Source: Sipunculus nudus (Eukaryota > Annelida > Sipuncula > Golfingiida > Sipunculidae). From it: a stretch of DNA of 64,000 nt. The notes beneath the pieces are model-generated. The model was not told the origin of the DNA. It ran no database searches and was given only the letters and a program-made list of their open reading frames with translations. Of the stretch, positions 1-64,000 are shown in pieces. A program made the position numbers and the translations under genes. Each line of letters opens with the position of its first letter. Within the stretch, counting starts at the first letter, position 1. The stretch covers positions 67,982,929 to 68,046,928 of the forward strand of contig CM049312.1 of the NCBI GenBank assembly GCA_026874595.1, written 5' to 3'.

Positions 1-176
1 AAGGTTGAATTATCATGGGCTATACAAGTCTCGGCATGAATACCCTCACGACTTTGAGTGGATTTAAAGGATAATTAGATGCAAAACGCCCTCTGCAAAA
101 ACAGGTCCATATAAAGGTCGAGCCATGAAGGGGCTATGTTTATAAAGAATGCAGCGCTGAGACAGTCTGTTTTTCT

Positions 177-662
177 TTAAAGGGACATAATCAGGAGCAA
201 TATTTGGAATACTCTTCCACAGTAATAGTTCAGTTTTGCTTTAATCAAAAGTCTAGCAGCACTCAGGCTCAGTACCTTGCAAACGGCGGTTTACCCCCTT
301 GTTATGGCTCCGCGTGTTGATAAACACAGTGGACGTGTGTTTTTTTTACCAAAATAATCCCGCGTGACCGAAGGTCCGATTGTGAGCCGCAAAATGTGAT
401 ATTTCAGCCAGCAGGAACATGTATTTCATTTCTTGGACCAAGAAGTCAGAAAATCTCCAAAATGACACGTGTTGTAGCCCTGCGTTGCATGCGGGGTGTT
501 TATGTTTACACCTGTGATCGCGCCCGATGCACTGTTTTTAAAACTCGTTTACTGGAGTAAGCAAACGATTTCAGGGCAATAGTTTGGCAGGTACCAATTT
601 ATTTGAAAGAGGCTATTTTTCGTTTAATTCAACATGCTTTATAGGTAATTGGGCCCCTTTAA
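177..662. mobile_element. TTAA-ended inverted-repeat element (MITE), copy 1
   Basis: Ends read TTAAAGGGACATAATC on the left and, reverse-complemented, TTAAAGGGGCCCAATTAC on the right, so the termini are similar inverted repeats with TTAA at both borders. No coding potential. A diverged copy lies at 1053-1570. TTAA borders would fit a piggyBac-type non-autonomous element, but the family assignment is inference. Confidence 0.65.
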
Positions 663-699
663 CTTCCGCACATATGCAGCCATCTGGCTCAGGTGTTTG

Positions 700-860
700 T
701 CAACACCGGCGCCTGTGAATTGTTTACCATCAACTTGTAGATAAAAATGCTCATACATCCGTCACAGAGATGTTTTGAACACATAGGAATTACAAGTTCA
801 TTTATAAACAAAGAGAGTGAGCCAGAAATCATATAATTCTACAGGAAAAGGGTAGGTTAA
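700..860. repeat. Dispersed repeat also present at 38650-38840
   Basis: Shares 'gtagataaa.atgc.ca', 'atccgtcacagag.tgtt' and following sequence with the SLC6 intron-4 region near 38700-38830. Nature unknown; no coding potential. Confidence 0.5.
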
Positions 861-950
861 CAGCTGACCATAATCACCAGTCCACATCCCAACCAATCCC
901 TTATATATACCCTTGTATATAGTTATATAGACAGGGGCAGATTCTTCGAG

Positions 951-979
951 CCCCCCCCCCCCCCCCCCCACACACACAC
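951..979. repeat. Poly-C followed by (CA)n
   Basis: 19 C then about 5 CA units. Confidence 0.95.
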
Positions 980-1052
980 TTCAACAATCTGGTAATTAGA
1001 ACTGTTACAATACATGCTTAATACCGGATCAATACCTGATTTCACATGTTTC

Positions 1053-1570
1053 TGAAGGGACATAATCAGGAGCAATATTATGCCTACTCTTTCACGCTGT
1101 CTGTTTATTTTGCCTTATACAAAAGTTTCCAAGAGAAACTATTCCAGCACAGTCTCTGTACCTCATATACGACTGTTAACCACCTTCTTATGGCTCTGCC
1201 TCTGCGTGTTGGTAAACACAGTCCACGTGCGTCTGTTTACGATAACAAGGCCGCATGACCGGAGGGCAGATTGTGAGCCACAACACGCGTAGTTTCAGCC
1301 AGCTGGAATATGTATTACATTTTCTTGGCCAAGTCAGTCAAGGCATCGCCTGATTGACACGTGTTGTGACTTCGCTATACACACGGCCCCACGGGCTGTG
1401 TTTATGTTGACACCTGTGATTGCGCCGGGTCCACTGTTTTAACACTCGTCTACAGGAGTAGGCAAACGGTTTCAAGGCAATATTTTGGCAGGTACAGATT
1501 TATTTTAAAGGGTAGGAAGTAATTTTCGTGTTAATTCAACATGTTTTATAAGTGATTGGGCCCCTTTGAA
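1053..1570. mobile_element. TTAA-ended inverted-repeat element (MITE), copy 2
   Basis: Diverged copy of 177-662, sharing 'agggacataatcaggagcaa', 'gtgttggtaaacacag', 'tgacacgtgttgt' and 'gattgggcccctt'. Its borders have decayed (ctgaaggg left, cctttgaa right), so it appears older. The short open frames inside are not genes. Confidence 0.65.
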
Positions 1571-1998
1571 TCTACACTAGACTGGACCATTACAGCCTAA
1601 AATTTCAAAACAGTTTCTGCAAGGGACATGTCCCCCTCTCCTTCCCCAGAAACAAATCCCATGCCCTTACATAGAGTGCAGCGTTGTGGCATGGGCATTG
1701 TCCTGGCACCAGCCTTGGCCTAATTTGAACAGTTTCCGTTTACATCATTAACTAGAAATTGATTACGGGTATTGGAGAGGACATGTATCCTGACGATATC
1801 TGATGCTGCAGAGACATATTGATTTACCAGTCGGCGGGATGTCAGGATCCACTCTCCAAACATATCCGATCACGTGACATGCCAAAATCTGGACACCACA
1901 TATCATTTGACCAATAGGAAGGTAAGTGATAAGACTAGAGTGAAATCACGTAAAATAAATTGTATCCACTATTCTCACCGGCTTCTTGCAAGCGTTTG

Positions 1999-2204
1999 CT
2001 TATGGCAAAATCGTCGATGCTTTCTTTCGCATATGTCTTATATAAAGTATTTAATTTAGTGACCTATAAACATAAATAAAATTGGTGAAATCTGAAAACG
2101 CGAATACAAAATGCGAAACCATCGATTTATTTTTTTTCTTGGTACTTTTCCTGCCATTTTCTTTTTGCGCTACATCTTCGATATGGCTGATTTTCAAAAG
2201 CTGA
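1999..2204. repeat. Direct repeat, left copy
   Basis: About 206 bp, roughly 90 percent identical by eye to 6661-6870. Shared landmarks are 'gatgctttctttcgcatatg', 'gcgaatacaaaatgcgaaac' and 'gcgctacatcttcgatatg'. It lies left of the CGCGAA element and the 34-bp satellite. Confidence 0.85.
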
Positions 2205-2299
2205 AATTATGGCATAATATTAGTACTAGCTTACAGATTTGTACGTGGTATTTATTTTTATCGTGACAAAGTTCATATTCTTCATAGCCGAACATCCCC

Positions 2300-2317
2300 G
2301 GGGGGGGGGGGGGGGGG
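2300..2317. repeat. Poly-G tract
   Basis: 18 consecutive G, preceded by CCCC. Confidence 0.95.
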
Positions 2318-2454
2318 AGTGATGTATACATGTAGTCTTAACCATCCAATCTAATTGCTTATCTCTCATCATTTCTTCATTTTGCGAAAAACCTACCGGT
2401 CCACAACAAAGAACTTTGTTGACCAAGCAACTGTCGACGTCAGTTGGTTCTGTA

Positions 2455-2881
2455 TACTGTGGTTGCCTTTTTTTCGCGAGGGTTTTAATTTCGCGATATT
2501 CGCGAATGGGAAATAATCGCGAAAATGAAACCCTCGGGAATAATTGGCCAATGGATTACGTCCTTCTTATTTAATGTAGCCAATATTTGTATGGGAATAG
2601 ATTAGAACAATGAGAATTGTTATAATAAGTTACATCCATGCAGGTATAGGGACAACGTTCCCCTTAATTTGAACTTAACTACCTGTGCTTTGTGTTCGGG
2701 CCCATCGTTATATGAGAAAAATATCACAAACTCATGACTTATTGTCAATATAACACACATAGGTATGGCTTTACCAAATATTTGGGTTCTGGTGAGATCG
2801 CGAAAATGAAACCCTCACGAAACATTAAAAATTGAAAAATCGCGAAATTTCAGCCTCGCGAATATGAAGCCAACCACAGTA
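2455..2881. mobile_element. CGCGAA-rich inverted-repeat element (MITE), copy 1
   Basis: Ends TACTGTGGTTG and CAACCACAGTA are perfect inverted repeats with TA at the borders. Inner flanks carry TTCGCGAGGGTTTTAATTTC and its near-complement, so the two sides could fold together. 427 bp, non-coding. Related copies are at 38880, 41560, 48610 and 56652. Confidence 0.75.
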
Positions 2882-2954
2882 TTTAAACACGACAAAGACG
2901 GTGAGTGAAACTCAAACTGACTAAGCAGGAGGTGCTAGTGCAATAAACGTCCCC

Positions 2955-5900
2955 TGACTAGATAATTCTGCTGGTTTTTTATCCACTTTGACTAGATAAT
3001 TCTGCTGGTTTTTTATCCACTTTGACTAGATAATTCTGCTGGTTTTTTATCCACTTTGACTAGATAATTCTGCTGGTTTTTTATCCACTTTGACTAGATA
3101 ATTCTGCTGGTTTTTTATCCACTTTGACTAGATAATTCTGCTGGTTTTTTATCCACTTTGACTAGATAATTCTGCTGGTTTTTTATCCACTTTGACTAGA
3201 TAATTCTGCTGGTTTTTTATCCACTTTGACTAGATAATTCTGCTGGTTTTTTATCCACTTTGACTAGATAATTCTGCTGGTTTTTTATCCACTTTGACTA
3301 GATAATTCTGCTGGTTTTTTATCCACTTTGACTAGATAATTCTGCTGGTTTTTTATCCACTTTGACTAGATAATTCTGCTGGTTTTTTATCCACTTTGAC
3401 TAGATAATTCTGCTGGTTTTTTATCCACTTTGACTAGATAATTCTGCTGGTTTTTTATCCACTTTGACTAGATAATTCTGCTGGTTTTTTATCCACTTTG
3501 ACTAGATAATTCTGCTGGTTTTTTATCCACTTTGACTAGATAATTCTGCTGGTTTTTTATCCACTTTGACTAGATAATTCTGCTGGTTTTTTATCCACTT
3601 TGACTAGATAATTCTGCTGGTTTTTTATCCACTTTGACTAGATAATTCTGCTGGTTTTTTATCCACTTTGACTAGATAATTCTGCTGGTTTTTTATCCAC
3701 TTTGACTAGATAATTCTGCTGGTTTTTTATCCACTTTGACTAGATAATTCTGCTGGTTTTTTATCCACTTTGACTAGATAATTCTGCTGGTTTTTTATCC
3801 ACTTTGACTAGATAATTCTGCTGGTTTTTTATCCACTTTGACTAGATAATTCTGCTGGTTTTTTATCCACTTTGACTAGATAATTCTGCTGGTTTTTTAT
3901 CCACTTTGACTAGATAATTCTGCTGGTTTTTTATCCACTTTGACTAGATAATTCTGCTGGTTTTTTATCCACTTTGACTAGATAATTCTGCTGGTTTTTT
4001 ATCCACTTTGACTAGATAATTCTGCTGGTTTTTTATCCACTTTGACTAGATAATTCTGCTGGTTTTTTATCCACTTTGACTAGATAATTCTGCTGGTTTT
4101 TTATCCACTTTGACTAGATAATTCTGCTGGTTTTTTATCCACTTTGACTAGATAATTCTGCTGGTTTTTTATCCACTTTGACTAGATAATTCTGCTGGTT
4201 TTTTATCCACTTTGACTAGATAATTCTGCTGGTTTTTTATCCACTTTGACTAGATAATTCTGCTGGTTTTTTATCCACTTTGACTAGATAATTCTGCTGG
4301 TTTTTTATCCACTTTGACTAGATAATTCTGCTGGTTTTTTATCCACTTTGACTAGATAATTCTGCTGGTTTTTTATCCACTTTGACTAGATAATTCTGCT
4401 GGTTTTTTATCCACTTTGACTAGATAATTCTGCTGGTTTTTTATCCACTTTGACTAGATAATTCTGCTGGTTTTTTATCCACTTTGACTAGATAATTCTG
4501 CTGGTTTTTTATCCACTTTGACTAGATAATTCTGCTGGTTTTTTATCCACTTTGACTAGATAATTCTGCTGGTTTTTTATCCACTTTGACTAGATAATTC
4601 TGCTGGTTTTTTATCCACTTTGACTAGATAATTCTGCTGGTTTTTTATCCACTTTGACTAGATAATTCTGCTGGTTTTTTATCCACTTTGACTAGATAAT
4701 TCTGCTGGTTTTTTATCCACTTTGACTAGATAATTCTGCTGGTTTTTTATCCACTTTGACTAGATAATTCTGCTGGTTTTTTATCCACTTTGACTAGATA
4801 ATTCTGCTGGTTTTTTATCCACTTTGACTAGATAATTCTGCTGGTTTTTTATCCACTTTGACTAGATAATTCTGCTGGTTTTTTATCCACTTTGACTAGA
4901 TAATTCTGCTGGTTTTTTATCCACTTTGACTAGATAATTCTGCTGGTTTTTTATCCACTTTGACTAGATAATTCTGCTGGTTTTTTATCCACTTTGACTA
5001 GATAATTCTGCTGGTTTTTTATCCACTTTGACTAGATAATTCTGCTGGTTTTTTATCCACTTTGACTAGATAATTCTGCTGGTTTTTTATCCACTTTGAC
5101 TAGATAATTCTGCTGGTTTTTTATCCACTTTGACTAGATAATTCTGCTGGTTTTTTATCCACTTTGACTAGATAATTCTGCTGGTTTTTTATCCACTTTG
5201 ACTAGATAATTCTGCTGGTTTTTTATCCACTTTGACTAGATAATTCTGCTGGTTTTTTATCCACTTTGACTAGATAATTCTGCTGGTTTTTTATCCACTT
5301 TGACTAGATAATTCTGCTGGTTTTTTATCCACTTTGACTAGATAATTCTGCTGGTTTTTTATCCACTTTGACTAGATAATTCTGCTGGTTTTTTATCCAC
5401 TTTGACTAGATAATTCTGCTGGTTTTTTATCCACTTTGACTAGATAATTCTGCTGGTTTTTTATCCACTTTGACTAGATAATTCTGCTGGTTTTTTATCC
5501 ACTTTGACTAGATAATTCTGCTGGTTTTTTATCCACTTTGACTAGATAATTCTGCTGGTTTTTTATCCACTTTGACTAGATAATTCTGCTGGTTTTTTAT
5601 CCACTTTGACTAGATAATTCTGCTGGTTTTTTATCCACTTTGACTAGATAATTCTGCTGGTTTTTTATCCACTTTGACTAGATAATTCTGCTGGTTTTTT
5701 ATCCACTTTGACTAGATAATTCTGCTGGTTTTTTATCCACTTTGACTAGATAATTCTGCTGGTTTTTTATCCACTTTGACTAGATAATTCTGCTGGTTTT
5801 TTATCCACTTTGACTAGATAATTCTGCTGGTTTTTTATCCACTTTGACTAGATAATTCTGCTGGTTTTTTATCCACTTTGACTAGATAATTCTGCTGGTT

Positions 5901-6524
5901 TTTTATCCACTTTGACTAGATAATTCTGCTGGTTTTTTATCCACTTTGACTAGATAATTCTGCTGGTTTTTTATCCACTTTGACTAGATAATTCTGCTGG
6001 TTTTTTATCCACTTTGACTAGATAAATCTGCTGGTTTTTTATCCACTTTGACTAGATAATTCTGCTGGTTTTTTATCCACTTTGACTAGATAATTCTGCT
6101 GGTTTTTTATCCACTTTGACTAGATAATTCTGCTGGTTTTTTATCCACTTTGACTAGATAATTCTGCTGGTTTTTTATCCACTTTGACTAGATAATTCTG
6201 CTGGTTTTTTATCCACTTTGACTAGATAATTCTGCTGGTTTTTTATCCACTTTGACTAGATAATTCTGCTGGTTTTTTATCCACTTTGACTAGATAAATC
6301 TGCTGGTTTTTTATCCACTTTGACTAGATAATTCTGCTGGTTTTTTATCCACTTTGACTAGATAATTCTGCTGGTTTTTTATCCACTTTGACTAGATAAT
6401 TCTGCTGGTTTTTTATCCACTTTGACTAGATAATTCTGCTGGTTTTTTATCCACTTTGACTAGATAATTCTGCTGGTTTTTTATCCACTTTGACTAGATA
6501 ATTCTGCTGGTTTTTTATCCACTT
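2955..6524. repeat. 34-bp satellite, 105 tandem units, almost perfectly uniform
   Basis: The unit begins tgactagataattctgctgg and ends tttatccactt. Starts at 2955 and 6491 differ by exactly 104 x 34, so the array is 105 whole units (3570 bp). I noticed only two variant units, each with the same T-to-A change (6026 and 6298), eight units apart. No open frame of interest runs through it. Confidence 0.97.
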
Positions 6525-6544
6525 TGGCAAAAAACAAGGTTTTA

Positions 6545-6600
6545 GTGTTGTAGGGGCGTAGGCAGGATTAAGTAAGGGGAGGGGCCGAAATATTTGGCAA
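6545..6600. mobile_element. hAT-type transposon end fragment
   Basis: 'TAGGGGCGTAGGCAGGATT' resembles the CAGGGGCGTAGC-type ends of hAT elements. Related ends are seen at 10744 (CAGGGGCGTAGTCAG) and, in reverse, near 7335. No partner end found. Confidence 0.35.
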
Positions 6601-6610
6601 TGGCAAGTGA

Positions 6611-6612
<2 letters not shown>

Positions 6613-6644
<32 letters not shown>
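6613..6644. repeat. (CA)n microsatellite
   Basis: About 16 CA units. Confidence 0.95.
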
Positions 6645-6646
<2 letters not shown>

Positions 6647-6660
6647 TATGGAAGTGTGTG

Positions 6661-6866
6661 CTTATCGCAGAATCGCCGATGCTTTCTTTCGCATATGTCT
6701 TATACAAAGTATTTAATTTAGTGACCTGTAAACATAAATAAAATTGATGAAATCTGAAAACGCGAATACAAAATGCGAAACCATCGATTTATTTTTTTTT
6801 ATTTTTGGTACTTTTTCTGCCGCTTTCTTTTTGCGCTACATCTTCGATATGTCTGATTTTCAAAAG

Positions 6867-6870
<4 letters not shown>
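6661..6870. repeat. Direct repeat, right copy
   Basis: Second copy of 1999-2204, placed right of the satellite after a hAT-like end and a (CA)n tract. It stops exactly where a (TA)n array begins at 6871. Confidence 0.85.

Positions 6871-6937
<67 letters not shown>
6871..6937. repeat. (TA)n microsatellite
   Basis: About 33 units, starting exactly at the end of the direct repeat 6661-6870. Confidence 0.97.
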
Positions 6938-6940
<3 letters not shown>

Positions 6941-6942
6941 CA

Positions 6943-7037
6943 GTGTGAATTTACAGTGTTGTTTTTCTTCAGAGTTATACCGCTCTGGCCTAGTCTGTAG
7001 ACCAAAGAGTACTTTACAAAGGAGGGAAACTGTACCT

Positions 7038-7040
<3 letters not shown>
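6943..7040 (+). repeat. Single arm of the fold-back element seen at 42.2-42.9 kb
   Basis: 'gttgtttttcttcagagtta', 'taccgctctggcctagtctg' and 'actttacaaaggagggaaac' match the reverse complement of 42223-42318. The arm is framed by long (TA)n arrays on both sides. Confidence 0.7.

Positions 7041-7098
<58 letters not shown>
7041..7098. repeat. (TA)n microsatellite
   Basis: About 29 units. Confidence 0.97.
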
Positions 7099-7100
<2 letters not shown>

Positions 7101-7690
7101 TCTCACATGTTTTAATTTTAATTTAAAATATCAGTAGTACAAGATGAATAAATAAAACAATATCAGATTTAAAACAATACATTAATTATTGCATGTGCAA
7201 TAATTTATATGGAAAAAGTCCCAAATCTGCTTCTACCAGTGACATGAATTTCATGATTAGTCTAAATGAAATTCCGGGAGGGGGGAGTACTGGATAGCCC
7301 CCTGCGCCCTACCCCACTGGTTACGCCCTTGATGTAGGGAACAAGGAATACCATTTAAAAAATACCAGGCTGAGCTACTAAATTTTACATTTAGCAAAAT
7401 GTGTGCTGCCAGCGTTAGCATTCTTTGCATAGGCACTTATATGAAACAAAAACTGATGAAACCTGGGTAAATAAAGATTTGTTTGTAAATAACGGAGTCT
7501 GTATCGCTCCATGTAATATTCAAAAGGCCAAAAAAGTTTCATTCGGGAAGAGATATGCCAGGAATGGGAAGATGGGAGACGGCAGGCTGTCTGCCGTCCA
7601 TGGCTGTAGGTCATAAACCGTCGAACCTAGCAGCTCCAAATTAGCCACGTGTAAAACTTGGTGCCCTAGAGCTTATTATTGGGTATATTC
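7099..7690. other. No gene seen
   Basis: AT-rich non-coding sequence. Around 7270-7335 a G/C-rich stretch ends 'actggttacgcccttg', the reverse of a CAAGGGCGTAACCAGT-type transposon end. The short overlapping frames at 7378-7616 show no family features. Confidence 0.5.
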
Positions 7691-8470
7691 ATTAATTTAG
7701 GATTTCTAGAGAAAAAGCTTAAAAACCTTTGAAAATCTTCTTCTCTGAAACTGTCCAGCCAAATTGTCCAATATTTCACGGAAATGTTTCCTGGAACAAT
7801 CTGTTTCAATTTTATTCTAAAGGTTCCAGTTCGGTGATTTTTGACCGAGTTACAGTTAGTTGAACATAATCCTTTGCATGCTAAAATTACAATCTCAGAA
7901 ACGGCTGGAGCTATCATCATCAAATGTTTTGTAAATGTATGTCACTTGAGTCATATCTAAAATTGAGGTATTGGTGGCGCCAACTGCATTGGTCTTTTTG
8001 TGCGGGGGTCAACGGTGCCTGAAGCATACAGAGGGCTGCAAAAAACTTCTTCTCTGAAAGCGTAAAGCTAAATTGTTTAATATTGCAGAGAAATGCTCCT
8101 AGGGTAGTGCTTTCTTAATTTTGTTCAAATGGTCTCTGTTCAATGACTTTTGGCCGAGTTATGGTAGGCTGAATATAGTCAAATGTTATAGCAGCCCATT
8201 TCTGCTGAGTGGCTACAAAGATCTTCTTCTCAAAAACCACTGGGTCAAATTCTTTAATCTCACACATGAATTATCCTTAGATATTGATAATTCAAATTTC
8301 TTCAAATGGTTTGAATTCAGTAATTTTCTTAGATTTTATATAGGAAAGGTTACAAAAGATGAAAAATATCTCGCATTTTGGTTTGAATGGCTCCAGTTCG
8401 GTAAGTTTTGGCCGAGTTACAGCAGGTTTAACTTGGTCATCTGTGCAAAAAAAGCATACTAAACCTAATT
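7690..8470. repeat. Degenerate tandem repeat with 'cttcttctctgaaa' units
   Basis: Units beginning 'cttcttctctgaaa' near 7737, 8047 and 8222 continue with 'aaattgt.caatattt' and 'ttttggccgagttac'. Spacing is irregular (about 310 and 175 bp). One GGTGGCGCCAAC palindrome-like site lies at 7973-7984. Confidence 0.6.
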
Positions 8471-8485
8471 TCTCAGAATAGAACA

Positions 8486-8935
8486 GAATGAGTTTCGTAA
8501 ATGATAGAACTGAATGAGTTTCATACATGATAGAATGATAGAACAGAATGAGTTTCGTACATGATAGAACAGAATGAGTTTCGTACATGATAGAACAGAA
8601 TTAATTTCGTTCATGGGAGATGAAGGAGGCTTGTACTGCTTGAAACAAAATGGATTTCGTTCATGATAGGGCAGTTTGATTTTCGTACACGAAGGATCAG
8701 GATGTGTTTCGTACATCATAGAGGAGAATGAGTTTTGTAAACGATACAGAATGCAGAATGGGTTCCATACCTCATTGTACACACGAATTCCATGCACGGC
8801 AAAATGAATTTCATTCAGAGAATGAGTTTCGTTCATTATTGAGCAGAATGAGTTTCGTTCATTATTGAGCAGAATCAGAATGAGTTTCGTTCATTATTGA
8901 GCAGAATGAGTTTAGTATATGAAATATCAATACGA
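8486..8935. repeat. Minisatellite with 'gaatgagtttcgtacatgat' units
   Basis: Many copies of a roughly 30-bp unit 'atagaacagaatgagtttcg', irregular in length. The minus-strand frames across it are products of the repeat. Confidence 0.8.
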
Positions 8936-8971
8936 GGATAGTACATGATAGAGCCGAAAAAATCCCGGGCG

Positions 8972-9095
8972 TAAATACCTTTCGAGCTCATCCTGATCTC
9001 CGACAATACTTCCCTAACGTTTGAGGTCATCCTGATTTGGACCATACTTCCCTATCGTTCGAGGTCATCCAGACCTCGGATCATACTTCTCTGAC
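8972..9095. repeat. Three-copy ~46-bp tandem repeat
   Basis: 'gaggtcatcctgatttggac' plus 'catacttccctatcgtt' occurs three times with mismatches. Confidence 0.65.
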
Positions 9096-9498
9096 ATTGA
9101 TGCGGGAACGAGAATTACTAAATATTGAAACTGACATTGACTTTTGGATGATTCTATTGAGCCTGTCATTGTAGTTTCATCAATTACAATGTGTGACCTG
9201 CGGCCTCTTGCTGAATATTGATTGCCCGAGTGAGCGTCACCGTGTATAATACCTCAATTCGAGACCTTTGTAGGCCCCATAGGTTACAATGCAACTTACT
9301 GATTTATTCATAAACGATATGGATCTTCTGTGTACACAGTGGTGTAGCAGGTGAACAATTGTAAAAGGGTCCTCCATTTTTGTCAACATACTAGCTCATA
9401 TAGATGTATTTTGCTGCCTTTTAGCTAAGCTCATTTGATGTTAAGCAGCCAGTACATATATCAATACCTTAATTTATTTAACATGGATTGTACAAGCT
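9096..9498. other. No feature seen
   Basis: Non-coding sequence without recognisable repeat or gene. Confidence 0.5.
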
Positions 9499-9699
9499 AT
9501 AATAACTTATACGAGGCGCTCTCCATGCCTCGGATTGTGGCGTTCAGTAGTCTGTAGAGTCGGAGGAAACCGGAGGACCAGGAGAAAACCACCGACCTTG
9601 GATGGGCTACTGCAACCCTCTCTCATGGTCACACCAGGGATCGAACCCGGGTCGACAGTGGACAGAGCCGGGCATTTACCCACTCTACTGTCCAGGCTC
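9499..9699 (-). mobile_element. tRNA-derived SINE
   Basis: On the minus strand the head has an A-box-like 'tagagtgggtaaatgcccgg' and a B box 'gggttcgatccc'. The body contains 'ggttttctcctggtcctccg' and 'gtttcctccga', a central block found in many marine-invertebrate SINEs. The same family recurs at 59735-59880. The terminal 'gaggc...gcctc' could fold. Confidence 0.75.
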
Positions 9700-9871
9700 C
9701 AGTACATAATACATATCCCAAAGGCGGATTTATTGGGAACACAGGGGGAGCGCCACTCTTTTCTACAAAATAAATCTGGTTAATAGAATGCTATACGCTT
9801 AATACCGAAAATCTGCTCCATATTTTGCGTCAGGGTCATTTTCTTCCCCATCCTAATGTATACGAGAGTAA

Positions 9872-10057
9872 TACAGTGAAGCTCGAAATTACGACCACCG
9901 AAGGGACCTTGAAAAAATGGTCGCATTTCAGAAGTTGACGTTTAAGCTAGGTTTGATTTAAAGAGCAAAAAGAAATTGGGACCGTAAAAGAGTGGTCTTT
10001 ATTTTGAGGTGGTCGCTAAATCGCTGTGGTTGTTAGTGTAGGTTTTACTGTATATAA
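9872..10057. mobile_element. Short pogo-like MITE with CAGTGAAGC/CAGTAAAACC ends
   Basis: Begins TACAGTGAAGCTCGAAATTA and ends, reverse-complemented, TACAGTAAAACCTACACTAA. Interior 'acgaccacc', 'aatggtcgcat' and 'gaggtggtcgcta' match the 'GCGACCACC' family at 12105, 27745 and 29017. Confidence 0.6.
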
Positions 10058-10462
10058 GTAGTCTACTAGCATTCCTGACCTACTTGTTTTCCTTACACAG
10101 GGCGCTGACCCGCCGCCCCCTCCATTTCTCTCTAAGATCCTGGATCCGCCCTCTGTGTTCGGATAGATTTGACGGCCGAGTGGACAAGTTTATTTCCTAT
10201 ATAACACTATACTGGTACTGGTATTACACATATACAGGATTATACAAGGTTGAACATAATATGGTGATATAAAAGCTTTAGAAACCATACCAGCGTTCGG
10301 TATTATCTCTCTCATCACATTGGTTCAATCATTTATATCACTGCCATTATTAGAATGACATGACAGCTATTAATATACTTCAATTAAAATATTTTTTTTT
10401 CCTGGGGTATCAGTGGAAACGAAAGGGACAGCTGTTTATGTTTTAATCCAGTCACTGATTTT

Positions 10463-10467
<5 letters not shown>

Positions 10468-10522
<55 letters not shown>
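10468..10522. repeat. (TA)n microsatellite upstream of exon A
   Basis: About 27 units, ending about 48 bases before the splice acceptor of the NTF2-like exon A. Confidence 0.97.
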
Positions 10523-10527
<5 letters not shown>

Positions 10528-10570
10528 AGACATTTTCTTATTAAAACCCCTTTTCTTATATATTTTTCAG

Positions 10571-10720
10571 CGCCGGCCGATTTGAAACAGCAGCTGAAAC
10601 TGAAGTATGACATCTTTATGGACTGTTACAACAAAGGTGACCCTGACGCCATTTTGAATTTATATATTGACGAATGCCGGGTAATGCCGCCAAAACGACC
10701 CATCATCACCAGTAAAAAAG
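10571..10720 (+). CDS. NTF2-like gene, internal exon A
   Basis: Acceptor atatatttttcag ends at 10570; the exon starts with two bases of a split codon, then reads PADLKQQLKLKYDIFMDCYN and KGDPDAILNLYIDECRVMPP, ending KRPIITSKK plus one base before GTAAAA. The helix followed by GD..A...LY....VMPP is the typical start of the fold. The internal ATG at 10618 would cut off this helix, so the true start lies in an upstream exon not found here. Confidence 0.85.
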
Positions 10721-11168
10721 GTAAAAATGAACGCCACTGAGAGCAGGGGCGTAGTCAGTATTGAGGGAGGGGAGGAGACCCCTATCGATTTTGAGGTCAC
10801 GGGGTCAAAGGTCACTGCAACAGGACCCAATTCTTGAAAAAGCTTGTGGACCAATTTTAAGCCAATCATCATGCACTCATCATTGCTCACCCACCCATTG
10901 ATGAAGACCCATATCGATTTTCAGGTTACAGGGTCAGTGGTTACGGCAAGAAGGCCCACTTCTTGAGAAAAGCTTGTAGACACATTAAAAGCCGAACCGT
11001 TTGACCAAACCTTTCATCTTGCAAATATGGCTAAACCACCCATAGATGAAGAACCCTATCGATTTTGAGGTCATGGGGTCAAAGGTCATGGGCAGAGAGC
11101 TGTTCTCCTCATGTTCACACTGTGTAATACACCCATTTTAATTATGGCCCGAGCAAGGGGATGCTCCT

Positions 11169-11232
<64 letters not shown>

Positions 11233-11794
11233 AAATATACATATGGAAAGTGATCCCACGGGTAATTAAAATTGCCCGTTTACTGTCACAATTACTAAAG
11301 CAAAGACAGCAACCAATGGAAAGGCATATTTGAATGGCTAAAAGAAGGCCATAATATAGTAAAATTCTTTTACTTAATATTCAGTGTAATATTACATTGT
11401 CTGTTCCACGTCAGGTTTTCTATAATTCATTAAAAAAATAGAAATTCTAAATAAAAAATAAAGAAATCCAAACGATTAAAAAAATGTAATTTACAAGTAA
11501 CCAGAGGACGAATGTCCGTTCATATATTGCAGCTACAGTAAGTCCAGAAGACTGTGATACAGGGCATCTTCTATTCTAGGTCGGATTTATTTGAATTTAG
11601 TCGAACCCGAAAAATACCGGAGTTTATATTGTTATATATATATATATATATAATCCTGCAAAATAATCCTGGATCTGCGTCTGCACACCGCGGCGCTGCA
11701 AAGATGTTGAGTACATTGCAAATACACTTGAGTGTCAAACGCCGCGCTCCACCGCGCTGTGAAGAGCTGCAAAGCAAAGCTGAAAACAGTAAAG

Positions 11795-11864
<70 letters not shown>

Positions 11865-14725
11865 TATCCGCTTTGCAGCACTGAAAAAAGATATAGTATT
11901 TGCCGAGCTGACAGCGCCGTGCAGCGCAGATTTCGGTGTGGCCGGGCCTTAAATCTTCCTTTTATACAGTTCAAACGAAACCCATTCCCTAACATGCATG
12001 TATACGTCTGCTCGTGCTCTCTTTCTGTTCGATAATAAATTTTCCATAAATAGATTCTGTAGGTATCAATTAATTATCTTGTCAATTAATAGTAATATAT
12101 ATATATACAGTCGAACCTGTCTCATGCGACCACCCAAGGGACTGGGCAAAGTGGTCGTAATAGACAGGTGGTCGTATTTGACAGGTTCTGAACATTAGGA
12201 ACAGCACAAATCTAGCTGACTTGTATGACGGAAATATACATATTAGACCATCTTCATGACTACAAATAAAAACATATTTGCAGAAGGGAACGATCTTGGT
12301 GTTACATGTATTTTGTTATTGCACACAAACGTTCATGTACTTACCTGTGTAATATGATTTAATGCACTGGATAGATCAAAGACAGATCACAGAGGCACAG
12401 ATCAAAGATTAACTTCGGGGTACCTCCATTCATGTGGATTAATAGGTCGTGTGAGCCAGTCACGTTGCCCGTCTGGGGCTCCAGGCCAAGGGTCCCAATA
12501 ATCACCAGTCTGGCACGCACAACAGTAAAACATACAGCAGCGTTTTAAATGACCGCAGCTTCACGCATGGTCGATCAACCGTCCGGTCAGCGCTGGTCAG
12601 TGAGTCACAAAGAGTGCCCGCATATATATATATGCTTACATACATACCAAGATACAAGATTAATGTGATACCAATAAAGGAATTTGCCTTGCGGGTGATA
12701 TCATTAAAAAGACATATTACAAAGGAATAAGAAATAGTAGGAATTAATAATAGTAGGAATTAAAAAAGATTAAAAGTAATCTAATCGCCTTTGGTAAAAA
12801 TTAGTTTGAGTAACCGTTTGTTTTGCATTTAAAAGACTGCAGTTTTCGGCCTAATTTTGGCCAGACAATATAATCACTGGGCAAGCTTTTACCCTCAGCT
12901 ATTTTTAAAAAATCATATCCATAACTTTATTTTCATAAATAAAATTCATCCTCTGTAAACTAAAACCAATAACTTTTCTGCTATTTTTCTTATCCGTTTA
13001 ATTTTCGTTTAGTTCTTTATGGTCAGATTTCCCCACCAGCATATCAAAATATATGTAACACACTCTGGACCAACGATGAATAAAATAATTCAAGTAGTTC
13101 ACTATCCATATTAAACGATTTTAGTTTCCTTAAAAAGTTTAAACGCTGCTGCCCTTTACGGTACAATGTTTAAATGATTATGTTTAAATTAGTATCCAAT
13201 TTAAGCCTGTTATCTTATACTAACCCTAAGTATATATACTGTTGTGCAATATCTACAGTTCCTTCAATAGAAAATGGATATTGCCAAGTTTATCTTTGTC
13301 TTAAATCAATTAAACAATCCTTTGTTTTTGAAGGATTTAGTAACAAATGATTATTCTTGCCCCAAGTTACTACTTGTCCTATTTCATTTCGACATTTATT
13401 TTCATAATAACTTGAAATTAACCTAACAACTACGGTATCATCTGCATTGCTCAAAATTAGTCATCCTTGAAGTGTAGCCTAGGAATCATTGGTGTAAATT
13501 ATGAAAAGAAATAGGGAACGTACACATCTTTGGGGCTCTTGTGTTCAACCCTAGAACTGACGAATTGCTATTACCAGACTATACATACTGTTTTCTACCT
13601 GTGAGAAAGTCCAGTACCCACAAACATAGATCATTTGGTACATTTAACTGCTGTAACTTATTACCCATTAAGCGAGGCTGTTTGGTGTTAAATGCTGAGC
13701 TATAATATATAAAACGCGTTCTTACATAGGTATGCGACCGATCTAAATGTTTATATACAGTCCAGGAGCACAAGAATAGCGTCTTCAGTCCCACATTCTT
13801 TTCTGAAAGTAAATTGGTAATTATCCATATGTTTATCAGTAAAGTTAAAAATATACTTAAATACACACTTCTTTTAAACATTTCATAGCTACGGTGTTAG
13901 AGCCACAGGCCGATAATCATGAAGTTCACACAGTGGGTTCACTAGGTACTTTACCTAATGTTTTCCATGAGACTGGCAGAGTTTACTCAATTATATATGT
14001 CATATATATCATATAAATATGATATATATAATTATATATATGTATATAAATAGTCACCGTTAATGTGTAAAATCAGTTAATGTATTAATTGACTGTTAAC
14101 AAATTTCATTTGTAAATTGAATCAGGCATTCCAGACATTCAGGCAATTAAACTGAAATTCTCAGGCAATTTCGAAGGGACTGATTTAACACATTGACTGT
14201 AAAACACGCACACACACACATGAATATATATATATATATTTATTGTAGAACTTAGGGAACTTTACCGGGTTTACATGGAGGACGCAGGCTTGAAAAGCTC
14301 CGTTGTTGAAAACGAGGAGATTATCGTCAAAGAGGATCACGTGATCGACAGAGGAAGCTACGCCGCTTGTTTAGAAGACGGTTCTGAATACGACTACGGA
14401 AAGCACGTATCCTCATTAAGATATTCTCCTTTTCGGTTACGTTTTTATATTTCCGCTAGGAGGCTTTAGTTTTTTTTTTTCATAATTGGTTGGTGGATGA
14501 TTTGGTTGGATTGTTTGTTAGCAACTCAGTTAAAAAAGTAATGAAAGGATTTTGAAAATGTTATTTGTTCAAAGCCGATTTGCCAAAGTGCATGACGTTT
14601 GGCTTATCTCCTTATTAGTATAGAAACTCCGAGTGCAAGCCGACCGGAGACCACCTTTTGATAGAATCGAACTCGGAACCCTGTCAGACGCACTTACCAT
14701 TCGCCCATAATATACATCTATATGC

Positions 14726-14777
<52 letters not shown>

Positions 14778-14914
14778 TTATATATACAACTTTATCGTAC
14801 TTTCACCTTAACGTGCTGAATTTTTTTTGTCTTTTCAGGTCTGTTATTATCTGGGTCAAGCAGGACGGAGACTGGTTTATAAAGTTACATATATGGAATT
14901 CTGACAGACAATAA
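10571..14914 (+). CDS. NTF2-like (SnoaL/DUF4440-type) small protein, three exons, 5' exon missing
   Basis: Exons 10571-10720, 14249-14402 and 14839-14914 join to 126 codons including the stop, preceded by at least one unseen exon. The order matches an NTF2-fold domain: amphipathic helix LKQQLKLKYDIFMDCYNKGD, strand and loop AILNLYIDECRVMPP, helix LRELYRVYMEDAGLK, strands around SYAACLEDGSEYDYGK, and the final pair WVKQDGDWFIKLHIWNSD. Members include the CaMKII association domain and many small bacterial-like hydrolase or isomerase homologues. The activity of this one cannot be deduced; no catalytic residue is obvious. Intron 10721-14248 carries TA arrays, AGGTCA repeats and an antisense LINE relic; intron 14403-14838 carries a SINE head and a TA array. 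A candidate ATTAAA poly(A) signal is at 15061-15066. Confidence 0.85.
10794..11088 (+). promoter_or_regulatory. Repeat carrying AGGTCA direct-repeat motifs in the NTF2-like intron
   Basis: Three diverged copies of a ~130-bp unit containing 'cctatcgattttgaggtca' lie at about 10780, 10908 and 11055. Copies 1 and 3 hold GGGTCA-A-AGGTCA (10802-10814 and 11076-11088), a DR1 spacing of nuclear-receptor half sites. A further AGGTCA two bases upstream adds a DR2. These are motifs in a repeat; receptor binding is untested. Confidence 0.4.
11171..11229. repeat. (TA)n microsatellite
   Basis: About 29 units, following 'ggggatgctccttg'. Confidence 0.97.
11632..11955. mobile_element. GC-rich transposon remnant interrupted by (TA)n
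   Basis: TA tracts at 11632-11652 and 11799-11867 enclose GC-rich sequence ('caccgcggcgctgcaaagat'). The right end, reversed, reads AAGGCCCGGCCACACCG, a common DNA-transposon terminus. The left terminus is missing. The open frames are repeat-derived. Confidence 0.4.
12105..12190. mobile_element. Pogo-like MITE end fragment
   Basis: 'TACAGTCGAACCTGTCTCAT' followed by 'gcgaccacccaagggactgg' and 'gtggtcgtaatagacagg'; a one-sided copy of the 'GCGACCACC' family. Confidence 0.5.
12191..12619. other. No gene seen
   Basis: Non-coding. A somewhat GC-richer block (12420-12620) has no recognisable protein or repeat family. Confidence 0.5.
12620..13960 (-). pseudogene. Decayed non-LTR retrotransposon (LINE), 3' part with reverse transcriptase
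   Basis: Read on the minus strand with several frameshifts and stops, this keeps clear reverse-transcriptase blocks in order: LHDYRPVALTP near 13920, YKHLDRSHTYVR and SSAFNTKQPRL near 13700, CLWVLDFLTGRKQYV near 13590, the catalytic block as NADDTVVV near 13430, LLLNPSKTK near 13350, YLGLV near 13235, RKGQQRLNFLRKLKSFN near 13150, and a tail FLPKAIRLL near 12790. The layout fits the CR1/L2/Rex1 side of the LINE tree. The start is lost at the AT-rich stretch near 13990. It sits antisense in an intron of the NTF2-like gene and cannot encode active protein. Confidence 0.85.
13990..14050. repeat. AT palindrome
   Basis: 'catatatatcatataaat' and 'atgatatatataatta' form a near-perfect inverted repeat of roughly 45 bp, capable of a cruciform. 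It lies just past the broken 5' side of the LINE relic. Confidence 0.6.
14249..14402 (+). CDS. NTF2-like gene, internal exon B
   Basis: Acceptor tttattgtag ends at 14248 and completes a Glu codon with the G of exon A. Reads ELRELYRVYMEDAGLK, SSVVENEEIIVKEDHVIDRG and SYAACLEDGSEYDYG. To stay in frame with exon C, the exon must end at 14402 before GCACGT, a GC donor. A GTATCCTC donor lies four bases on at 14407 but shifts the frame. Confidence 0.8.
14615..14712 (-). mobile_element. SINE head fragment (tRNA-derived)
   Basis: On the minus strand 'gcgaatggtaagtgcgtctg' (A-box-like) and 'gagttcgattct' (B-box-like) are spaced as in a tRNA-derived SINE. It lies in the last intron of the NTF2-like gene. 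Confidence 0.5.
14729..14780. repeat. (TA)n microsatellite
   Basis: In the last intron of the NTF2-like gene, about 60 bases before the acceptor. Confidence 0.95.
14839..14914 (+). CDS. NTF2-like gene, terminal exon C
   Basis: Acceptor tttttgtcttttcag ends at 14838. The exon completes a Lys codon and reads SVIIWVKQDGDWFIKLHI, then WNSDRQ and stop TAA. The alternating hydrophobic pair of strands (VIIWVK..DGDWFIKLHIW) is the C-terminal hallmark of the fold. Confidence 0.85.
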
Positions 14915-15069
14915 TACACAGCAGAGCTTTTTTCTGTTTCCTTTACTCTTTTAAATCAATGCAGGTGCGGGATTTTAGAGAAGGACCAAACTTTCCGACC
15001 TCAAAATATTTGGCAAAGTGAACAATGCAAATTAGCGCCGAAACTGTTGCATCATTTCAGATTAAATTT

Positions 15070-16740
15070 TCAAATATTTCTCAACCTTTGGCGGGGATCC
15101 CATACCACACTCGCTTTCCCATGGAGGCGATATAGGCCCCCAATTCTAGAGCCTCTGTCCGCCCCTGCAGTGATAATGTATGAATTTAAAAAAAGCGGAC
15201 AAAGCAGGAGTGCATCAGCACTTATGCTAATTTTAATATGACAGTATCGCACAGAAATGTTCTATCTCTCTCAAACACAAGCGCACACATTGTGGTTTAG
15301 TGAAGAATATGTTGCGATTATCAAGTTAAAACACAAAAAATTCCACAAATAAAAAATTATGTATATATGTATAAAATTTACTGCCTCATTTTGGTTATTT
15401 TTTTTTAGAAAAAAAAAAACAAGTAATTTTGTAATGTTTCTGTTAAAGAAAGAAAAAGTCTCTTTAATCATGTTCGGTCAGGATATATCCTTTACTCTAG
15501 TTTCTATCAGGATAACCGATTTACTGGTGTACCGTAATTTCGTGTCAGCGTCAACTGTGGTTTATTCATGAAACACTTCTGTTGTGGAGAGTAATGTGTG
15601 GATGCTCATGAAAAATATCTTAGCATAAACTAAAGAAATGGACGGATGTTTCACAAAAGTATATAGTTATACGTCAACAGCCATGTGATCCAAGTATATA
15701 TGTCAGTTTAAGAAGAAATATTTAAGAAATTAACAGTTTCAATAAGAAACAATAGATGGCGCTAAGACGGCAGTTGAAAGCGAAGGTACTTATCATCCAT
15801 TTTGCGAACATTTTCTTATTGAAAGAAAGAAGTGTTCTTAATTTTACGGATCAAAGGTGTGAAGATTAAAAATTTGTCTTTATCATTTTAAAGACTAACG
15901 TGTGAAATGATATGTTTAGAGTCTTGTTTAAGATAACACAATTATTTCGTTAATAAATACTTGGGTTCAAACCAGTTATTGAAATACAATGCCACATATG
16001 TCAAATAAGTAAACATTTAATTAGTCTTAAAATTATAGAAGATTATTTAATTTTCTGAATATGTCTATGTAAAAAATATAATTTTTCTATATACATATAC
16101 ATATATCTATATTTTACTTAATTACATATATGCACAAGGCTTTCATGGGTGAGTTATATATGAATTATGTCGTAGTCGATTGTATGGGTCAATCTGTAAT
16201 AAATTGTGATTATATAAAACGTGTCAGATTTTTTCCATGCATATTAATAAGTATTTGTAAGGCAAAAGCAATTAAGTATATAATTCTCATGCACGTTGAT
16301 TGGGAAATAATGCTAGCGGGCGGCTTTTTATTTTTATTTTTTCCCCATAAAAATAGCGTTGTATATTATTATTTCCCATGCACTGACAACGAAATGACCA
16401 CCAATGATCAAAATACGATATACCAAATGCTGTCAATGTAAAGGTCGAATTAGTCCAAATTTTGAAATGATCCTCCAAATATGTGACATATGTATATCTT
16501 TTACGTGTCATAATTACATACCCAGCAGATTATACAGAAATATTGCTGTCAAAACCTTGCGGCGAACCCCAGACACGCGGACCCCACGGACGGTCCTGAC
16601 ATGTGGAATCAGCATCGAAATGCATTGTGGTCCTGCATTGTTCAACAAGATCTGAGATAGTTAAATTAAGAAATACAATAGAAATTTCTTTAAATTTAAT
16701 ATAATATTTGTTATTTTAATTTTAATTGGAAAAGCAGTAT
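15070..16740. other. No gene seen
   Basis: AT-rich sequence. 'gtccgcccctgcagtg' near 15160 resembles a reversed CAGGGGCGGA transposon end. A 103-codon frame at 16130-16441 has no recognisable motif and AT-driven composition. Confidence 0.5.
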
Positions 16741-16744
16741 AATG

Positions 16745-17800
16745 GAATTCCGTTTATAAAACGATCTAGGGAGAGCAAGGTGACGGGGGCGGTGCCTGAC
16801 AAACATATGATACTCATAGCTCGCCGGAACGCAGTTAGGAGAACTTATACCGTACCACCGGCGTCGGCGTCATCCGTTACACCCAAGGTTGTATAGTTAT
16901 TTGTTAACTCTATAAACCAACTTTCTCCAGATCTTATTTTTTGGGTACTTAACGAACAAAATTTGTACAGATCCCGACCCAACTCAGGGTTAAAGTGTTT
17001 TACTTAACTCTTAATAACTCAGCAACCACTTAGCATATGGGTTTCAAATTTCAAATATGTTTTGTAACGGGGAACAAAAATAATCCCTATGACTTAGGGA
17101 TCAAAAGTAAAAATATCAAGGCCTCAGGTCTCCGTTGTTCATGAACAAGTCAGGTTAAAGCTTTTTTGTTAGGCTCATTTCCCCATTGCTATTATAGACA
17201 TTTCATTTCAACTTAATACACTGATGTACAGTGAAAATACCTAGCACAGCTATTAACAATTTTTACCATATCCGCGAAAAAAAAGTTTTTTGGATACTAT
17301 GTTTTTGACCGGGTTCCGCCGCCGCCGCGTTCGTTTCCGGAGAACTCCTCTGAGACTACTCGACTGATTTTTCTGAAACTTATACTAATTATCGGGTCAC
17401 ATGTGAACTGGTGCCTAACCAATTGGCGTTGACCTCTGACCTTTCCTCTCTCCAGTGCGTCCATCTGTGCGTCTGTTTTGACACATTAACCCACATATCT
17501 TCGGACTGGTTTGACCAATCAGGAAAAAAAAATGTACAAATGTAGCCCATAGATAGCTTTATCAACCATGTTTGCACAGTGTCCATCTTTTCGTCTGCCT
17601 TGGGTTAAAATCACTCATACCTTTGCAGTGGTTTGACTAATTTACCTGCAATTGGGGATGCGTATACATCCTAGATACCTTTCTTGATTTAATGACAGGT
17701 GGCGCCAACAACATTCACGTTCACGATGCAGACATCCATGCTTTTATCTCCGGACTGGTTTGATGTATCTTCCTGAAAATTTGCATGTGTTAAGATCTCA
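16745..17800 (-). mobile_element. Tandem-array element, inverted diverged copy
   Basis: From 17260 rightward this is the reverse complement of the 3' half of 26575-27716: 'cgttcgtttccggagaactc', 'gtcacatgtgaactggtgcc', 'ccaattggcgttgacctctg', then 'aggtggcgccaacaa' at 17698. The left part has 'accggcgtcggcgtcatccg', a GC-rich block typical of the element's flank. Non-coding. Confidence 0.65.
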
Positions 17801-17829
17801 TACATACATCCCTTGAAATTTGAAACGCA

Positions 17830-18428
17830 AAATATTCCTACTACACGCCTACAGGATTTGAAAACTGGTGACCTTTGCCTTAATAGTTAAGGTCAAATAA
17901 ACCGAAATATTAAATATTTATGAACCACATCACTTTTGAAGTGATGAATATTTTGTTCTCAAATTTGATGCCCAAGTTGCATAAATCGAGATCGAAAAAT
18001 GGTGACATTGATCTGAATTATAGTTTATAATCTTTAGGACTTCCTGTGAACCTGATAATTTTGGAAGTATTGCACACATTAAAATGGACACACTGGTTGT
18101 TTCCGCCATGTTTTCAGACAAGGTCAACTAAGTGGAATTCTAGGATTACTATTACTGTGGTCTCAATCACTACTGAAGAACTGAAGATTTTCACATCAAA
18201 TTTGGCACACAAGTTGTTTCTACAGTGCTCATTGGCAAGGTAAAAACTGGTGACCTTCCCTTTGATCCAAAAAGTCAAATAAGTCGAATTATATTTCATC
18301 ATTTTTAGGATTTCTCGTAGACGTGATAATGTTTCGTCCACAAAATGGTAGACAAAATGTTCCAAATAAGTTTTCAGAGGAGTATGAAAACTGGTATACT
18401 GGTGACCTTGAAAGGTAAAGTTTGTTTG
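17830..18428. repeat. Degenerate repeat with 'aaaactggtgacctt' units
   Basis: 'gaaaactggtgacctttgcc' near 17861, 'aaaaactggtgaccttccct' near 18243 and a third near 18396. Between them 'tcaaatttg..cacaagttg' is also repeated. Non-coding. Confidence 0.5.
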
Positions 18429-18712
18429 GCTTTAACACCCGAGCCTACTGGCTCATCATGCGGAGCTTATCCGGTTTCTGTAGCGGGAAGTGACTTAGGA
18501 GTAAAACTTCTCCTTGATGGGACGCTAGTCCATCGCAGGTTACCTTCCCAATATTTACTGATATCCATTTGTACTACTGGATGGAAACAGCCACACTGGC
18601 GGTCGGGACCTTGCCCAAGGGTCTTAGCACGGTGAGGATCTGACGTGGATTCGAACTCGCGACCTCTCGATCATGAGCCCGGCACCATGATCATTACGCC
18701 ACCGACCCCGCT
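18429..18712 (-). mobile_element. tRNA-derived SINE inserted in a repeat
   Basis: Minus strand: 'ggtggcgtaatgatcatggt' (A-box region), B box 'gagttcgaatcc', then a body whose plus-strand form includes 'gatgggacgctagtccatcg', a widespread invertebrate SINE block. It interrupts the 'actggtgacctt' repeat. Confidence 0.75.
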
Positions 18713-18854
18713 AAAATGGCGACCTTTACTGTGATTTTATTCTCCTCCTAATTCTCCTCTTGTACAACCTGTGCAACAGTCATTAATTGATTCAGTCTTC
18801 ACATATATGTCCCAACACTTAAGAAAAAAAAACCCTGTCATCTTTGGTGTCATA

Positions 18855-18867
18855 AGGTCAAAGGTCA
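18855..18867 (+). promoter_or_regulatory. Perfect DR1 motif AGGTCA-A-AGGTCA
   Basis: A 13-base perfect direct repeat of the nuclear-receptor half site, in non-coding repeat sequence. Function not shown. Confidence 0.3.
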
Positions 18868-19684
18868 TGATCACATCTAAAGTTAATCTCATTTTTTTTT
18901 CTTTCAGACGATAAAATACCTGTTATGAATATTAGGGGAAAATGTCATGCTGGTCAGCTGATAACATGACTCGTACCTATGCATTATGGAAAAAAAAACT
19001 CGACATCATATACTGTACGGGTGTGTGTTTGTATGTGTGTAACCCGCTAATGACAAAGTGTCACTCCGTCTGACAAGACCAAGGCAAAAACTAGGGTTAA
19101 AAACAGCAAGTGCTCAAATGATGATTCTGAGTAACTGCTCTTTAAACTGTTTTGAAGCCTCCCATTACGGCAATCTTCCTCAGCGACCTGTCTTTTTATT
19201 TTATAGATACGACAAAACAGGAGTATATCACTGCTAACTGGAGGAAGCATTCCAGTGATTTGTATTTTAACTCTCGCGAGACCTGCCTTTTGCCTCATTA
19301 CTGTAGAGGCGATTATACACTTCCTCTCGAGGCAAAAAGCAGTAACTACACAGGCGATGATTTTGATTTGAATAATTGCCCTTTAAGTCGCACATTCCAT
19401 CATTAACACTAAGATTTTCCCGATTGTCTTAAACGTCTCCTTGAAACAATGGCCACAAAATGCAATTGTAAACTTAGACTTGGGTTACATTTGCGCTATC
19501 TTGTAACAAGTGACCCATGGGTCATGACGCTCAGCTGACTGGGAAGTGATTTGCGAAAGGAAATTTTATCATCTGAATGGTAGTATATACCCATTCAACT
19601 GAAGCATCAAACAGGTTAACCAACAGGCTGAGATTGTGTCTGTATTAATATATCTAAAAAGAGAGAAAAAATGCATACTTTAAA

Positions 19685-21060
19685 AAAATTACATGTGGCT
19701 CCACCAGTCTGCAGAAACTAATAAAAACACTTAATGGTCAATTTCCATGCAAAAAAGCATGATAGTCTCTGGATTAGTTGTTCAGATACTTGAGCTTTTG
19801 TATCAAAGTTTCCATTATTCTTAGGGATACTTTGTAGTCCTATAGGTTGGAGGATATGGGTAACAGAGACCTAATTTCAGGTTTCCACAGACACTATTCA
19901 ATGGCCTCCTTGCATGACAAAAATGAAGATTCTAGGTCCAGTTGTTACAATTTGTACCCTGTTGACAGATAACCACATCTTTAAAGGTCTCAAAATTAGA
20001 GAAAAAGAATTTGAAAATTTTGAAAAAAAAGAAGTGGCGCACCCAGTCTACTGAAACTGATGAAACACGTCATGATCAATAAGTATGCCAAAAGTCATGA
20101 CCATCAGTGTTGAAGTTTTTGAGATACTTGAGTTTTTGTATCAAATTTTTCATTATTCTGGGAGGTACTTTGGAGCCATACAGCTTAATGGATATGGGTA
20201 ACAGAGACCTAATTTCAGGTTTCCATGGAGATTTTTCATGGGTCTCCCTGTGAGTAAAGAATGAAGATTCTAGGTCCAGTTGTTATGATTTGTGCCCTGT
20301 TAACAGATGTTCCTATCTTTAAAGGTCTCAAAAATAGAAAAAAAATCGAAAAAAGCCCGAACAAATACATGTGGTGCCACCAGGCGGCAAAAACTGATGA
20401 AACACTCCATGATCAATATCCATGTAATAATTATGGTGATCTCTGCATTAGTTGTTCAGATACTTCAGCTTTTGAATCAAATTTTCCATTATTCTGAGCT
20501 GTACTTTGGAGTGCCATAGCTCAAAGGATATGCTTAATTCCATATTTCCATGGAGACTTTTCATGGGTCTCCCTGTGTGTCAAGAATGAAGATTCTAGGT
20601 CCAGTCGTTACAATTTGAACCCTGTTGACAGATAACTACATCCTTAAAGGTCTCAAAAATAGAGAAAAAAATGGTAAAAATTTGAAAAATACAGGTGGCG
20701 CCACCAGGCGGCAGAAACTGATGAAACATATCATGATCAATATGTATGCCAAAAATCATGACCATCAGTGATGTAGTTAATCAGATATTGAAGTTTTTTT
20801 TATGAAATATTTGACTATTCTTGGGGTACTTAGGGGCCCCATAGCTTAAAGGATATGGGTAACAGAGACCTAATTCTGGTTTCCATGGAGACTTTCATAG
20901 GTCTCTCAGAATGTCAAGAATGAAGATTCTAGGTCCAGTCTTTACGATTTGTGCCCTGTTAACAGATGTCCACATTTTTAAAGGTTTCAAAAATAGAGAA
21001 AACAGTTCGTGAAAAATCGAAATTTACAGGTGGCGCCACCAAAGGTTAAAGTGACAAAAT
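19685..21060. repeat. Four-unit tandem array, ~330-bp period
   Basis: 'tctaggtcc' recurs at 19931, 20269, 20594 and 20928 (spacings 338, 325, 334). Other landmarks: 'ggatatgggtaacagagacc', 'ggtttccatggagac', 'aaaggtctcaaaaatagaga' and 'ggtggcgccaccaggcggca'. The palindrome GGTGGCGCCACC or a variant occurs once per unit. Confidence 0.9.
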
Positions 21061-22908
21061 CCTAGATTGTGCACACAGGACCTACCAGGACCTGCCAGCA
21101 TGTGGACTTTCTGGCTCAAAAGTTTTTTTTTTTTATTTTAATCGCTGGAGTGTCCGTCGAGGACGGAAGAAGTGGACGGTCGACAGACAGAAAGCCCTCT
21201 CAAATTCAGATAATTTGAAGTCAGACGTGCTAAAACCCAAAGTTTTTTTTTTTAAATTGTCAGAATTTTTTTAAAGGAAAAGGTAATATCTACTAGTAGT
21301 TCCACAATCTATTCTGTTATGCTTTAATTTGTTATACGCCTTTTCTATACAGCCCAAGAATTTATCGCCCTGTCGTAGAGAGCTATATAACAGTATCTTC
21401 AATGTCTGTTTATGGAATACATGCTGATCCTGAGGTAAAGAGCAGTAAGTTTGAATCTCTATAAGCTTCCCGCAAGGAAAAGGCAGTAGGTGAGGTACTG
21501 AGTGAGGTACTACTGGTTTGACCTGATATGGATTGTTGGGGCAACCACTGTGTACAAACATGGCGGACCACATGCCCCTGGACGTCACCTGTCACCCGAT
21601 AATCGCGCCCTTTTACCAAACACATGCTTAAACCGTGTGGCACGTGCTATTGTTGGAATACATTTGCACCACTACTTCACCAATATCGCGCCGCAATGTA
21701 GTTCCCGAGTTTTACAACATTTAAAAAAAAAGACAGACAATCATATTCTTTATAACCGTTATATTTGAAATGAATATTGTCAATGTATGTTCTAAATTTC
21801 AATTGCCAGGCGATATAGCTTGCGATCGACTGAAAATAGTGCCTTGTGCACATTGATTGGCAAAGATCTATCCCCTTCATAGACGAAATCTCGCGTGAGA
21901 TGAACTGATCTGATAGCACACATACTGACATTGATGATTTGTGTGTTTACTCGTTTTTGCCTGAAGATGGAGCCACTGCCGTCTTGCCTTAGCCCGGTTG
22001 TGTGTATGTGTGTATGTGTGTAACCAATGAAATAAGCTTGTCTTGTTTCTGGTACATTGTTCACATCGCGTGTAAACAATATATAAGCCAAAAAAAAAAA
22101 GGTTTGATTCACAGGCATTTTTTTCTCAGAAAACAGTGCGGCCTGACGAATTTTTTACTTTTATGTATATTTCGATAAAAATGTCGTATGATTAAGGCAA
22201 AGCATGACAATAACAAATTTTGTTTTGCTTAACAGGTAAAACCTCTACATAACAAAGGAAATCTTATCAAAATTGTATTATTTTATCTTCTTGAAAAAAC
22301 TGTCAGAGCGGTTGGAGCTCAAAATTGATGAGTTTCTATTGAAAATATTTTTTTTCAAATGCTGTGGGTTAAAACTGATGCGCGGGTTTGCCTGAGAACC
22401 ATACCTTTCATTTATTTTTTTTGCCCAATGTTTATATTTTGATCGCTGGGTTAGAATGATAGTTGTCATGGTAACACTTGTAGAGAGGGTTGCGGACTCA
22501 AGATCTATAAAAGCGTAGCTACACACTTTATAATATACAAAGATGTCTTTACCAACAAAAACACCGATTTGGTCAATATTTCTTCACACAAATAGAAAAG
22601 TTGAGTATTCATACATATATGCGGGTACACAGAGTACCGTACCATTTTCTTGGAATGAGGTAATAAAAATATAGTTGATACAACTATAATATCGTAGTGA
22701 GCATTCATATAATGGGAAGGCGATATAAAAATATAAACATTCGGATAGAAATGGACGAATATTACCGGCGAGGGCATCCTTCTGTCAAAAAAAATACGGA
22801 CATTAAAACAGTGTTTGGAATAATCTGATTGAAAAAGGCTCGTTGTCTGATGCCCTGCAGGCATATTTAAGAACGCTCATTAAAAGCATTTAGACATTAC
22901 TTTATCAT

Positions 22909-22911
<3 letters not shown>
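21061..22911. other. No convincing gene
   Basis: Contains 'agtgtccgtcgaggacgg' just after the tandem array and scattered AT-rich sequence. An ATG in 'caaacATGGCGGAC' at 21561 has a favourable start context but only a 19-codon frame. No domain is recognisable in either strand. Confidence 0.45.
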
Positions 22912-22984
<73 letters not shown>

Positions 22985-22990
22985 TATATA
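22912..22990. repeat. (TA)n microsatellite
   Basis: About 33 pure units plus a short interrupted tail. Confidence 0.97.
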
Positions 22991-24200
22991 ATTTAACATA
23001 TATACATCATAGTCACTGCGTATCCTTCCCTCATTAAGTGGGTTTAATAAAAAAATAGTTTCAATAAAAGTATCAAAACATATACTTTCCTCTCATAAAA
23101 TTAAGTAGTATATTATTAATCTATAGGCAATATGCCCAATAAACACCTATTAAACATTATTTGGTGAAGAGGTATATAAGAGACGTGCGCGGAATGTTTC
23201 AGCCACGCGGTGCGTTGTGAAGGAGTTCAAAATCACGCTTGTCACTCCACCTATATAGAAACTGGATAAATTCTCCGGTTTTATAGATCTGTACGCAAGT
23301 ATGAACTAAAATATCTCCAGAGGAATCCGGCAACCATCAGTTATTCCATTTAACTTTGTGCAGGGTTTACACCAACCTGAAAGCATGTCCGCGAACACAC
23401 TCTTTAGGTCAGGGGTTATCTTCACATCAACTGCTTACAAAGGCCACCTTTTTCGTATAAGATCGAGTTGGGTGCCGTGCCAAAAATTAGCCGGCTGGAC
23501 TGTTTACAAAATCATAAAGGGGTAGATGTCTAAGCACTTCTTTGGTTGAGATAGTACCAAATACGGGAACGCTACTAACTGTCCTTCATTTGGTATACAA
23601 AATCGCAACTGTCGTCTTTCGATGTTTTTTCTCTCTCATTGTGAAATGTATATTGACCCAGCATGGTCAAAAATTCACAGAAATAATAAGAAATCAATAG
23701 GGGCGTGTCATTACCAGCATTGAGAATGAAGAAAACGAAACTGGAAAATCCCGCAATACCTCACTCTAATTGGCAGGAAAATCGTGGCCCGGCCGGTAGC
23801 AACGCCCTGGCGATCATATAAGGTAAAGCCGCCCGTTAGGAGCAGTTGGCAAATTTACATCGAATGTAAGATAACCTCTGATTAAGATTAGGTAGAGAAT
23901 ACAATGTCATGTCTTTGGTTCCAAATAAAAAATCCAATAAAATTAGTTAAGTGTCATGTTTTCCGTTGTTTCAAGTGTTGCAAGCCGCTGTTGTTAAATA
24001 TCTATATAAATAACCTTAAATAATGACTCCTTGAACCTTTTCTCGGTACATTTACACTCAGATATGCTGTTCATAGCGACTATGCGGCGGGACATTTTAT
24101 ACCCAAGAAACCTCACAACGCCCTGGTATCGCTTCTTCCCATAAGCTCCATGCTGACTTTACATTTGGGAATCTTTCTGGGTGCCGGTGAATTTACCATC
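22991..24200. other. No convincing gene; two TATA-like sites
   Basis: 'gtatataagagacgtgcgcg' at 23171 and 'catataaggtaaagccgccc' at 23817 look like TATA boxes followed by GC-richer sequence, but no coding exon follows either that I can support. Confidence 0.35.
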
Positions 24201-24266
24201 CATTCCTGTCATTTCTGTATCTGACGGTCTCTTCATTGGTGATACGAAGGAGTTCAATAATTTCTG
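24196..24266 (-). CDS. Weak candidate internal exon, unknown product
   Basis: Minus strand acceptor 'tgtacttttcag' precedes a frame reading EIIELLRITNEETVRY and RNDRNG, before a GTAAAT donor. Codon use looks more protein-like than its surroundings. I recognise no family and found no partner exon, so this may be chance. Confidence 0.2.
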
Positions 24267-24378
24267 AAAAGTACAAAAAGTATATTAAAATACGCTTCCA
24301 CGGGGTATCTTTAGTCTGGCTGAACATTCGTTCTTTAATTAAAATATATTTAATCAGGATTACAAAGCAGTATCCCAC

Positions 24379-26200
24379 TGGGTTACGTTACAAGATTTCT
24401 GGGGGACATACACAGATAACCAATACACAGACAACATTTATGTAAATATGCGGCACACAATTACATAAATGGTACATAAAATATATATAATCACGTGTCA
24501 ATAAAATCCATGGGCACTAAGAAGTAATAAGGCTGGCTGAACCAATGTTTAACGCAAAATTTGATATATACCATTGGAAATCGGCAGTGCCTGTGGTAAA
24601 GAAGGTGGCAGTGTGTGTATATATATGTGTGTTTTCCGAGAAATATCTGCGCAAGTTCTCAATGAATCTCGATGAAATGTGGGCGAATGTTGGGTCAAAG
24701 GCCAGAGAACAAAGATTTTAATTTAAGATGAATCGGTGCATTTACTATTGAAATTTAGATCTTGATCCGACCAAATGCAAACAAATTTGTCTATGGGTCA
24801 TCTAAAAATGTATTTATTTATTTATATCTTAACACGTCCAGTAATGTGAAAACTGATAATGATAGTTAATTGTATAAGGGCACGGAGTGTTAATTGTACA
24901 TCTAATATCATCGTTATAGTCATTTACTCATGGCATCGTGATCAGTTGCTCCTGATAATTATACATATATTGATACGATCTTTTTTCAGTTATATTACAC
25001 TTATTATGTTATTAATATTGCCTGCATTCCACTCATTTAATTATAGCCTGTAAATATAACGTTTATAGGTGATATATGAATTATAATTAAGTGATATATA
25101 AATCATAAACAGGGTTATACGACCGTGATGGCCTTAGAATAATGCAGGGCATTCAGTCAGAAGAATGACGCAAATACCTATACTGCTTGTTGGTTTACAA
25201 ATGTTTAAACATTCAGTGCCCATCATACATGATCGCCAAATTCACATATAATGGAGTGGCCATGCATATTGCACAATCTCATACTCAGCTGGGGCACTCA
25301 GTTTAACGAAGACTCCGACAAACTATTTAAGAAATTCATTTAAATTCATGGGTCCCAATTATGGATTAGTCAACCAACAGAAATAAAGAAGCCCCTTCCC
25401 CATATAAATTTAAGAAACGCCTTTAGCACTTGATATCCAGAGGGTGACTAACAAACATGTGACATCTTGAATTTCTTCTGAAATGATCTGATATTGCTCA
25501 TATGTTATATGACATTATTGCATGCCAGCACTCATTTTTACCTCATTTAATTTTTTTGGTTCTTTATAACGTTTGTCATTTTAATCAGTACCTTGTGGAA
25601 GATCAGGTAATGCCTAAATATGTCGCCCTGAATAAATATTTGCTGATAAAAAATAAAATAATAAACAAATGTACCGTTAATAAAATCATGTGCTTATAAA
25701 GACAGTATTCTTAAACGGAAATAAATGGAGGAGAATTACGCTGTTAAATTTTTAAGATTATTTGAAAAGTACTAGCAATTCTTATTCGTCGATTGAGGCA
25801 CATAAAATCTTAATCATGCGTGCAAAAGTAGGCCGATGGTAAGTGCATTTATTGAAAAAAAAAGATACTAACATCTATATTATTTTGAAGCATATACATA
25901 CGAGTGCAAAGGAAATTATGTGCAGAATAAGGCTAGATATGTTGGTCGTTGGCGCTCCTATGCAGGGGACGTGTTATTTTTCAGTTGGACATACTTAAAT
26001 GACTATGCATGTGGCATTATACATAATACTTATAATACATAAAATGAGTCTGACATCGGATCCTCGCTATTCCATATTTCAGACACTTCCTGTCAAAAAT
26101 ACTCTTAGGCAATATCGACCCCCCACTGAATTATTAGTTTAGATTATTAGTCATTATGAACCAGAATCTAGACACGACCAACGGACTGACAATTAGAATC
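24379..26200. other. No gene seen
   Basis: AT-rich, no recognisable repeat family or coding exon. Confidence 0.5.
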
Positions 26201-26201
26201 A

Positions 26202-26334
<133 letters not shown>

Positions 26335-26574
26335 GAATAAACAGAAGCTACCTGACCAGGAAAGGTTAATTCTCGCAGTGCAAGCTCAAAACATAATTGC
26401 TGGGCTGAGAGACCTTGGGACTTACAAATATAGCATCTGATCTCAAAGAAGAAAAAAAAGCGTTATCTTTTTCATCTGACAATTAACTATTAGATTACAC
26501 TCTAATAAAATAATCATACAATGAAAAAAAATCTAATCATATCTCGAATACGGGTAGTCGACAAGCGATTATAT

Positions 26575-27716
26575 GTATCCGCCAAAATCAGAGTAAGACG
26601 GGTGAAGTAAGGCATAGATTGGGTGGCAAGGGGAAACAGAGTTAGATGTGTTACATATTAGCATGGATGCCTGCCACGTAAACATAGTTGTAGGTGGCGC
26701 CACCTGTAATTTGAACGAGAAACTATCCAAGATACACATACAAAATTTCAGGTGGAAAAGTCAAACCACTGCCGAGATATGAGTGATTTTAACCCAAGTC
26801 AAACTAACAGATGAACGCTGTGCAAAAATAATTGCAGGTGGCGCCACCAGTTTCTTGTATGATAATGAGCTATGTAAGATCCAAACACAAGCAAAACTTC
26901 AGGAAGATACGTCAAACCAGTCCTGAGATATAAGCATGGATGTCTGCAGCGTGAACGTGAATGTAGGTGGCGCGACCTGTCATAAAATCAAGAAAGCTAT
27001 CCCGGATGTATACACATGCCAAATTTCAGGTGAATAAGTCAAACCACTGCCGAGATATGAGTGATTTTAGCCCTATTCAAACGAATAGATGGATGCTGTG
27101 CAAAAATGGTTGCAGGTGGTGTCACCAGTGTCTCGATAATAAAGAACTATGTGAGATCTTAACACATGCACATGTTTAGGAAGATACGTCTAACCAGTCG
27201 GGTGATATAAGCATTGGACGTCTAGTGCGTGAACGTGAATGTAGGTGGCGCCAACTGTCATAAAATCAAGAAAGCTATCCAGGATGTATACGCATGCCGA
27301 ATTTCAGGTGAATTAGTCATTCCACTGCAGAGATATGAGTGATTTTAACCCAAGGCAGACGAACAGATGGACACTGTGCAAACATGGTTGCAGGTGGCGC
27401 CACCATTTTTGTGTATGTTATAAAGCTATCCAAGGGCTACATTTGTACATTTTTTTTCCTGATCGGTCAAACGAGTCCGAAGATATGTGGGTTAATGTGT
27501 CAAAACAGACGCACAGACGGACGCACTGGAGACAGGATAGGTCAGAGGTCAACGCCAATTGGTTAGGCACCAGTTCACATGTGACCCGATAATTCGTGTT
27601 AGTTTCGGAAAAAAATCAGTCCAGTACGTAGTCTCAGAGGAGTTCTCCGGAAACGAACGCGGCGGTGGAAGCCGGTCAAAAACATAGCATCCGCAAAACT
27701 TTGTTTTGGCGGATAC
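26575..27716 (+). mobile_element. Inverted-repeat-bounded element filled with dimeric tandem repeats
   Basis: Ends GTATCCGCCAAAA (26575-26587) and TTTTGGCGGATAC (27704-27716) are a perfect 13-bp inverted repeat. Inside, 'aggtggcgccacc'-type sites start at 26692, 26836, 26965, 27114, 27243 and 27392, i.e. alternating spacings near 129 and 147 bp, a dimeric unit of about 275 bp. The right end also has a small hairpin (atccgcaaaac...gttttggcggat). No coding capacity. It resembles tandem-repeat-bearing elements of bivalves ('pearl', Helitron-related), but the 13-bp terminal repeats are not typical of Helitrons. Confidence 0.75.
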
Positions 27717-27744
27717 AATTATGATACGAAAATGACATGTATAC

Positions 27745-27900
27745 AATAAAACCTCGACGTACGACACCCAGCTATCACGACCACTTTGCTAGGACGATCA
27801 TCTTTTTGGTCAATGACTTACGTCAATCATCATTAAAATCTCCAGCTAACACGACCACCACGCTAAACACGACCACTTTGGCTGGAACCGATGATACGCT
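27745..27900. mobile_element. Degenerate pogo-like 'acgaccacc' MITE
   Basis: 'TACAATAAAACCTCGACGTA' at the left, then 'cacgaccactttgctaggac' and 'cacgaccaccacgctaaaca'. The right end is unclear. Confidence 0.5.
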
Positions 27901-29014
27901 GATTATATATATGTTTATATCTATATATATATTATAAGTGATGCTGTATTAAATCTTTTCGTGGCCCGTTGTAAAGACGTTACTGTAGAGATTTCATGTC
28001 GCTACTACCTGAACCCACAACGCGGGCCTTGATTGTAAAAGCCTAAAGCGAGTTGTCTAAACATGGGTCACTGTATTTCTGAATTCAGGATCGTGAATAT
28101 ATTTTTGTCTGAGTATAACCCACAGATTTTATCCTTACAAATATAGGTCTAAATAGGCAATTTTCCGATTAAAAGAAATAAAATTGTGTTGTATTGTCGT
28201 GTCCACGTACCCAAAAAACGTTTAATTCACGCTGAGAATACAATCCCGCGTGAAATTTGGCTAAAGAAGACTTTGACCACATACAGTATTGTCTAACAAC
28301 GAAGCAAAGCTGTTAACATAAAGCAGTGGCAACCGTTACCATGAAGACATTTGATTTTTGCGACATCTCAACTATATACAGTTTATGTGGTCATACCTGT
28401 ACATATGACCGGTATAGGATGTTAACATTTAACATATAACCTCTAGACTAGCCAGCGCAAGCCAATGGCAGTTTTATCTCTACATAAACTCTACATAAAA
28501 TTGCATGCAACTTTGTTCCATGGTTTTGTACTGCGAACGATTTTTAGCCGCGAATGCACTAAAATACTAAAATGTTATTGAGTTTAAGATTTTTGTGCCA
28601 GAGAGGGGTTTCCTGAACATGAAGTGACTGCAGAGCTGATAGGCCCAACGTTAATGCTTACAGCTGTTCACCAAATAACACAAGAGAATGATTCTGCTGT
28701 TTAGGGATTGTTGGAGTCAAAATCTCCTCCCAAACAATGCACCGGGGCTTTTAAATACACCAGCGGCGTAGGTATATATGTAGTTAAGTGGACAATGTAG
28801 TCCGTTCAAGTGCGTTGGATAAGAAGTGTTTCATGGCAAATTACATAAACATAGGTGTTTTTATGGTAAGGACTTAACATAATAAGTAATATTTTGTAAG
28901 CATACGTATGTGGAATGTAAACAAAGTGTTGCCTTGAAATGTAACAATTTTTTTATTTTAAAGTTTGACAGTTGAGACTAGTAGTCCCGGCCGTCCAACA
29001 ATGCCAAAACAGAA
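27901..29014. other. No gene seen
   Basis: Mixed-composition non-coding sequence with no recognisable repeat. Confidence 0.5.
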
Positions 29015-29016
29015 TA

Positions 29017-30236
29017 CAGTGGAACCCCGCCTTGCGACCACCCCACAATTGCGACCACCCCACAATTACGACCATTTTGCTTGGTCCCGAATTTGTTTTA
29101 GTTTATTTATGTTTAAAAATGACTCAAAATTACGACCACCCCTGAATTCAGAATTACGACCAGATTTCCTGGCCCCAGCGCTAATGCGACCCCGCTAATG
29201 CGACCACCGCCAAGAAGTACTGAAACAACATTTGTCACGAGTCAATAGCTGCGTCTTGTCACAGGCGCCTTAACGAAAGATCAAAGCGGGTAACAAGGTT
29301 TCTTAACCCCAGTGTTAATCTGGTCCCGCATATCTTCCCGACTCGGTGTCTTCGCTGAGACTCGTTGAGGTGTATAGGTTATAGATCAAAGAGGGTAACC
29401 ATCGGCCTTATTCCTTAATGAGCCGGTCTGACCTGGGGTCAGATGCTAATAGCCCCTCAGTGATCACCTGTATTACAGCTACCCTAATTTCGGGGTTGCG
29501 GGCTTAATATTTCAACTGGTCACAAATTGTTCGATCCTCATTGGTAAAATTAACGACCTAGTTAATCCTAAATGTGTTCATACCTTACTGACACTGAGTA
29601 TTGAGCAGTCAGTAAAATTAAGCTTGCATGGGGGGGGGGGGGGAATCCCTCACATTAACTTGCCTTTTCTGATAGATCGTTGTCAGTTTATTTCTCTACT
29701 GGTTAAGTTTGCATTTAAATTGCTTGATGTTAGGCAACCATGCCTCTGAAAGAAGTCTCCTTGAAGGATGAAGTGGCGTTAATCAAGGCGGCAACACCAC
29801 GCGCAGTCAGCACCAAATGGCTCAGCAGTTTAGAGTCGGGAAAACTCCAGTGCACGAAATATATACTCAAGCGGAAGGCTAAATATATGACAGCCACATA
29901 TTATGTTCAATATGCATTATGTAGGTTTTAATCGTATTGCCTTAGTGTTATTATTTGTTAATCATCAGTCACTACGTATGTGTACATGTATATTAATTTT
30001 ATCATGAATAAATATGTTCAGCTACACACAAAATACATTCATAATAAGGGTCCTCCGCTTAGTAAAATATTTTGTTAAAATTCACATTAAAGATATGCAA
30101 TATATAAACTCTGATACACATTAAATATCAGCATGTTATATGCAACCACGGTAAGAGTTTCACAAATACGACCACCCCCAAATTACGACCACTATCCTTA
30201 GTCCCCAGGGTGGTCGTAATTGTGGGGTTCCACTGT
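29017..30236 (+). mobile_element. Pogo/Tigger-like DNA transposon, internally deleted
   Basis: Ends CAGTGGAACCCC and GGGGTTCCACTG are perfect inverted repeats with TA on both sides (29015-29016, 30237-30238), the target duplication of the Tc1/mariner-pogo superfamily. Sub-terminal 'gcgaccacc' and 'attacgaccac' repeats line both ends. A 63-codon decayed frame (29740-29931) resembles the CENP-B-type DNA-binding domain. The catalytic domain is absent, so it is non-autonomous. A poly-G tract lies at 29631-29643. Confidence 0.8.
29740..29931 (+). pseudogene. Remnant of pogo/Tigger transposase DNA-binding domain
   Basis: Starts MPLKEVSLKDEVALIKAA, the usual 'L..K..VI' helix of CENP-B-like N-termini, and continues SGKLQCTKYILKRKAKYMTA, matching the family pattern SGKTQ..NILKRKA. 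The catalytic DDE region does not follow; the frame ends after 63 codons. Not functional as a transposase. Confidence 0.6.
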
Positions 30237-30238
30237 AG

Positions 30239-30763
30239 ATTAGTTTAGAGTAGAAACAAACTCTGGCGGAAGTGTGAGTTGACACAGTCAGTCGCATGCG
30301 TCCCACAGTGTCTACACCTATACGCAACTCCTCGGCCTAATCCTTTGGCTTGTAGCCTCGGATGTATGTATGGCCCAATGATATTTTTTTTTATTTTGAT
30401 TTTGGAAAGGTTCGCCGGAAATCCACAGGGTTGCCATTTCCGCTGACTGGTTTACAAAAGATCGCAGTTTCCACAAAAAATAGATTGATTTGCCATAATC
30501 ATACGTTAGTATATGGGCTTGATATTTTGCTAAACATCAACTATTACCAGGTTCCGACAGTTATTTAAGTTGAAAGTCAGTTATTAACAAATGTCTTGTA
30601 CATCGGCCACACGGGGTGGACTTGCTGGCATGAACTGTATCCTCGAGCGGTCCAGATCAGTATACATGAGATTTTCCCCTCTGTTTCTTACATCAGGGTT
30701 GTTTTATATCTTTAAAGATAGAATATGTGAGGATTGACATTATCTGTAAACAAAATACTTTGT
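30239..30763. other. No gene seen
   Basis: Spacer between the pogo-like element and the 3' end of the SLC6 gene; no repeat recognised. Confidence 0.5.
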
Positions 30764-30769
30764 TTTATT
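30764..30769 (-). promoter_or_regulatory. Poly(A) signal of the SLC6 gene
   Basis: AATAAA on the minus strand, 95 bases downstream of the SLC6 stop codon, supports exon 12 as the terminal exon. Confidence 0.65.
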
Positions 30770-30863
30770 CTTTAAAAAGAGCACAATAGATATGCGGTTG
30801 ACCTGCCATGGCCTTGACCTTGCCGGAATTCTTTCCATGGCGGTCCCAAATGTACTTCCGAGG

Positions 30864-31193
30864 CTAGACTCGGAAGCCAACGGATTTGGCCGAGGAGTTC
30901 CGAATGTGATATATACCAGGAAGAGGTTCATTTCGAGAAAAAAACGACATCTGGCTGAAGGGTGAACCATAGGGCCATGTGCAGAACTTTGCAAAATCTA
31001 AGGGCCGTGTGCAAAACATTACCTTTCCGAGACTTGATCCCTGAGACTCCACAACGCCCTTGATCATTCCCAACGGGAGGCACACCAGCGACAACCCGGC
31101 TAGTCCCCAGCCGATCCCTTCCGCCCATACCGGAAATACGTATTTCCCATAAGTCGTTGGGGTATACCTCACCCAACTGAATATGCAAAGACC
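30864..31193 (-). CDS. SLC6 terminal exon 12: TM12 and cytoplasmic tail
   Basis: Encodes [20 protein letters not shown]12 ([19 protein letters not shown]) and a tail of roughly 70 residues to a TAG stop at 30866-30864. The tail keeps the family pattern after TM12 ([11 protein letters not shown]). It ends GFRV, which fits a class II PDZ ligand (hydrophobic at positions -2 and 0). A GTAATG after SLGK could act as a donor, but read-through is preferred because an AATAAA follows 95 bases after the stop. Confidence 0.85.
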   Translation of the reverse strand, partial: GLCIFSWVRYTPTTYGKYVFPVWAEGIGWGLAGLSLVCLPLGMIKGVVESQGSSLGKVMFCTRPLDFAKFCTWPYGSPFSQMSFFSRNEPLPGIYHIRNSSAKSVGFRV

Positions 31194-31631
31194 CTGCAAA
31201 GAGAAGGGGTATATTTATCCAAAACTATTTTCCTCTTAATTTTCATCGTTTAAAACATACATTGTATGTAAAACAAGTTAAAATAAATTGACCATGAAAA
31301 CTGTCTATAGAATAAACGGCAGGAGGTGCATACGATGCTAAGTGATAAAAAAATAATGAGATTACAATTTAATGTGAAACATAAAAAAATTAAACGACTA
31401 TTTTGTTAATGAATGATACTTTGGCAAATTAAATATCATTTATTAAATTTTATTTAAAGATATCCATATTTAAGAGTTGAGGGAAATGTTTATAAGTTTA
31501 CTATTAACATGTATATATTCATCAGAATAACTGCATGCAAACAGAAACCTTAGATGGTGACTGTGTTATAATATGCATAACTAATATATCAGCGCCACAC
31601 ACACCCTCACACACACATATGTATACACACA

Positions 31632-31667
<36 letters not shown>

Positions 31668-34600
31668 CATATATTTTTATTCTTTTGTTTTCCATATATC
31701 GAATATTAATTTTTTTACACAGGGATATAAAAGCAAACAGAAAAAAAGGGAAATCATAGTTGTAAAACGTAGCTTTATAATTTAATATATATATTTATAT
31801 ATATGGATTTCCGTGTATGTAATGTTCAGCACTGTAAGATAAATAAACTTACTAATATCATTAATGGTGCCAGGACATACCAACAACACAGAAAGAACAA
31901 GTATGGTCGTCTTCCCGTCATGTATTGGAGATCCTCAGCGAACTGACGGGCCCCTGTAAAATCAGTGCAAGAATGTATGGACAGGGCATAAAAAAAGTCT
32001 GTCTATTTTCAGACCATATTGTTGAATCCCCGAATACTAGGTGGCGCTCATAAACAAATCATCGGATGACCGTAAATAATACAAAGAGTTCAAAAGTACA
32101 ATTAGCAAAAAAAAACAAAAAAAAACCCAATATCTGAAATCAGTCCAAACGTTGTTTAAAACTCATAATGGACCCTATGAAATATTCATGATTTTTAACC
32201 TAGCACATAATTCTTTCTGATAGTATACATGTTTTTGAAGTTTTCACTAATTTTAACATGATCTTGTAACATTAAAAAAAACTAAATGTATACTATTTTA
32301 AGCACCCAGTAACAGTAAGCAACGTTTTAGTTAACTAAAATTACATTAAAATATCTTAAAAATCTGTTTCGTATTTTCTTGTTGGAAAAATTAATTTAAT
32401 TTTCTTATTGAATCAAAATTTAAGATTTTCGTTTTAAGATAGATAGACTGTCTATTCAAAACAACTTTTGGATTGATTTTTTTTGCTAAGATCCTAAAAT
32501 AGTACATACCATAGAACCACGCAACTGCTACGACTTCAAAGAAACCTATAATCAAAGCTGACATTCCTGATGAGTATTTGTCGATTATTTGAAAGTAGTA
32601 AATCCCACCCTGAAAAAAATCAAATCAATCAGGCCACATAAAAAAAAACATTATTGGTCTGCGCTTTTCAGATGGTGCGAGAGGGCGATTTAAAAAAAAA
32701 AACTGGTCAAGATAGAGTGTGTGGAATTTGCCAGCTTGCCCAGAAAAAAACACACATTTGCTTCAAGTATTGACTGTAATCAGCTATATAATAAACACAA
32801 AATGGATTCATTTTTCCAAACCTTTAAAATTTGTTTGAGCAATTTGTGCCATAGCTAAAAACAAGGAATCCGTAGAAATTTTCATTATTTTTGTATGGTC
32901 TCATTGTAAGTTTCCAATTTACCTGAGGCCACAGGGTGTCACTGATATACAAATTACTCCACTTAACCTCTGCTCAAGTATGGCACGGTTTGCTGGGTTT
33001 TGCTACCAAGTGGTTAGCGCAGGGCCAAGAATGATCCCACCAATCAAAGGGGAGTATGGCGGGTTTCATTCTTGGTTGCAGAATGCAAAATGTAAAAAAA
33101 ATGTATTGGATCCGATCCATATACAAATATAAGAATAAATTGTATAAAAGGTAATAAGTTCCAAATCCAACGCTGACATAGATGCTTTGAAATGAATATG
33201 AATCTAAAAAAGAAACTCACATGTGTAATGCATGGGAAACCGAGAAGGAAGCAGACGACACAAACGATGAGGACCAATACCTCTCGCCTACTCAGAATCT
33301 TTCCAAAATACTTGCCGAAGTTGTCCTCAATTGCAGTTACCACCACCTCCACAGAGGCAAACTGTAAATAGTAAATATAGCAAACCTTTACAAATGGACG
33401 CCAGGAAAATACAGCGCATACTAAGTCATTTTACTCCTTGGTATTCCCGCCCGGGTATCCCACGTGTTCCCCTGTCACGTGATTTGAGAACTGAGCCAAG
33501 AATGTTTATTGAGATCTGAATTTCCTGCCACATGGAATTTTCTCCACAATTGTAGTGGTCACGTGGAAAGCTCTTTAACAAAACACACTGAATCTCATGA
33601 TTTATCTGGAAATATTAATGCTAGCAAATATATGCTCTGTTTATTTAAAAATATAATATTTGGCAGATGTTTGCATGATGTGAGAGTTAAATTAGTTTAA
33701 CAAATACCCGCTAGGTGGCAGCAACAACAGCTACTCGGATGGTTCCTGATGGTCCAACCGTAAAAACAAATATCAGTTATATCCTAATCATACATACTTA
33801 TCCATACACCTAGAATCCTCGAAATTATATTTTCTAACAGGCAAACTATATATTATTGTATGATTATGATAAATGTCTCTTCTAAAATACTGTTGAACAA
33901 TGCATTTATTTTAAAAAGTTTCATTATCGATAATCATATACTTGTATAATTGTATCTGATTATATGTCGTATCGCTATTTGAAGTGCTATCGAAATCTTA
34001 TACATCCAATTAAAAAGTAGATACAATGGTCACGTGTCTGATATCAACCGTTCTTCAGAAATCTGTTCTTTGTATTTTGATCTGATGAAATAATTCAGAA
34101 GCGTTTTAGCTCTTGGGGACAATAAGTTTTCATTCACTTGTCTATCTTGTCCGAAAGCCACACGGCCAAAGCTATTCTTTTCTTTTGCAACTTCTTCTAT
34201 GCGTTAAAACAGAAGAATTCTTTTTTGATTGTTTGGGACAGAAAACCAACTGTTGAAATTTTTTCGTTAATTCAGGTTTAAAATGTGATAAATCGCCCAA
34301 ATAAGATAAATCCGCATTGTAAACGGTCCTAGAGCAGAGCTTTGCCCCATGAAAACGGCATAACAGGAAATTTATAATTTATTTCAACGGCAGTTAGCAT
34401 GTCCGGTGTCATCATGTCCGTGGACGCTTCGTCCGTGTACCAACCTGACTGTCCACAGCCAGCATTATCAGCATGACGAAGAACAGGGCAGCAAATAGCT
34501 GTGGAAGAGGCATGGTCCCGAAGGCTGCCGGGTAAACCTGGAACACCAGCCCAGGACCTGCAACAGATAAAATATATCTAAAGTTATTTACATTAATTCT

Positions 34601-37600
34601 GAGTGGGTAGCCCTGGGGCAGCCTGTGTTGCCTATGTTTATCAAAATTTAACAGAAATGACAATTCAACGAAGACATCACTCACTGACACAGTCCTCAGT
34701 CGACATACACAGAACATAAAAACGTAGAAGTTGAACAAATATCACTGACACTGAATGGTTTACTTTTCAATCTCGATAAACGCAGAATGAAAACGCATTT
34801 AAAGTTACACTGATAGTTTTATATAAATTTTCAAACCCCCACATATCCATCCGCATGGGAAAATTGAATTCTATCAAGGCTATGACCACGGATCATGCAG
34901 TGTTTATTGAAATTGCAAATACTGTATAAAAACCTCTTTAAACCTATAATGTACGTTCTGAGCTCATAGCAAAACTAAATATACTTAAACCTACTCGTTA
35001 TTGTACCCTTTATATTGCATTCCAAATTAATTACATGTATTGCAAAGACTTTGCGTTCTTAAGTTTACGCACCAACAGCATTTCTTATTGAAAAACATCA
35101 ATACATTTTGAATGGAAGATGCATTATACCGACTGCCACTTTCTTTCAGATCCAATTTTCAGATCAGATTCTTTTCTATGATCCAATATAAAGCGTCGTA
35201 ATCCAAGCGTTTATGACAAATCGTGCACAGTCGAATGAAATATATAATAACGCATTTCAGAGAAAAAGCAAAATTATAACTTAGCATGGTGGTGACTTTA
35301 GAGCATACCTTGTGTGACAACATCTTCTACTTTCTCTCGTTGCACGTAGGCCAGATGACCTAATATGGAGAAAACCGCAAACCCGGCGAGGATACTGGTG
35401 CCGGAGTTTATTAAGGTAACAGGCAGAACATCCCTGGTAAAGGTATAAAAAAAAATAAAGTTAGGGTAACAATCATTATTGTTATGCCGATGTTTTAGCT
35501 GACAATTTTCAAAGTAAAAACTCGTGAGAGATATAAATATTGTGACAGCGGAAGTAGATTAATTTATAATACCAACTCCTTGTTGGTTAGAGTGGCCTAT
35601 TTCCGGGTCCGGTCAAGGTCGACCCATTTTGTTTGGAGCAGACCAAATACTTTGAAAATGTATGAATTGTTCGATATTACAGACCCATTACAACTATCAA
35701 AGTTGGCCAAGTTTGTAAAAATTATCATGTCTAGATTTAAGTAGTGGAGCAAACCTTAGTTTCATCAATTTATATTCTATAGGATTACATTCACATTTAT
35801 TTTAGTGCCTAGTTTTTTCTTTTGCACATAGTGTTACATATATAGCTGTTTATGTTGTCTATATCTTTTTTATGCACAGATTTAGTGTTACTCACAGTTG
35901 TCTACAGATGTTATTTTGCTCATGATGTTACGTATAGCTGCTTGTGTAGATTATAGAAACTTTCTTTAAGATAATGATTATATAGGTGTTCTTTGCTTAT
36001 AGATAATAGTAACTTTAATTAGTTCAAGCTCAACTACATGTCAGTATTATTTTATTAGCAATTATATGTAAGAATTATTTTGTATAAATGTTCTGCGTAA
36101 CAGCTATGTAACAAAAGGAAAAAAAGTGTATTTAGACACTTGTATCTTTGTAATAAAAACAGTTTTATTTTTGTCATTATACCAATTTAAATTCATATTG
36201 AATTGGATTATAAAATTTTTGATACACTAGTCAATATTTAAATATATCTCGTTATTTGCTGTAATTTTATACTTTTTTACATGGTTCCACTACCTCATGT
36301 ATTGTTTCATGTACATTGCCGTGTCATTTATGTATCATATCACATTGCATTGTCATTTTCCATGTATAGTGGCTTTATACTACAGATGTACAGAACTCTG
36401 TATACCTCGAAAGGGGTCTTTGAGTTGAATATATTATTATTATTATTATTATTATTGTGGCGTCAAGAGTGAGCATGCATTAATTATTGTAGGACAGCAG
36501 AGAATGTTAGGCATTAGATGTATGAGGAAAAACATATTAAACACGTTTAAGATGGGGGTGGGGGGGGGGGACAGGAGACCTTTAATAATTTTTTCTCAGA
36601 GGTAGTCATAATTTTTGTGCTGTTTGAGGAAATTGAATGTGTCAGTGCTGGTAGTGTGGGCATGGCTCGGCTGGTGGCGACATCTGTGGTGCACTATAGT
36701 AAACTTCAGAAGCTGTTCTTTAGCGGGGGGGGGGGGGGGGGGGGGGAAACGGGATACTGAACCCCCTGTTTTTTTCTGGGAAAAAATAAAAATTCAGGTG
36801 TTGATCTTGAGTTTGTTGTCTAACATGATGCCAAACACTCAATAGAAAAAAAAACTTTTCCAGTGCATCCAACATGTGCACCCTATATGATAATATAAAT
36901 GGCTTTGAAATACGTCCCTATAACCTATATTGGTATCACACCCTATACAGTAACTACTCTGTCTGTGTAAATAATTACTGTATAGTAATAACTATACGTG
37001 TATTATATTAATGATTCGATGAAAGTTAGAATACAACATATAAAACCGATTCAACATGTCTATCTGCACATGCCTTTGGCTAGCACCCGAGGTATCATTA
37101 GCCAAGAGTTAGAGTATGTCTCGCTTGATAAGGTTTTTGCTTGTCCTTCACTTGTCAAATGGTGACGTTACGGTATGCAGTATAAGTATGTAACATGAAG
37201 ACTAAAGGCATTAACTATCTTGCCACAGTAGAGGGCAAATTATGGTGCAAATGGTTCAATATAAAGTTGCAGACATCAGATAAGGTATATTAGAATATCA
37301 ATATTGAAGACAAAGGCCTTTCTATCAAACAACTGGTGATGTCTGGGATATAGACATTTTTGACGACGTTAAGATATACACTATAGATACACGGTCTGTT
37401 CTTGATTTAAAGGTAACGGGTACAAAAAAATTGCTGCCCGCAGTAATCATATAAAAATATACATGTCGCAAACAGGCAGGGAAGAACTTTAGATAAAGAA
37501 TAGAAGATAATTTACTTAATGCTATAAATGGGAAGAATCAGTTAGAAAGAACTTGCAAAGAACACATATGGTTTACAAACTTGAATAATTTGTTGTTGAT

Positions 37601-40600
37601 TAATATTCTCTTGCTGATTGAGACCAGAAGTTACTCAACTTCATAATAAAACGGTAAGAATTAAACAGAAAAAAATACTTACTTAAATATTCTATTGTTC
37701 TTCCTGTTGTAACTTGCAAAGGTTATCATAGAACCAAAGGAAATTCCAATAGAATTGAAGTTCTGAATTGCAGCATTTGTCCAGACCTAGAATAAGAAGG
37801 AAAGAATATTACTACCACTTAAAATTGAATATTAACTGTTTTTATATTCTTTGAGTGTATCATTTTTATGTGCATATTAAGATTTTCTATCGTTCTTCCG
37901 GGACAAATTCTCGACAAATTATTCTTAATGTCATCAAGGAGGTTATGTTTACACCCGTAGATTTTGTTCGTTTCTTTGTTAGCAAGATTATGCAAAACAT
38001 TATTGATCCGATTTCAACTTTTGACACGGGGATCATAAAATTATAAATTTGGATCATAATAAAGGTCTGATAGCCACATAAATTACTCTTGCAGACGCCA
38101 ACAATCCTTATATTTTTACACTAAAGGTAGAGTAGAAAGGCAGCGGCCTGGGAGGACCCCATGTTACCGTAGATCTATATCATAGGGGGGGGGGGTTCAT
38201 TAAGTTTTCTTTCCGTTGGCGGAGGTATGCGCTCCACTGAGTGCAGTGCTAGTTTTTATTTTTTATTATACGTACGGTAGGCTCCGCAAGTAGGTGCCAT
38301 CTTGGCTGGATGAAGAATCTGACACCATCGATGGCTCCCGGCAGAGTGAGTCCCCGAACCAGCAGGATTATGATAACTAAATACGGAAAGGTCGCTGTCA
38401 CATACACAACCTGTATTAGAACACGAACATTATTAAAAATCATGCATATGCCGGACAAAAGCTAAAATATAAAACGGTGATCATCTAGAAAAATGATATG
38501 TAATATATATGCGAAGCTAAAGAAAATCATTTGTATTGAAGTGTGTGTATTTGCATAGCTTCAGAACAAGAAGCTTGTAATTTTATTATTTGTAATGCAA
38601 CGAGTGACCTTTCACCTTTCCCCACCTTTGCATTCAACACCCTTGGGTTATGTGCTTCTCCTCTGTTGTCGTTTTCGCATTTACCATGTTTACTAACACC
38701 ATGTAGATAAACATGCACATATATCCGTCACAGAGGTGTTATAAGAAACCTTTCTTAAGAGGAATTACCTGCAGTTCATTAAAATGTACCATACGTAAGC
38801 CAGATATAACGTAAATGCTACAGATAAGACAGGAGAATAGCTGTCTTCTAGGAAATTTTGGATCTGCACAAACGTCTAATATGCGTTGGTTGCCTTTTGG
38901 TTCGCGAGGGGTTAATTTCGCTATATTCGCAAATGGAAATAATCGCGAATGTTAAACCCTTGGGAATAAGATGTCCCATCATCCAAGATGGGACATATCC
39001 ATCATCCAAGATGAACAAGATTGGACGATTCATCAGCAGAAAAAGGGTTAGTTATATGAAAACATGATTCATTAATCTGGAACCTAATCTATGCATGTAT
39101 GCATGTCCCCGCAAACACGCATTAATTATTGTTAAACGTCACCTCAAATATGTCAACTGTGACACAGGTCTCACTATATAATGCCTGTTACAGAAATGAG
39201 GGGGTATTGTAGGATTTATTTTCATTTTATAATAACCGCAAATACTGCACCAGCGGTTATTAGATTATATGTAGGTTCTGGTGCAATCACAAAAATGCAA
39301 TACTCGCGAATAGTTCAAAATAAAAAAAAAATATCGCGAAATTTCAGCCTCGCGAATATGAAGCCAACCGCAGTAAGTGCCCTCCGTCGGCATAAAATAA
39401 GGCTTATAGATTTATATTGCCAGTCTATAAAACAGTTGATTTCCAAGGGATCAGAATCACTATATAAAGAGACCTGTTATTTTTAAATTTAAATAATTTC
39501 AAATTGATCTCAATTGTGAATATATAGTATGTATATATAAATTATATGAATATGTATATTTTATGTATTTAGGAATGAATAATAAATGAAAATATGTTTA
39601 TAATAGATAATGCATTATCATAATATATATATAACAAGATGTTCTCAAACTGATATGAGAGTGAAAGTATTAATGTGAGTGTTCAGTTTTTTGTCCATGG
39701 GCAATGGTCAGTAAGGTCAAGGTGAAGGTGGGGGTTTACAGTATGATGTCACTGGCGATGCACTTTTGCCTTCCTGTTCACTCATCCCCTGGGGAGCATA
39801 CAACCAAAGCAGCCTTTTTAGGCGCTAAAGGGTTAATTGTTCAGCATTTGATTGCTGAATATGACCAGTACCCAGGGATTCCTAGGTGGAAAGAGCGCAC
39901 CCTTCTGGTAAAGACTTCGGTTACAAGTCTAAGGACAGACGGCGGTCAGTGCAGGAAGCGAACCAACAAGTCCTGCGCCTACCCAACGTTCCAGAACAAA
40001 ACTGGAAAATAAGAACCGCACAATTCCAGAATTATAACTGCAAATTTTTAATATACAACAGCATAAATAGAAGTCAGCTGCATGTTAAATATACTTTGCT
40101 GTTAATTGCTATAAGGGGTCGACGATTTAATTCAGCTAGCGAGTATCGGCTTTAAATTCGATATATCGGTTCGATTCCGGCAATCTCAATTATGATATTA
40201 TTCTGTCGGAGAGTTATGTCTATATATAATGTTCTCCTCTAATGATATTATGATAAATATTTTAATGCATCAATCATTTAAATCGACCAAATGATATTAA
40301 AATGTTTTTATACATCGCTGCACTATCGTATAATGTTGGTTAGTAGATGAAAAGTTAAACAACAGTGCCGCGTAAATCCTTTGTCTGGTTTATCTGTTCT
40401 TCAGTAAAATTCAGTATAACTGGGGCGTCAATATAGAGGGTGGGGTGGTATATAACCCCCCCCCCCCACTTTTCAGCAAAGGGGGGGGGGGGGGTTAAGT
40501 GGTAAGTGGTTCCAAATTTGATTACCATCGATAATCGACTTATTAATGGATCGATGCATCGAATATTGAGTGCAGTTTTAACCTAAATTCAGTGAAACCT

Positions 40601-41920
40601 TTTTTTTCAGTTTAAGTAGAAAGTTATACAGAAACAGGTTTATTGTGTAATAGTTTAACTTCCTTTTGCAAGTGCCTTAAATTTAAAGCTACGATTTTGA
40701 AATTTGCGGGGTATTTAAATCTTACGACAAAAGAAGGAAAACTGTATATATTCACCTGTTAATTTATTGGAAACTAACATCAAACACATATTTATTATTA
40801 TTTCACGAATATTTTCACTTGCACCAACAGCAATCCTTTTTTTCATATTATCGGTGCCTTCAGATTATGCAACTTCCGTTAACCAGGAATTCTCACATTT
40901 CAGCCAGTTATTCCGAGAAATTGAAGTTTGAATTAAATTACCATCAGATAAGATGAGCTGAATGCTATTGGCTTATTTATGTAGGTTGATATTTTGTATA
41001 TATTACCTTTCCAGTCCACCTGATTCCCTTCCAGAGACAGATGTACACTAATATCCAGGTGAGTAGTAGAATTAAGAGCAGGTCCCACCGTATTGGTCCC
41101 ATGTCGTGGATCCCGGAGCTCTGCTGCAACACGCGCCGCCTGGTGTCAAATAAATAAAACGTTAAGAATTCATATATGTGACTGATATTAATACGTAAAT
41201 CAATTCCTCTCTTAGTCCACTTCATGGTCATTATAATCTAGGGAGATATTCAATGCATTCACCACATTCGGAGAAATTCAAATTCATTCTGGAAGTCATA
41301 AGAGATTATAAGGAACAGAAGACACTGTGAAATGTGATTACGAAATGCACAAAATCCTACAAGTTGGGGAGGGGGGGGGGGGCGGTCATAACATGCGAGG
41401 AGGCCATTTGGTATATGCCAAAATCGAGAAGAACACAGCGTAGGCAGTAATTAAAGTTAATTATCATTGATTTATTATGCAAAAAAAAAACGCACACAAT
41501 TAAAATAAATAAATGGGTTCCATAGTTTAGGTTATAGGAAACTTTAATTCTGTATTTTCTCGAAAATCGCGAATTTGAAACCCTCGCGAAAAAAATGACA
41601 ACTACAGTATTCGCCGATCGATGGGTACATTACAGTGCTGCCACTCTGGACTTTACAAAAAACAAACTACAAGATTTTACATAAAAGAGTACAGAATTGT
41701 CTGAATAAAAGTTTGAAGAAGTATAAATCATCGTAAACTGTACAAGCAAGTTTAATATTTATGTTTCGCTTTGAGAGAAGCAAGAGGTTTGATATTTATC
41801 AGCTATTCAAAATTTAAAACATATGAATCCTAAGTGTTCCAATTTTCGATCATTTTCTTGAGCCAATCTCCGCTCGAAAAAATTGATATTATTATGAAAT
41901 GCTTACAAAGCATATAATAA

Positions 41921-41979
<59 letters not shown>

Positions 41980-42927
41980 TGCCTATATATATTAATATAT
42001 AAGTATGTGAGTATAGGCTATAAAATAATTTCCCATAAGATAAAGATTTGAGAAAAAAAAAGAAAAAAACATTATTAATACCTAACAATAAATTTACATA
42101 AAACAACTTTTATGAATAAAGCGTATAACAGCCCATACCTGTAAAAAAGTATAGAGTAACAACACCGAGATATTGATTTTACAAATTATTAATTAACGTA
42201 TAAATATATATATATATATATAGAAGGTAGAGTTACCCTCCGATGTAAAGTGCTCTATGGCCTACAGACTAGGCCAGAGCGGTATAACTCTGGAGAAAAA
42301 CAACACTGTTAATTCACAACAGTCTGTTTCACGGGATGCGACCCGATCATCAGGTTAATGTGGTTAGAATGAAGCTAACGGCGTGGTTGGTATGTATATT
42401 GTGTATTTTCATAGTATATGTGTATTTTTATCATATGTATACTACTGATATGTTCACTGCTCCAAGACCCTATTAGAAATCAGTTCAATATGCTAATTGA
42501 GCATCCTGGTATATATCTTTGTATTATATATAAAATTTACAACAATAAATATCCTCTTTGCCCCGCCCTGTTATGTTCCAGTTTCGCACGTGTACCTAGC
42601 CATGACAACATGACACTCAGGCCTTCGGAAATAAACTGATCGTCTTCAGTATATCTAAAATCGACGTTCGGGGTGACAAGCTGTCGCTAACGTGTACCCC
42701 GACCAATCCTATTGTGCACCCGAGGACAATAGGATCAGTGTCAGTGTTTCACATGCCCCCCCCCCCCCCCCCCCCCGAATCGCACAAAGCATAATCTCGT
42801 AATCTCGTAAAGTCTCGGCTTTTCAAACCACGCCGTTAGCTTCATTCTAACCACATTCACCTGATGATCGGGTCGCATCCCGTGAAACAGACTGTTGTGA
42901 ATTAACAGTGTTGTTTTTCTTCAGAGG

Positions 42928-42994
<67 letters not shown>

Positions 42995-45595
42995 ATATGC
43001 TTATATACGCGTTCATTATTTGTATGGGTTACACAGTATCACAATGTATTGCTGTACATATTGGGATGACACGGGACTGCCATCAGCGTGTATGTGAGTG
43101 TGTGTTTATATTTACTCGAAGAACTCGGTGGTTGACGTCACGCTGTCATTTGGTTTGGTCATGTTCATGTTTCCAGACCAGCAGTTCGGGGTGTTCCATG
43201 TGTTGTTACAATGTAGCCATGGCAACCGAGCCTGAAACGTGCTGAAGAGGTAGTAGAATGCCCACGTCATGATGACGTTGTAATACGTCACAAACAGGAA
43301 CGAGAGAACGACAGTAGCTGCTCCAGCACCTGAAAAAAAATATAAATTAGGAAAAATTATGGGCGTGTTTTGGCGCTCTAACCATAGTTTGGCGCTCTAA
43401 CCATTTGGTGCGTGTTGGCGCTCTGGTTCAGGGTTTTGGTTGAACCAGTGTCGGACCAAGCTGAACCGAGAACGGTTGTTGGTTCTCCGCAGACAGAGGA
43501 TGGTATATCAGGCCCTCATATAAAAATAAAGTTCCGGGGCCTATACATCAGTGGACGTGTTCCTGGATCAAGCATAAGTGTAATTGGGCACTGAGTGCAA
43601 ACGGGTTGAAACCCAGTCGCTTCAGGTTCATCTAGACTGGTACCCTGCTCTATTATGGCCCTCAGCCAAGCATAGAGACAGGCGTACAACGCCATCTTAA
43701 GTACTCCTAGTTGCAACTCCTGACTAACCTGTAGACTGGTTCCAACTCCAGTATGCACGCTCATACCGGTTGCCATGGACGTTCACGCGATCCTGGTTGG
43801 TTATCCGTGAAGATTTCTTATAAAATAACTTTCTTTAGTTATTTCTAGTTTTCAAATATTTAAGAATGAGTTGTTGCACAAAAAGTGAATAATGGATGTA
43901 TAGATAATACGATATACTGAATCTTTGATATTCCACTGTATGTAGCAGTGATTTATTATTAATACCTATTAATCTTATCATTATGTCACACGTTATGTAC
44001 AGCCAACCTTTGGTAACTTCTCTGAACAAACGAAATGCTTATTTTTATCATATATAATACATACTGGAGTTGGAACCAGTCTGCCAGGGGTACAAACGAT
44101 GGCGTTGTACGCCCGTCTCTATGACTGGCCTAGAGCAGCGGTGCCATAATAGAGCGGGGTACCAGTCTAAGGTTCATCTTGCCTTGAAAAACACAATACC
44201 ACAACAAGCTTTATAGGGAAAATCGGCCGGATAAACCATCTCATTTTAGGTCTTAAACCAACTTCTCTTCATAACAAAAACACCTGCATATTTTAAGTAA
44301 CGCGACAAATGCTGACACTGATTTTCATTTTGTTTTCGACCAAGCAGTGTTTTAGTGCAATCCAGTTACCAGCTTCTGTTCACAACCGATCGAACAACTC
44401 GCCAAAACGGACCCTATATGTCTGCAACCCTCCATTGCCCCCTGCAGCCCTCCTTGAGATTTTCATAGGGTTCCGTTCTTGATTGCGTGGGTTACATTGT
44501 GTTCCATGATTTTCATTAGGGGTCCACCCCCCCCCCCCCCCAAAAAAAAAAGTTGTCCCATATCCAAATACTGATACAGAAATAAACTCATTTACCCCAG
44601 TCAACCTCCTGTCACTACATAGGGGGGGGGGGGAGCTTAATAGTGAAATTGGGTATAAAGAGTGTATACCCCAAAACCATGCACCATTCAAGTAATGTTC
44701 AAACTTAACCTTTATTATCCATCGTATTAGTCAAAGTAATAATTAAATGTAGTAGATTGACAAAAAGGTAATTAGAGCTGTTTCACCTGAAATGGATACA
44801 CTGGTGGTATCTTAAATAAAAGCTGTATAAATACACCCATTCCAATTCAAACATAACAAACTGTCATTTTCTCCCCAAAACTAAGATGACCGCCATATTA
44901 ACGGATACATCATACATTTATTTATACTTACATGTGAATGCAAGGTACTATCGCTCATGATATCAATTTAGCAAACATGGGGTTTGAATCAATTTGTCAA
45001 GCATATATTAGACTCGCATATATGTCCACCCAGCATTACAAATGGGTACCGGATTAAGTGCGATTTGCGTTTGGCGGGTGGTTGGGCTCTTGGCGTTATC
45101 AGGAAGCTGATAAATTGTAAGGTCTTCTGAGTAAGTTATTGGAACTGTTACTTTTTTCATTTTTGTTTCTATGTATAGAACCATCTTGTTGACTCAGATA
45201 TTTTTACCAAAGTACTCGTTTACCTTGAAGGAAGGGACATATTGCCTGCAGCGCCCCCACCGGTCCCAGACTGGTCATCTGTCCCATGCCGTACTCCAGG
45301 TACAGCAGCGGGATACCCACGAATATCAACATGATGAAATACGGGATCAGGAACGCACCTGTCGTTAAATATGTAAAATATATGTTAATTTATAAAAGGT
45401 GATAATATTTATGAGTGTTAATATATGTTTTACGCTAATGTATCACAAGAAAATTTCCTTTATACTGAAATCTATTTATTATATATCTACGAGTGTTTTT
45501 AATTTCACATCTACAAACAACAACAGCAAAGATAACAATAGCAATGGCAAAAATGATAATAATAATTACAAAAAAAAAACAACAACAACAACGAC

Positions 45596-45635
<40 letters not shown>

Positions 45636-46219
45636 GTAAAAGGAATGATTATGATGATTATAACAATGATAATAATAATTATGATAAAAATAATAATAAT
45701 AAATAAGTACATTGTTTAAAGTTATTTCAGTTGTAAGGTTGTTTTATTATAATACTTAATATTACCATTCTTCCAACGGAAAAATTATACCCAAGTCAAG
45801 CCTGATCTGCATATATGTCAACAAATTAACTATGGCATGTCCAAATTTAAGGAACAATGGCTGTAGAGAGTAAGATTTATTTATAAACTATTTATTTGTG
45901 GGATTTGTATACTACATTGTATTAATAAAACGGAAATGACGTCACCTCCGCCGCTTGAGTAACATAGATAGGGGAAGCGCCATAGGTTGCCCAGTCCCAC
46001 AGCGTTTCCGACACACGCCAAAATAAATTCTGCTTTGTTGGACCATTGTTGGCGGCCGGGTTGGTGTGGGGACGAGTCGGCTTGGCTCACTTGAGTAGAT
46101 GGCGTTGTTTCTTGCACGGAACTGTATGCAGGGGGTTCCCCTTGGTTCTCTGACGTAATGTTGCCGTCGCCCGGCCAGGCCGACATCGTGACCTCGTAGG
46201 TTTTCTTACGTAAACTCAT
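30864..46219 (-). CDS. SLC6-family Na+/Cl- coupled transporter, complete, 12 coding exons
   Basis: This is a plasma-membrane symporter of the neurotransmitter/amino-acid transporter family. Joining exons 46219-45946, 45358-45224, 43329-43116, 41139-41007, 38410-38276, 37786-37683, 35433-35309, 34557-34445, 33361-33221, 32609-32510, 31953-31853 and 31193-30864 gives 1905 nt, i.e. 634 residues plus stop; every junction is GT/AG and phase-consistent. The TM1 signature [13 protein letters not shown] is present. The TM1 position that is Asp in monoamine carriers is Gly here, which points to an amino-acid or similar zwitterionic substrate. Chloride-site residues are conserved: Tyr of IPYF in TM2, Gln and Ser of QNFNS in TM6, Asn and Ser of NSGTS in TM7. 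The Na+-site segment AVDSQFAS is present in TM8. Extracellular loop 2 has the paired cysteines and N-glycosylation sequons. Length is normal for the family. Substrate and subfamily cannot be fixed by eye; glycine/neutral amino acid or an invertebrate-specific clade are the options. Confidence 0.95.
31637..31663. repeat. (TA)n microsatellite in SLC6 intron 11
   Basis: About 13 units, preceded by CA-rich sequence. Confidence 0.9.
31853..31953 (-). CDS. SLC6 coding exon 11: TM11
   Basis: Encodes [16 protein letters not shown], the conserved cytoplasmic link between TM10 and TM11, then TM11 ([16 protein letters not shown]). Acceptor tttacag, donor TTA|GTAAGT, phase 0. Confidence 0.92.
32510..32609 (-). 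CDS. SLC6 coding exon 10: TM10
   Basis: Encodes [20 protein letters not shown] and the rest of TM10, ending [10 protein letters not shown]. The acidic residue of QIIDKYSSG lies in the extracellular-gate region of the family. Acceptor ttttcag, donor TATG|GTATGT, phase 1. Confidence 0.93.
33221..33361 (-). CDS. SLC6 coding exon 9: end of TM8 and TM9
   Basis: Starts [15 protein letters not shown], completing TM8, then [18 protein letters not shown] (TM9) and FPCITH. 47 codons, phase 0 on both sides. Acceptor tttacag, donor CAT|GTGAGT. Confidence 0.93.
34445..34557 (-). CDS. SLC6 coding exon 8: loop 4 and first half of TM8
   Basis: Encodes [19 protein letters not shown] (extracellular loop 4) and [19 protein letters not shown] (TM8). 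The intron splits the conserved VDSQ|FAS sodium-site motif exactly between codons. Acceptor gttgcag, donor CAG|GTTGGT. Confidence 0.93.
35309..35433 (-). CDS. SLC6 coding exon 7: TM7 and start of loop 4
   Basis: Completes the Lys codon and reads [19 protein letters not shown], the TM7 segment with the conserved Asn and Ser of the chloride/Na1 region, then [13 protein letters not shown] and the start of extracellular loop 4. Acceptor ttaccag, donor CAAG|GTATGC, phase 1. Confidence 0.93.
35434..37682 (-). other. SLC6 intron 6, no embedded gene
   Basis: AT-rich. Contains (ATT)n at 36425-36456 and a long poly-G tract at 36725-36746. No transposon end recognised. Confidence 0.6.
37683..37786 (-). 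CDS. SLC6 coding exon 6: TM6
   Basis: Encodes [18 protein letters not shown] and [18 protein letters not shown]6 is the half-unwound substrate-binding helix. Gln and Ser of QNFNS sit where chloride ligands lie in this family, and ASYN closes the helix. The unwound segment reads SIGISFGS rather than the Trp-containing form typical of vertebrate GlyT. Donor AA|GTAAGT, phase 2. Confidence 0.93.
38276..38410 (-). CDS. SLC6 coding exon 5: TM5 and extracellular loop 3
   Basis: Starts [20 protein letters not shown] (TM5), then [16 protein letters not shown], the family's extracellular loop 3 segment, ending LLAEPT. Exactly 45 codons. Acceptor taatacag; donor ACC|GTACGT. A second GT four bases downstream would break the frame. 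Confidence 0.93.
38880..39375. mobile_element. CGCGAA-rich MITE in SLC6 intron 4
   Basis: Left end ...GTTGGTTGCC followed by GGTTCGCGAGGGGTTAATTT; right end CGCGAATATGAAGCCAACC. The ends are mutated relative to the copy at 2455 and the centre is different. Non-coding. Confidence 0.65.
39690..40150. repeat. Probable dispersed repeat in SLC6 intron 4
   Basis: GC-richer block with 'tcactcatcccctggggagc' and 'aaagggttaattgttcagca', followed by a possible B-box-like 'cggttcgattccgg' at 40168. A 102-codon frame on the plus strand has no family features. A repeat or SINE relic is more likely than a gene. Confidence 0.3.
40419..40500. mobile_element. CAGGGGCGTCAAT-family fragment with C and G runs
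   Basis: 'ggggcgtcaatatagagggt' followed by a C run and then a G run, as in the related copies at 51597 and 58430. Confidence 0.55.
41007..41139 (-). CDS. SLC6 coding exon 4: end of loop 2 and TM4
   Basis: Completes a Glu codon and reads [19 protein letters not shown], the conserved segment before TM4. TM4 ([17 protein letters not shown]) and KGIRWTGK follow. Acceptor acaccag, donor AAG|GTAATA, phase 0 out. Confidence 0.93.
41560..41612. mobile_element. CGCGAA-type MITE, right-end fragment
   Basis: Carries 'aaatcgcgaatttgaaaccc', 'tcgcgaaaaa' and a decayed end 'caactacagta'. Lies in SLC6 intron 3. Confidence 0.5.
41928..41976. repeat. (TA)n microsatellite in SLC6 intron 3
   Basis: About 24 units. 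Confidence 0.96.
42223..42935. mobile_element. Fold-back element in SLC6 intron 3
   Basis: The left arm (42296-42390: 'acagtctgtttcacgggatg', 'cgacccgatcatcaggt', 'gaatgaagctaacggcgtgg') is repeated inverted at 42826-42925. The ~435-bp centre is unrelated and contains a poly-C run (42757-42776). Both outer sides abut (TA)n arrays. The outer left part is shared with 6943-7040. No coding capacity. Confidence 0.85.
42929..42998. repeat. (TA)n microsatellite
   Basis: Begins directly at the truncated right arm of the fold-back element. Confidence 0.96.
43116..43329 (-). CDS. SLC6 coding exon 3: TM3 and extracellular loop 2
   Basis: Encodes TM3 ([19 protein letters not shown]) with the family Tyr pair, then extracellular loop 2 with [16 protein letters not shown]. 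The two cysteines match the family's loop disulfide, and NNT, NMT and NDS are candidate N-glycosylation sites. Acceptor tttcag; donor GA|GTAAAT creates a stop if read through, so the splice is required. 214 nt, ending in phase 2. Confidence 0.93.
43620..44187. mobile_element. Long inverted repeat in SLC6 intron 2
   Basis: 'ctgctctattatggc', 'catagagacaggcgtacaac' and 'gactggttccaactccagta' at 43645-43765 recur inverted at 44064-44160 ('gttgtacgcccgtctctatg', 'gccataatagagcggggtac'). About 300 bp of unrelated AT-rich sequence separates the arms. Likely a fold-back or MITE-type insertion. Confidence 0.8.
44519..44635. repeat. Poly-C/poly-A and poly-G tracts
   Basis: A C run and A run at about 44525-44552 are followed by a G run at about 44622-44634. 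They may mark ends of an unidentified element. Confidence 0.6.
45224..45358 (-). CDS. SLC6 coding exon 2: TM2 and first intracellular loop
   Basis: Begins by completing the Gly codon of exon 1 and reads [17 protein letters not shown], the TM2 segment with the conserved Tyr of the chloride site. It continues through [17 protein letters not shown] to CPFLQG. Acceptor cgacag and donor G|GTAAAC are clear; 135 nt, phase 1 in and out. Confidence 0.93.
45520..45700. repeat. (AAT)n-rich microsatellite in SLC6 intron 1
   Basis: Pure (TAA)n at 45596-45635 with flanking imperfect AAC/AAT units. The open frame across it is repeat-driven. Confidence 0.9.
45946..46219 (-). CDS. SLC6 coding exon 1: N-terminal tail and TM1
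   Basis: Encodes residues 1-91 plus one base. The ATG at 46219 is the first in frame and lies 13 bases after an acceptor (tttgtttcag, AG at 46234-46233), so a non-coding upstream exon exists. The cytoplasmic tail (about 60 residues) is rich in Ser, Thr, Gln and Pro and contains PPAY at residues 29-32, a PPxY-type WW-domain ligand. TM1 (about 64-88) ends in [13 protein letters not shown]. The exon ends in GGA G|GTGACG. Confidence 0.93.
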
Positions 46220-46231
46220 GGCTGCTGTTTA

Positions 46232-46240
46232 TCTGAAACA
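46232..46240 (-). promoter_or_regulatory. Splice acceptor of an upstream 5' UTR exon (SLC6)
   Basis: Minus strand tttgtttcag ends at 46233, just before the 13-base leader ATAAACAGCAGCC and the ATG. This implies a non-coding first exon and promoter to the right of 46240. I could not locate that exon. Confidence 0.6.
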
Positions 46241-48609
46241 AATGAGATTATTTGATGAATTAAGAGAGACAATAAATATTTTCAACTGGATGTATGTGGC
46301 CGGCCACAAGGATTAACCCGCAAATATCTATATATTTCTTGTTTTTTTAACTGTTCTTTTTTTGTACCTAGTATCTTGGTTTACCAGCTGGTTCAGTGGT
46401 GAGTCTGATTCACAAAACCAGCTTCTAATAATAATAATGAAAGACCACTGAATGGAAATGAATCATTTGGATTTACTTGAAATATGCATTCTAAGGAAGG
46501 CAGGCCTCCGCCTTGTCAAAAGGACCCCTATTGTGGGATGATCCTAAAACCGCGTTTGCATTCCCCTGTTCTCCTATATACCTGGTTTAATTTGTTCCTG
46601 TACATTTGTGAATATTCGTTGATGACGTTCCTGAATTTGAAGCATGTTCCGGATCCACACGAAAATCTAAACGATTCTTCGTTGGCAGATTCCCGGAATT
46701 CACTGAAAATTCCACAAAAATCCTTCCAACGTTTCACGGCCAATTTCTAACACTTTTTGCGTAATGTTGCTAACAGACAAACCAAACAAAGGGAAAATAT
46801 AACGCAACCTTTCAGAGGTATAATACATGGAAGTGTATGACTAAATTGTATATGACTTTTCGTTTATTAAGGTAGGCCTCCAGGGGAAACTCAAGCGCAT
46901 TCGCACAGAAACCGGGGTACTATGCGTGCGAATTGAACTCGATACTATTTCTGCACAAGCTATATCTCTTTTATGAAACACATGCACCCATTCCCTATAT
47001 AACTGGAGCAAAATATGTTTACGTTATACATGTATATATTGTATTTTATGCGAAACGCTTGGCTCTACTTTGCGGTGGGAATTAAACCTCAAAGAGATAC
47101 ACAAATACTTATACTTACTATCTGAAGCACGTGTGATGGTCGTACATGTAACTGCGTAAATATAATAGGCGGATTATTAGAGATGCTAATGAAGTTTTGA
47201 AGATGTTCAGCCAAAACAGTTTCAGGTAAAGACCACAGGAATCTATTCTTTATCGTCATTGTACATGTTACTAAGGTGCAAATCTCTGGCTGGACACGAC
47301 AAAAATCTAATATTTCAATCGGGTCCCTCAAATATGATTTCATTATTAATTACGGTAAAACCGCTGTCGCATCTCAGCGCCATCTTGTGTTCATTTAGGG
47401 AAACACATATTAACATTTCAGTAATGCATACAAAATAAGTAATTCCTTTGCATATTCTTATACATTTGAATGGAATGCCAACGAAAATACATAACTTTTT
47501 ACTGCATTAAGCTGAAAAATAATTAAAGCTAACGTTTTGTCGAAAAGGTAGATATCTTAAACTTCTAAATCGTTCAACGTTTGAATACTAGATGGCGCTG
47601 AGAACAAAAGAAGTAGTTACTGTAAATATCAATAATCTGGTTCAAATTTGCCCCAATGTTTTCAGAAGGATTGGTGGTGTAAACGGCAAAGTGATCATGC
47701 GATGATAATTCTGGCGTTTTTAACCATTGTACGATATCGCCACATACTACATGTGCCTAGTGATTATTACCTAATGTCTCCATACAGTAGGATAGTCAGA
47801 TACCTAATAACTATACATATTCCTGCTATAAGAATGTACCGCCAACACATCGCTCTATCAAAGTATTTTTAACCCCAAAGATAAAAGTTACCCGGACAAG
47901 TATTATGGCAGAAAGAGACTAATATTCATCCACTCCTATGTAAACCAAGGCATATTATGTTACCTAATCAATCAAGAATAGACCGATGAAGAAGAGATCG
48001 CTCTGTCGAAATTAAGTGTTCTAGACTGGTGCCACACTGTCTGTATGCGGGTGGCAAGAGTGATCAAGCCCTCTTCACAGAATGGGCGTGGTTGCAGGTG
48101 CTCTGCGAGCTGGTCCGACTTCCGGTCTTGACCTCGGTGCTGGGTGTTCATGAGCTAATCTGGGGAGGCGTCTTGGATACCTTTCCGCTTGGCTTGGTGT
48201 GGCACCTACATATATGTTCTACCGGTATTTTCTATATCTCCTAACAGTATTCGGAGGCCAAATTCCTCTGAACCTTTGATGTTTGTGAGGGAGCCGATGC
48301 TTGCTCTAGGCATTTCTGTTCGTTCGTTCAACCAAGAAGATGAACAAACTCGCATAGGAAGAAGTTAAACGTTTGAATCTAGCTGGAAAATTGTCCTATC
48401 ATCACCGAACCTTGGTCTATATGTTTCTTTTATGATTGTTACATTGTACTTGGTAGGTCAGACAAAGCTGTGCTCATTACATGACATGGGTTATCTTGTT
48501 GATGTCAGGTGTATACTAACACGCTCAGATTATCGGTTCTTTGAACACAGACAAAGTGAATAACTTAACACCGCTCGAGGCAGAAGCCCTTGATAAAGCC
48601 AGGTTTACA
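46241..48609. other. Upstream region of the SLC6 gene, no coding exon identified
   Basis: Should contain or precede the SLC6 5' UTR exon and promoter on the minus strand. A minus-strand frame at 46528-46743 has fairly balanced codon use but no recognised motif. A GC-richer block at 48020-48240 ('ctagactggtgccacactg') may be a repeat. Confidence 0.4.
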
Positions 48610-49214
48610 TACTGTGGTTGGCTGGTTATTCGCGATATTTCTAAAAGGGAAATTATCGCGAAATTAAAACCGTCGTGTATAAGACGATCTACACAGGTGA
48701 AAATACGTTAATACTTTAACCTCATTGGCATCTCATCTACGTTATTAATGTCTGTAACGTCACAAGGTAAAAATTTTGACATTCCTGAAAGGGAAATTAT
48801 CGCGAAAATAAAACCGTCGTGTATAAGACGATCTACACAGGTGAAAATACGTTAATACATAACCTTATTGGTAACTCATCTACGTTATTTATGTCTGTAA
48901 CGTCACAGAGTAAAATTTTTTTCATATTATTAGTATTTACAGATCTTTTATGTTAACTGTAAGTCAAAGATTGTTATTATGAATAATATGTGATATTTTA
49001 CATTATCTTTCTATAATGAACACCATTTAACACCTGTTCGATGATCCCTGCATGGACCCTTCTAAAAATTGTAAAGATTTTTTCGAGAAAAAAAAATTAA
49101 TACGATAAAGAACAACTAATCTGTGCCATTTTACTGTAGGTAGTATTCGCGAAAACGGTGAAAAGTGAAAAATAATGAAATTTTTACATCGCGAATTGGA
49201 AGCCAACCACGGTA
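48610..49214. mobile_element. CGCGAA-type MITE with internal tandem duplication
   Basis: Left end TACTGTGGTTGGC, right end GCCAACCACGGTA. The block starting 'gggaaattatcgcgaaa' occurs at 48648 and again at 48791, so about 143 bp inside the element is duplicated in tandem. Non-coding. Confidence 0.7.
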
Positions 49215-50230
49215 ATTCTACGTCTGATCTATGTCTGCGTTACGTCTGTGTCACGTCTTTGTACTTTACGCCGACATAGCATTCTATGCACGAGAAATTA
49301 CGCTGTATAAATTAAAATAATAATATTTAAATAATAATATTTAGAGCTTGTTCACCCTTCCTTGAATTGTAACATTTTAAGGGCGTATATTCCTTAATGT
49401 ATAAAATAAACTTCTCAATATCCTAACTTGTAGATCCGCCCCTGATATGTCTTCGTATCAATAACTGATGGTAAATAATTAAGCAAATCGTGGCCAAGCT
49501 CATGTATCTAAAGAACTTCACGGTCAAAGCAGACAGAGGAAGAGTGGTCCCTTAGCTTTCCGTATCCTTGCCCACAAAGGACACCAGACCGGCCGCAATT
49601 TACATACTAGTCATGGGCAAAAAGTTATTACAGGGAGATTAAATCCATTCATTTCCCACACAACGGCAATAGATAACCCATCTTGTATATGCGTTCATTC
49701 CCGTTCGCGTGTGTGTGTGTGTGTGTTGGTGTGTGTTTATGTGTTTGTGTTTGTTCATCACATAACTAACGCAATCATGAATGGAATCTCATGAATTTCT
49801 TAAGACATTTAGGGAATGGAAAATGTACAATCTTTTAAGATTTTTGGTGTGGATCTGTCACACGATTTGGATTCAGGAAATGTCATCAAGGAATATTCAC
49901 AAATCACTATTTGCACAAATAAACCTGGGAATATTACTATTATAGCACATGTCTGGGTCGATGCAAAGTGAGTTCTGATGGGGGTCATTTTTCATATTTC
50001 GGCATAAATCCAGGAGAAATTTGATATATTTGCTTATGAGACAGCCATGATCCATCTATCAGAAACTATTGCTCTGATCAGTGGGTGATATTGCAGCCCC
50101 ACCTATCTAGTCTGGAATGCAACTAAATTGATCTTCAAGTTGAAAATAATTGATTTAAGCGACTACAGGTATCCGATAAATAACAGAGGCATGGAAAAAG
50201 TTAGGCATGAAATCTCTCCTTACATGACAT
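49215..50230. other. No gene seen
   Basis: Non-coding, with a (GT)n stretch at 49711-49728. Confidence 0.5.
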
Positions 50231-51166
50231 CCCTCAAAATATGTGGCATCAGAGGTGCCAAAGTATTCCAAGACATACATTTACGAAACTAAAGATTAAT
50301 GTAGGTGTCACAACCAGTCATGTGTAAAAGATAATGCCATCCTTGATCAATGAACATGCAAAATTTTAGGCAGATACGTCAATCCACTCCTGAGATAAAT
50401 GCCAGATAGTATTCTTCAATAAGTGATTGTAGGTGGTACCACCAATCCTGTGTTCGAAGAACACAAGTTGGATGAACATGAACATTTCGGGCCTTTTCAC
50501 TAAATGACTCCTTACTTACGTGTGATTTTCACCAAAATCCGTTCTACAGATGGAGGCCAGATGAAAACTGATAATAGTTGGCGCCACCAGTCTTGTACAC
50601 AAGATACACCATTCCAAGATCTATGCACTTGCATATGTTCAGGAGGATACATCATGCCTCTCCTGAGAAAAAGGCATCAATGTATTCTACAAAAAAGGAA
50701 CAGTAGGTAGCAACACCTGTCTGGTCTACGAAAGAGCTAACCAAGACGAATAAACGTGCAAAATTTCAGGCTGATACATTCACACACTCCTAAGATTTGT
50801 GCATTTTCACCAAAAACAAATTTTTCGCCACGTGAAAACGACGGTAGATGGCGTCACCAGACATTTGTGGAAGATGGAGGTATCCACGAACTATGGATTT
50901 GCAATTTTTCAGGCCACTATATATTGAACGAATACTGAGATATGGGTTATTTATCACTCATATGCACAAGTGGACACTGCGTGCAAAAGAAGTGTAGGTA
51001 GCGCCACCAGACTTTGTTAGGCACAAGTTCACGTGACCCAATAATTAGGCTGGGTTAAAGAAAGATTGGTGCCAGGGTCTTAGAGGAGTTCTGTGTAGAA
51101 GAAGGCGGCGGAGGCAGAACCAATGTAAAAATATAGTATTCGCAAAACTCTTGTTTTGGCGGATAC
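50230..51166 (+). mobile_element. Tandem-array element, third (older) copy
   Basis: Palindrome-derived sites 'gtaggt.g..ccacc' start near 50303, 50431, 50576, 50705, 50846 and 50996, the same alternating ~129/~146 spacing as 26575-27716. The right end 'ttttggcggatac' (51154-51166) and its hairpin are conserved. The left terminal repeat was not found. Confidence 0.75.
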
Positions 51167-51596
51167 AATAAAATATTTTTTTTTTCAATTCAAACAATGA
51201 GTAAAAGAAAAGTTTGGAAAGAGTTTACAGTTTAATTGAGTTTTGTATTGACAGGAAATGTGATCATTTGCATCGTTTGAATTTACATATCCTGTGGAAT
51301 ATTGTACACAGGTCAACCCAGCAATCCTTGCGGAAATTACATGTTTTCATATTTCATATTATTTGAAATTATTGCTCTGGTTAAATTTAACTATTTGATT
51401 TATTTTTGGGGACAACATGTCAAAGAATGTCGAGGTCAACGGTATCTGATTTCAGTATTAAAAAGTCTACATAAAAAACACCGGACGGAACATGAGGGCG
51501 CAGCTGTCAAAATTCATCACATTCACTTTTCGAAGCAGTGGTCAAATGAAATTAGTGGAAGGAATGTAAAGTGATCTGAAGTTAAGGCTTCCCAAC
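51167..51596. other. No gene seen
   Basis: A 90-codon frame (51302-51574) has no recognisable feature. Confidence 0.45.
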
Positions 51597-51653
51597 CAGG
51601 GGCGTCAATACAGTGGGATGGGGTGGGGTGGGTGAATATCCCCCCACGTTTTA

Positions 51654-51721
<68 letters not shown>

Positions 51722-52003
51722 AGTGAAACATATTAATAACTAGAGTTATAGACTTTTGTTCCATCTCTGAGCTAACTAGAACCTGGTTTAGAATGAACAT
51801 ATACTGGAAACATAATACCTTATTTTTTAATCTATACATAATCGAATATAATTTAAATGTATAGGCAATTAAAGTTATATAAAAGTATATATATATATAT
51901 ATGTGTGTTTGTTTATAAAAAAGATTGTTAAAACTTTGATTACCCTCCCAAGCATGCGAGTCACCCCCATCCACCGAAGCTTAAAGATAAATTGACGCCA
52001 CTG
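51597..52003. mobile_element. CAGGGGCGTCAAT-ended MITE
   Basis: Ends CAGGGGCGTCAAT and ATTGACGCCACTG are near-perfect inverted repeats of hAT style. A (TA)n array (51656-51717) lies inside. The flanking 8-mers (ttcccaac, ttacaaca) are not convincing target duplications. Relatives at 26202, 40419 and 58430. Confidence 0.65.
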
Positions 52004-52860
52004 TTACAACAGTTAAGGTAAGCAGCTTACGCATAATCTACTGGACCAATTTCCCTGAGATTCCGCTGAGCGTAGGACTTGTTCAGTGGGATATTTTTTA
52101 CCTTGGCGGATGTATACGTTTAAAAAGTGACATTCAAAATGTGTACAAGTTTAAACGAACCAACTGAAGATAGCTAAACAAATAATACCTGATGGTATTA
52201 TGACAATAGCATGGAAATGTGGTACTTTGTATTCTAATCAAATTCTTACATGAACATTAAATTATCATTTAGATTATATTAAATATCATATTCATATATG
52301 ATCAGTTTATTATCATTTTGATTTAATATTGGAAAGTGCTTACATTTGAGGTTTCTGTCAATTTCATGTCATTTCAACGTCATATTTCTTATTAACTACT
52401 ACTTAAAGCATGGTGTAATGTACAAAACAAAGGTACTCGAAACAAAGGTTCCTCGAAGTCCATATGATTAGTGAACTGCCCAGCAATATGTGGCAATGGG
52501 ACTACGGTGTAATGGATTGAGTGACTAACAACCGGATATAAATCGTCCTTGATATTGTGAAGACTTAAAACCGCACGTAACCAACGTCCCTGATCGCATG
52601 CACCGCAAACGTACCGCAGCTGGACCGCACACGTAATTATAAAAGAACGTACGCCTGTACTGGATAAATGATAATGGAGGTTCTGTTTCTTGAACAGGAT
52701 CATTCAAGTCTATGACCAAACGGACACATGTCCTAAGTGAAAATGAGACGAATGTCTGACTGATATAACAGAAAGAACCTCCGGAACGAACGAATATTTA
52801 CCCTCCCTTAGGGTTTGAACCGGTTTGAATCAGTGATCTGGTTGAGGTTGGCCAATCCAA
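52004..52860. other. No gene seen
   Basis: Non-coding; 52400-52740 is GC-richer with overlapping minus-strand frames that show no family motif. Confidence 0.45.
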
Positions 52861-52862
52861 AA

Positions 52863-54170
52863 CCATTACCGAGACCATATGAACTGGGACCATGACCGAG
52901 ACCTTGGCATCTAAGACCGAGATCGAAACTTTGACCCCCGAGACCATGACCGAGACCACGATTTCTGAGACAAAGGCTGAGATCATGACCTCCGAGACCA
53001 ATACCGAAGCCATGACCTCCGCGAGCAACATCGAGACCATGTGATTCGGGACTATGACCGAGACCATGACCTCCGAGACCAAGGCTGAGATCATGACCTC
53101 CGACACCAAGGCTGAGTTCATGACCTCCGAGACCAAGGCTGAGATCATGACCTCCGAGACCAATGCTTAGATCATGACCTCCGAGACCAAGGCTGAGTTC
53201 ATGACCTCCGAGTCCAAGGCTGAGATCATGACCTCCGAGACCAAGGCTGAGATCATGACCTCCGAGACCAAGGCAGAGAGATCATGACCTCCGAGACCAA
53301 GGCTGAGATCATGACCTCCGAGACCAAGGCTGAGATCATGTCCTCCGAGACCAAGGCAGAGAGATCATGATCTACGAGTCCAAGGCAGAGAGATCATGAC
53401 CTCCGAGACCAAGGCTGATATCATGATTTCCGAGACCAAGGCTGAGATCATGACCTCCGAGACCTAGGCTGAGATCATGACCTCCGAGACCAAGGCTGAG
53501 ATCATGACCTCCGAGTCCAAGGCTTAGATCATGACCTCCGAGACCGAGGCTGAGATCATGACCTCCGAGACCAAGGGTAAGATCATGACCTCCGAGACCA
53601 AGGCTTAGATCATGACCTCCGAGACCGAGGCTGAGATCATGACCTCCGAGTCCAAGGCTGAGATCATGACCTCCGAGACCTAGCCTGAGATCATGACCTC
53701 CGAGACCAAGGCTGAGATCATGACCTCCGAGACCAAGGCTGAGAACATGACCTCCGAGACCAAGGCTGAGACCATAACCTCGAAGTCTAAGGCTTAGATC
53801 ATGACCTCCGAGACCAAGGCTGAGATCATGACCTCCGAGACCAAGGCTGAAATCATGACATCCGAGACCAGGGCTGAGATCATGACCTCCGAGTCCAAGG
53901 CTGAGATCATGACCTCCGAGACCAAGGCTGAGATCATGACCTCCGAGACCAAGGCTGAGATCATGACCTCCGAGACCAAGGCTGAGATCATGACCTCCGA
54001 GACCAAGGCTGAGATCATGACCTCCGAGACCAAGGCTGAGATCATGACCTCCGAGTCCAAGGCTGAGATCATGACCTCCGAGACCAAGGCTAAGATCATG
54101 ACCTCCGAGACCAAGGCTGAGATCATGACCTCCGAGACCAAGGCTGAGATCATGACCTCCGAGAACAAGA
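52863..54170. repeat. 27-bp minisatellite, about 40 or more units
   Basis: Unit 'gagaccaaggctgagatcat' + 'gacctcc' (27 bp, a multiple of three). The left 200 bp is degenerate, the rest well conserved. Some units are 29 bp ('aggcagagagatc'), which breaks any long frame. The minus strand has a 310-codon frame (53372-54304) of GGHDLSLGL repeats; a second minus frame and one plus frame are open too. Confidence 0.93.
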
Positions 54171-54199
54171 CTGAAACAAAACTTAATATTGATGGTCCC

Positions 54200-56650
54200 T
54201 TGCAATAGTCCACTGAATCGGTAACTGTAATTTTTATGGTAAAAGGCGGCATGGTCTCTATAGACTAAGCTGTGGAGGTTGTTTGATAATGTATAGCATC
54301 GCACAGGATATTAGGTGACACCTCTAGATCGTAACACATGGCGTGGTCTATATTGAAAATCTGGAAATCGTATACCAACCCAGGGTGTGTATGAGTCATG
54401 CTAGGAACTGCACTTGTGGTTGCGTCTGTTGCGAGGGTCAATTATACAGTATTACAATATACAGAATAGCTCGAGAGGGTGCACTGGTTTCACCCCCTCC
54501 CCCTCACGTGTTATCATTTTCGCCTTCGTCATGTGCACGGGCACGTGTTCATTTAGAGAGACAGCTGAATGAATCAATGCGAGTTCTTGATCAAAGTACA
54601 GTGCAGTGAAAACCGATTTTATTGTCTGACACATTAACAGGTACACGTGCTAATACTTGCCACAGTGATATATAATCCCATTCATTAATTTGACTTCAAA
54701 GTATCATTGTAGATAAAAAAATAAAAATTCACTTTATCTGGGGATATGTTTACAAGGTCATGTTGACCAGCTTAATTTTAAAACAAGGCCTACTTGAATA
54801 TGACGATTACATAGTTGCCATTCACTCCTAGCTGAGTTATAATTTAGAGGTTGATCCAGGATTTAAGAAAAGTAGGGTTCAGCCCAGGAGAAATAATCAC
54901 AAAACCTTAAAAAGTCGGAAGCCGGAGGGAAAGGAAAGGGGGGGGGGGGGTGTACAGACCGCAAAAAATGGTCTTAAACCCTTAATAAAAGGTTGCGACG
55001 GTTGACAGAGGCGGGGGAGCGGGTGTTCCTGTCTGGTGACTTCAACTCATTTACCCTTAAGCCACGTAATTCAAAAGCAAGCAATTATGTTTTGCGATTA
55101 GAGCTAATATTATAAGAAACATACCCACAGAAATGCCAATTTATAGCATGTATTATTCACATCGTTCGTGTGGGGGGGGGGGGGGGTGCACACCCTGCTC
55201 CCTCGGGCCCTACGCCCCCTCGATATGCTTCTCTCTGACAAAGCATTTACTGCCCACCCCCCCCCCCTCCTCCCATTCAGGCTTTTCTTAGGTTACGGCC
55301 CTAGCTGACTCCTCCCCTGGATCTGTTTTTGTTCTTTGCATTCCATATATTAAACAAAAAGAATAAAAATTTACCCTTTACTTTAGCGTACCTGGCCTAG
55401 TAATTTGTTTCCGGTGCTGGACAATAAAATATTCGTGCAAAAGGTTATAGTATCGTCCCCAAAGACCGGTACCTTTGGTCTTGTTCACAAGGTGCGCTCT
55501 CTCTACCCAATGAATGGCTGCTGCTCATAGGCGGCAGGTTAATGAAGACTGTATAACCCACTAACAGCTGTCTTGCAATTTAAGGTTGTATGCTCTACTG
55601 AGCTCTGAGGTAAATGGCTAAAATTTATAGGCCCTTATATCAAAATCAATATTCATACAATCAGAAGAGATTGATATCGTCGGTTGTATCATACTAGACT
55701 TGTTTCTGCTTTAATATATACATATGACAGTAAATATACAATTCCTGTTTAAAAAAATATGCGTTATTAGTTAATAATTCGTTTAATTTTCAACTTTAAA
55801 TACACTTATATTTTCATTAAAGCACACAATTTCTCCGACGTGTGGCAATTAATCGTGACAATGCAACCTTTGATCATTGTTTATCTGCATAATACCATAA
55901 TTTGAGTATTTTGGCGGGGTCCAAAAAAGTGATATTCCGGTCGAATCGTTGCCGATGCACGTCCGTTATCCAAGCTCTCTCCTATGATAGGCATTCGTCT
56001 TAAGATGTTAAAGGAATTTGCGTTTAAATTGATTCAGGGGTTCAGGATTTGTTATTAAAACAATGATCACGCTTTCAAGCAGTCGTTAAGATATGTTACT
56101 TAAATATACACACCAACCAGCACGGGTCCTGAAATTCTTACCTGGCAAAGAAGATGATGATAATCACCTGATATGATTTATGCAAGTCATACACATTGTA
56201 CATTTATATAAATGCCGCTTACATATACACGCCTGTAATCAATGGTCATGAGGTTCATCAGGTGACTGTAATTTCAAATACAGCAACATCGGTTTTCAGC
56301 CAAATGCCTGATTATATAATGCACTGTTGCTAAACATAGAGCGCTGCGTGACCGTGGTGGAAAGACCGCATTTACGCTGATCATTTCTACTCTATATACC
56401 GAGTTGGTGTATGAGTGAATTTTTGGTTTATACATTTATATATGTATATGGTCATGTGTGTGTGGATATTTATATATATATATATATACATGTGTGTGCA
56501 TGTGTTAAGCACTATGTACATGTATGAATGTATACATGCGCGTGCCTGTGTACGTAAAGTATGTGCTCTGCATAACATATATGTTTGCCATGTTATTAAC
56601 CTTGAGATGTGGGCCTGACAAAGTAATCTTTATCACAAGCTATAACTGGC
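54200..56650. other. No gene seen; transposon-end fragments
   Basis: Holds G/C runs (54940-54950, 55170-55187, 55258-55267) and ends such as 'gttgatccaggatttaagaa' (54852), a common transposon-terminus motif. (TA/TG)n near 56465-56540. Confidence 0.5.
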
Positions 56651-56651
56651 T

Positions 56652-57312
56652 TTTTGGTCGTAGGGGTTTAAAATTCGTGATATTCACGTAAAGGAAACTA
56701 TCGCGAATATTAAACTTTCGAGAATAAGACACCTGACCTACACAGGTGCACATTCATTCTATATGGCGTCTCAGCTAACGTACATCTCAAGTATTTATCA
56801 GTTATGTAGTCGAGTCAACACTATCCAAGCGAGTTTCAATCCGAGTTCAGGCCCCCCGAATCCGAGTCCTTGAGGTTCGAGTTCCAAGTCCACCCTTTTT
56901 TTTTCTAGTTCGAGTCTAAGTCCAGTACAAACCTCTTTAGTTTAAGAAATTGAAATAGGGAAATTTAGATTTTCATGTATGTTTTTTTGTTTATTTATAC
57001 GAACGTTTTTTAATAAATGTGTGATTACATGTATCTCCCTATATCAAGAACAAGCTGGTAATAGAAAGGCTAAACCTTTTTTTTTTTGTTATATCCTGTT
57101 AATAGCTCACATAAGTATAAAAGCCTCCATAGTATTTGAAAGAGATTTTCTTTTCCTATTGTACGCATGTACACATTTTCTGTACATGTTCATGGATATA
57201 ATCTGTGATAAATTATAGGTTTGGTTAATTGCTAAAATGGAACCCTAGCGAAACATTTGAAAAGTGAATATCTCGAAATTTTAATCTCGCGAACATACTG
57301 AGAACTACAGAA
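56652..57312. mobile_element. Degenerate CGCGAA-type MITE
   Basis: Left part 'gtaggggtttaaaattcgtg' with 'tatcgcgaatattaaac'; right part 'ctcgaaattttaatctcgcg'. Both ends are decayed and the middle holds unrelated AT-rich sequence. Confidence 0.5.
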
Positions 57313-58428
57313 TACATCCCTGTGATCGCAATGATATTGGAAATAATCAGCTTCATTGTAATCCTTTTATCAAGAGTGCAAAAACTCCACTTGCAATATT
57401 TCAAACAACGAAACGTTTCCTTTAAACTAAAAAGAATAAGGCTTTATAAAATATCTAAAAGTTTCAGGCCACACCAAAAAGTTGTTAACAGACTCGTAGT
57501 TTCTATTTTAAAATTCTATAATGCAATATTCATGCTGGTGTCGCCTAAATAATAAATAGGTTTGATTCATTTTATTTTGCCGGTGTGTTCATACTGTCAT
57601 TTCATGTATACATATGAAATACCAGAAACCTGACCATACCATATATTATCATTTTGTACAGTATGTAGTGGAGCGAACTGGTTTTCATTCTTCGAGTGCC
57701 TCCCCAAGAGCCTTTCGTGTGATCTGTATGAGTGAAGGCCTGTCCTTTGTACAATAAGTGTATGGCATGTTTGCTTTGAACTAGTCTGTTTGTCGTCGAG
57801 CGCAGACATGGTGGTTCTATATTTATACAGGCTGAACCTCTCTGATAATACAAAGTTATCTGTGTCCGTCAGGCGAATAAAATCACATTTTACTTTTCAT
57901 CTTGCACACATATCTGCATTACTCTAGAATCTTTCCATGTGAGCATAAAACATATTCTTTGCTGCGATTATTTCAATGTAATCTGTGGGTGCAGCATGCA
58001 GACGATCTAGTCCACTCGGAGAGAACGCTGAATTCTGGGTACAACTGGTAAAACGGAGCACTCACTCCATCCGTACAGAGTGCAATGATGAAATATACAC
58101 TTAAACGTGTGCGTTGTGCAAGCATAACATAGAATGGAAAATTTGAAGGAAATCGCATAAATGCATCACAGAGAGTGACATTGTATGACCAGTTTAGGCA
58201 AAACTCACCTGTCGACCAGAGACTGATTTCACCTCAAGTGTCCACTGTTGTCACACGTATTCACGAGGGCTTTATCCTCTCCCGTGCACCATGAATAATC
58301 ACAAACATGACAGCTCCCATCCCGGCCATTCACTACCTATAGTCATTATGCAAACTCTCGGCCGGTGTGCACCCAGGTACCTGTCAGTCTCACAACTGGC
58401 CTTGGACCCTTCTTAAGTGTAAACACAG
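57313..58428. other. No gene seen
   Basis: AT-rich; short frames without motifs. Confidence 0.5.
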
Positions 58429-58429
58429 G

Positions 58430-58490
58430 GGCGTCAATACAGGGGGTTGGTGCCCCCCCCCCCCCCCCACACACACACTTTTTAGCAAGG
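58430..58490. mobile_element. CAGGGGCGTCAAT-family end with poly-C and (CA)n
   Basis: 'ACAGGGGCGTCAATACAGGG' then a C run, (CA)n and 'ctttttagcaag', parallel to the copies at 40419 and 51597. Confidence 0.6.
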
Positions 58491-58766
58491 AAGGATGGTC
58501 AATGTAATCTGTAGTATAGTATGTAAACCGTTATCAGATCTATATAACTCCATGTGTCGATCAGCTTGTCATGTGCCTTTGATCATGTGGATAAATGCAT
58601 TTTTGTTCAGCGATGACTCGGCTAAATCTGTAAGGGAACGTAAATGGTAGCAGGGTCTTTATAATTACGCTTCTGCTAACGAATCTGATCAACCCAACTG
58701 ATGTTCTGTTTGTTGTCTCTCTTCAATATATAACAATTTTAAAAATGGAATTCGGGTCGGATTCTG

Positions 58767-59125
58767 CGGAGCCCCAGAAGGGACATGGGTACTATATTTA
58801 TTTTGAGCAAATATCGCGTTTCCTCGAGATCTTTTCGCGTTCCATCGATCGCAAAAAGTTCGCGAGGGAACGTGAAAAGATCGGGAGGGAACGCGAAAAG
58901 AAGTGAACGCGAAAAGATCGCGAGGGAAGGCGAAATGATAGCGAGAGAACGCGAAAAGTTCGCGAGGGAACGCGAAAAGATCGCAAGGGTATAGACCAAA
59001 TACTTCATCGAGATGGTTAGATATGAAGATCGCGAGGGAACGCGATAAGATCGCGAGGGAACGCGAATAGATCTCAAGGGAAAGCGATATTTACGCAAAA
59101 TAAATATGTCCCTCCAGGGGCTCCG
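58767..59125. mobile_element. MITE with long inverted ends enclosing a CGCGAGGGAA minisatellite
   Basis: Left 'CGGAGCCCCAGAAGGGACAT', then TATTTATTTTGAGCAAATATC; right end reversed 'CGGAGCCCCTGGAGGGACAT', then ATTTATTTTGCGTAAATATC. Ends of about 50 bp match with few changes. Between them are about ten copies of 'gatcgcgagggaacgcgaaaa' with variants. Non-coding; the overlapping frames are repeat artefacts. Confidence 0.85.
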
Positions 59126-59734
59126 TAAGATTCATTAGATAAGGAGATAAAACAATCTTATTGCTCTCATCTAGTATACAAATTAATGACACTCTCAAGG
59201 GAAAATGGATATTTTTCTTATTGAGAAATTTAGTTGTCAAGCTGCTTCAGACATTTTACATGTGATACCAGAAATTAGGGGAGGATCCAGGATTTTTGAA
59301 AGGCCAAGGTCCAACAAAAGAAGACAAATGAGAAAACATTAAAATATCCTCTGGCCTCTTTCTGCATAAATCGGCTTTTGGGGATATGATACAACCATGA
59401 GCTTAAATCTTTTTAATCAGGTCTAGTGTCGTGGGCATGTGCGGCGATAGGGGGCATGAATTGTGGTTCAGAGAATAAAAAAAAAAGGAGACATTGCCAT
59501 TTTTCATGTTTGATAGACCAGCTCACGAGGTATACTTTTATGTACTTGAACATAGGTCAAGATAATGAAATAATACTCTAGACTCAAGTAGGCCCGCCAC
59601 TCACTGTATGGTATTTATTGTCTATTTTTAATCTAGTAAAGCAAACATGCCAAGGTGGGGCGGGACATGTATTGTGCATATTTGCACACACTTGCACATA
59701 CACACGGTCAAACATGTGAACAGAGATAAGCACA

Positions 59735-59880
59735 CACACGCATTGACACTGTATAGTCGAGTAGTAAAACGCTCGGCTTCCCGCGTTCGATTCTTCGCGT
59801 GAGAGTGGTTTTCTGCGGGTCCTGCGGTTCCTCCACCCCTACAGACCACCGAACGCCACCATCCGCCTTTGCATTTTATA
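59735..59880 (+). mobile_element. tRNA-derived SINE, 5' part
   Basis: A-box-like 'gagtagtaaaacgctcggct', B box 'gcgttcgattctt', body 'ggttttctgcgggtcctgcg' and 'accaccgaacgccaccatcc', matching the SINE at 9499-9699 in the opposite orientation. Confidence 0.7.
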
Positions 59881-60396
59881 CCAAAAGTATGTATATATAT
59901 ATATTTATCTGTGTGTGTATAAATTTTCTGTTTGCACTGGATTTTCAATATGGCTGCTGTACAAAAGGTGAAATTTTGGCACAATATTTGTCCAAGTTCA
60001 CAGATATCACCTTGACCTTATTGCCAAGTTCGGACACTACGTAGCCCCATTATCGCTCATTTGTGGGCCGGGGGGGGGGGGGGGGGTTAGCGTGATCGCT
60101 TGAATATTGCATACATCTTGTTTGGTTTGTCATTAAGGATTAAAAAAAATTAATAATAAATTTGATTGGTTTTGTGGAGGGCTAGAATATCACCAAAGGA
60201 ACAATCCATTGAATTTGAGAGATAATCTGAATCACATAGATTTTTTTAATAAAGGATTTTATCCTATTTTGACTTTTTTATTAAGGCGTTTTCTTTATAA
60301 TCTGGGACTGTGACAGTTTGATGCGAATCCTGGAGGAGGTTTGTGGTCTCTAACTACTTTAGAGATGTTATTTCCATGTAAACATTATATATACTA

Positions 60397-60461
<65 letters not shown>
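60397..60461. repeat. (TA)n microsatellite
   Basis: About 32 units. A poly-G run lies at 60070-60086. Confidence 0.97.
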
Positions 60462-60464
<3 letters not shown>

Positions 60465-60465
<1 letters not shown>

Positions 60466-61571
60466 CATATATAATCCTAATAACAGCATTAAGGGGACCA
60501 TCCTATATTTTCGGCATTATGTGGACAATTTGTATCGTTGGAAAATGAAACCAAAAGGGCATAAATTAGTCTTAAGCATGTAAGAAAATATCATTTTAAT
60601 TTTGAAAAAATGGTTGCGTATGACAAATCCACCGATTTTCAATGTTTGATCACTGAACAGTTGATGAAATATTAGAGTGACCACAAATGGCCTCAGTAAT
60701 GTAATAAGTTTAATATATTCAAAGGGTATATTTTTACAACACTGTGACGGCAGACTTATTATATAATAAGCAATTACGAATATATCGGACGCTGATAGCA
60801 TTTTGGTAGTATATATTGGGAAAAAACTATACGCTTCTAATAATAGTCACCTTGGAAAATATGAAAGGCTCTTCGTTACACTACTGCATGCCATCGAATT
60901 ACAAAAAGGGTCTTTAAATTCGAACAGTTTTCCTTTGTTCAATTATGCTTTCTTGCCCTGATCTAAAAGTGAAGAGACATTTAAAAAGATAGTGGCCACC
61001 GGTCGCTAAAACGGATTGCTATCGTACAAGTATGCGATGTCAGGCATACGTTTACGATACAAACTGAATCAACCAGTCGATCCACCAAAATTATCCATAC
61101 AAAATAAATAAGACATAATTATACGGTATCCAAACTCACCAGGTGCATTCTGTCATGCATGAATTCATAAATGCAACGTTCACCTTAGGGGTAAGCAAAC
61201 ATTGGCTGTGCCAAGAGGAATATGTTAACTGAAGCGTCTCATGTTCCGCCCTCTCTGCTTTTATAATGACGATTACAGTGCTATGCTGGTATGGACAAAG
61301 TTTTCTGCCAATTGCAGGGTAAGGCACAGAACTTCAGTCCACTCTCCTGATTTCAGCCGACTGCGGTTTTACGGTTTACGTGGTCAAGGTGTGGGGCAAA
61401 GGAATTAAAGCCGGGTGAATTCGAATCTCAGCCGAGGAGCGGTGAGATTTTTATTTTGGTGATCGGCCCCGTCCCAGTATTAACGCCCTGCAGGCCCAAT
61501 GGGAAGTCTGTGCACCACGGTCGTGCTTTGCTTACGGTCGTGTGCTTTTCGTGGTTTCCCCGTGTTTTGAC
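60465..61571. other. No gene seen; possible tRNA-like fragment
   Basis: Non-coding. 'gtgaattcgaatctcagccg' at 61417 resembles a B box of a SINE head; the A box is not clear. Confidence 0.4.
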
Positions 61572-62465
61572 TAGTGGTGGGCTGATCATCGAGTTTTTTT
61601 CGAAAGTCAGTCGGTTTGCTGCAACTTTCAAGCGCTCGATTACGAAAGGCAACTATCGATTACATCATACTCATGATTGTTTTTACCAGAATGTCTTTAA
61701 GTTATAGGCAAAAATTACTCTTTAATGTTTTAAAACATTCCGCGCTTCATATAATGTGTCTGTGTTCCCAAATAACCTCCGTATATAACTGAGTATGGCA
61801 TCGTAGATGAGAGTAGATTAAACCTCGGTGAACTGGTAGGGAGCTGCAGAATTAGCGGCGAGTTTTTCTAACGAGATGTCTATTGCAATATATGACCGGT
61901 ATGGCGTAAAAATGCTCCATAATGCATCAGGTCTATGCCAATTTTGCAAGATTCTCTTAGAAATAATCTCCTCAACTGATGTCAGGTGCCGCTGCCGCAT
62001 GAGTAATAATAATTTTAGCTTTCAATTACTTATTTTTTAATTTTACCAAAAATTATATGGGCCTGTAATTTTTCTGGCAGGCCTGTGAGACCAGTATGCA
62101 TGTCGGCAGTCATCATAATTGTTATAAAATGTCCTGGCAGTGAAGTTAAAATGATACGCGGAAGTATTCATGAGTATTTGTGCAAGTAGATGTCCTGGAC
62201 TGTGATTTAAATCTTGATTACTATAATGAATTAAAATGAAACTTTGAACAGCATATCTTAGTGATAAAAGGAAAATATAAAAAAAGGAAAAAACTTCTTT
62301 TCGTCAGGTAGAATTACTAAGACATGCGGGCTGGGTTAAGAGAGTAAAGTTTCACAGATAATTGCACATTTCTTTATATTTTTCTGAAACGATTAATAAT
62401 CGATCATCGATCGGTTTGCCCAAACCGATGATCGATTATGAAAAAGGAACCGACTCCCACCACTA
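61572..62465. mobile_element. hAT-like non-autonomous element with 8-bp target duplication
   Basis: Ends TAGTGGTGGG and CCCACCACTA are perfect inverted repeats, flanked by gttttgac (61564-61571) and gttatgac (62466-62473), a 7/8 match that fits the 8-bp duplication of hAT elements. Sub-terminal 'gatcatcgag...cgaaa' left and 'atcgatcatcgatcgg' right are partly self-complementary. No transposase frame. Confidence 0.75.
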
Positions 62466-62473
62466 GTTATGAC

Positions 62474-63733
62474 CTACAGCGATGGGGTTGATTATGCACT
62501 TAACTAGCACAGTACTGAGCCTGGCTTAAAACGCCCTCTCATTCTACATATATATGCTTTTTGTACTTAGTTAAGCCAGCTTAAACAATGTAGGCGGATG
62601 TCCACAGTTGTGAATTTAGTAAAAAAGAAACTGCGGGTGTTTGGGAATTATTAGCGTAAGGCAAGTTGTGTAAGGTTTTGTCATAACTGACGACTGATAA
62701 CATCGACATTTTATCATTGCTGTGGCCCAGCACAGCACAGCACGTGAATGTGACGTGGTCTTACAGTTTCTTGAAAGTTAAGATATCGCTGAAGTGTTAT
62801 TCTTGCATTTATTTTGAGACATCAACTGCTTTACGCATTAATACCGAATTACAACATTGAGTAACATGTGCGGAGGAATAAACATATGTTACCACAAAAT
62901 GTTACTGTTAAAATTTGTAAGTATCTCTCGAAATGCCTTTCAGAGGAGGTAGGCGAAAACTACCCCCCCCCCCCCTGTTAAAAACAATCGTGCATGGCTG
63001 GCTTATCGTGTATTCACCTAGGGTCTATCTTGATCATTTTGACAAGTCTTTACCGCTTATAAATAGGCATCGTCCCTTAGGTCACGGTGACCAGCTGAAG
63101 GTGATCTTGAAGGTAAAAATCTAAAATAATAACACATGGAGATAAAGTCTGAGAGGAAGAGGTAATATAGGCCAAGGCTGGTTGATATGATTTGTTTTTG
63201 TTGATGAGTAAAGGGTGGTTGCAAATAAAAAAAAGTTGTAATGTTACCGTGTGTTGTCTTATGTTGAAAATGAAGCATGTGAGCAGTTTGTAAACAAAGA
63301 TCTATATACAATTACCAAGATCATTGGAAGGGTCTTTGATAAGCTGTAAGTTGTTGACAGTTCAGGGGTTGGGACATTTGTACAATTAGATCCCAATTTT
63401 GTGATCTGTATAAAATTTACTAAATTGAAAAAGTAGTATAATATTTAATATAATAAATTTAATTCAGTGCTTATAGATAAAAAAGTTGATTCAAAATTAT
63501 TTAATTAAAAAAAATAAAGCGATGGACAAACAAAACTGACCACATATTTCCACTTTCTACCGAGGCAAGAAAGTAATGAACAAATCCTGCAAAAGCTTTT
63601 AATTTTTTATAATATCACATTTTTGTTTTCAAGTTTATAAAACTTATGCATTAACACATATTTAATATATAAGGTGATTTACAATTCTTAATTGCTTCTT
63701 CTATCCTAATTTTACTCATATAACATGTTACAG
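62474..63733. other. No gene seen
   Basis: AT-rich; a poly-C run at 62964-62975. No repeat recognised. Confidence 0.5.
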
Positions 63734-64000
63734 GTGCTCTTTTTATTGTGTGACACTGGCGTAATTCGTGTTGTGACACCCTCGCCGCGCCGTTTGTTAC
63801 ATTCGCAGTTTAATCCGTACTTGTTGAACTCTCGTTGTCATGCTAGCCTTGGGCTTTCTCGCCAGGTCGTGAGTCACGTGTGGAACCTCTTATGTAGGGG
63901 CACGAACAGCGATGTTCTTCTAGATGATTCCTGTAACGTGTGTTTACTGTGTCGTGTAAGATCTTTTAGACTGTTCGAGAAGTGGAGAATTCTGGGCTTG
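63734..64000 (+). CDS. Possible partial exon at the window edge, unknown product
   Basis: After an acceptor-like 'aacatgttacag', a frame stays open for 89 codons to the window end, reading VLFLLCDTGVIRVVTPSPRR, HSQFNPYLLNSRCHASLGL, QVVSHVWNLLCRG and SCNVCLLCRVRSFRLFEKW. The stretch is distinctly more GC-rich than the preceding 2 kb. Several cysteines are present but no known pattern. It could be an internal exon or part of a repeat. Confidence 0.35.
   Translation, partial: MLFLLCDTGVIRVVTPSPRRLLHSQFNPYLLNSRCHASLGLSRQVVSHVWNLLCRGTNSDVLLDDSCNVCLLCRVRSFRLFEKWRILGL

Follow-up and report, generated by a model that had tools for sequence, protein, structure and literature searches.

Why should one 12-bp palindrome, GGTGGCGCCACC, recur in tandem arrays of different period within a single 64-kb stretch of Sipunculus nudus DNA (hereafter, the window)? 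A preliminary description held that it marks unit boundaries in several unrelated arrays, and offered selection for a dimeric DNA-binding protein or a shared origin of the arrays as explanations. With up to two mismatches allowed, the palindrome has 17 matches in the window, against a mean of 0.48 and a largest count of 3 in shuffled windows; none of 100 shuffles reached 17. One of these matches (36673, two mismatches) lies outside any array. The positions first listed hold within 1 bp, although the array-A site at 19694 had been missed. Spacing between palindromes is 144/129/149/129/149 bp in array B, 128–150 bp in array C and 324–339 bp in array A (Table 1). The 'unit boundary' proved to be a choice of where the unit is cut: a unit-like stretch (27389–27529, 41.9 bits) lies past array B's last palindrome. 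Scanning the window for ORFs, tRNAs and Rfam families returned nothing relevant to the arrays. An SLC6 transporter gene sits between two palindrome-bearing elements of the window.

Table 1. Palindromes, central arrays and element features in the window.
Feature	Position	Strand	Remarks
Family-E unit head with the 7973 palindrome	7860..7988	-	bounds approximate; aligned to 7 other genomic copies
Palindrome, family-E unit head	7973		1 mismatch
Array-D element, truncated family-B copy, opposite orientation	17260..17820	+	decayed subTIR 17268
Palindrome, array D	17698		1 mismatch
Family-A terminal-type box with palindrome TGACCCATGGGTCA	19505..19538	-	
Central array A, about 335-bp units, five palindromes (0-3 mismatches)	19685..21041	+	
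Palindrome, array A	19694		2 mismatches
Palindrome, array A	20033		3 mismatches
Palindrome, array A	20370		2 mismatches
Palindrome, array A	20694		exact
Palindrome, array A	21029		exact
Array-B element, complete, non-autonomous, Helentron-like (HINE-like)	26542..27720	-	ends +/- a few bp
3' terminal hairpin, consensus GTAGTCG-CTTGT-CGACTAC	26554..26572	-	decayed in array-B copy
3' subterminal inverted repeat, inverse of 5' subTIR	26575..26587	-	
Central tandem array B, unit length alternating between 144-149 bp (long) and 129 bp (short)	26689..27405	+	
Palindrome, array B	26693..26704	+	exact
Palindrome, array B	26837..26848	+	exact
Palindrome, array B	26966..26977	+	1 mismatch
Palindrome, array B	27115..27126	+	2 mismatches
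Palindrome, array B	27244..27255	+	1 mismatch
Palindrome, array B	27393..27404	+	exact
Degenerate GTCY-like microsatellite adjoining array B	27504..27529	-	read from sequence; common to array D
Inverted repeat complementary to 5' subTIR, predicted hairpin partner	27687..27699	-	
5' subterminal inverted repeat GTATCCGCCAAAA	27704..27716	-	
Array-C element, older diverged family-B member	50150..51169	-	left bound approximate
Decayed central array C, six palindromes (1-3 mismatches)	50300..51008	+	
Palindromes, array C	50304/50432/50577/50706/50847/50997		3/2/1/3/2/1 mismatches

The genome-wide enrichment anticipated for the 12-mer was found: the 1.43-Gb genome holds 111,729 exact copies, about one per 12.8 kb, versus 14 for the backwards-read control pattern. 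A motif-blind sample of 20 stretches of 10 kb, from which loci L002–L009 were excluded because of their mutual overlap, contained 20 exact palindromes in seven stretches. The palindrome is not a feature of all tandem arrays: at least two palindromes with ≤2 mismatches are present in 4 of the 12 Tandem Repeats Finder arrays of period ≥100 in the sample plus window (2 of 10 without the window), a tally from which array C is absent, being too diverged for the list. Array size reaches eight palindromes at L013. Loci L030–L049 were picked for exact palindromes, which biases the sample for the 94-site, per-column, pair and end-alignment counts below; per-column and pair counts are restricted to full-length copies (33 of 39 hits for unit type A, 52 of 84 for BL, 53 of 55 for BS and 9 of 17 for E). 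A scan of genome contigs for relatives elsewhere gave no match, and neither did a search of viral contigs for the paired palindrome at two spacings. TGYAGGTGGCGCCACCWGTC matched one viral contig, which carries tightly packed bacterial-type reading frames, and the match was taken as chance. For GGTGGCGCCACC, AGGTGGCGC, TAGATGGCGC and GGTGGCGCC, no repeat literature with the motif was found in the accessible portions of the sources; GGTGGCGCCACC was met in chitinase work.

Arrays B (26.7 kb), C (50.3 kb) and D (17.3 kb) are one transposon family with Helentron/HINE-like ends. They have common left ends, consisting of a subterminal inverted repeat (subTIR) and a repeat complementary to it, and array D is 85% identical to 27152–27715. 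The array-C element is defined by this left end (subTIR 51154–51166) and a right-end motif at about 50169. The ends of the array-B element were set by alignment to 13 left and 8 right ends elsewhere in the genome, giving 14 and 9 with the window included. GTATCCGCCAAAA lies about 1–3 nt from the aligned 5′ end in 14 copies, and T precedes TGTA(T/C)CC in 13 of the 14 left ends (G in L036). On the right, about 33 nt separate the inverse 3′ subTIR from the end in the nine-end alignment, the hairpin consensus (7-bp stem, 5-nt loop; decayed in some copies) stands 12 nt before a CTAGT end, and eight of nine ends read CTAGT followed by T. The left-end hairpin pattern has 5,617 matches genome-wide (2,803 + 2,814), against 0 + 0 for the control.

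Family B shows these traits of a HINE: 5′ subTIR, complementary repeat, 3′ subTIR with stem-loop, microsatellite (degenerate, and missing from array C) and central repeats. The Cg_HINE elements of the Pacific oyster are Helentron non-autonomous elements with satellite-like central repeats (PMC7492417), and Helitrons, which carry such repeats, account for about 9–13% of oyster genomes (PMC11136912). Cg_HINE and family B are alike in the left subTIR with complementary repeat, the left GTCY-type microsatellite, the central tandem repeats, the right inverse subTIR with palindrome, and a dispersed, abundant occurrence (PMC7492417). They differ in unit length, mostly 140–180 bp in Cg_HINE against 129/144–149 and about 336 bp here; furthermore, a GC-rich palindrome is common to the families' repeats here, whereas the accessible text on Cg_HINE mentions palindromes at the 3′ end only (PMC7492417). 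DINE-1/HINE elements, which occur in Drosophila, mites and mosquitoes, share with family B subTIRs close to the 5′ end, a 3′ stem-loop 8–35 bp from the end, tandem repeats (optional in DINE-1/HINE) and, apparently, insertion at T-rich sites, but the available part of that account mentions no shared central-repeat palindrome (PMC4067079). The distance from 3′ subTIR to end, about 33 nt here, is a little short of the 38–60 nt of mite HINEs (PMC4067079). Canonical Helitrons end in CTRR, which the CTAGT end closely resembles.

The HINE-like reading is best founded for family B, and the alignments support A (about 336 bp) and E (7973) as two further families whose heads, with the palindrome excluded, appear related to B beyond chance. 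Body identity between A and C in palindrome register is 43/82, reached by none of 2000 shuffles, and the head alignments A–BL, A–E and BL–E were equalled by 0, 5 and 8 of 3000; the C–E pair is weak (80 of 2000). Single units compared with a B/C/D head profile gave mixed results: A20033 and the 7973 head scored above all of 1000 shuffles, A20370 and A20694 were equalled by 2 and 4 of them, and there was no hit for A19694 or for several reverse-orientation controls. The 34-bp box of family A has eight other copies in six other sampled loci; no counterpart of the left end of array A in the window turned up at other sampled loci, and family-E element ends were not found among the sampled loci. Repeats related to family E amplify without the palindrome (L013:8631–9334), so that it is not needed for amplification there, which weakens the idea that tandem amplification requires it. 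With B, C and D forming one family and the heads of A, B and E aligning beyond chance, the arrays are not unrelated, and the shared origin first suggested is borne out by the one transposon family and by head alignments in palindrome register.

Conservation across families A, B/C and E is highest in the palindrome, with 10–11 of 12 positions identical versus 34–54% for the rest of the head. The suggested selection for the palindrome is supported at this level but not within the window's array A, where it shows no excess conservation (0.764 vs 0.752; 166 of 306 other windows do at least as well); in three long B units it is similarly unexceptional (35 of 115). With CpG columns excluded, the palindrome/body divergence ratio is 1.28 in the closest pairs, 0.71–0.72 at 5–15% divergence and 0.29–0.37 above 15%; retaining the CpG columns raises the long-range ratio to 0.40–0.48, above a third. 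Disjoint nearest pairs show no significant deficit (palindrome 42/680 vs 497/6322, p = 0.13). In unit type BL, the palindrome is slower already between close pairs (ratio 0.45), so a lineage-only pattern is not uniform. Few 12-column windows match or beat the palindrome (A 1/99, BL 4/101, E 2/89), and both of its halves are similarly conserved. Divergence-binned pairs replaced counts of private and shared mutations, because recurrent hits at about 10% divergence among 50 copies make 'shared' ambiguous; a first BS model lost the palindrome columns by masking, and the BS figures come from the redone analysis, the earlier figure being unused. The identity between families and the falling divergence ratio support selection on the palindrome, probably acting on element lineages more than on each copy.

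This pattern could also arise from descent without function, if the module were simply inherited and its conservation reflected slow lineage turnover together with the chance of which copies were amplified. Such a history would fit the sharing of the whole head rather than the 12-mer only, the ordinary behaviour of the palindrome in array A and the long B units, and its loss at about the body rate, with no significant nearest-pair deficit, among the closest copies. It does not account well for distant copies, in which the palindrome's rate of change is about a third of the body's with CpG columns excluded (less markedly so with CpG kept), or for the near-best rank of the palindrome among 12-column windows in A, BL and E. 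We regard shared origin as a sufficient explanation on its own as rather unlikely.

What, then, might the motif be kept for? Together with a flanking YA, the palindrome reads YAGGTGGCGC, which fits the CTCF core YAGRKGGCRS. Of 94 sampled exact palindromes (loci partly picked for palindromes), 93 carry YAGGTGGCGC on one or both strands, and 7 of the 19 window sites, decayed ones included, match YAGRKGGCRS exactly in family orientation. Genome-wide, YAGGTGGCGCCACC occurs 71,847 + 71,878 times on the two strands (control 2 + 2), and at least 31,996 exact sites have YA on both sides. The full CTCF consensus, CCASYAGRKGGCRS, is 70-fold enriched in the genome (2,600 + 2,708 vs 37 + 39 for the control), but the 94 array sites do not reach all 14 bases: the best match is 10 at 14 sites, 11 at 72, 12 at 6 and 13 at 2. 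Thus 86 of 94 sites have 10–11 consensus positions, the CCAS part being missing; at random places, ≥10 positions were found in 321 of 3000 and ≥11 in 64. Away from palindromes, AGATGGCGC occurs 7 times in 264 kb versus 0.83 expected, and YAGRKGGCRS is only mildly enriched (15 vs 8.4 expected; no simulation above 14). The palindrome's right half (CACC), though conserved like the left, lies outside a single CTCF core. The match of the YAGGTGGCGCCACCW motif to CTCF was recognised after the fact, in a comparison with this one factor.

A single CTCF-like gene, on C11 at 67.04 Mb, stands out in the genome (63% identity at E 2.7e-79, the next match reaching 2e-41); it was identified in a finger search that scored 150 of 2,086 candidates. 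Residues at helix positions −1, 2, 3 and 6 of ZF3, ZF4 and ZF5 are identical to those of human CTCF. We infer that array palindromes in the TGTAGGTGGCGCCACCTGTC form may be bound by host CTCF, and that such binding may benefit the element. Our preferred explanation, proposed tentatively at slightly less than an even chance, is that the palindrome is a conserved head motif of central repeats in related HINE-like families, kept as a host CTCF-binding core.

An unlikely alternative is that the palindrome is recognised by machinery of the element itself or by a dimeric host factor. Here it would serve, for example, Rep, RPA or helicase recognition, template switching that helps unit amplification, or a putative E2F-type dimer, and copies without it would propagate worse. 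Perfect dyad symmetry with similarly conserved halves, long-term change slower than short-term change, and long Helitron reading frames are all compatible with this view. Of 143 Helitron_like_N matches in the genome, seven have open frames of >2,200 aa; elements with long frames lie, for example, at C13:66.18 Mb and C11:50.39 Mb. However, neither the palindrome nor the B subTIR (≤1 mismatch) was found in 12 stretches of 3.4–3.6 kb around 12 of the 143 matches, stretches that do not reach the element ends, and E-related repeats expand tandemly without the palindrome. The flanks at the 19 window sites are also asymmetric, with A at −1 in 18 of 19 and, at +12, A in 14 and T in 5; since such flanks suit a directional CTCF-type core more than a strict homodimer site, the dimeric protein proposed at the outset is not required. 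Binding by one of many transposon-policing C2H2 zinc-finger proteins is improbable, despite at least 159 strong C2H2 matches in the genome (150 of 2,086 candidates scored; C16, C7, C9 and C11 carry the majority among those listed), because a silencing target would be expected to be lost rather than conserved in element lineages, and no specific factor is known.

Under the CTCF-core explanation, an ancestral module of roughly 100 bp, starting YA-GGTGGCGCCACC, would have passed to families A, B and E, whose elements would then have dispersed it to the more than 110,000 exact sites now present. The motif would have been retained in element lineages as a binding core for host CTCF. Because the palindromic form lets a CTCF core be read from either strand, in full or almost in full, an array could offer several orientation-neutral sites of low to medium affinity for CTCF, and perhaps cohesin. 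The element may benefit from open or insulated chromatin, through escape from silencing or through copying.

SINE B2 is the best-known mammalian case of transposon-borne CTCF sites, and the human DXZ4 macrosatellite, a single locus with units of about 3 kb, bears one CTCF site per tandem unit. The arrays described here resemble DXZ4 in having one putative CTCF site per unit, but they are short and dispersed over the genome. In mammals, as proposed here, mobile elements spread CTCF-type motifs (PMC7520972, PMC9902604). Those mammalian sites are near-consensus with measured occupancy, whereas the present ones are putative palindromic cores without CCAS, in tandem, in rolling-circle-type elements. 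No report of CTCF-type sites in HINEs was found in the accessible text of the open-licence literature.

We know of no assigned function for Helitron central repeats, and a motif that stays fixed while the remaining repeat diverges gives a handle on why such repeats exist. If the motif is a CTCF core, rolling-circle transposons would carry architectural-protein sites outside vertebrates, which bears on the origin of chromatin domains in animals with sparse data (PMC10658182). It is conceivable, although we consider it doubtful, that the 110,000-plus palindromes are two-way CTCF-core sites with which a Helentron-type superfamily has seeded this genome, and that its elements use, saturate or rewire CTCF/cohesin. 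If so, the chromatin architecture of the lineage would have been largely shaped by rolling-circle transposons.

Scanning the window for the palindrome GGTGGCGCCACC with up to two mismatches recovered 17 occurrences, against 0.48 expected from shuffles. The positions listed in the preliminary description hold to within 1 bp, and two further sites were found, at 19694 and, as a solitary copy, at 36673. Across the S. nudus assembly (1.43 Gb, 153 contigs), the exact 12-mer occurs 111,729 times and its reversed letters 14 times. Twenty 10-kb stretches picked without regard to the motif contain 20 exact copies, spread over seven of the stretches, in agreement with this genome-wide density. By unit models and inspection, ten of these copies belong to the family of arrays B and C, four to the family of array A and five to family E, to which the 7973 site belongs; one is unassigned. 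Palindrome spacing peaks at 125–134, 145–149 and 335–339 bp (41 stretches: the window, random and chosen loci). The observation is confirmed, on a far larger scale than the window suggested. The palindrome is not a universal mark of arrays; two or more copies were present in 4 of the 12 arrays with periods ≥100 bp in the random sample and window.

Features in the window and in sampled loci of the assembly
Feature	Position	Details
Minisatellite	2955–6526	34-bp unit, 105 copies, 99% matches, very homogeneous
Solitary CTCF-like motif outside arrays	15753	TAGATGGCGC
CTCF-consensus match in unit A20694	20701–20714	CCACCAGGCGGCAG, 13/14 of CTCF consensus, overlaps right half of palindrome
Array-B element	26.5–27.7 kb	
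Solitary CTCF-like motif outside arrays	32038	TAGGTGGCGC
SLC6-type neurotransmitter symporter exons	32394–46228	Minus strand; Pfam SNF in 6/9 reading frames tested; between array-B and array-C elements
Solitary CTCF-like motif outside arrays	33708	CCGCTAGGTGGCAG
Solitary CTCF-like motif outside arrays	47589	TAGATGGCGC
Array-C element	50.2–51.2 kb	
27-bp tandem repeat	52932–54174	46 copies, inside 310-aa minus-strand ORF (ALVSEVMIS-like peptide repeated)
Tandem array, sampled locus L013	3346–5473	288-bp unit, 7.4 copies, no palindrome
Tandem array, sampled locus L013	8631–9334	177-bp unit, 4.0 copies, no palindrome; kin to family E flank, adjoins palindrome-bearing unit
Palindrome variant, sampled locus L018	3719	GATGGCGCCACT; in none of families A, B, E; with the TA or CA before it, reads as CTCF-core-like YAGATGGCGC
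Palindrome variant, sampled locus L028	2293	GATGGCGCCAAC; otherwise as L018

Arrays B, C and D belong to one transposon family (family B). The stretch at 17.3–17.8 kb, on the opposite strand, is 85% identical to 27.15–27.72 kb, and the flank at 51.0–51.17 kb matches both at 74% identity. The three arrays have the same left end: GTATCCGCCAAAA (decayed in array D), followed after a short spacer by a complementary repeat close in sequence to TTTTGCGGATAC. Blast placed the left flank in 17 other sampled loci and the right flank in 10; in 13 of the 17, the match runs to the left end proper. Alignment of 14 left and 9 right ends, window included, revealed sharp borders. The right end consists, in order, of an inverse subterminal inverted repeat, a hairpin (consensus GTAGTCG-CTTGT-CGACTAC) and, 12 nt on, CTAGT, which is present in eight of the nine. 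The left-end hairpin pattern has 2,803 + 2,814 matches in the assembly (control, 0). Family B also bears a GTCY-like microsatellite and central tandem repeats, and thereby shares the anatomy of ends, microsatellite and central repeats described for HINEs, the non-autonomous Helentrons (PMC4067079, PMC7492417). At least 143 Helitron_like_N matches were found among the best 150 of 195 candidates scored, and seven of the matches scored sit in open frames of >2,200 aa; given this abundance and these long frames, this genome may still have active autonomous rolling-circle elements.

The arrays had been described as unrelated, which is incorrect. A profile of B, C and D unit heads (the palindrome-bearing part of the unit), built with the palindrome left out, gave 5.4 bits for the family-A consensus head (reached by 1/3000 shuffles) and 3.9 bits for the 7973 head (6/3000); among 3000 random 100-mers of the window, the highest score was 1.2 bits. 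Single A units were mixed overall: A19694 did not match the B/C/D head profile, and the scores of the other three were reached by 0, 2 and 4 of 1000 shuffles. In palindrome register, bodies were identical at 43/82 bases for A–C (0/2000 shuffles), 35/82 for A–short B (3/2000), 35 for short B–E (4/2000), 32 for A–E (21/2000) and, weakly, 29 for C–E (80/2000). Improved consensi from the genome sample gave 0/3000 shuffles for A against long B units (BL), 5/3000 for A–E and 8/3000 for BL–E. These alignments largely bear out the refuting alternative named in the preliminary description, one diverged family: the arrays are diverged members of a single repeat superfamily, albeit with differing unit lengths and, so far as known, differing outer ends. 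The shared origin that had been offered as one explanation is supported by the common ends of B, C and D and the aligned heads of A, B/C and E.

Excess conservation of the palindrome was found between families and, in the genome sample, within A, BL and E; in the window alone the result is mixed. Between the A, B/C and E consensi, the palindrome is identical at 10–11 of 12 positions, against 34–54% for the rest of the head; among long B, short B and C consensi, the values are 11–12 of 12 and 61–68%. Within families, where units were found with the palindrome masked, mean match to the family consensus was 0.929 for palindrome columns versus 0.845 in A (33 copies; matched or beaten by 1/99 other 12-column windows), 0.965 versus 0.881 in BL (52 copies; 4/101) and 0.963 versus 0.889 in E (9 copies; 2/89). 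In the window, array B as a whole (0/117) and B with C (0/120) displayed a clear excess and array C a moderate one (7/120); array A (0.764 versus 0.752; 166/306) and the three long B units (35/115) displayed none.

Pairs of A, BL and short B copies were also binned by body divergence. Excluding CpG columns, the palindrome/body divergence ratio was 1.28 (<5%), 0.71–0.72 (5–15%) and 0.29–0.37 (>15%); among disjoint nearest pairs the palindrome deficit was not significant (42/680 versus 497/6322, Fisher p = 0.13). With CpG columns kept, the series was 1.69, 0.85, 0.77, 0.48, 0.40 and 0.48. All these ratios are descriptive because copy pairs are not independent. The pattern is the one expected if propagating lineages are constrained while single insertions decay almost neutrally. 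BL departs from it, with a deficit even in close pairs (ratio 0.45, from just seven palindrome differences). Slower long-term change of the palindrome is supported.

The conserved block exceeds 12 bp. Among 19 window sites, 18 have A at −1 and 18 a pyrimidine at −2; at +12, 14 have A and 5 have T. YA flanks 93 of the 94 exact sites from the sampled stretches on one side or more, and 34 of them on both sides; YAGGTGGCGCCACC has 71,847 + 71,878 matches in the assembly, one count per strand (control, 2 + 2). YAGGTGGCGC matches the CTCF core YAGRKGGCRS. Two points weigh against the CTCF reading: the match was noticed after the fact, and, relative to the CTCF consensus CCASYAGRKGGCRS quoted in PMC6746451, the CCAS part is missing at array sites, 86 of the 94 matching at 10–11 of 14 positions.

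The assembly contains one outstanding CTCF-like gene (contig C11, 67.04 Mb), 63% identical across the seven fingers searched (E = 2.7e-79; second-best match 2e-41, with 150 of 2,086 candidates scored). Zinc-finger helix positions −1, 2, 3 and 6 contact bases. In ZF3 and ZF5 the seven-residue recognition helix is the same as in human CTCF; in ZF4 it has one difference, outside these positions. C2H2 zinc-finger genes are many on C16, C7, C9 and C11, with at least 159 CTCF-finger matches at E ≤ 1e-20 (150 of 2,086 candidates scored), an indication that this gene class has expanded. The full CTCF consensus occurs ~70-fold above its reversed control (5,308 versus 76), which makes an active CTCF of canonical specificity probable in this genome; some of these sites may be located in repeats. 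Away from palindromes, in 264 kb, AGATGGCGC occurs 7 times versus 0.83 expected, and the broad core YAGRKGGCRS is only mildly enriched (15 versus 8.4). Outside arrays in the window alone, there are 5 core matches versus 1.0 expected. According to a review, CTCF orthologues are known in molluscs, annelids and rotifers; in cephalopods, two studies report motifs resembling that of CTCF at domain borders or loop anchors (PMC10658182, PMC9023564, PMC12407938).

Taken as anatomy alone, a HINE-type family B, related unit heads and a conserved motif are very likely. The mechanism that we favour, tentatively and at slightly less than even chances, is that the central repeats of HINE-like elements would carry CTCF-core sites.
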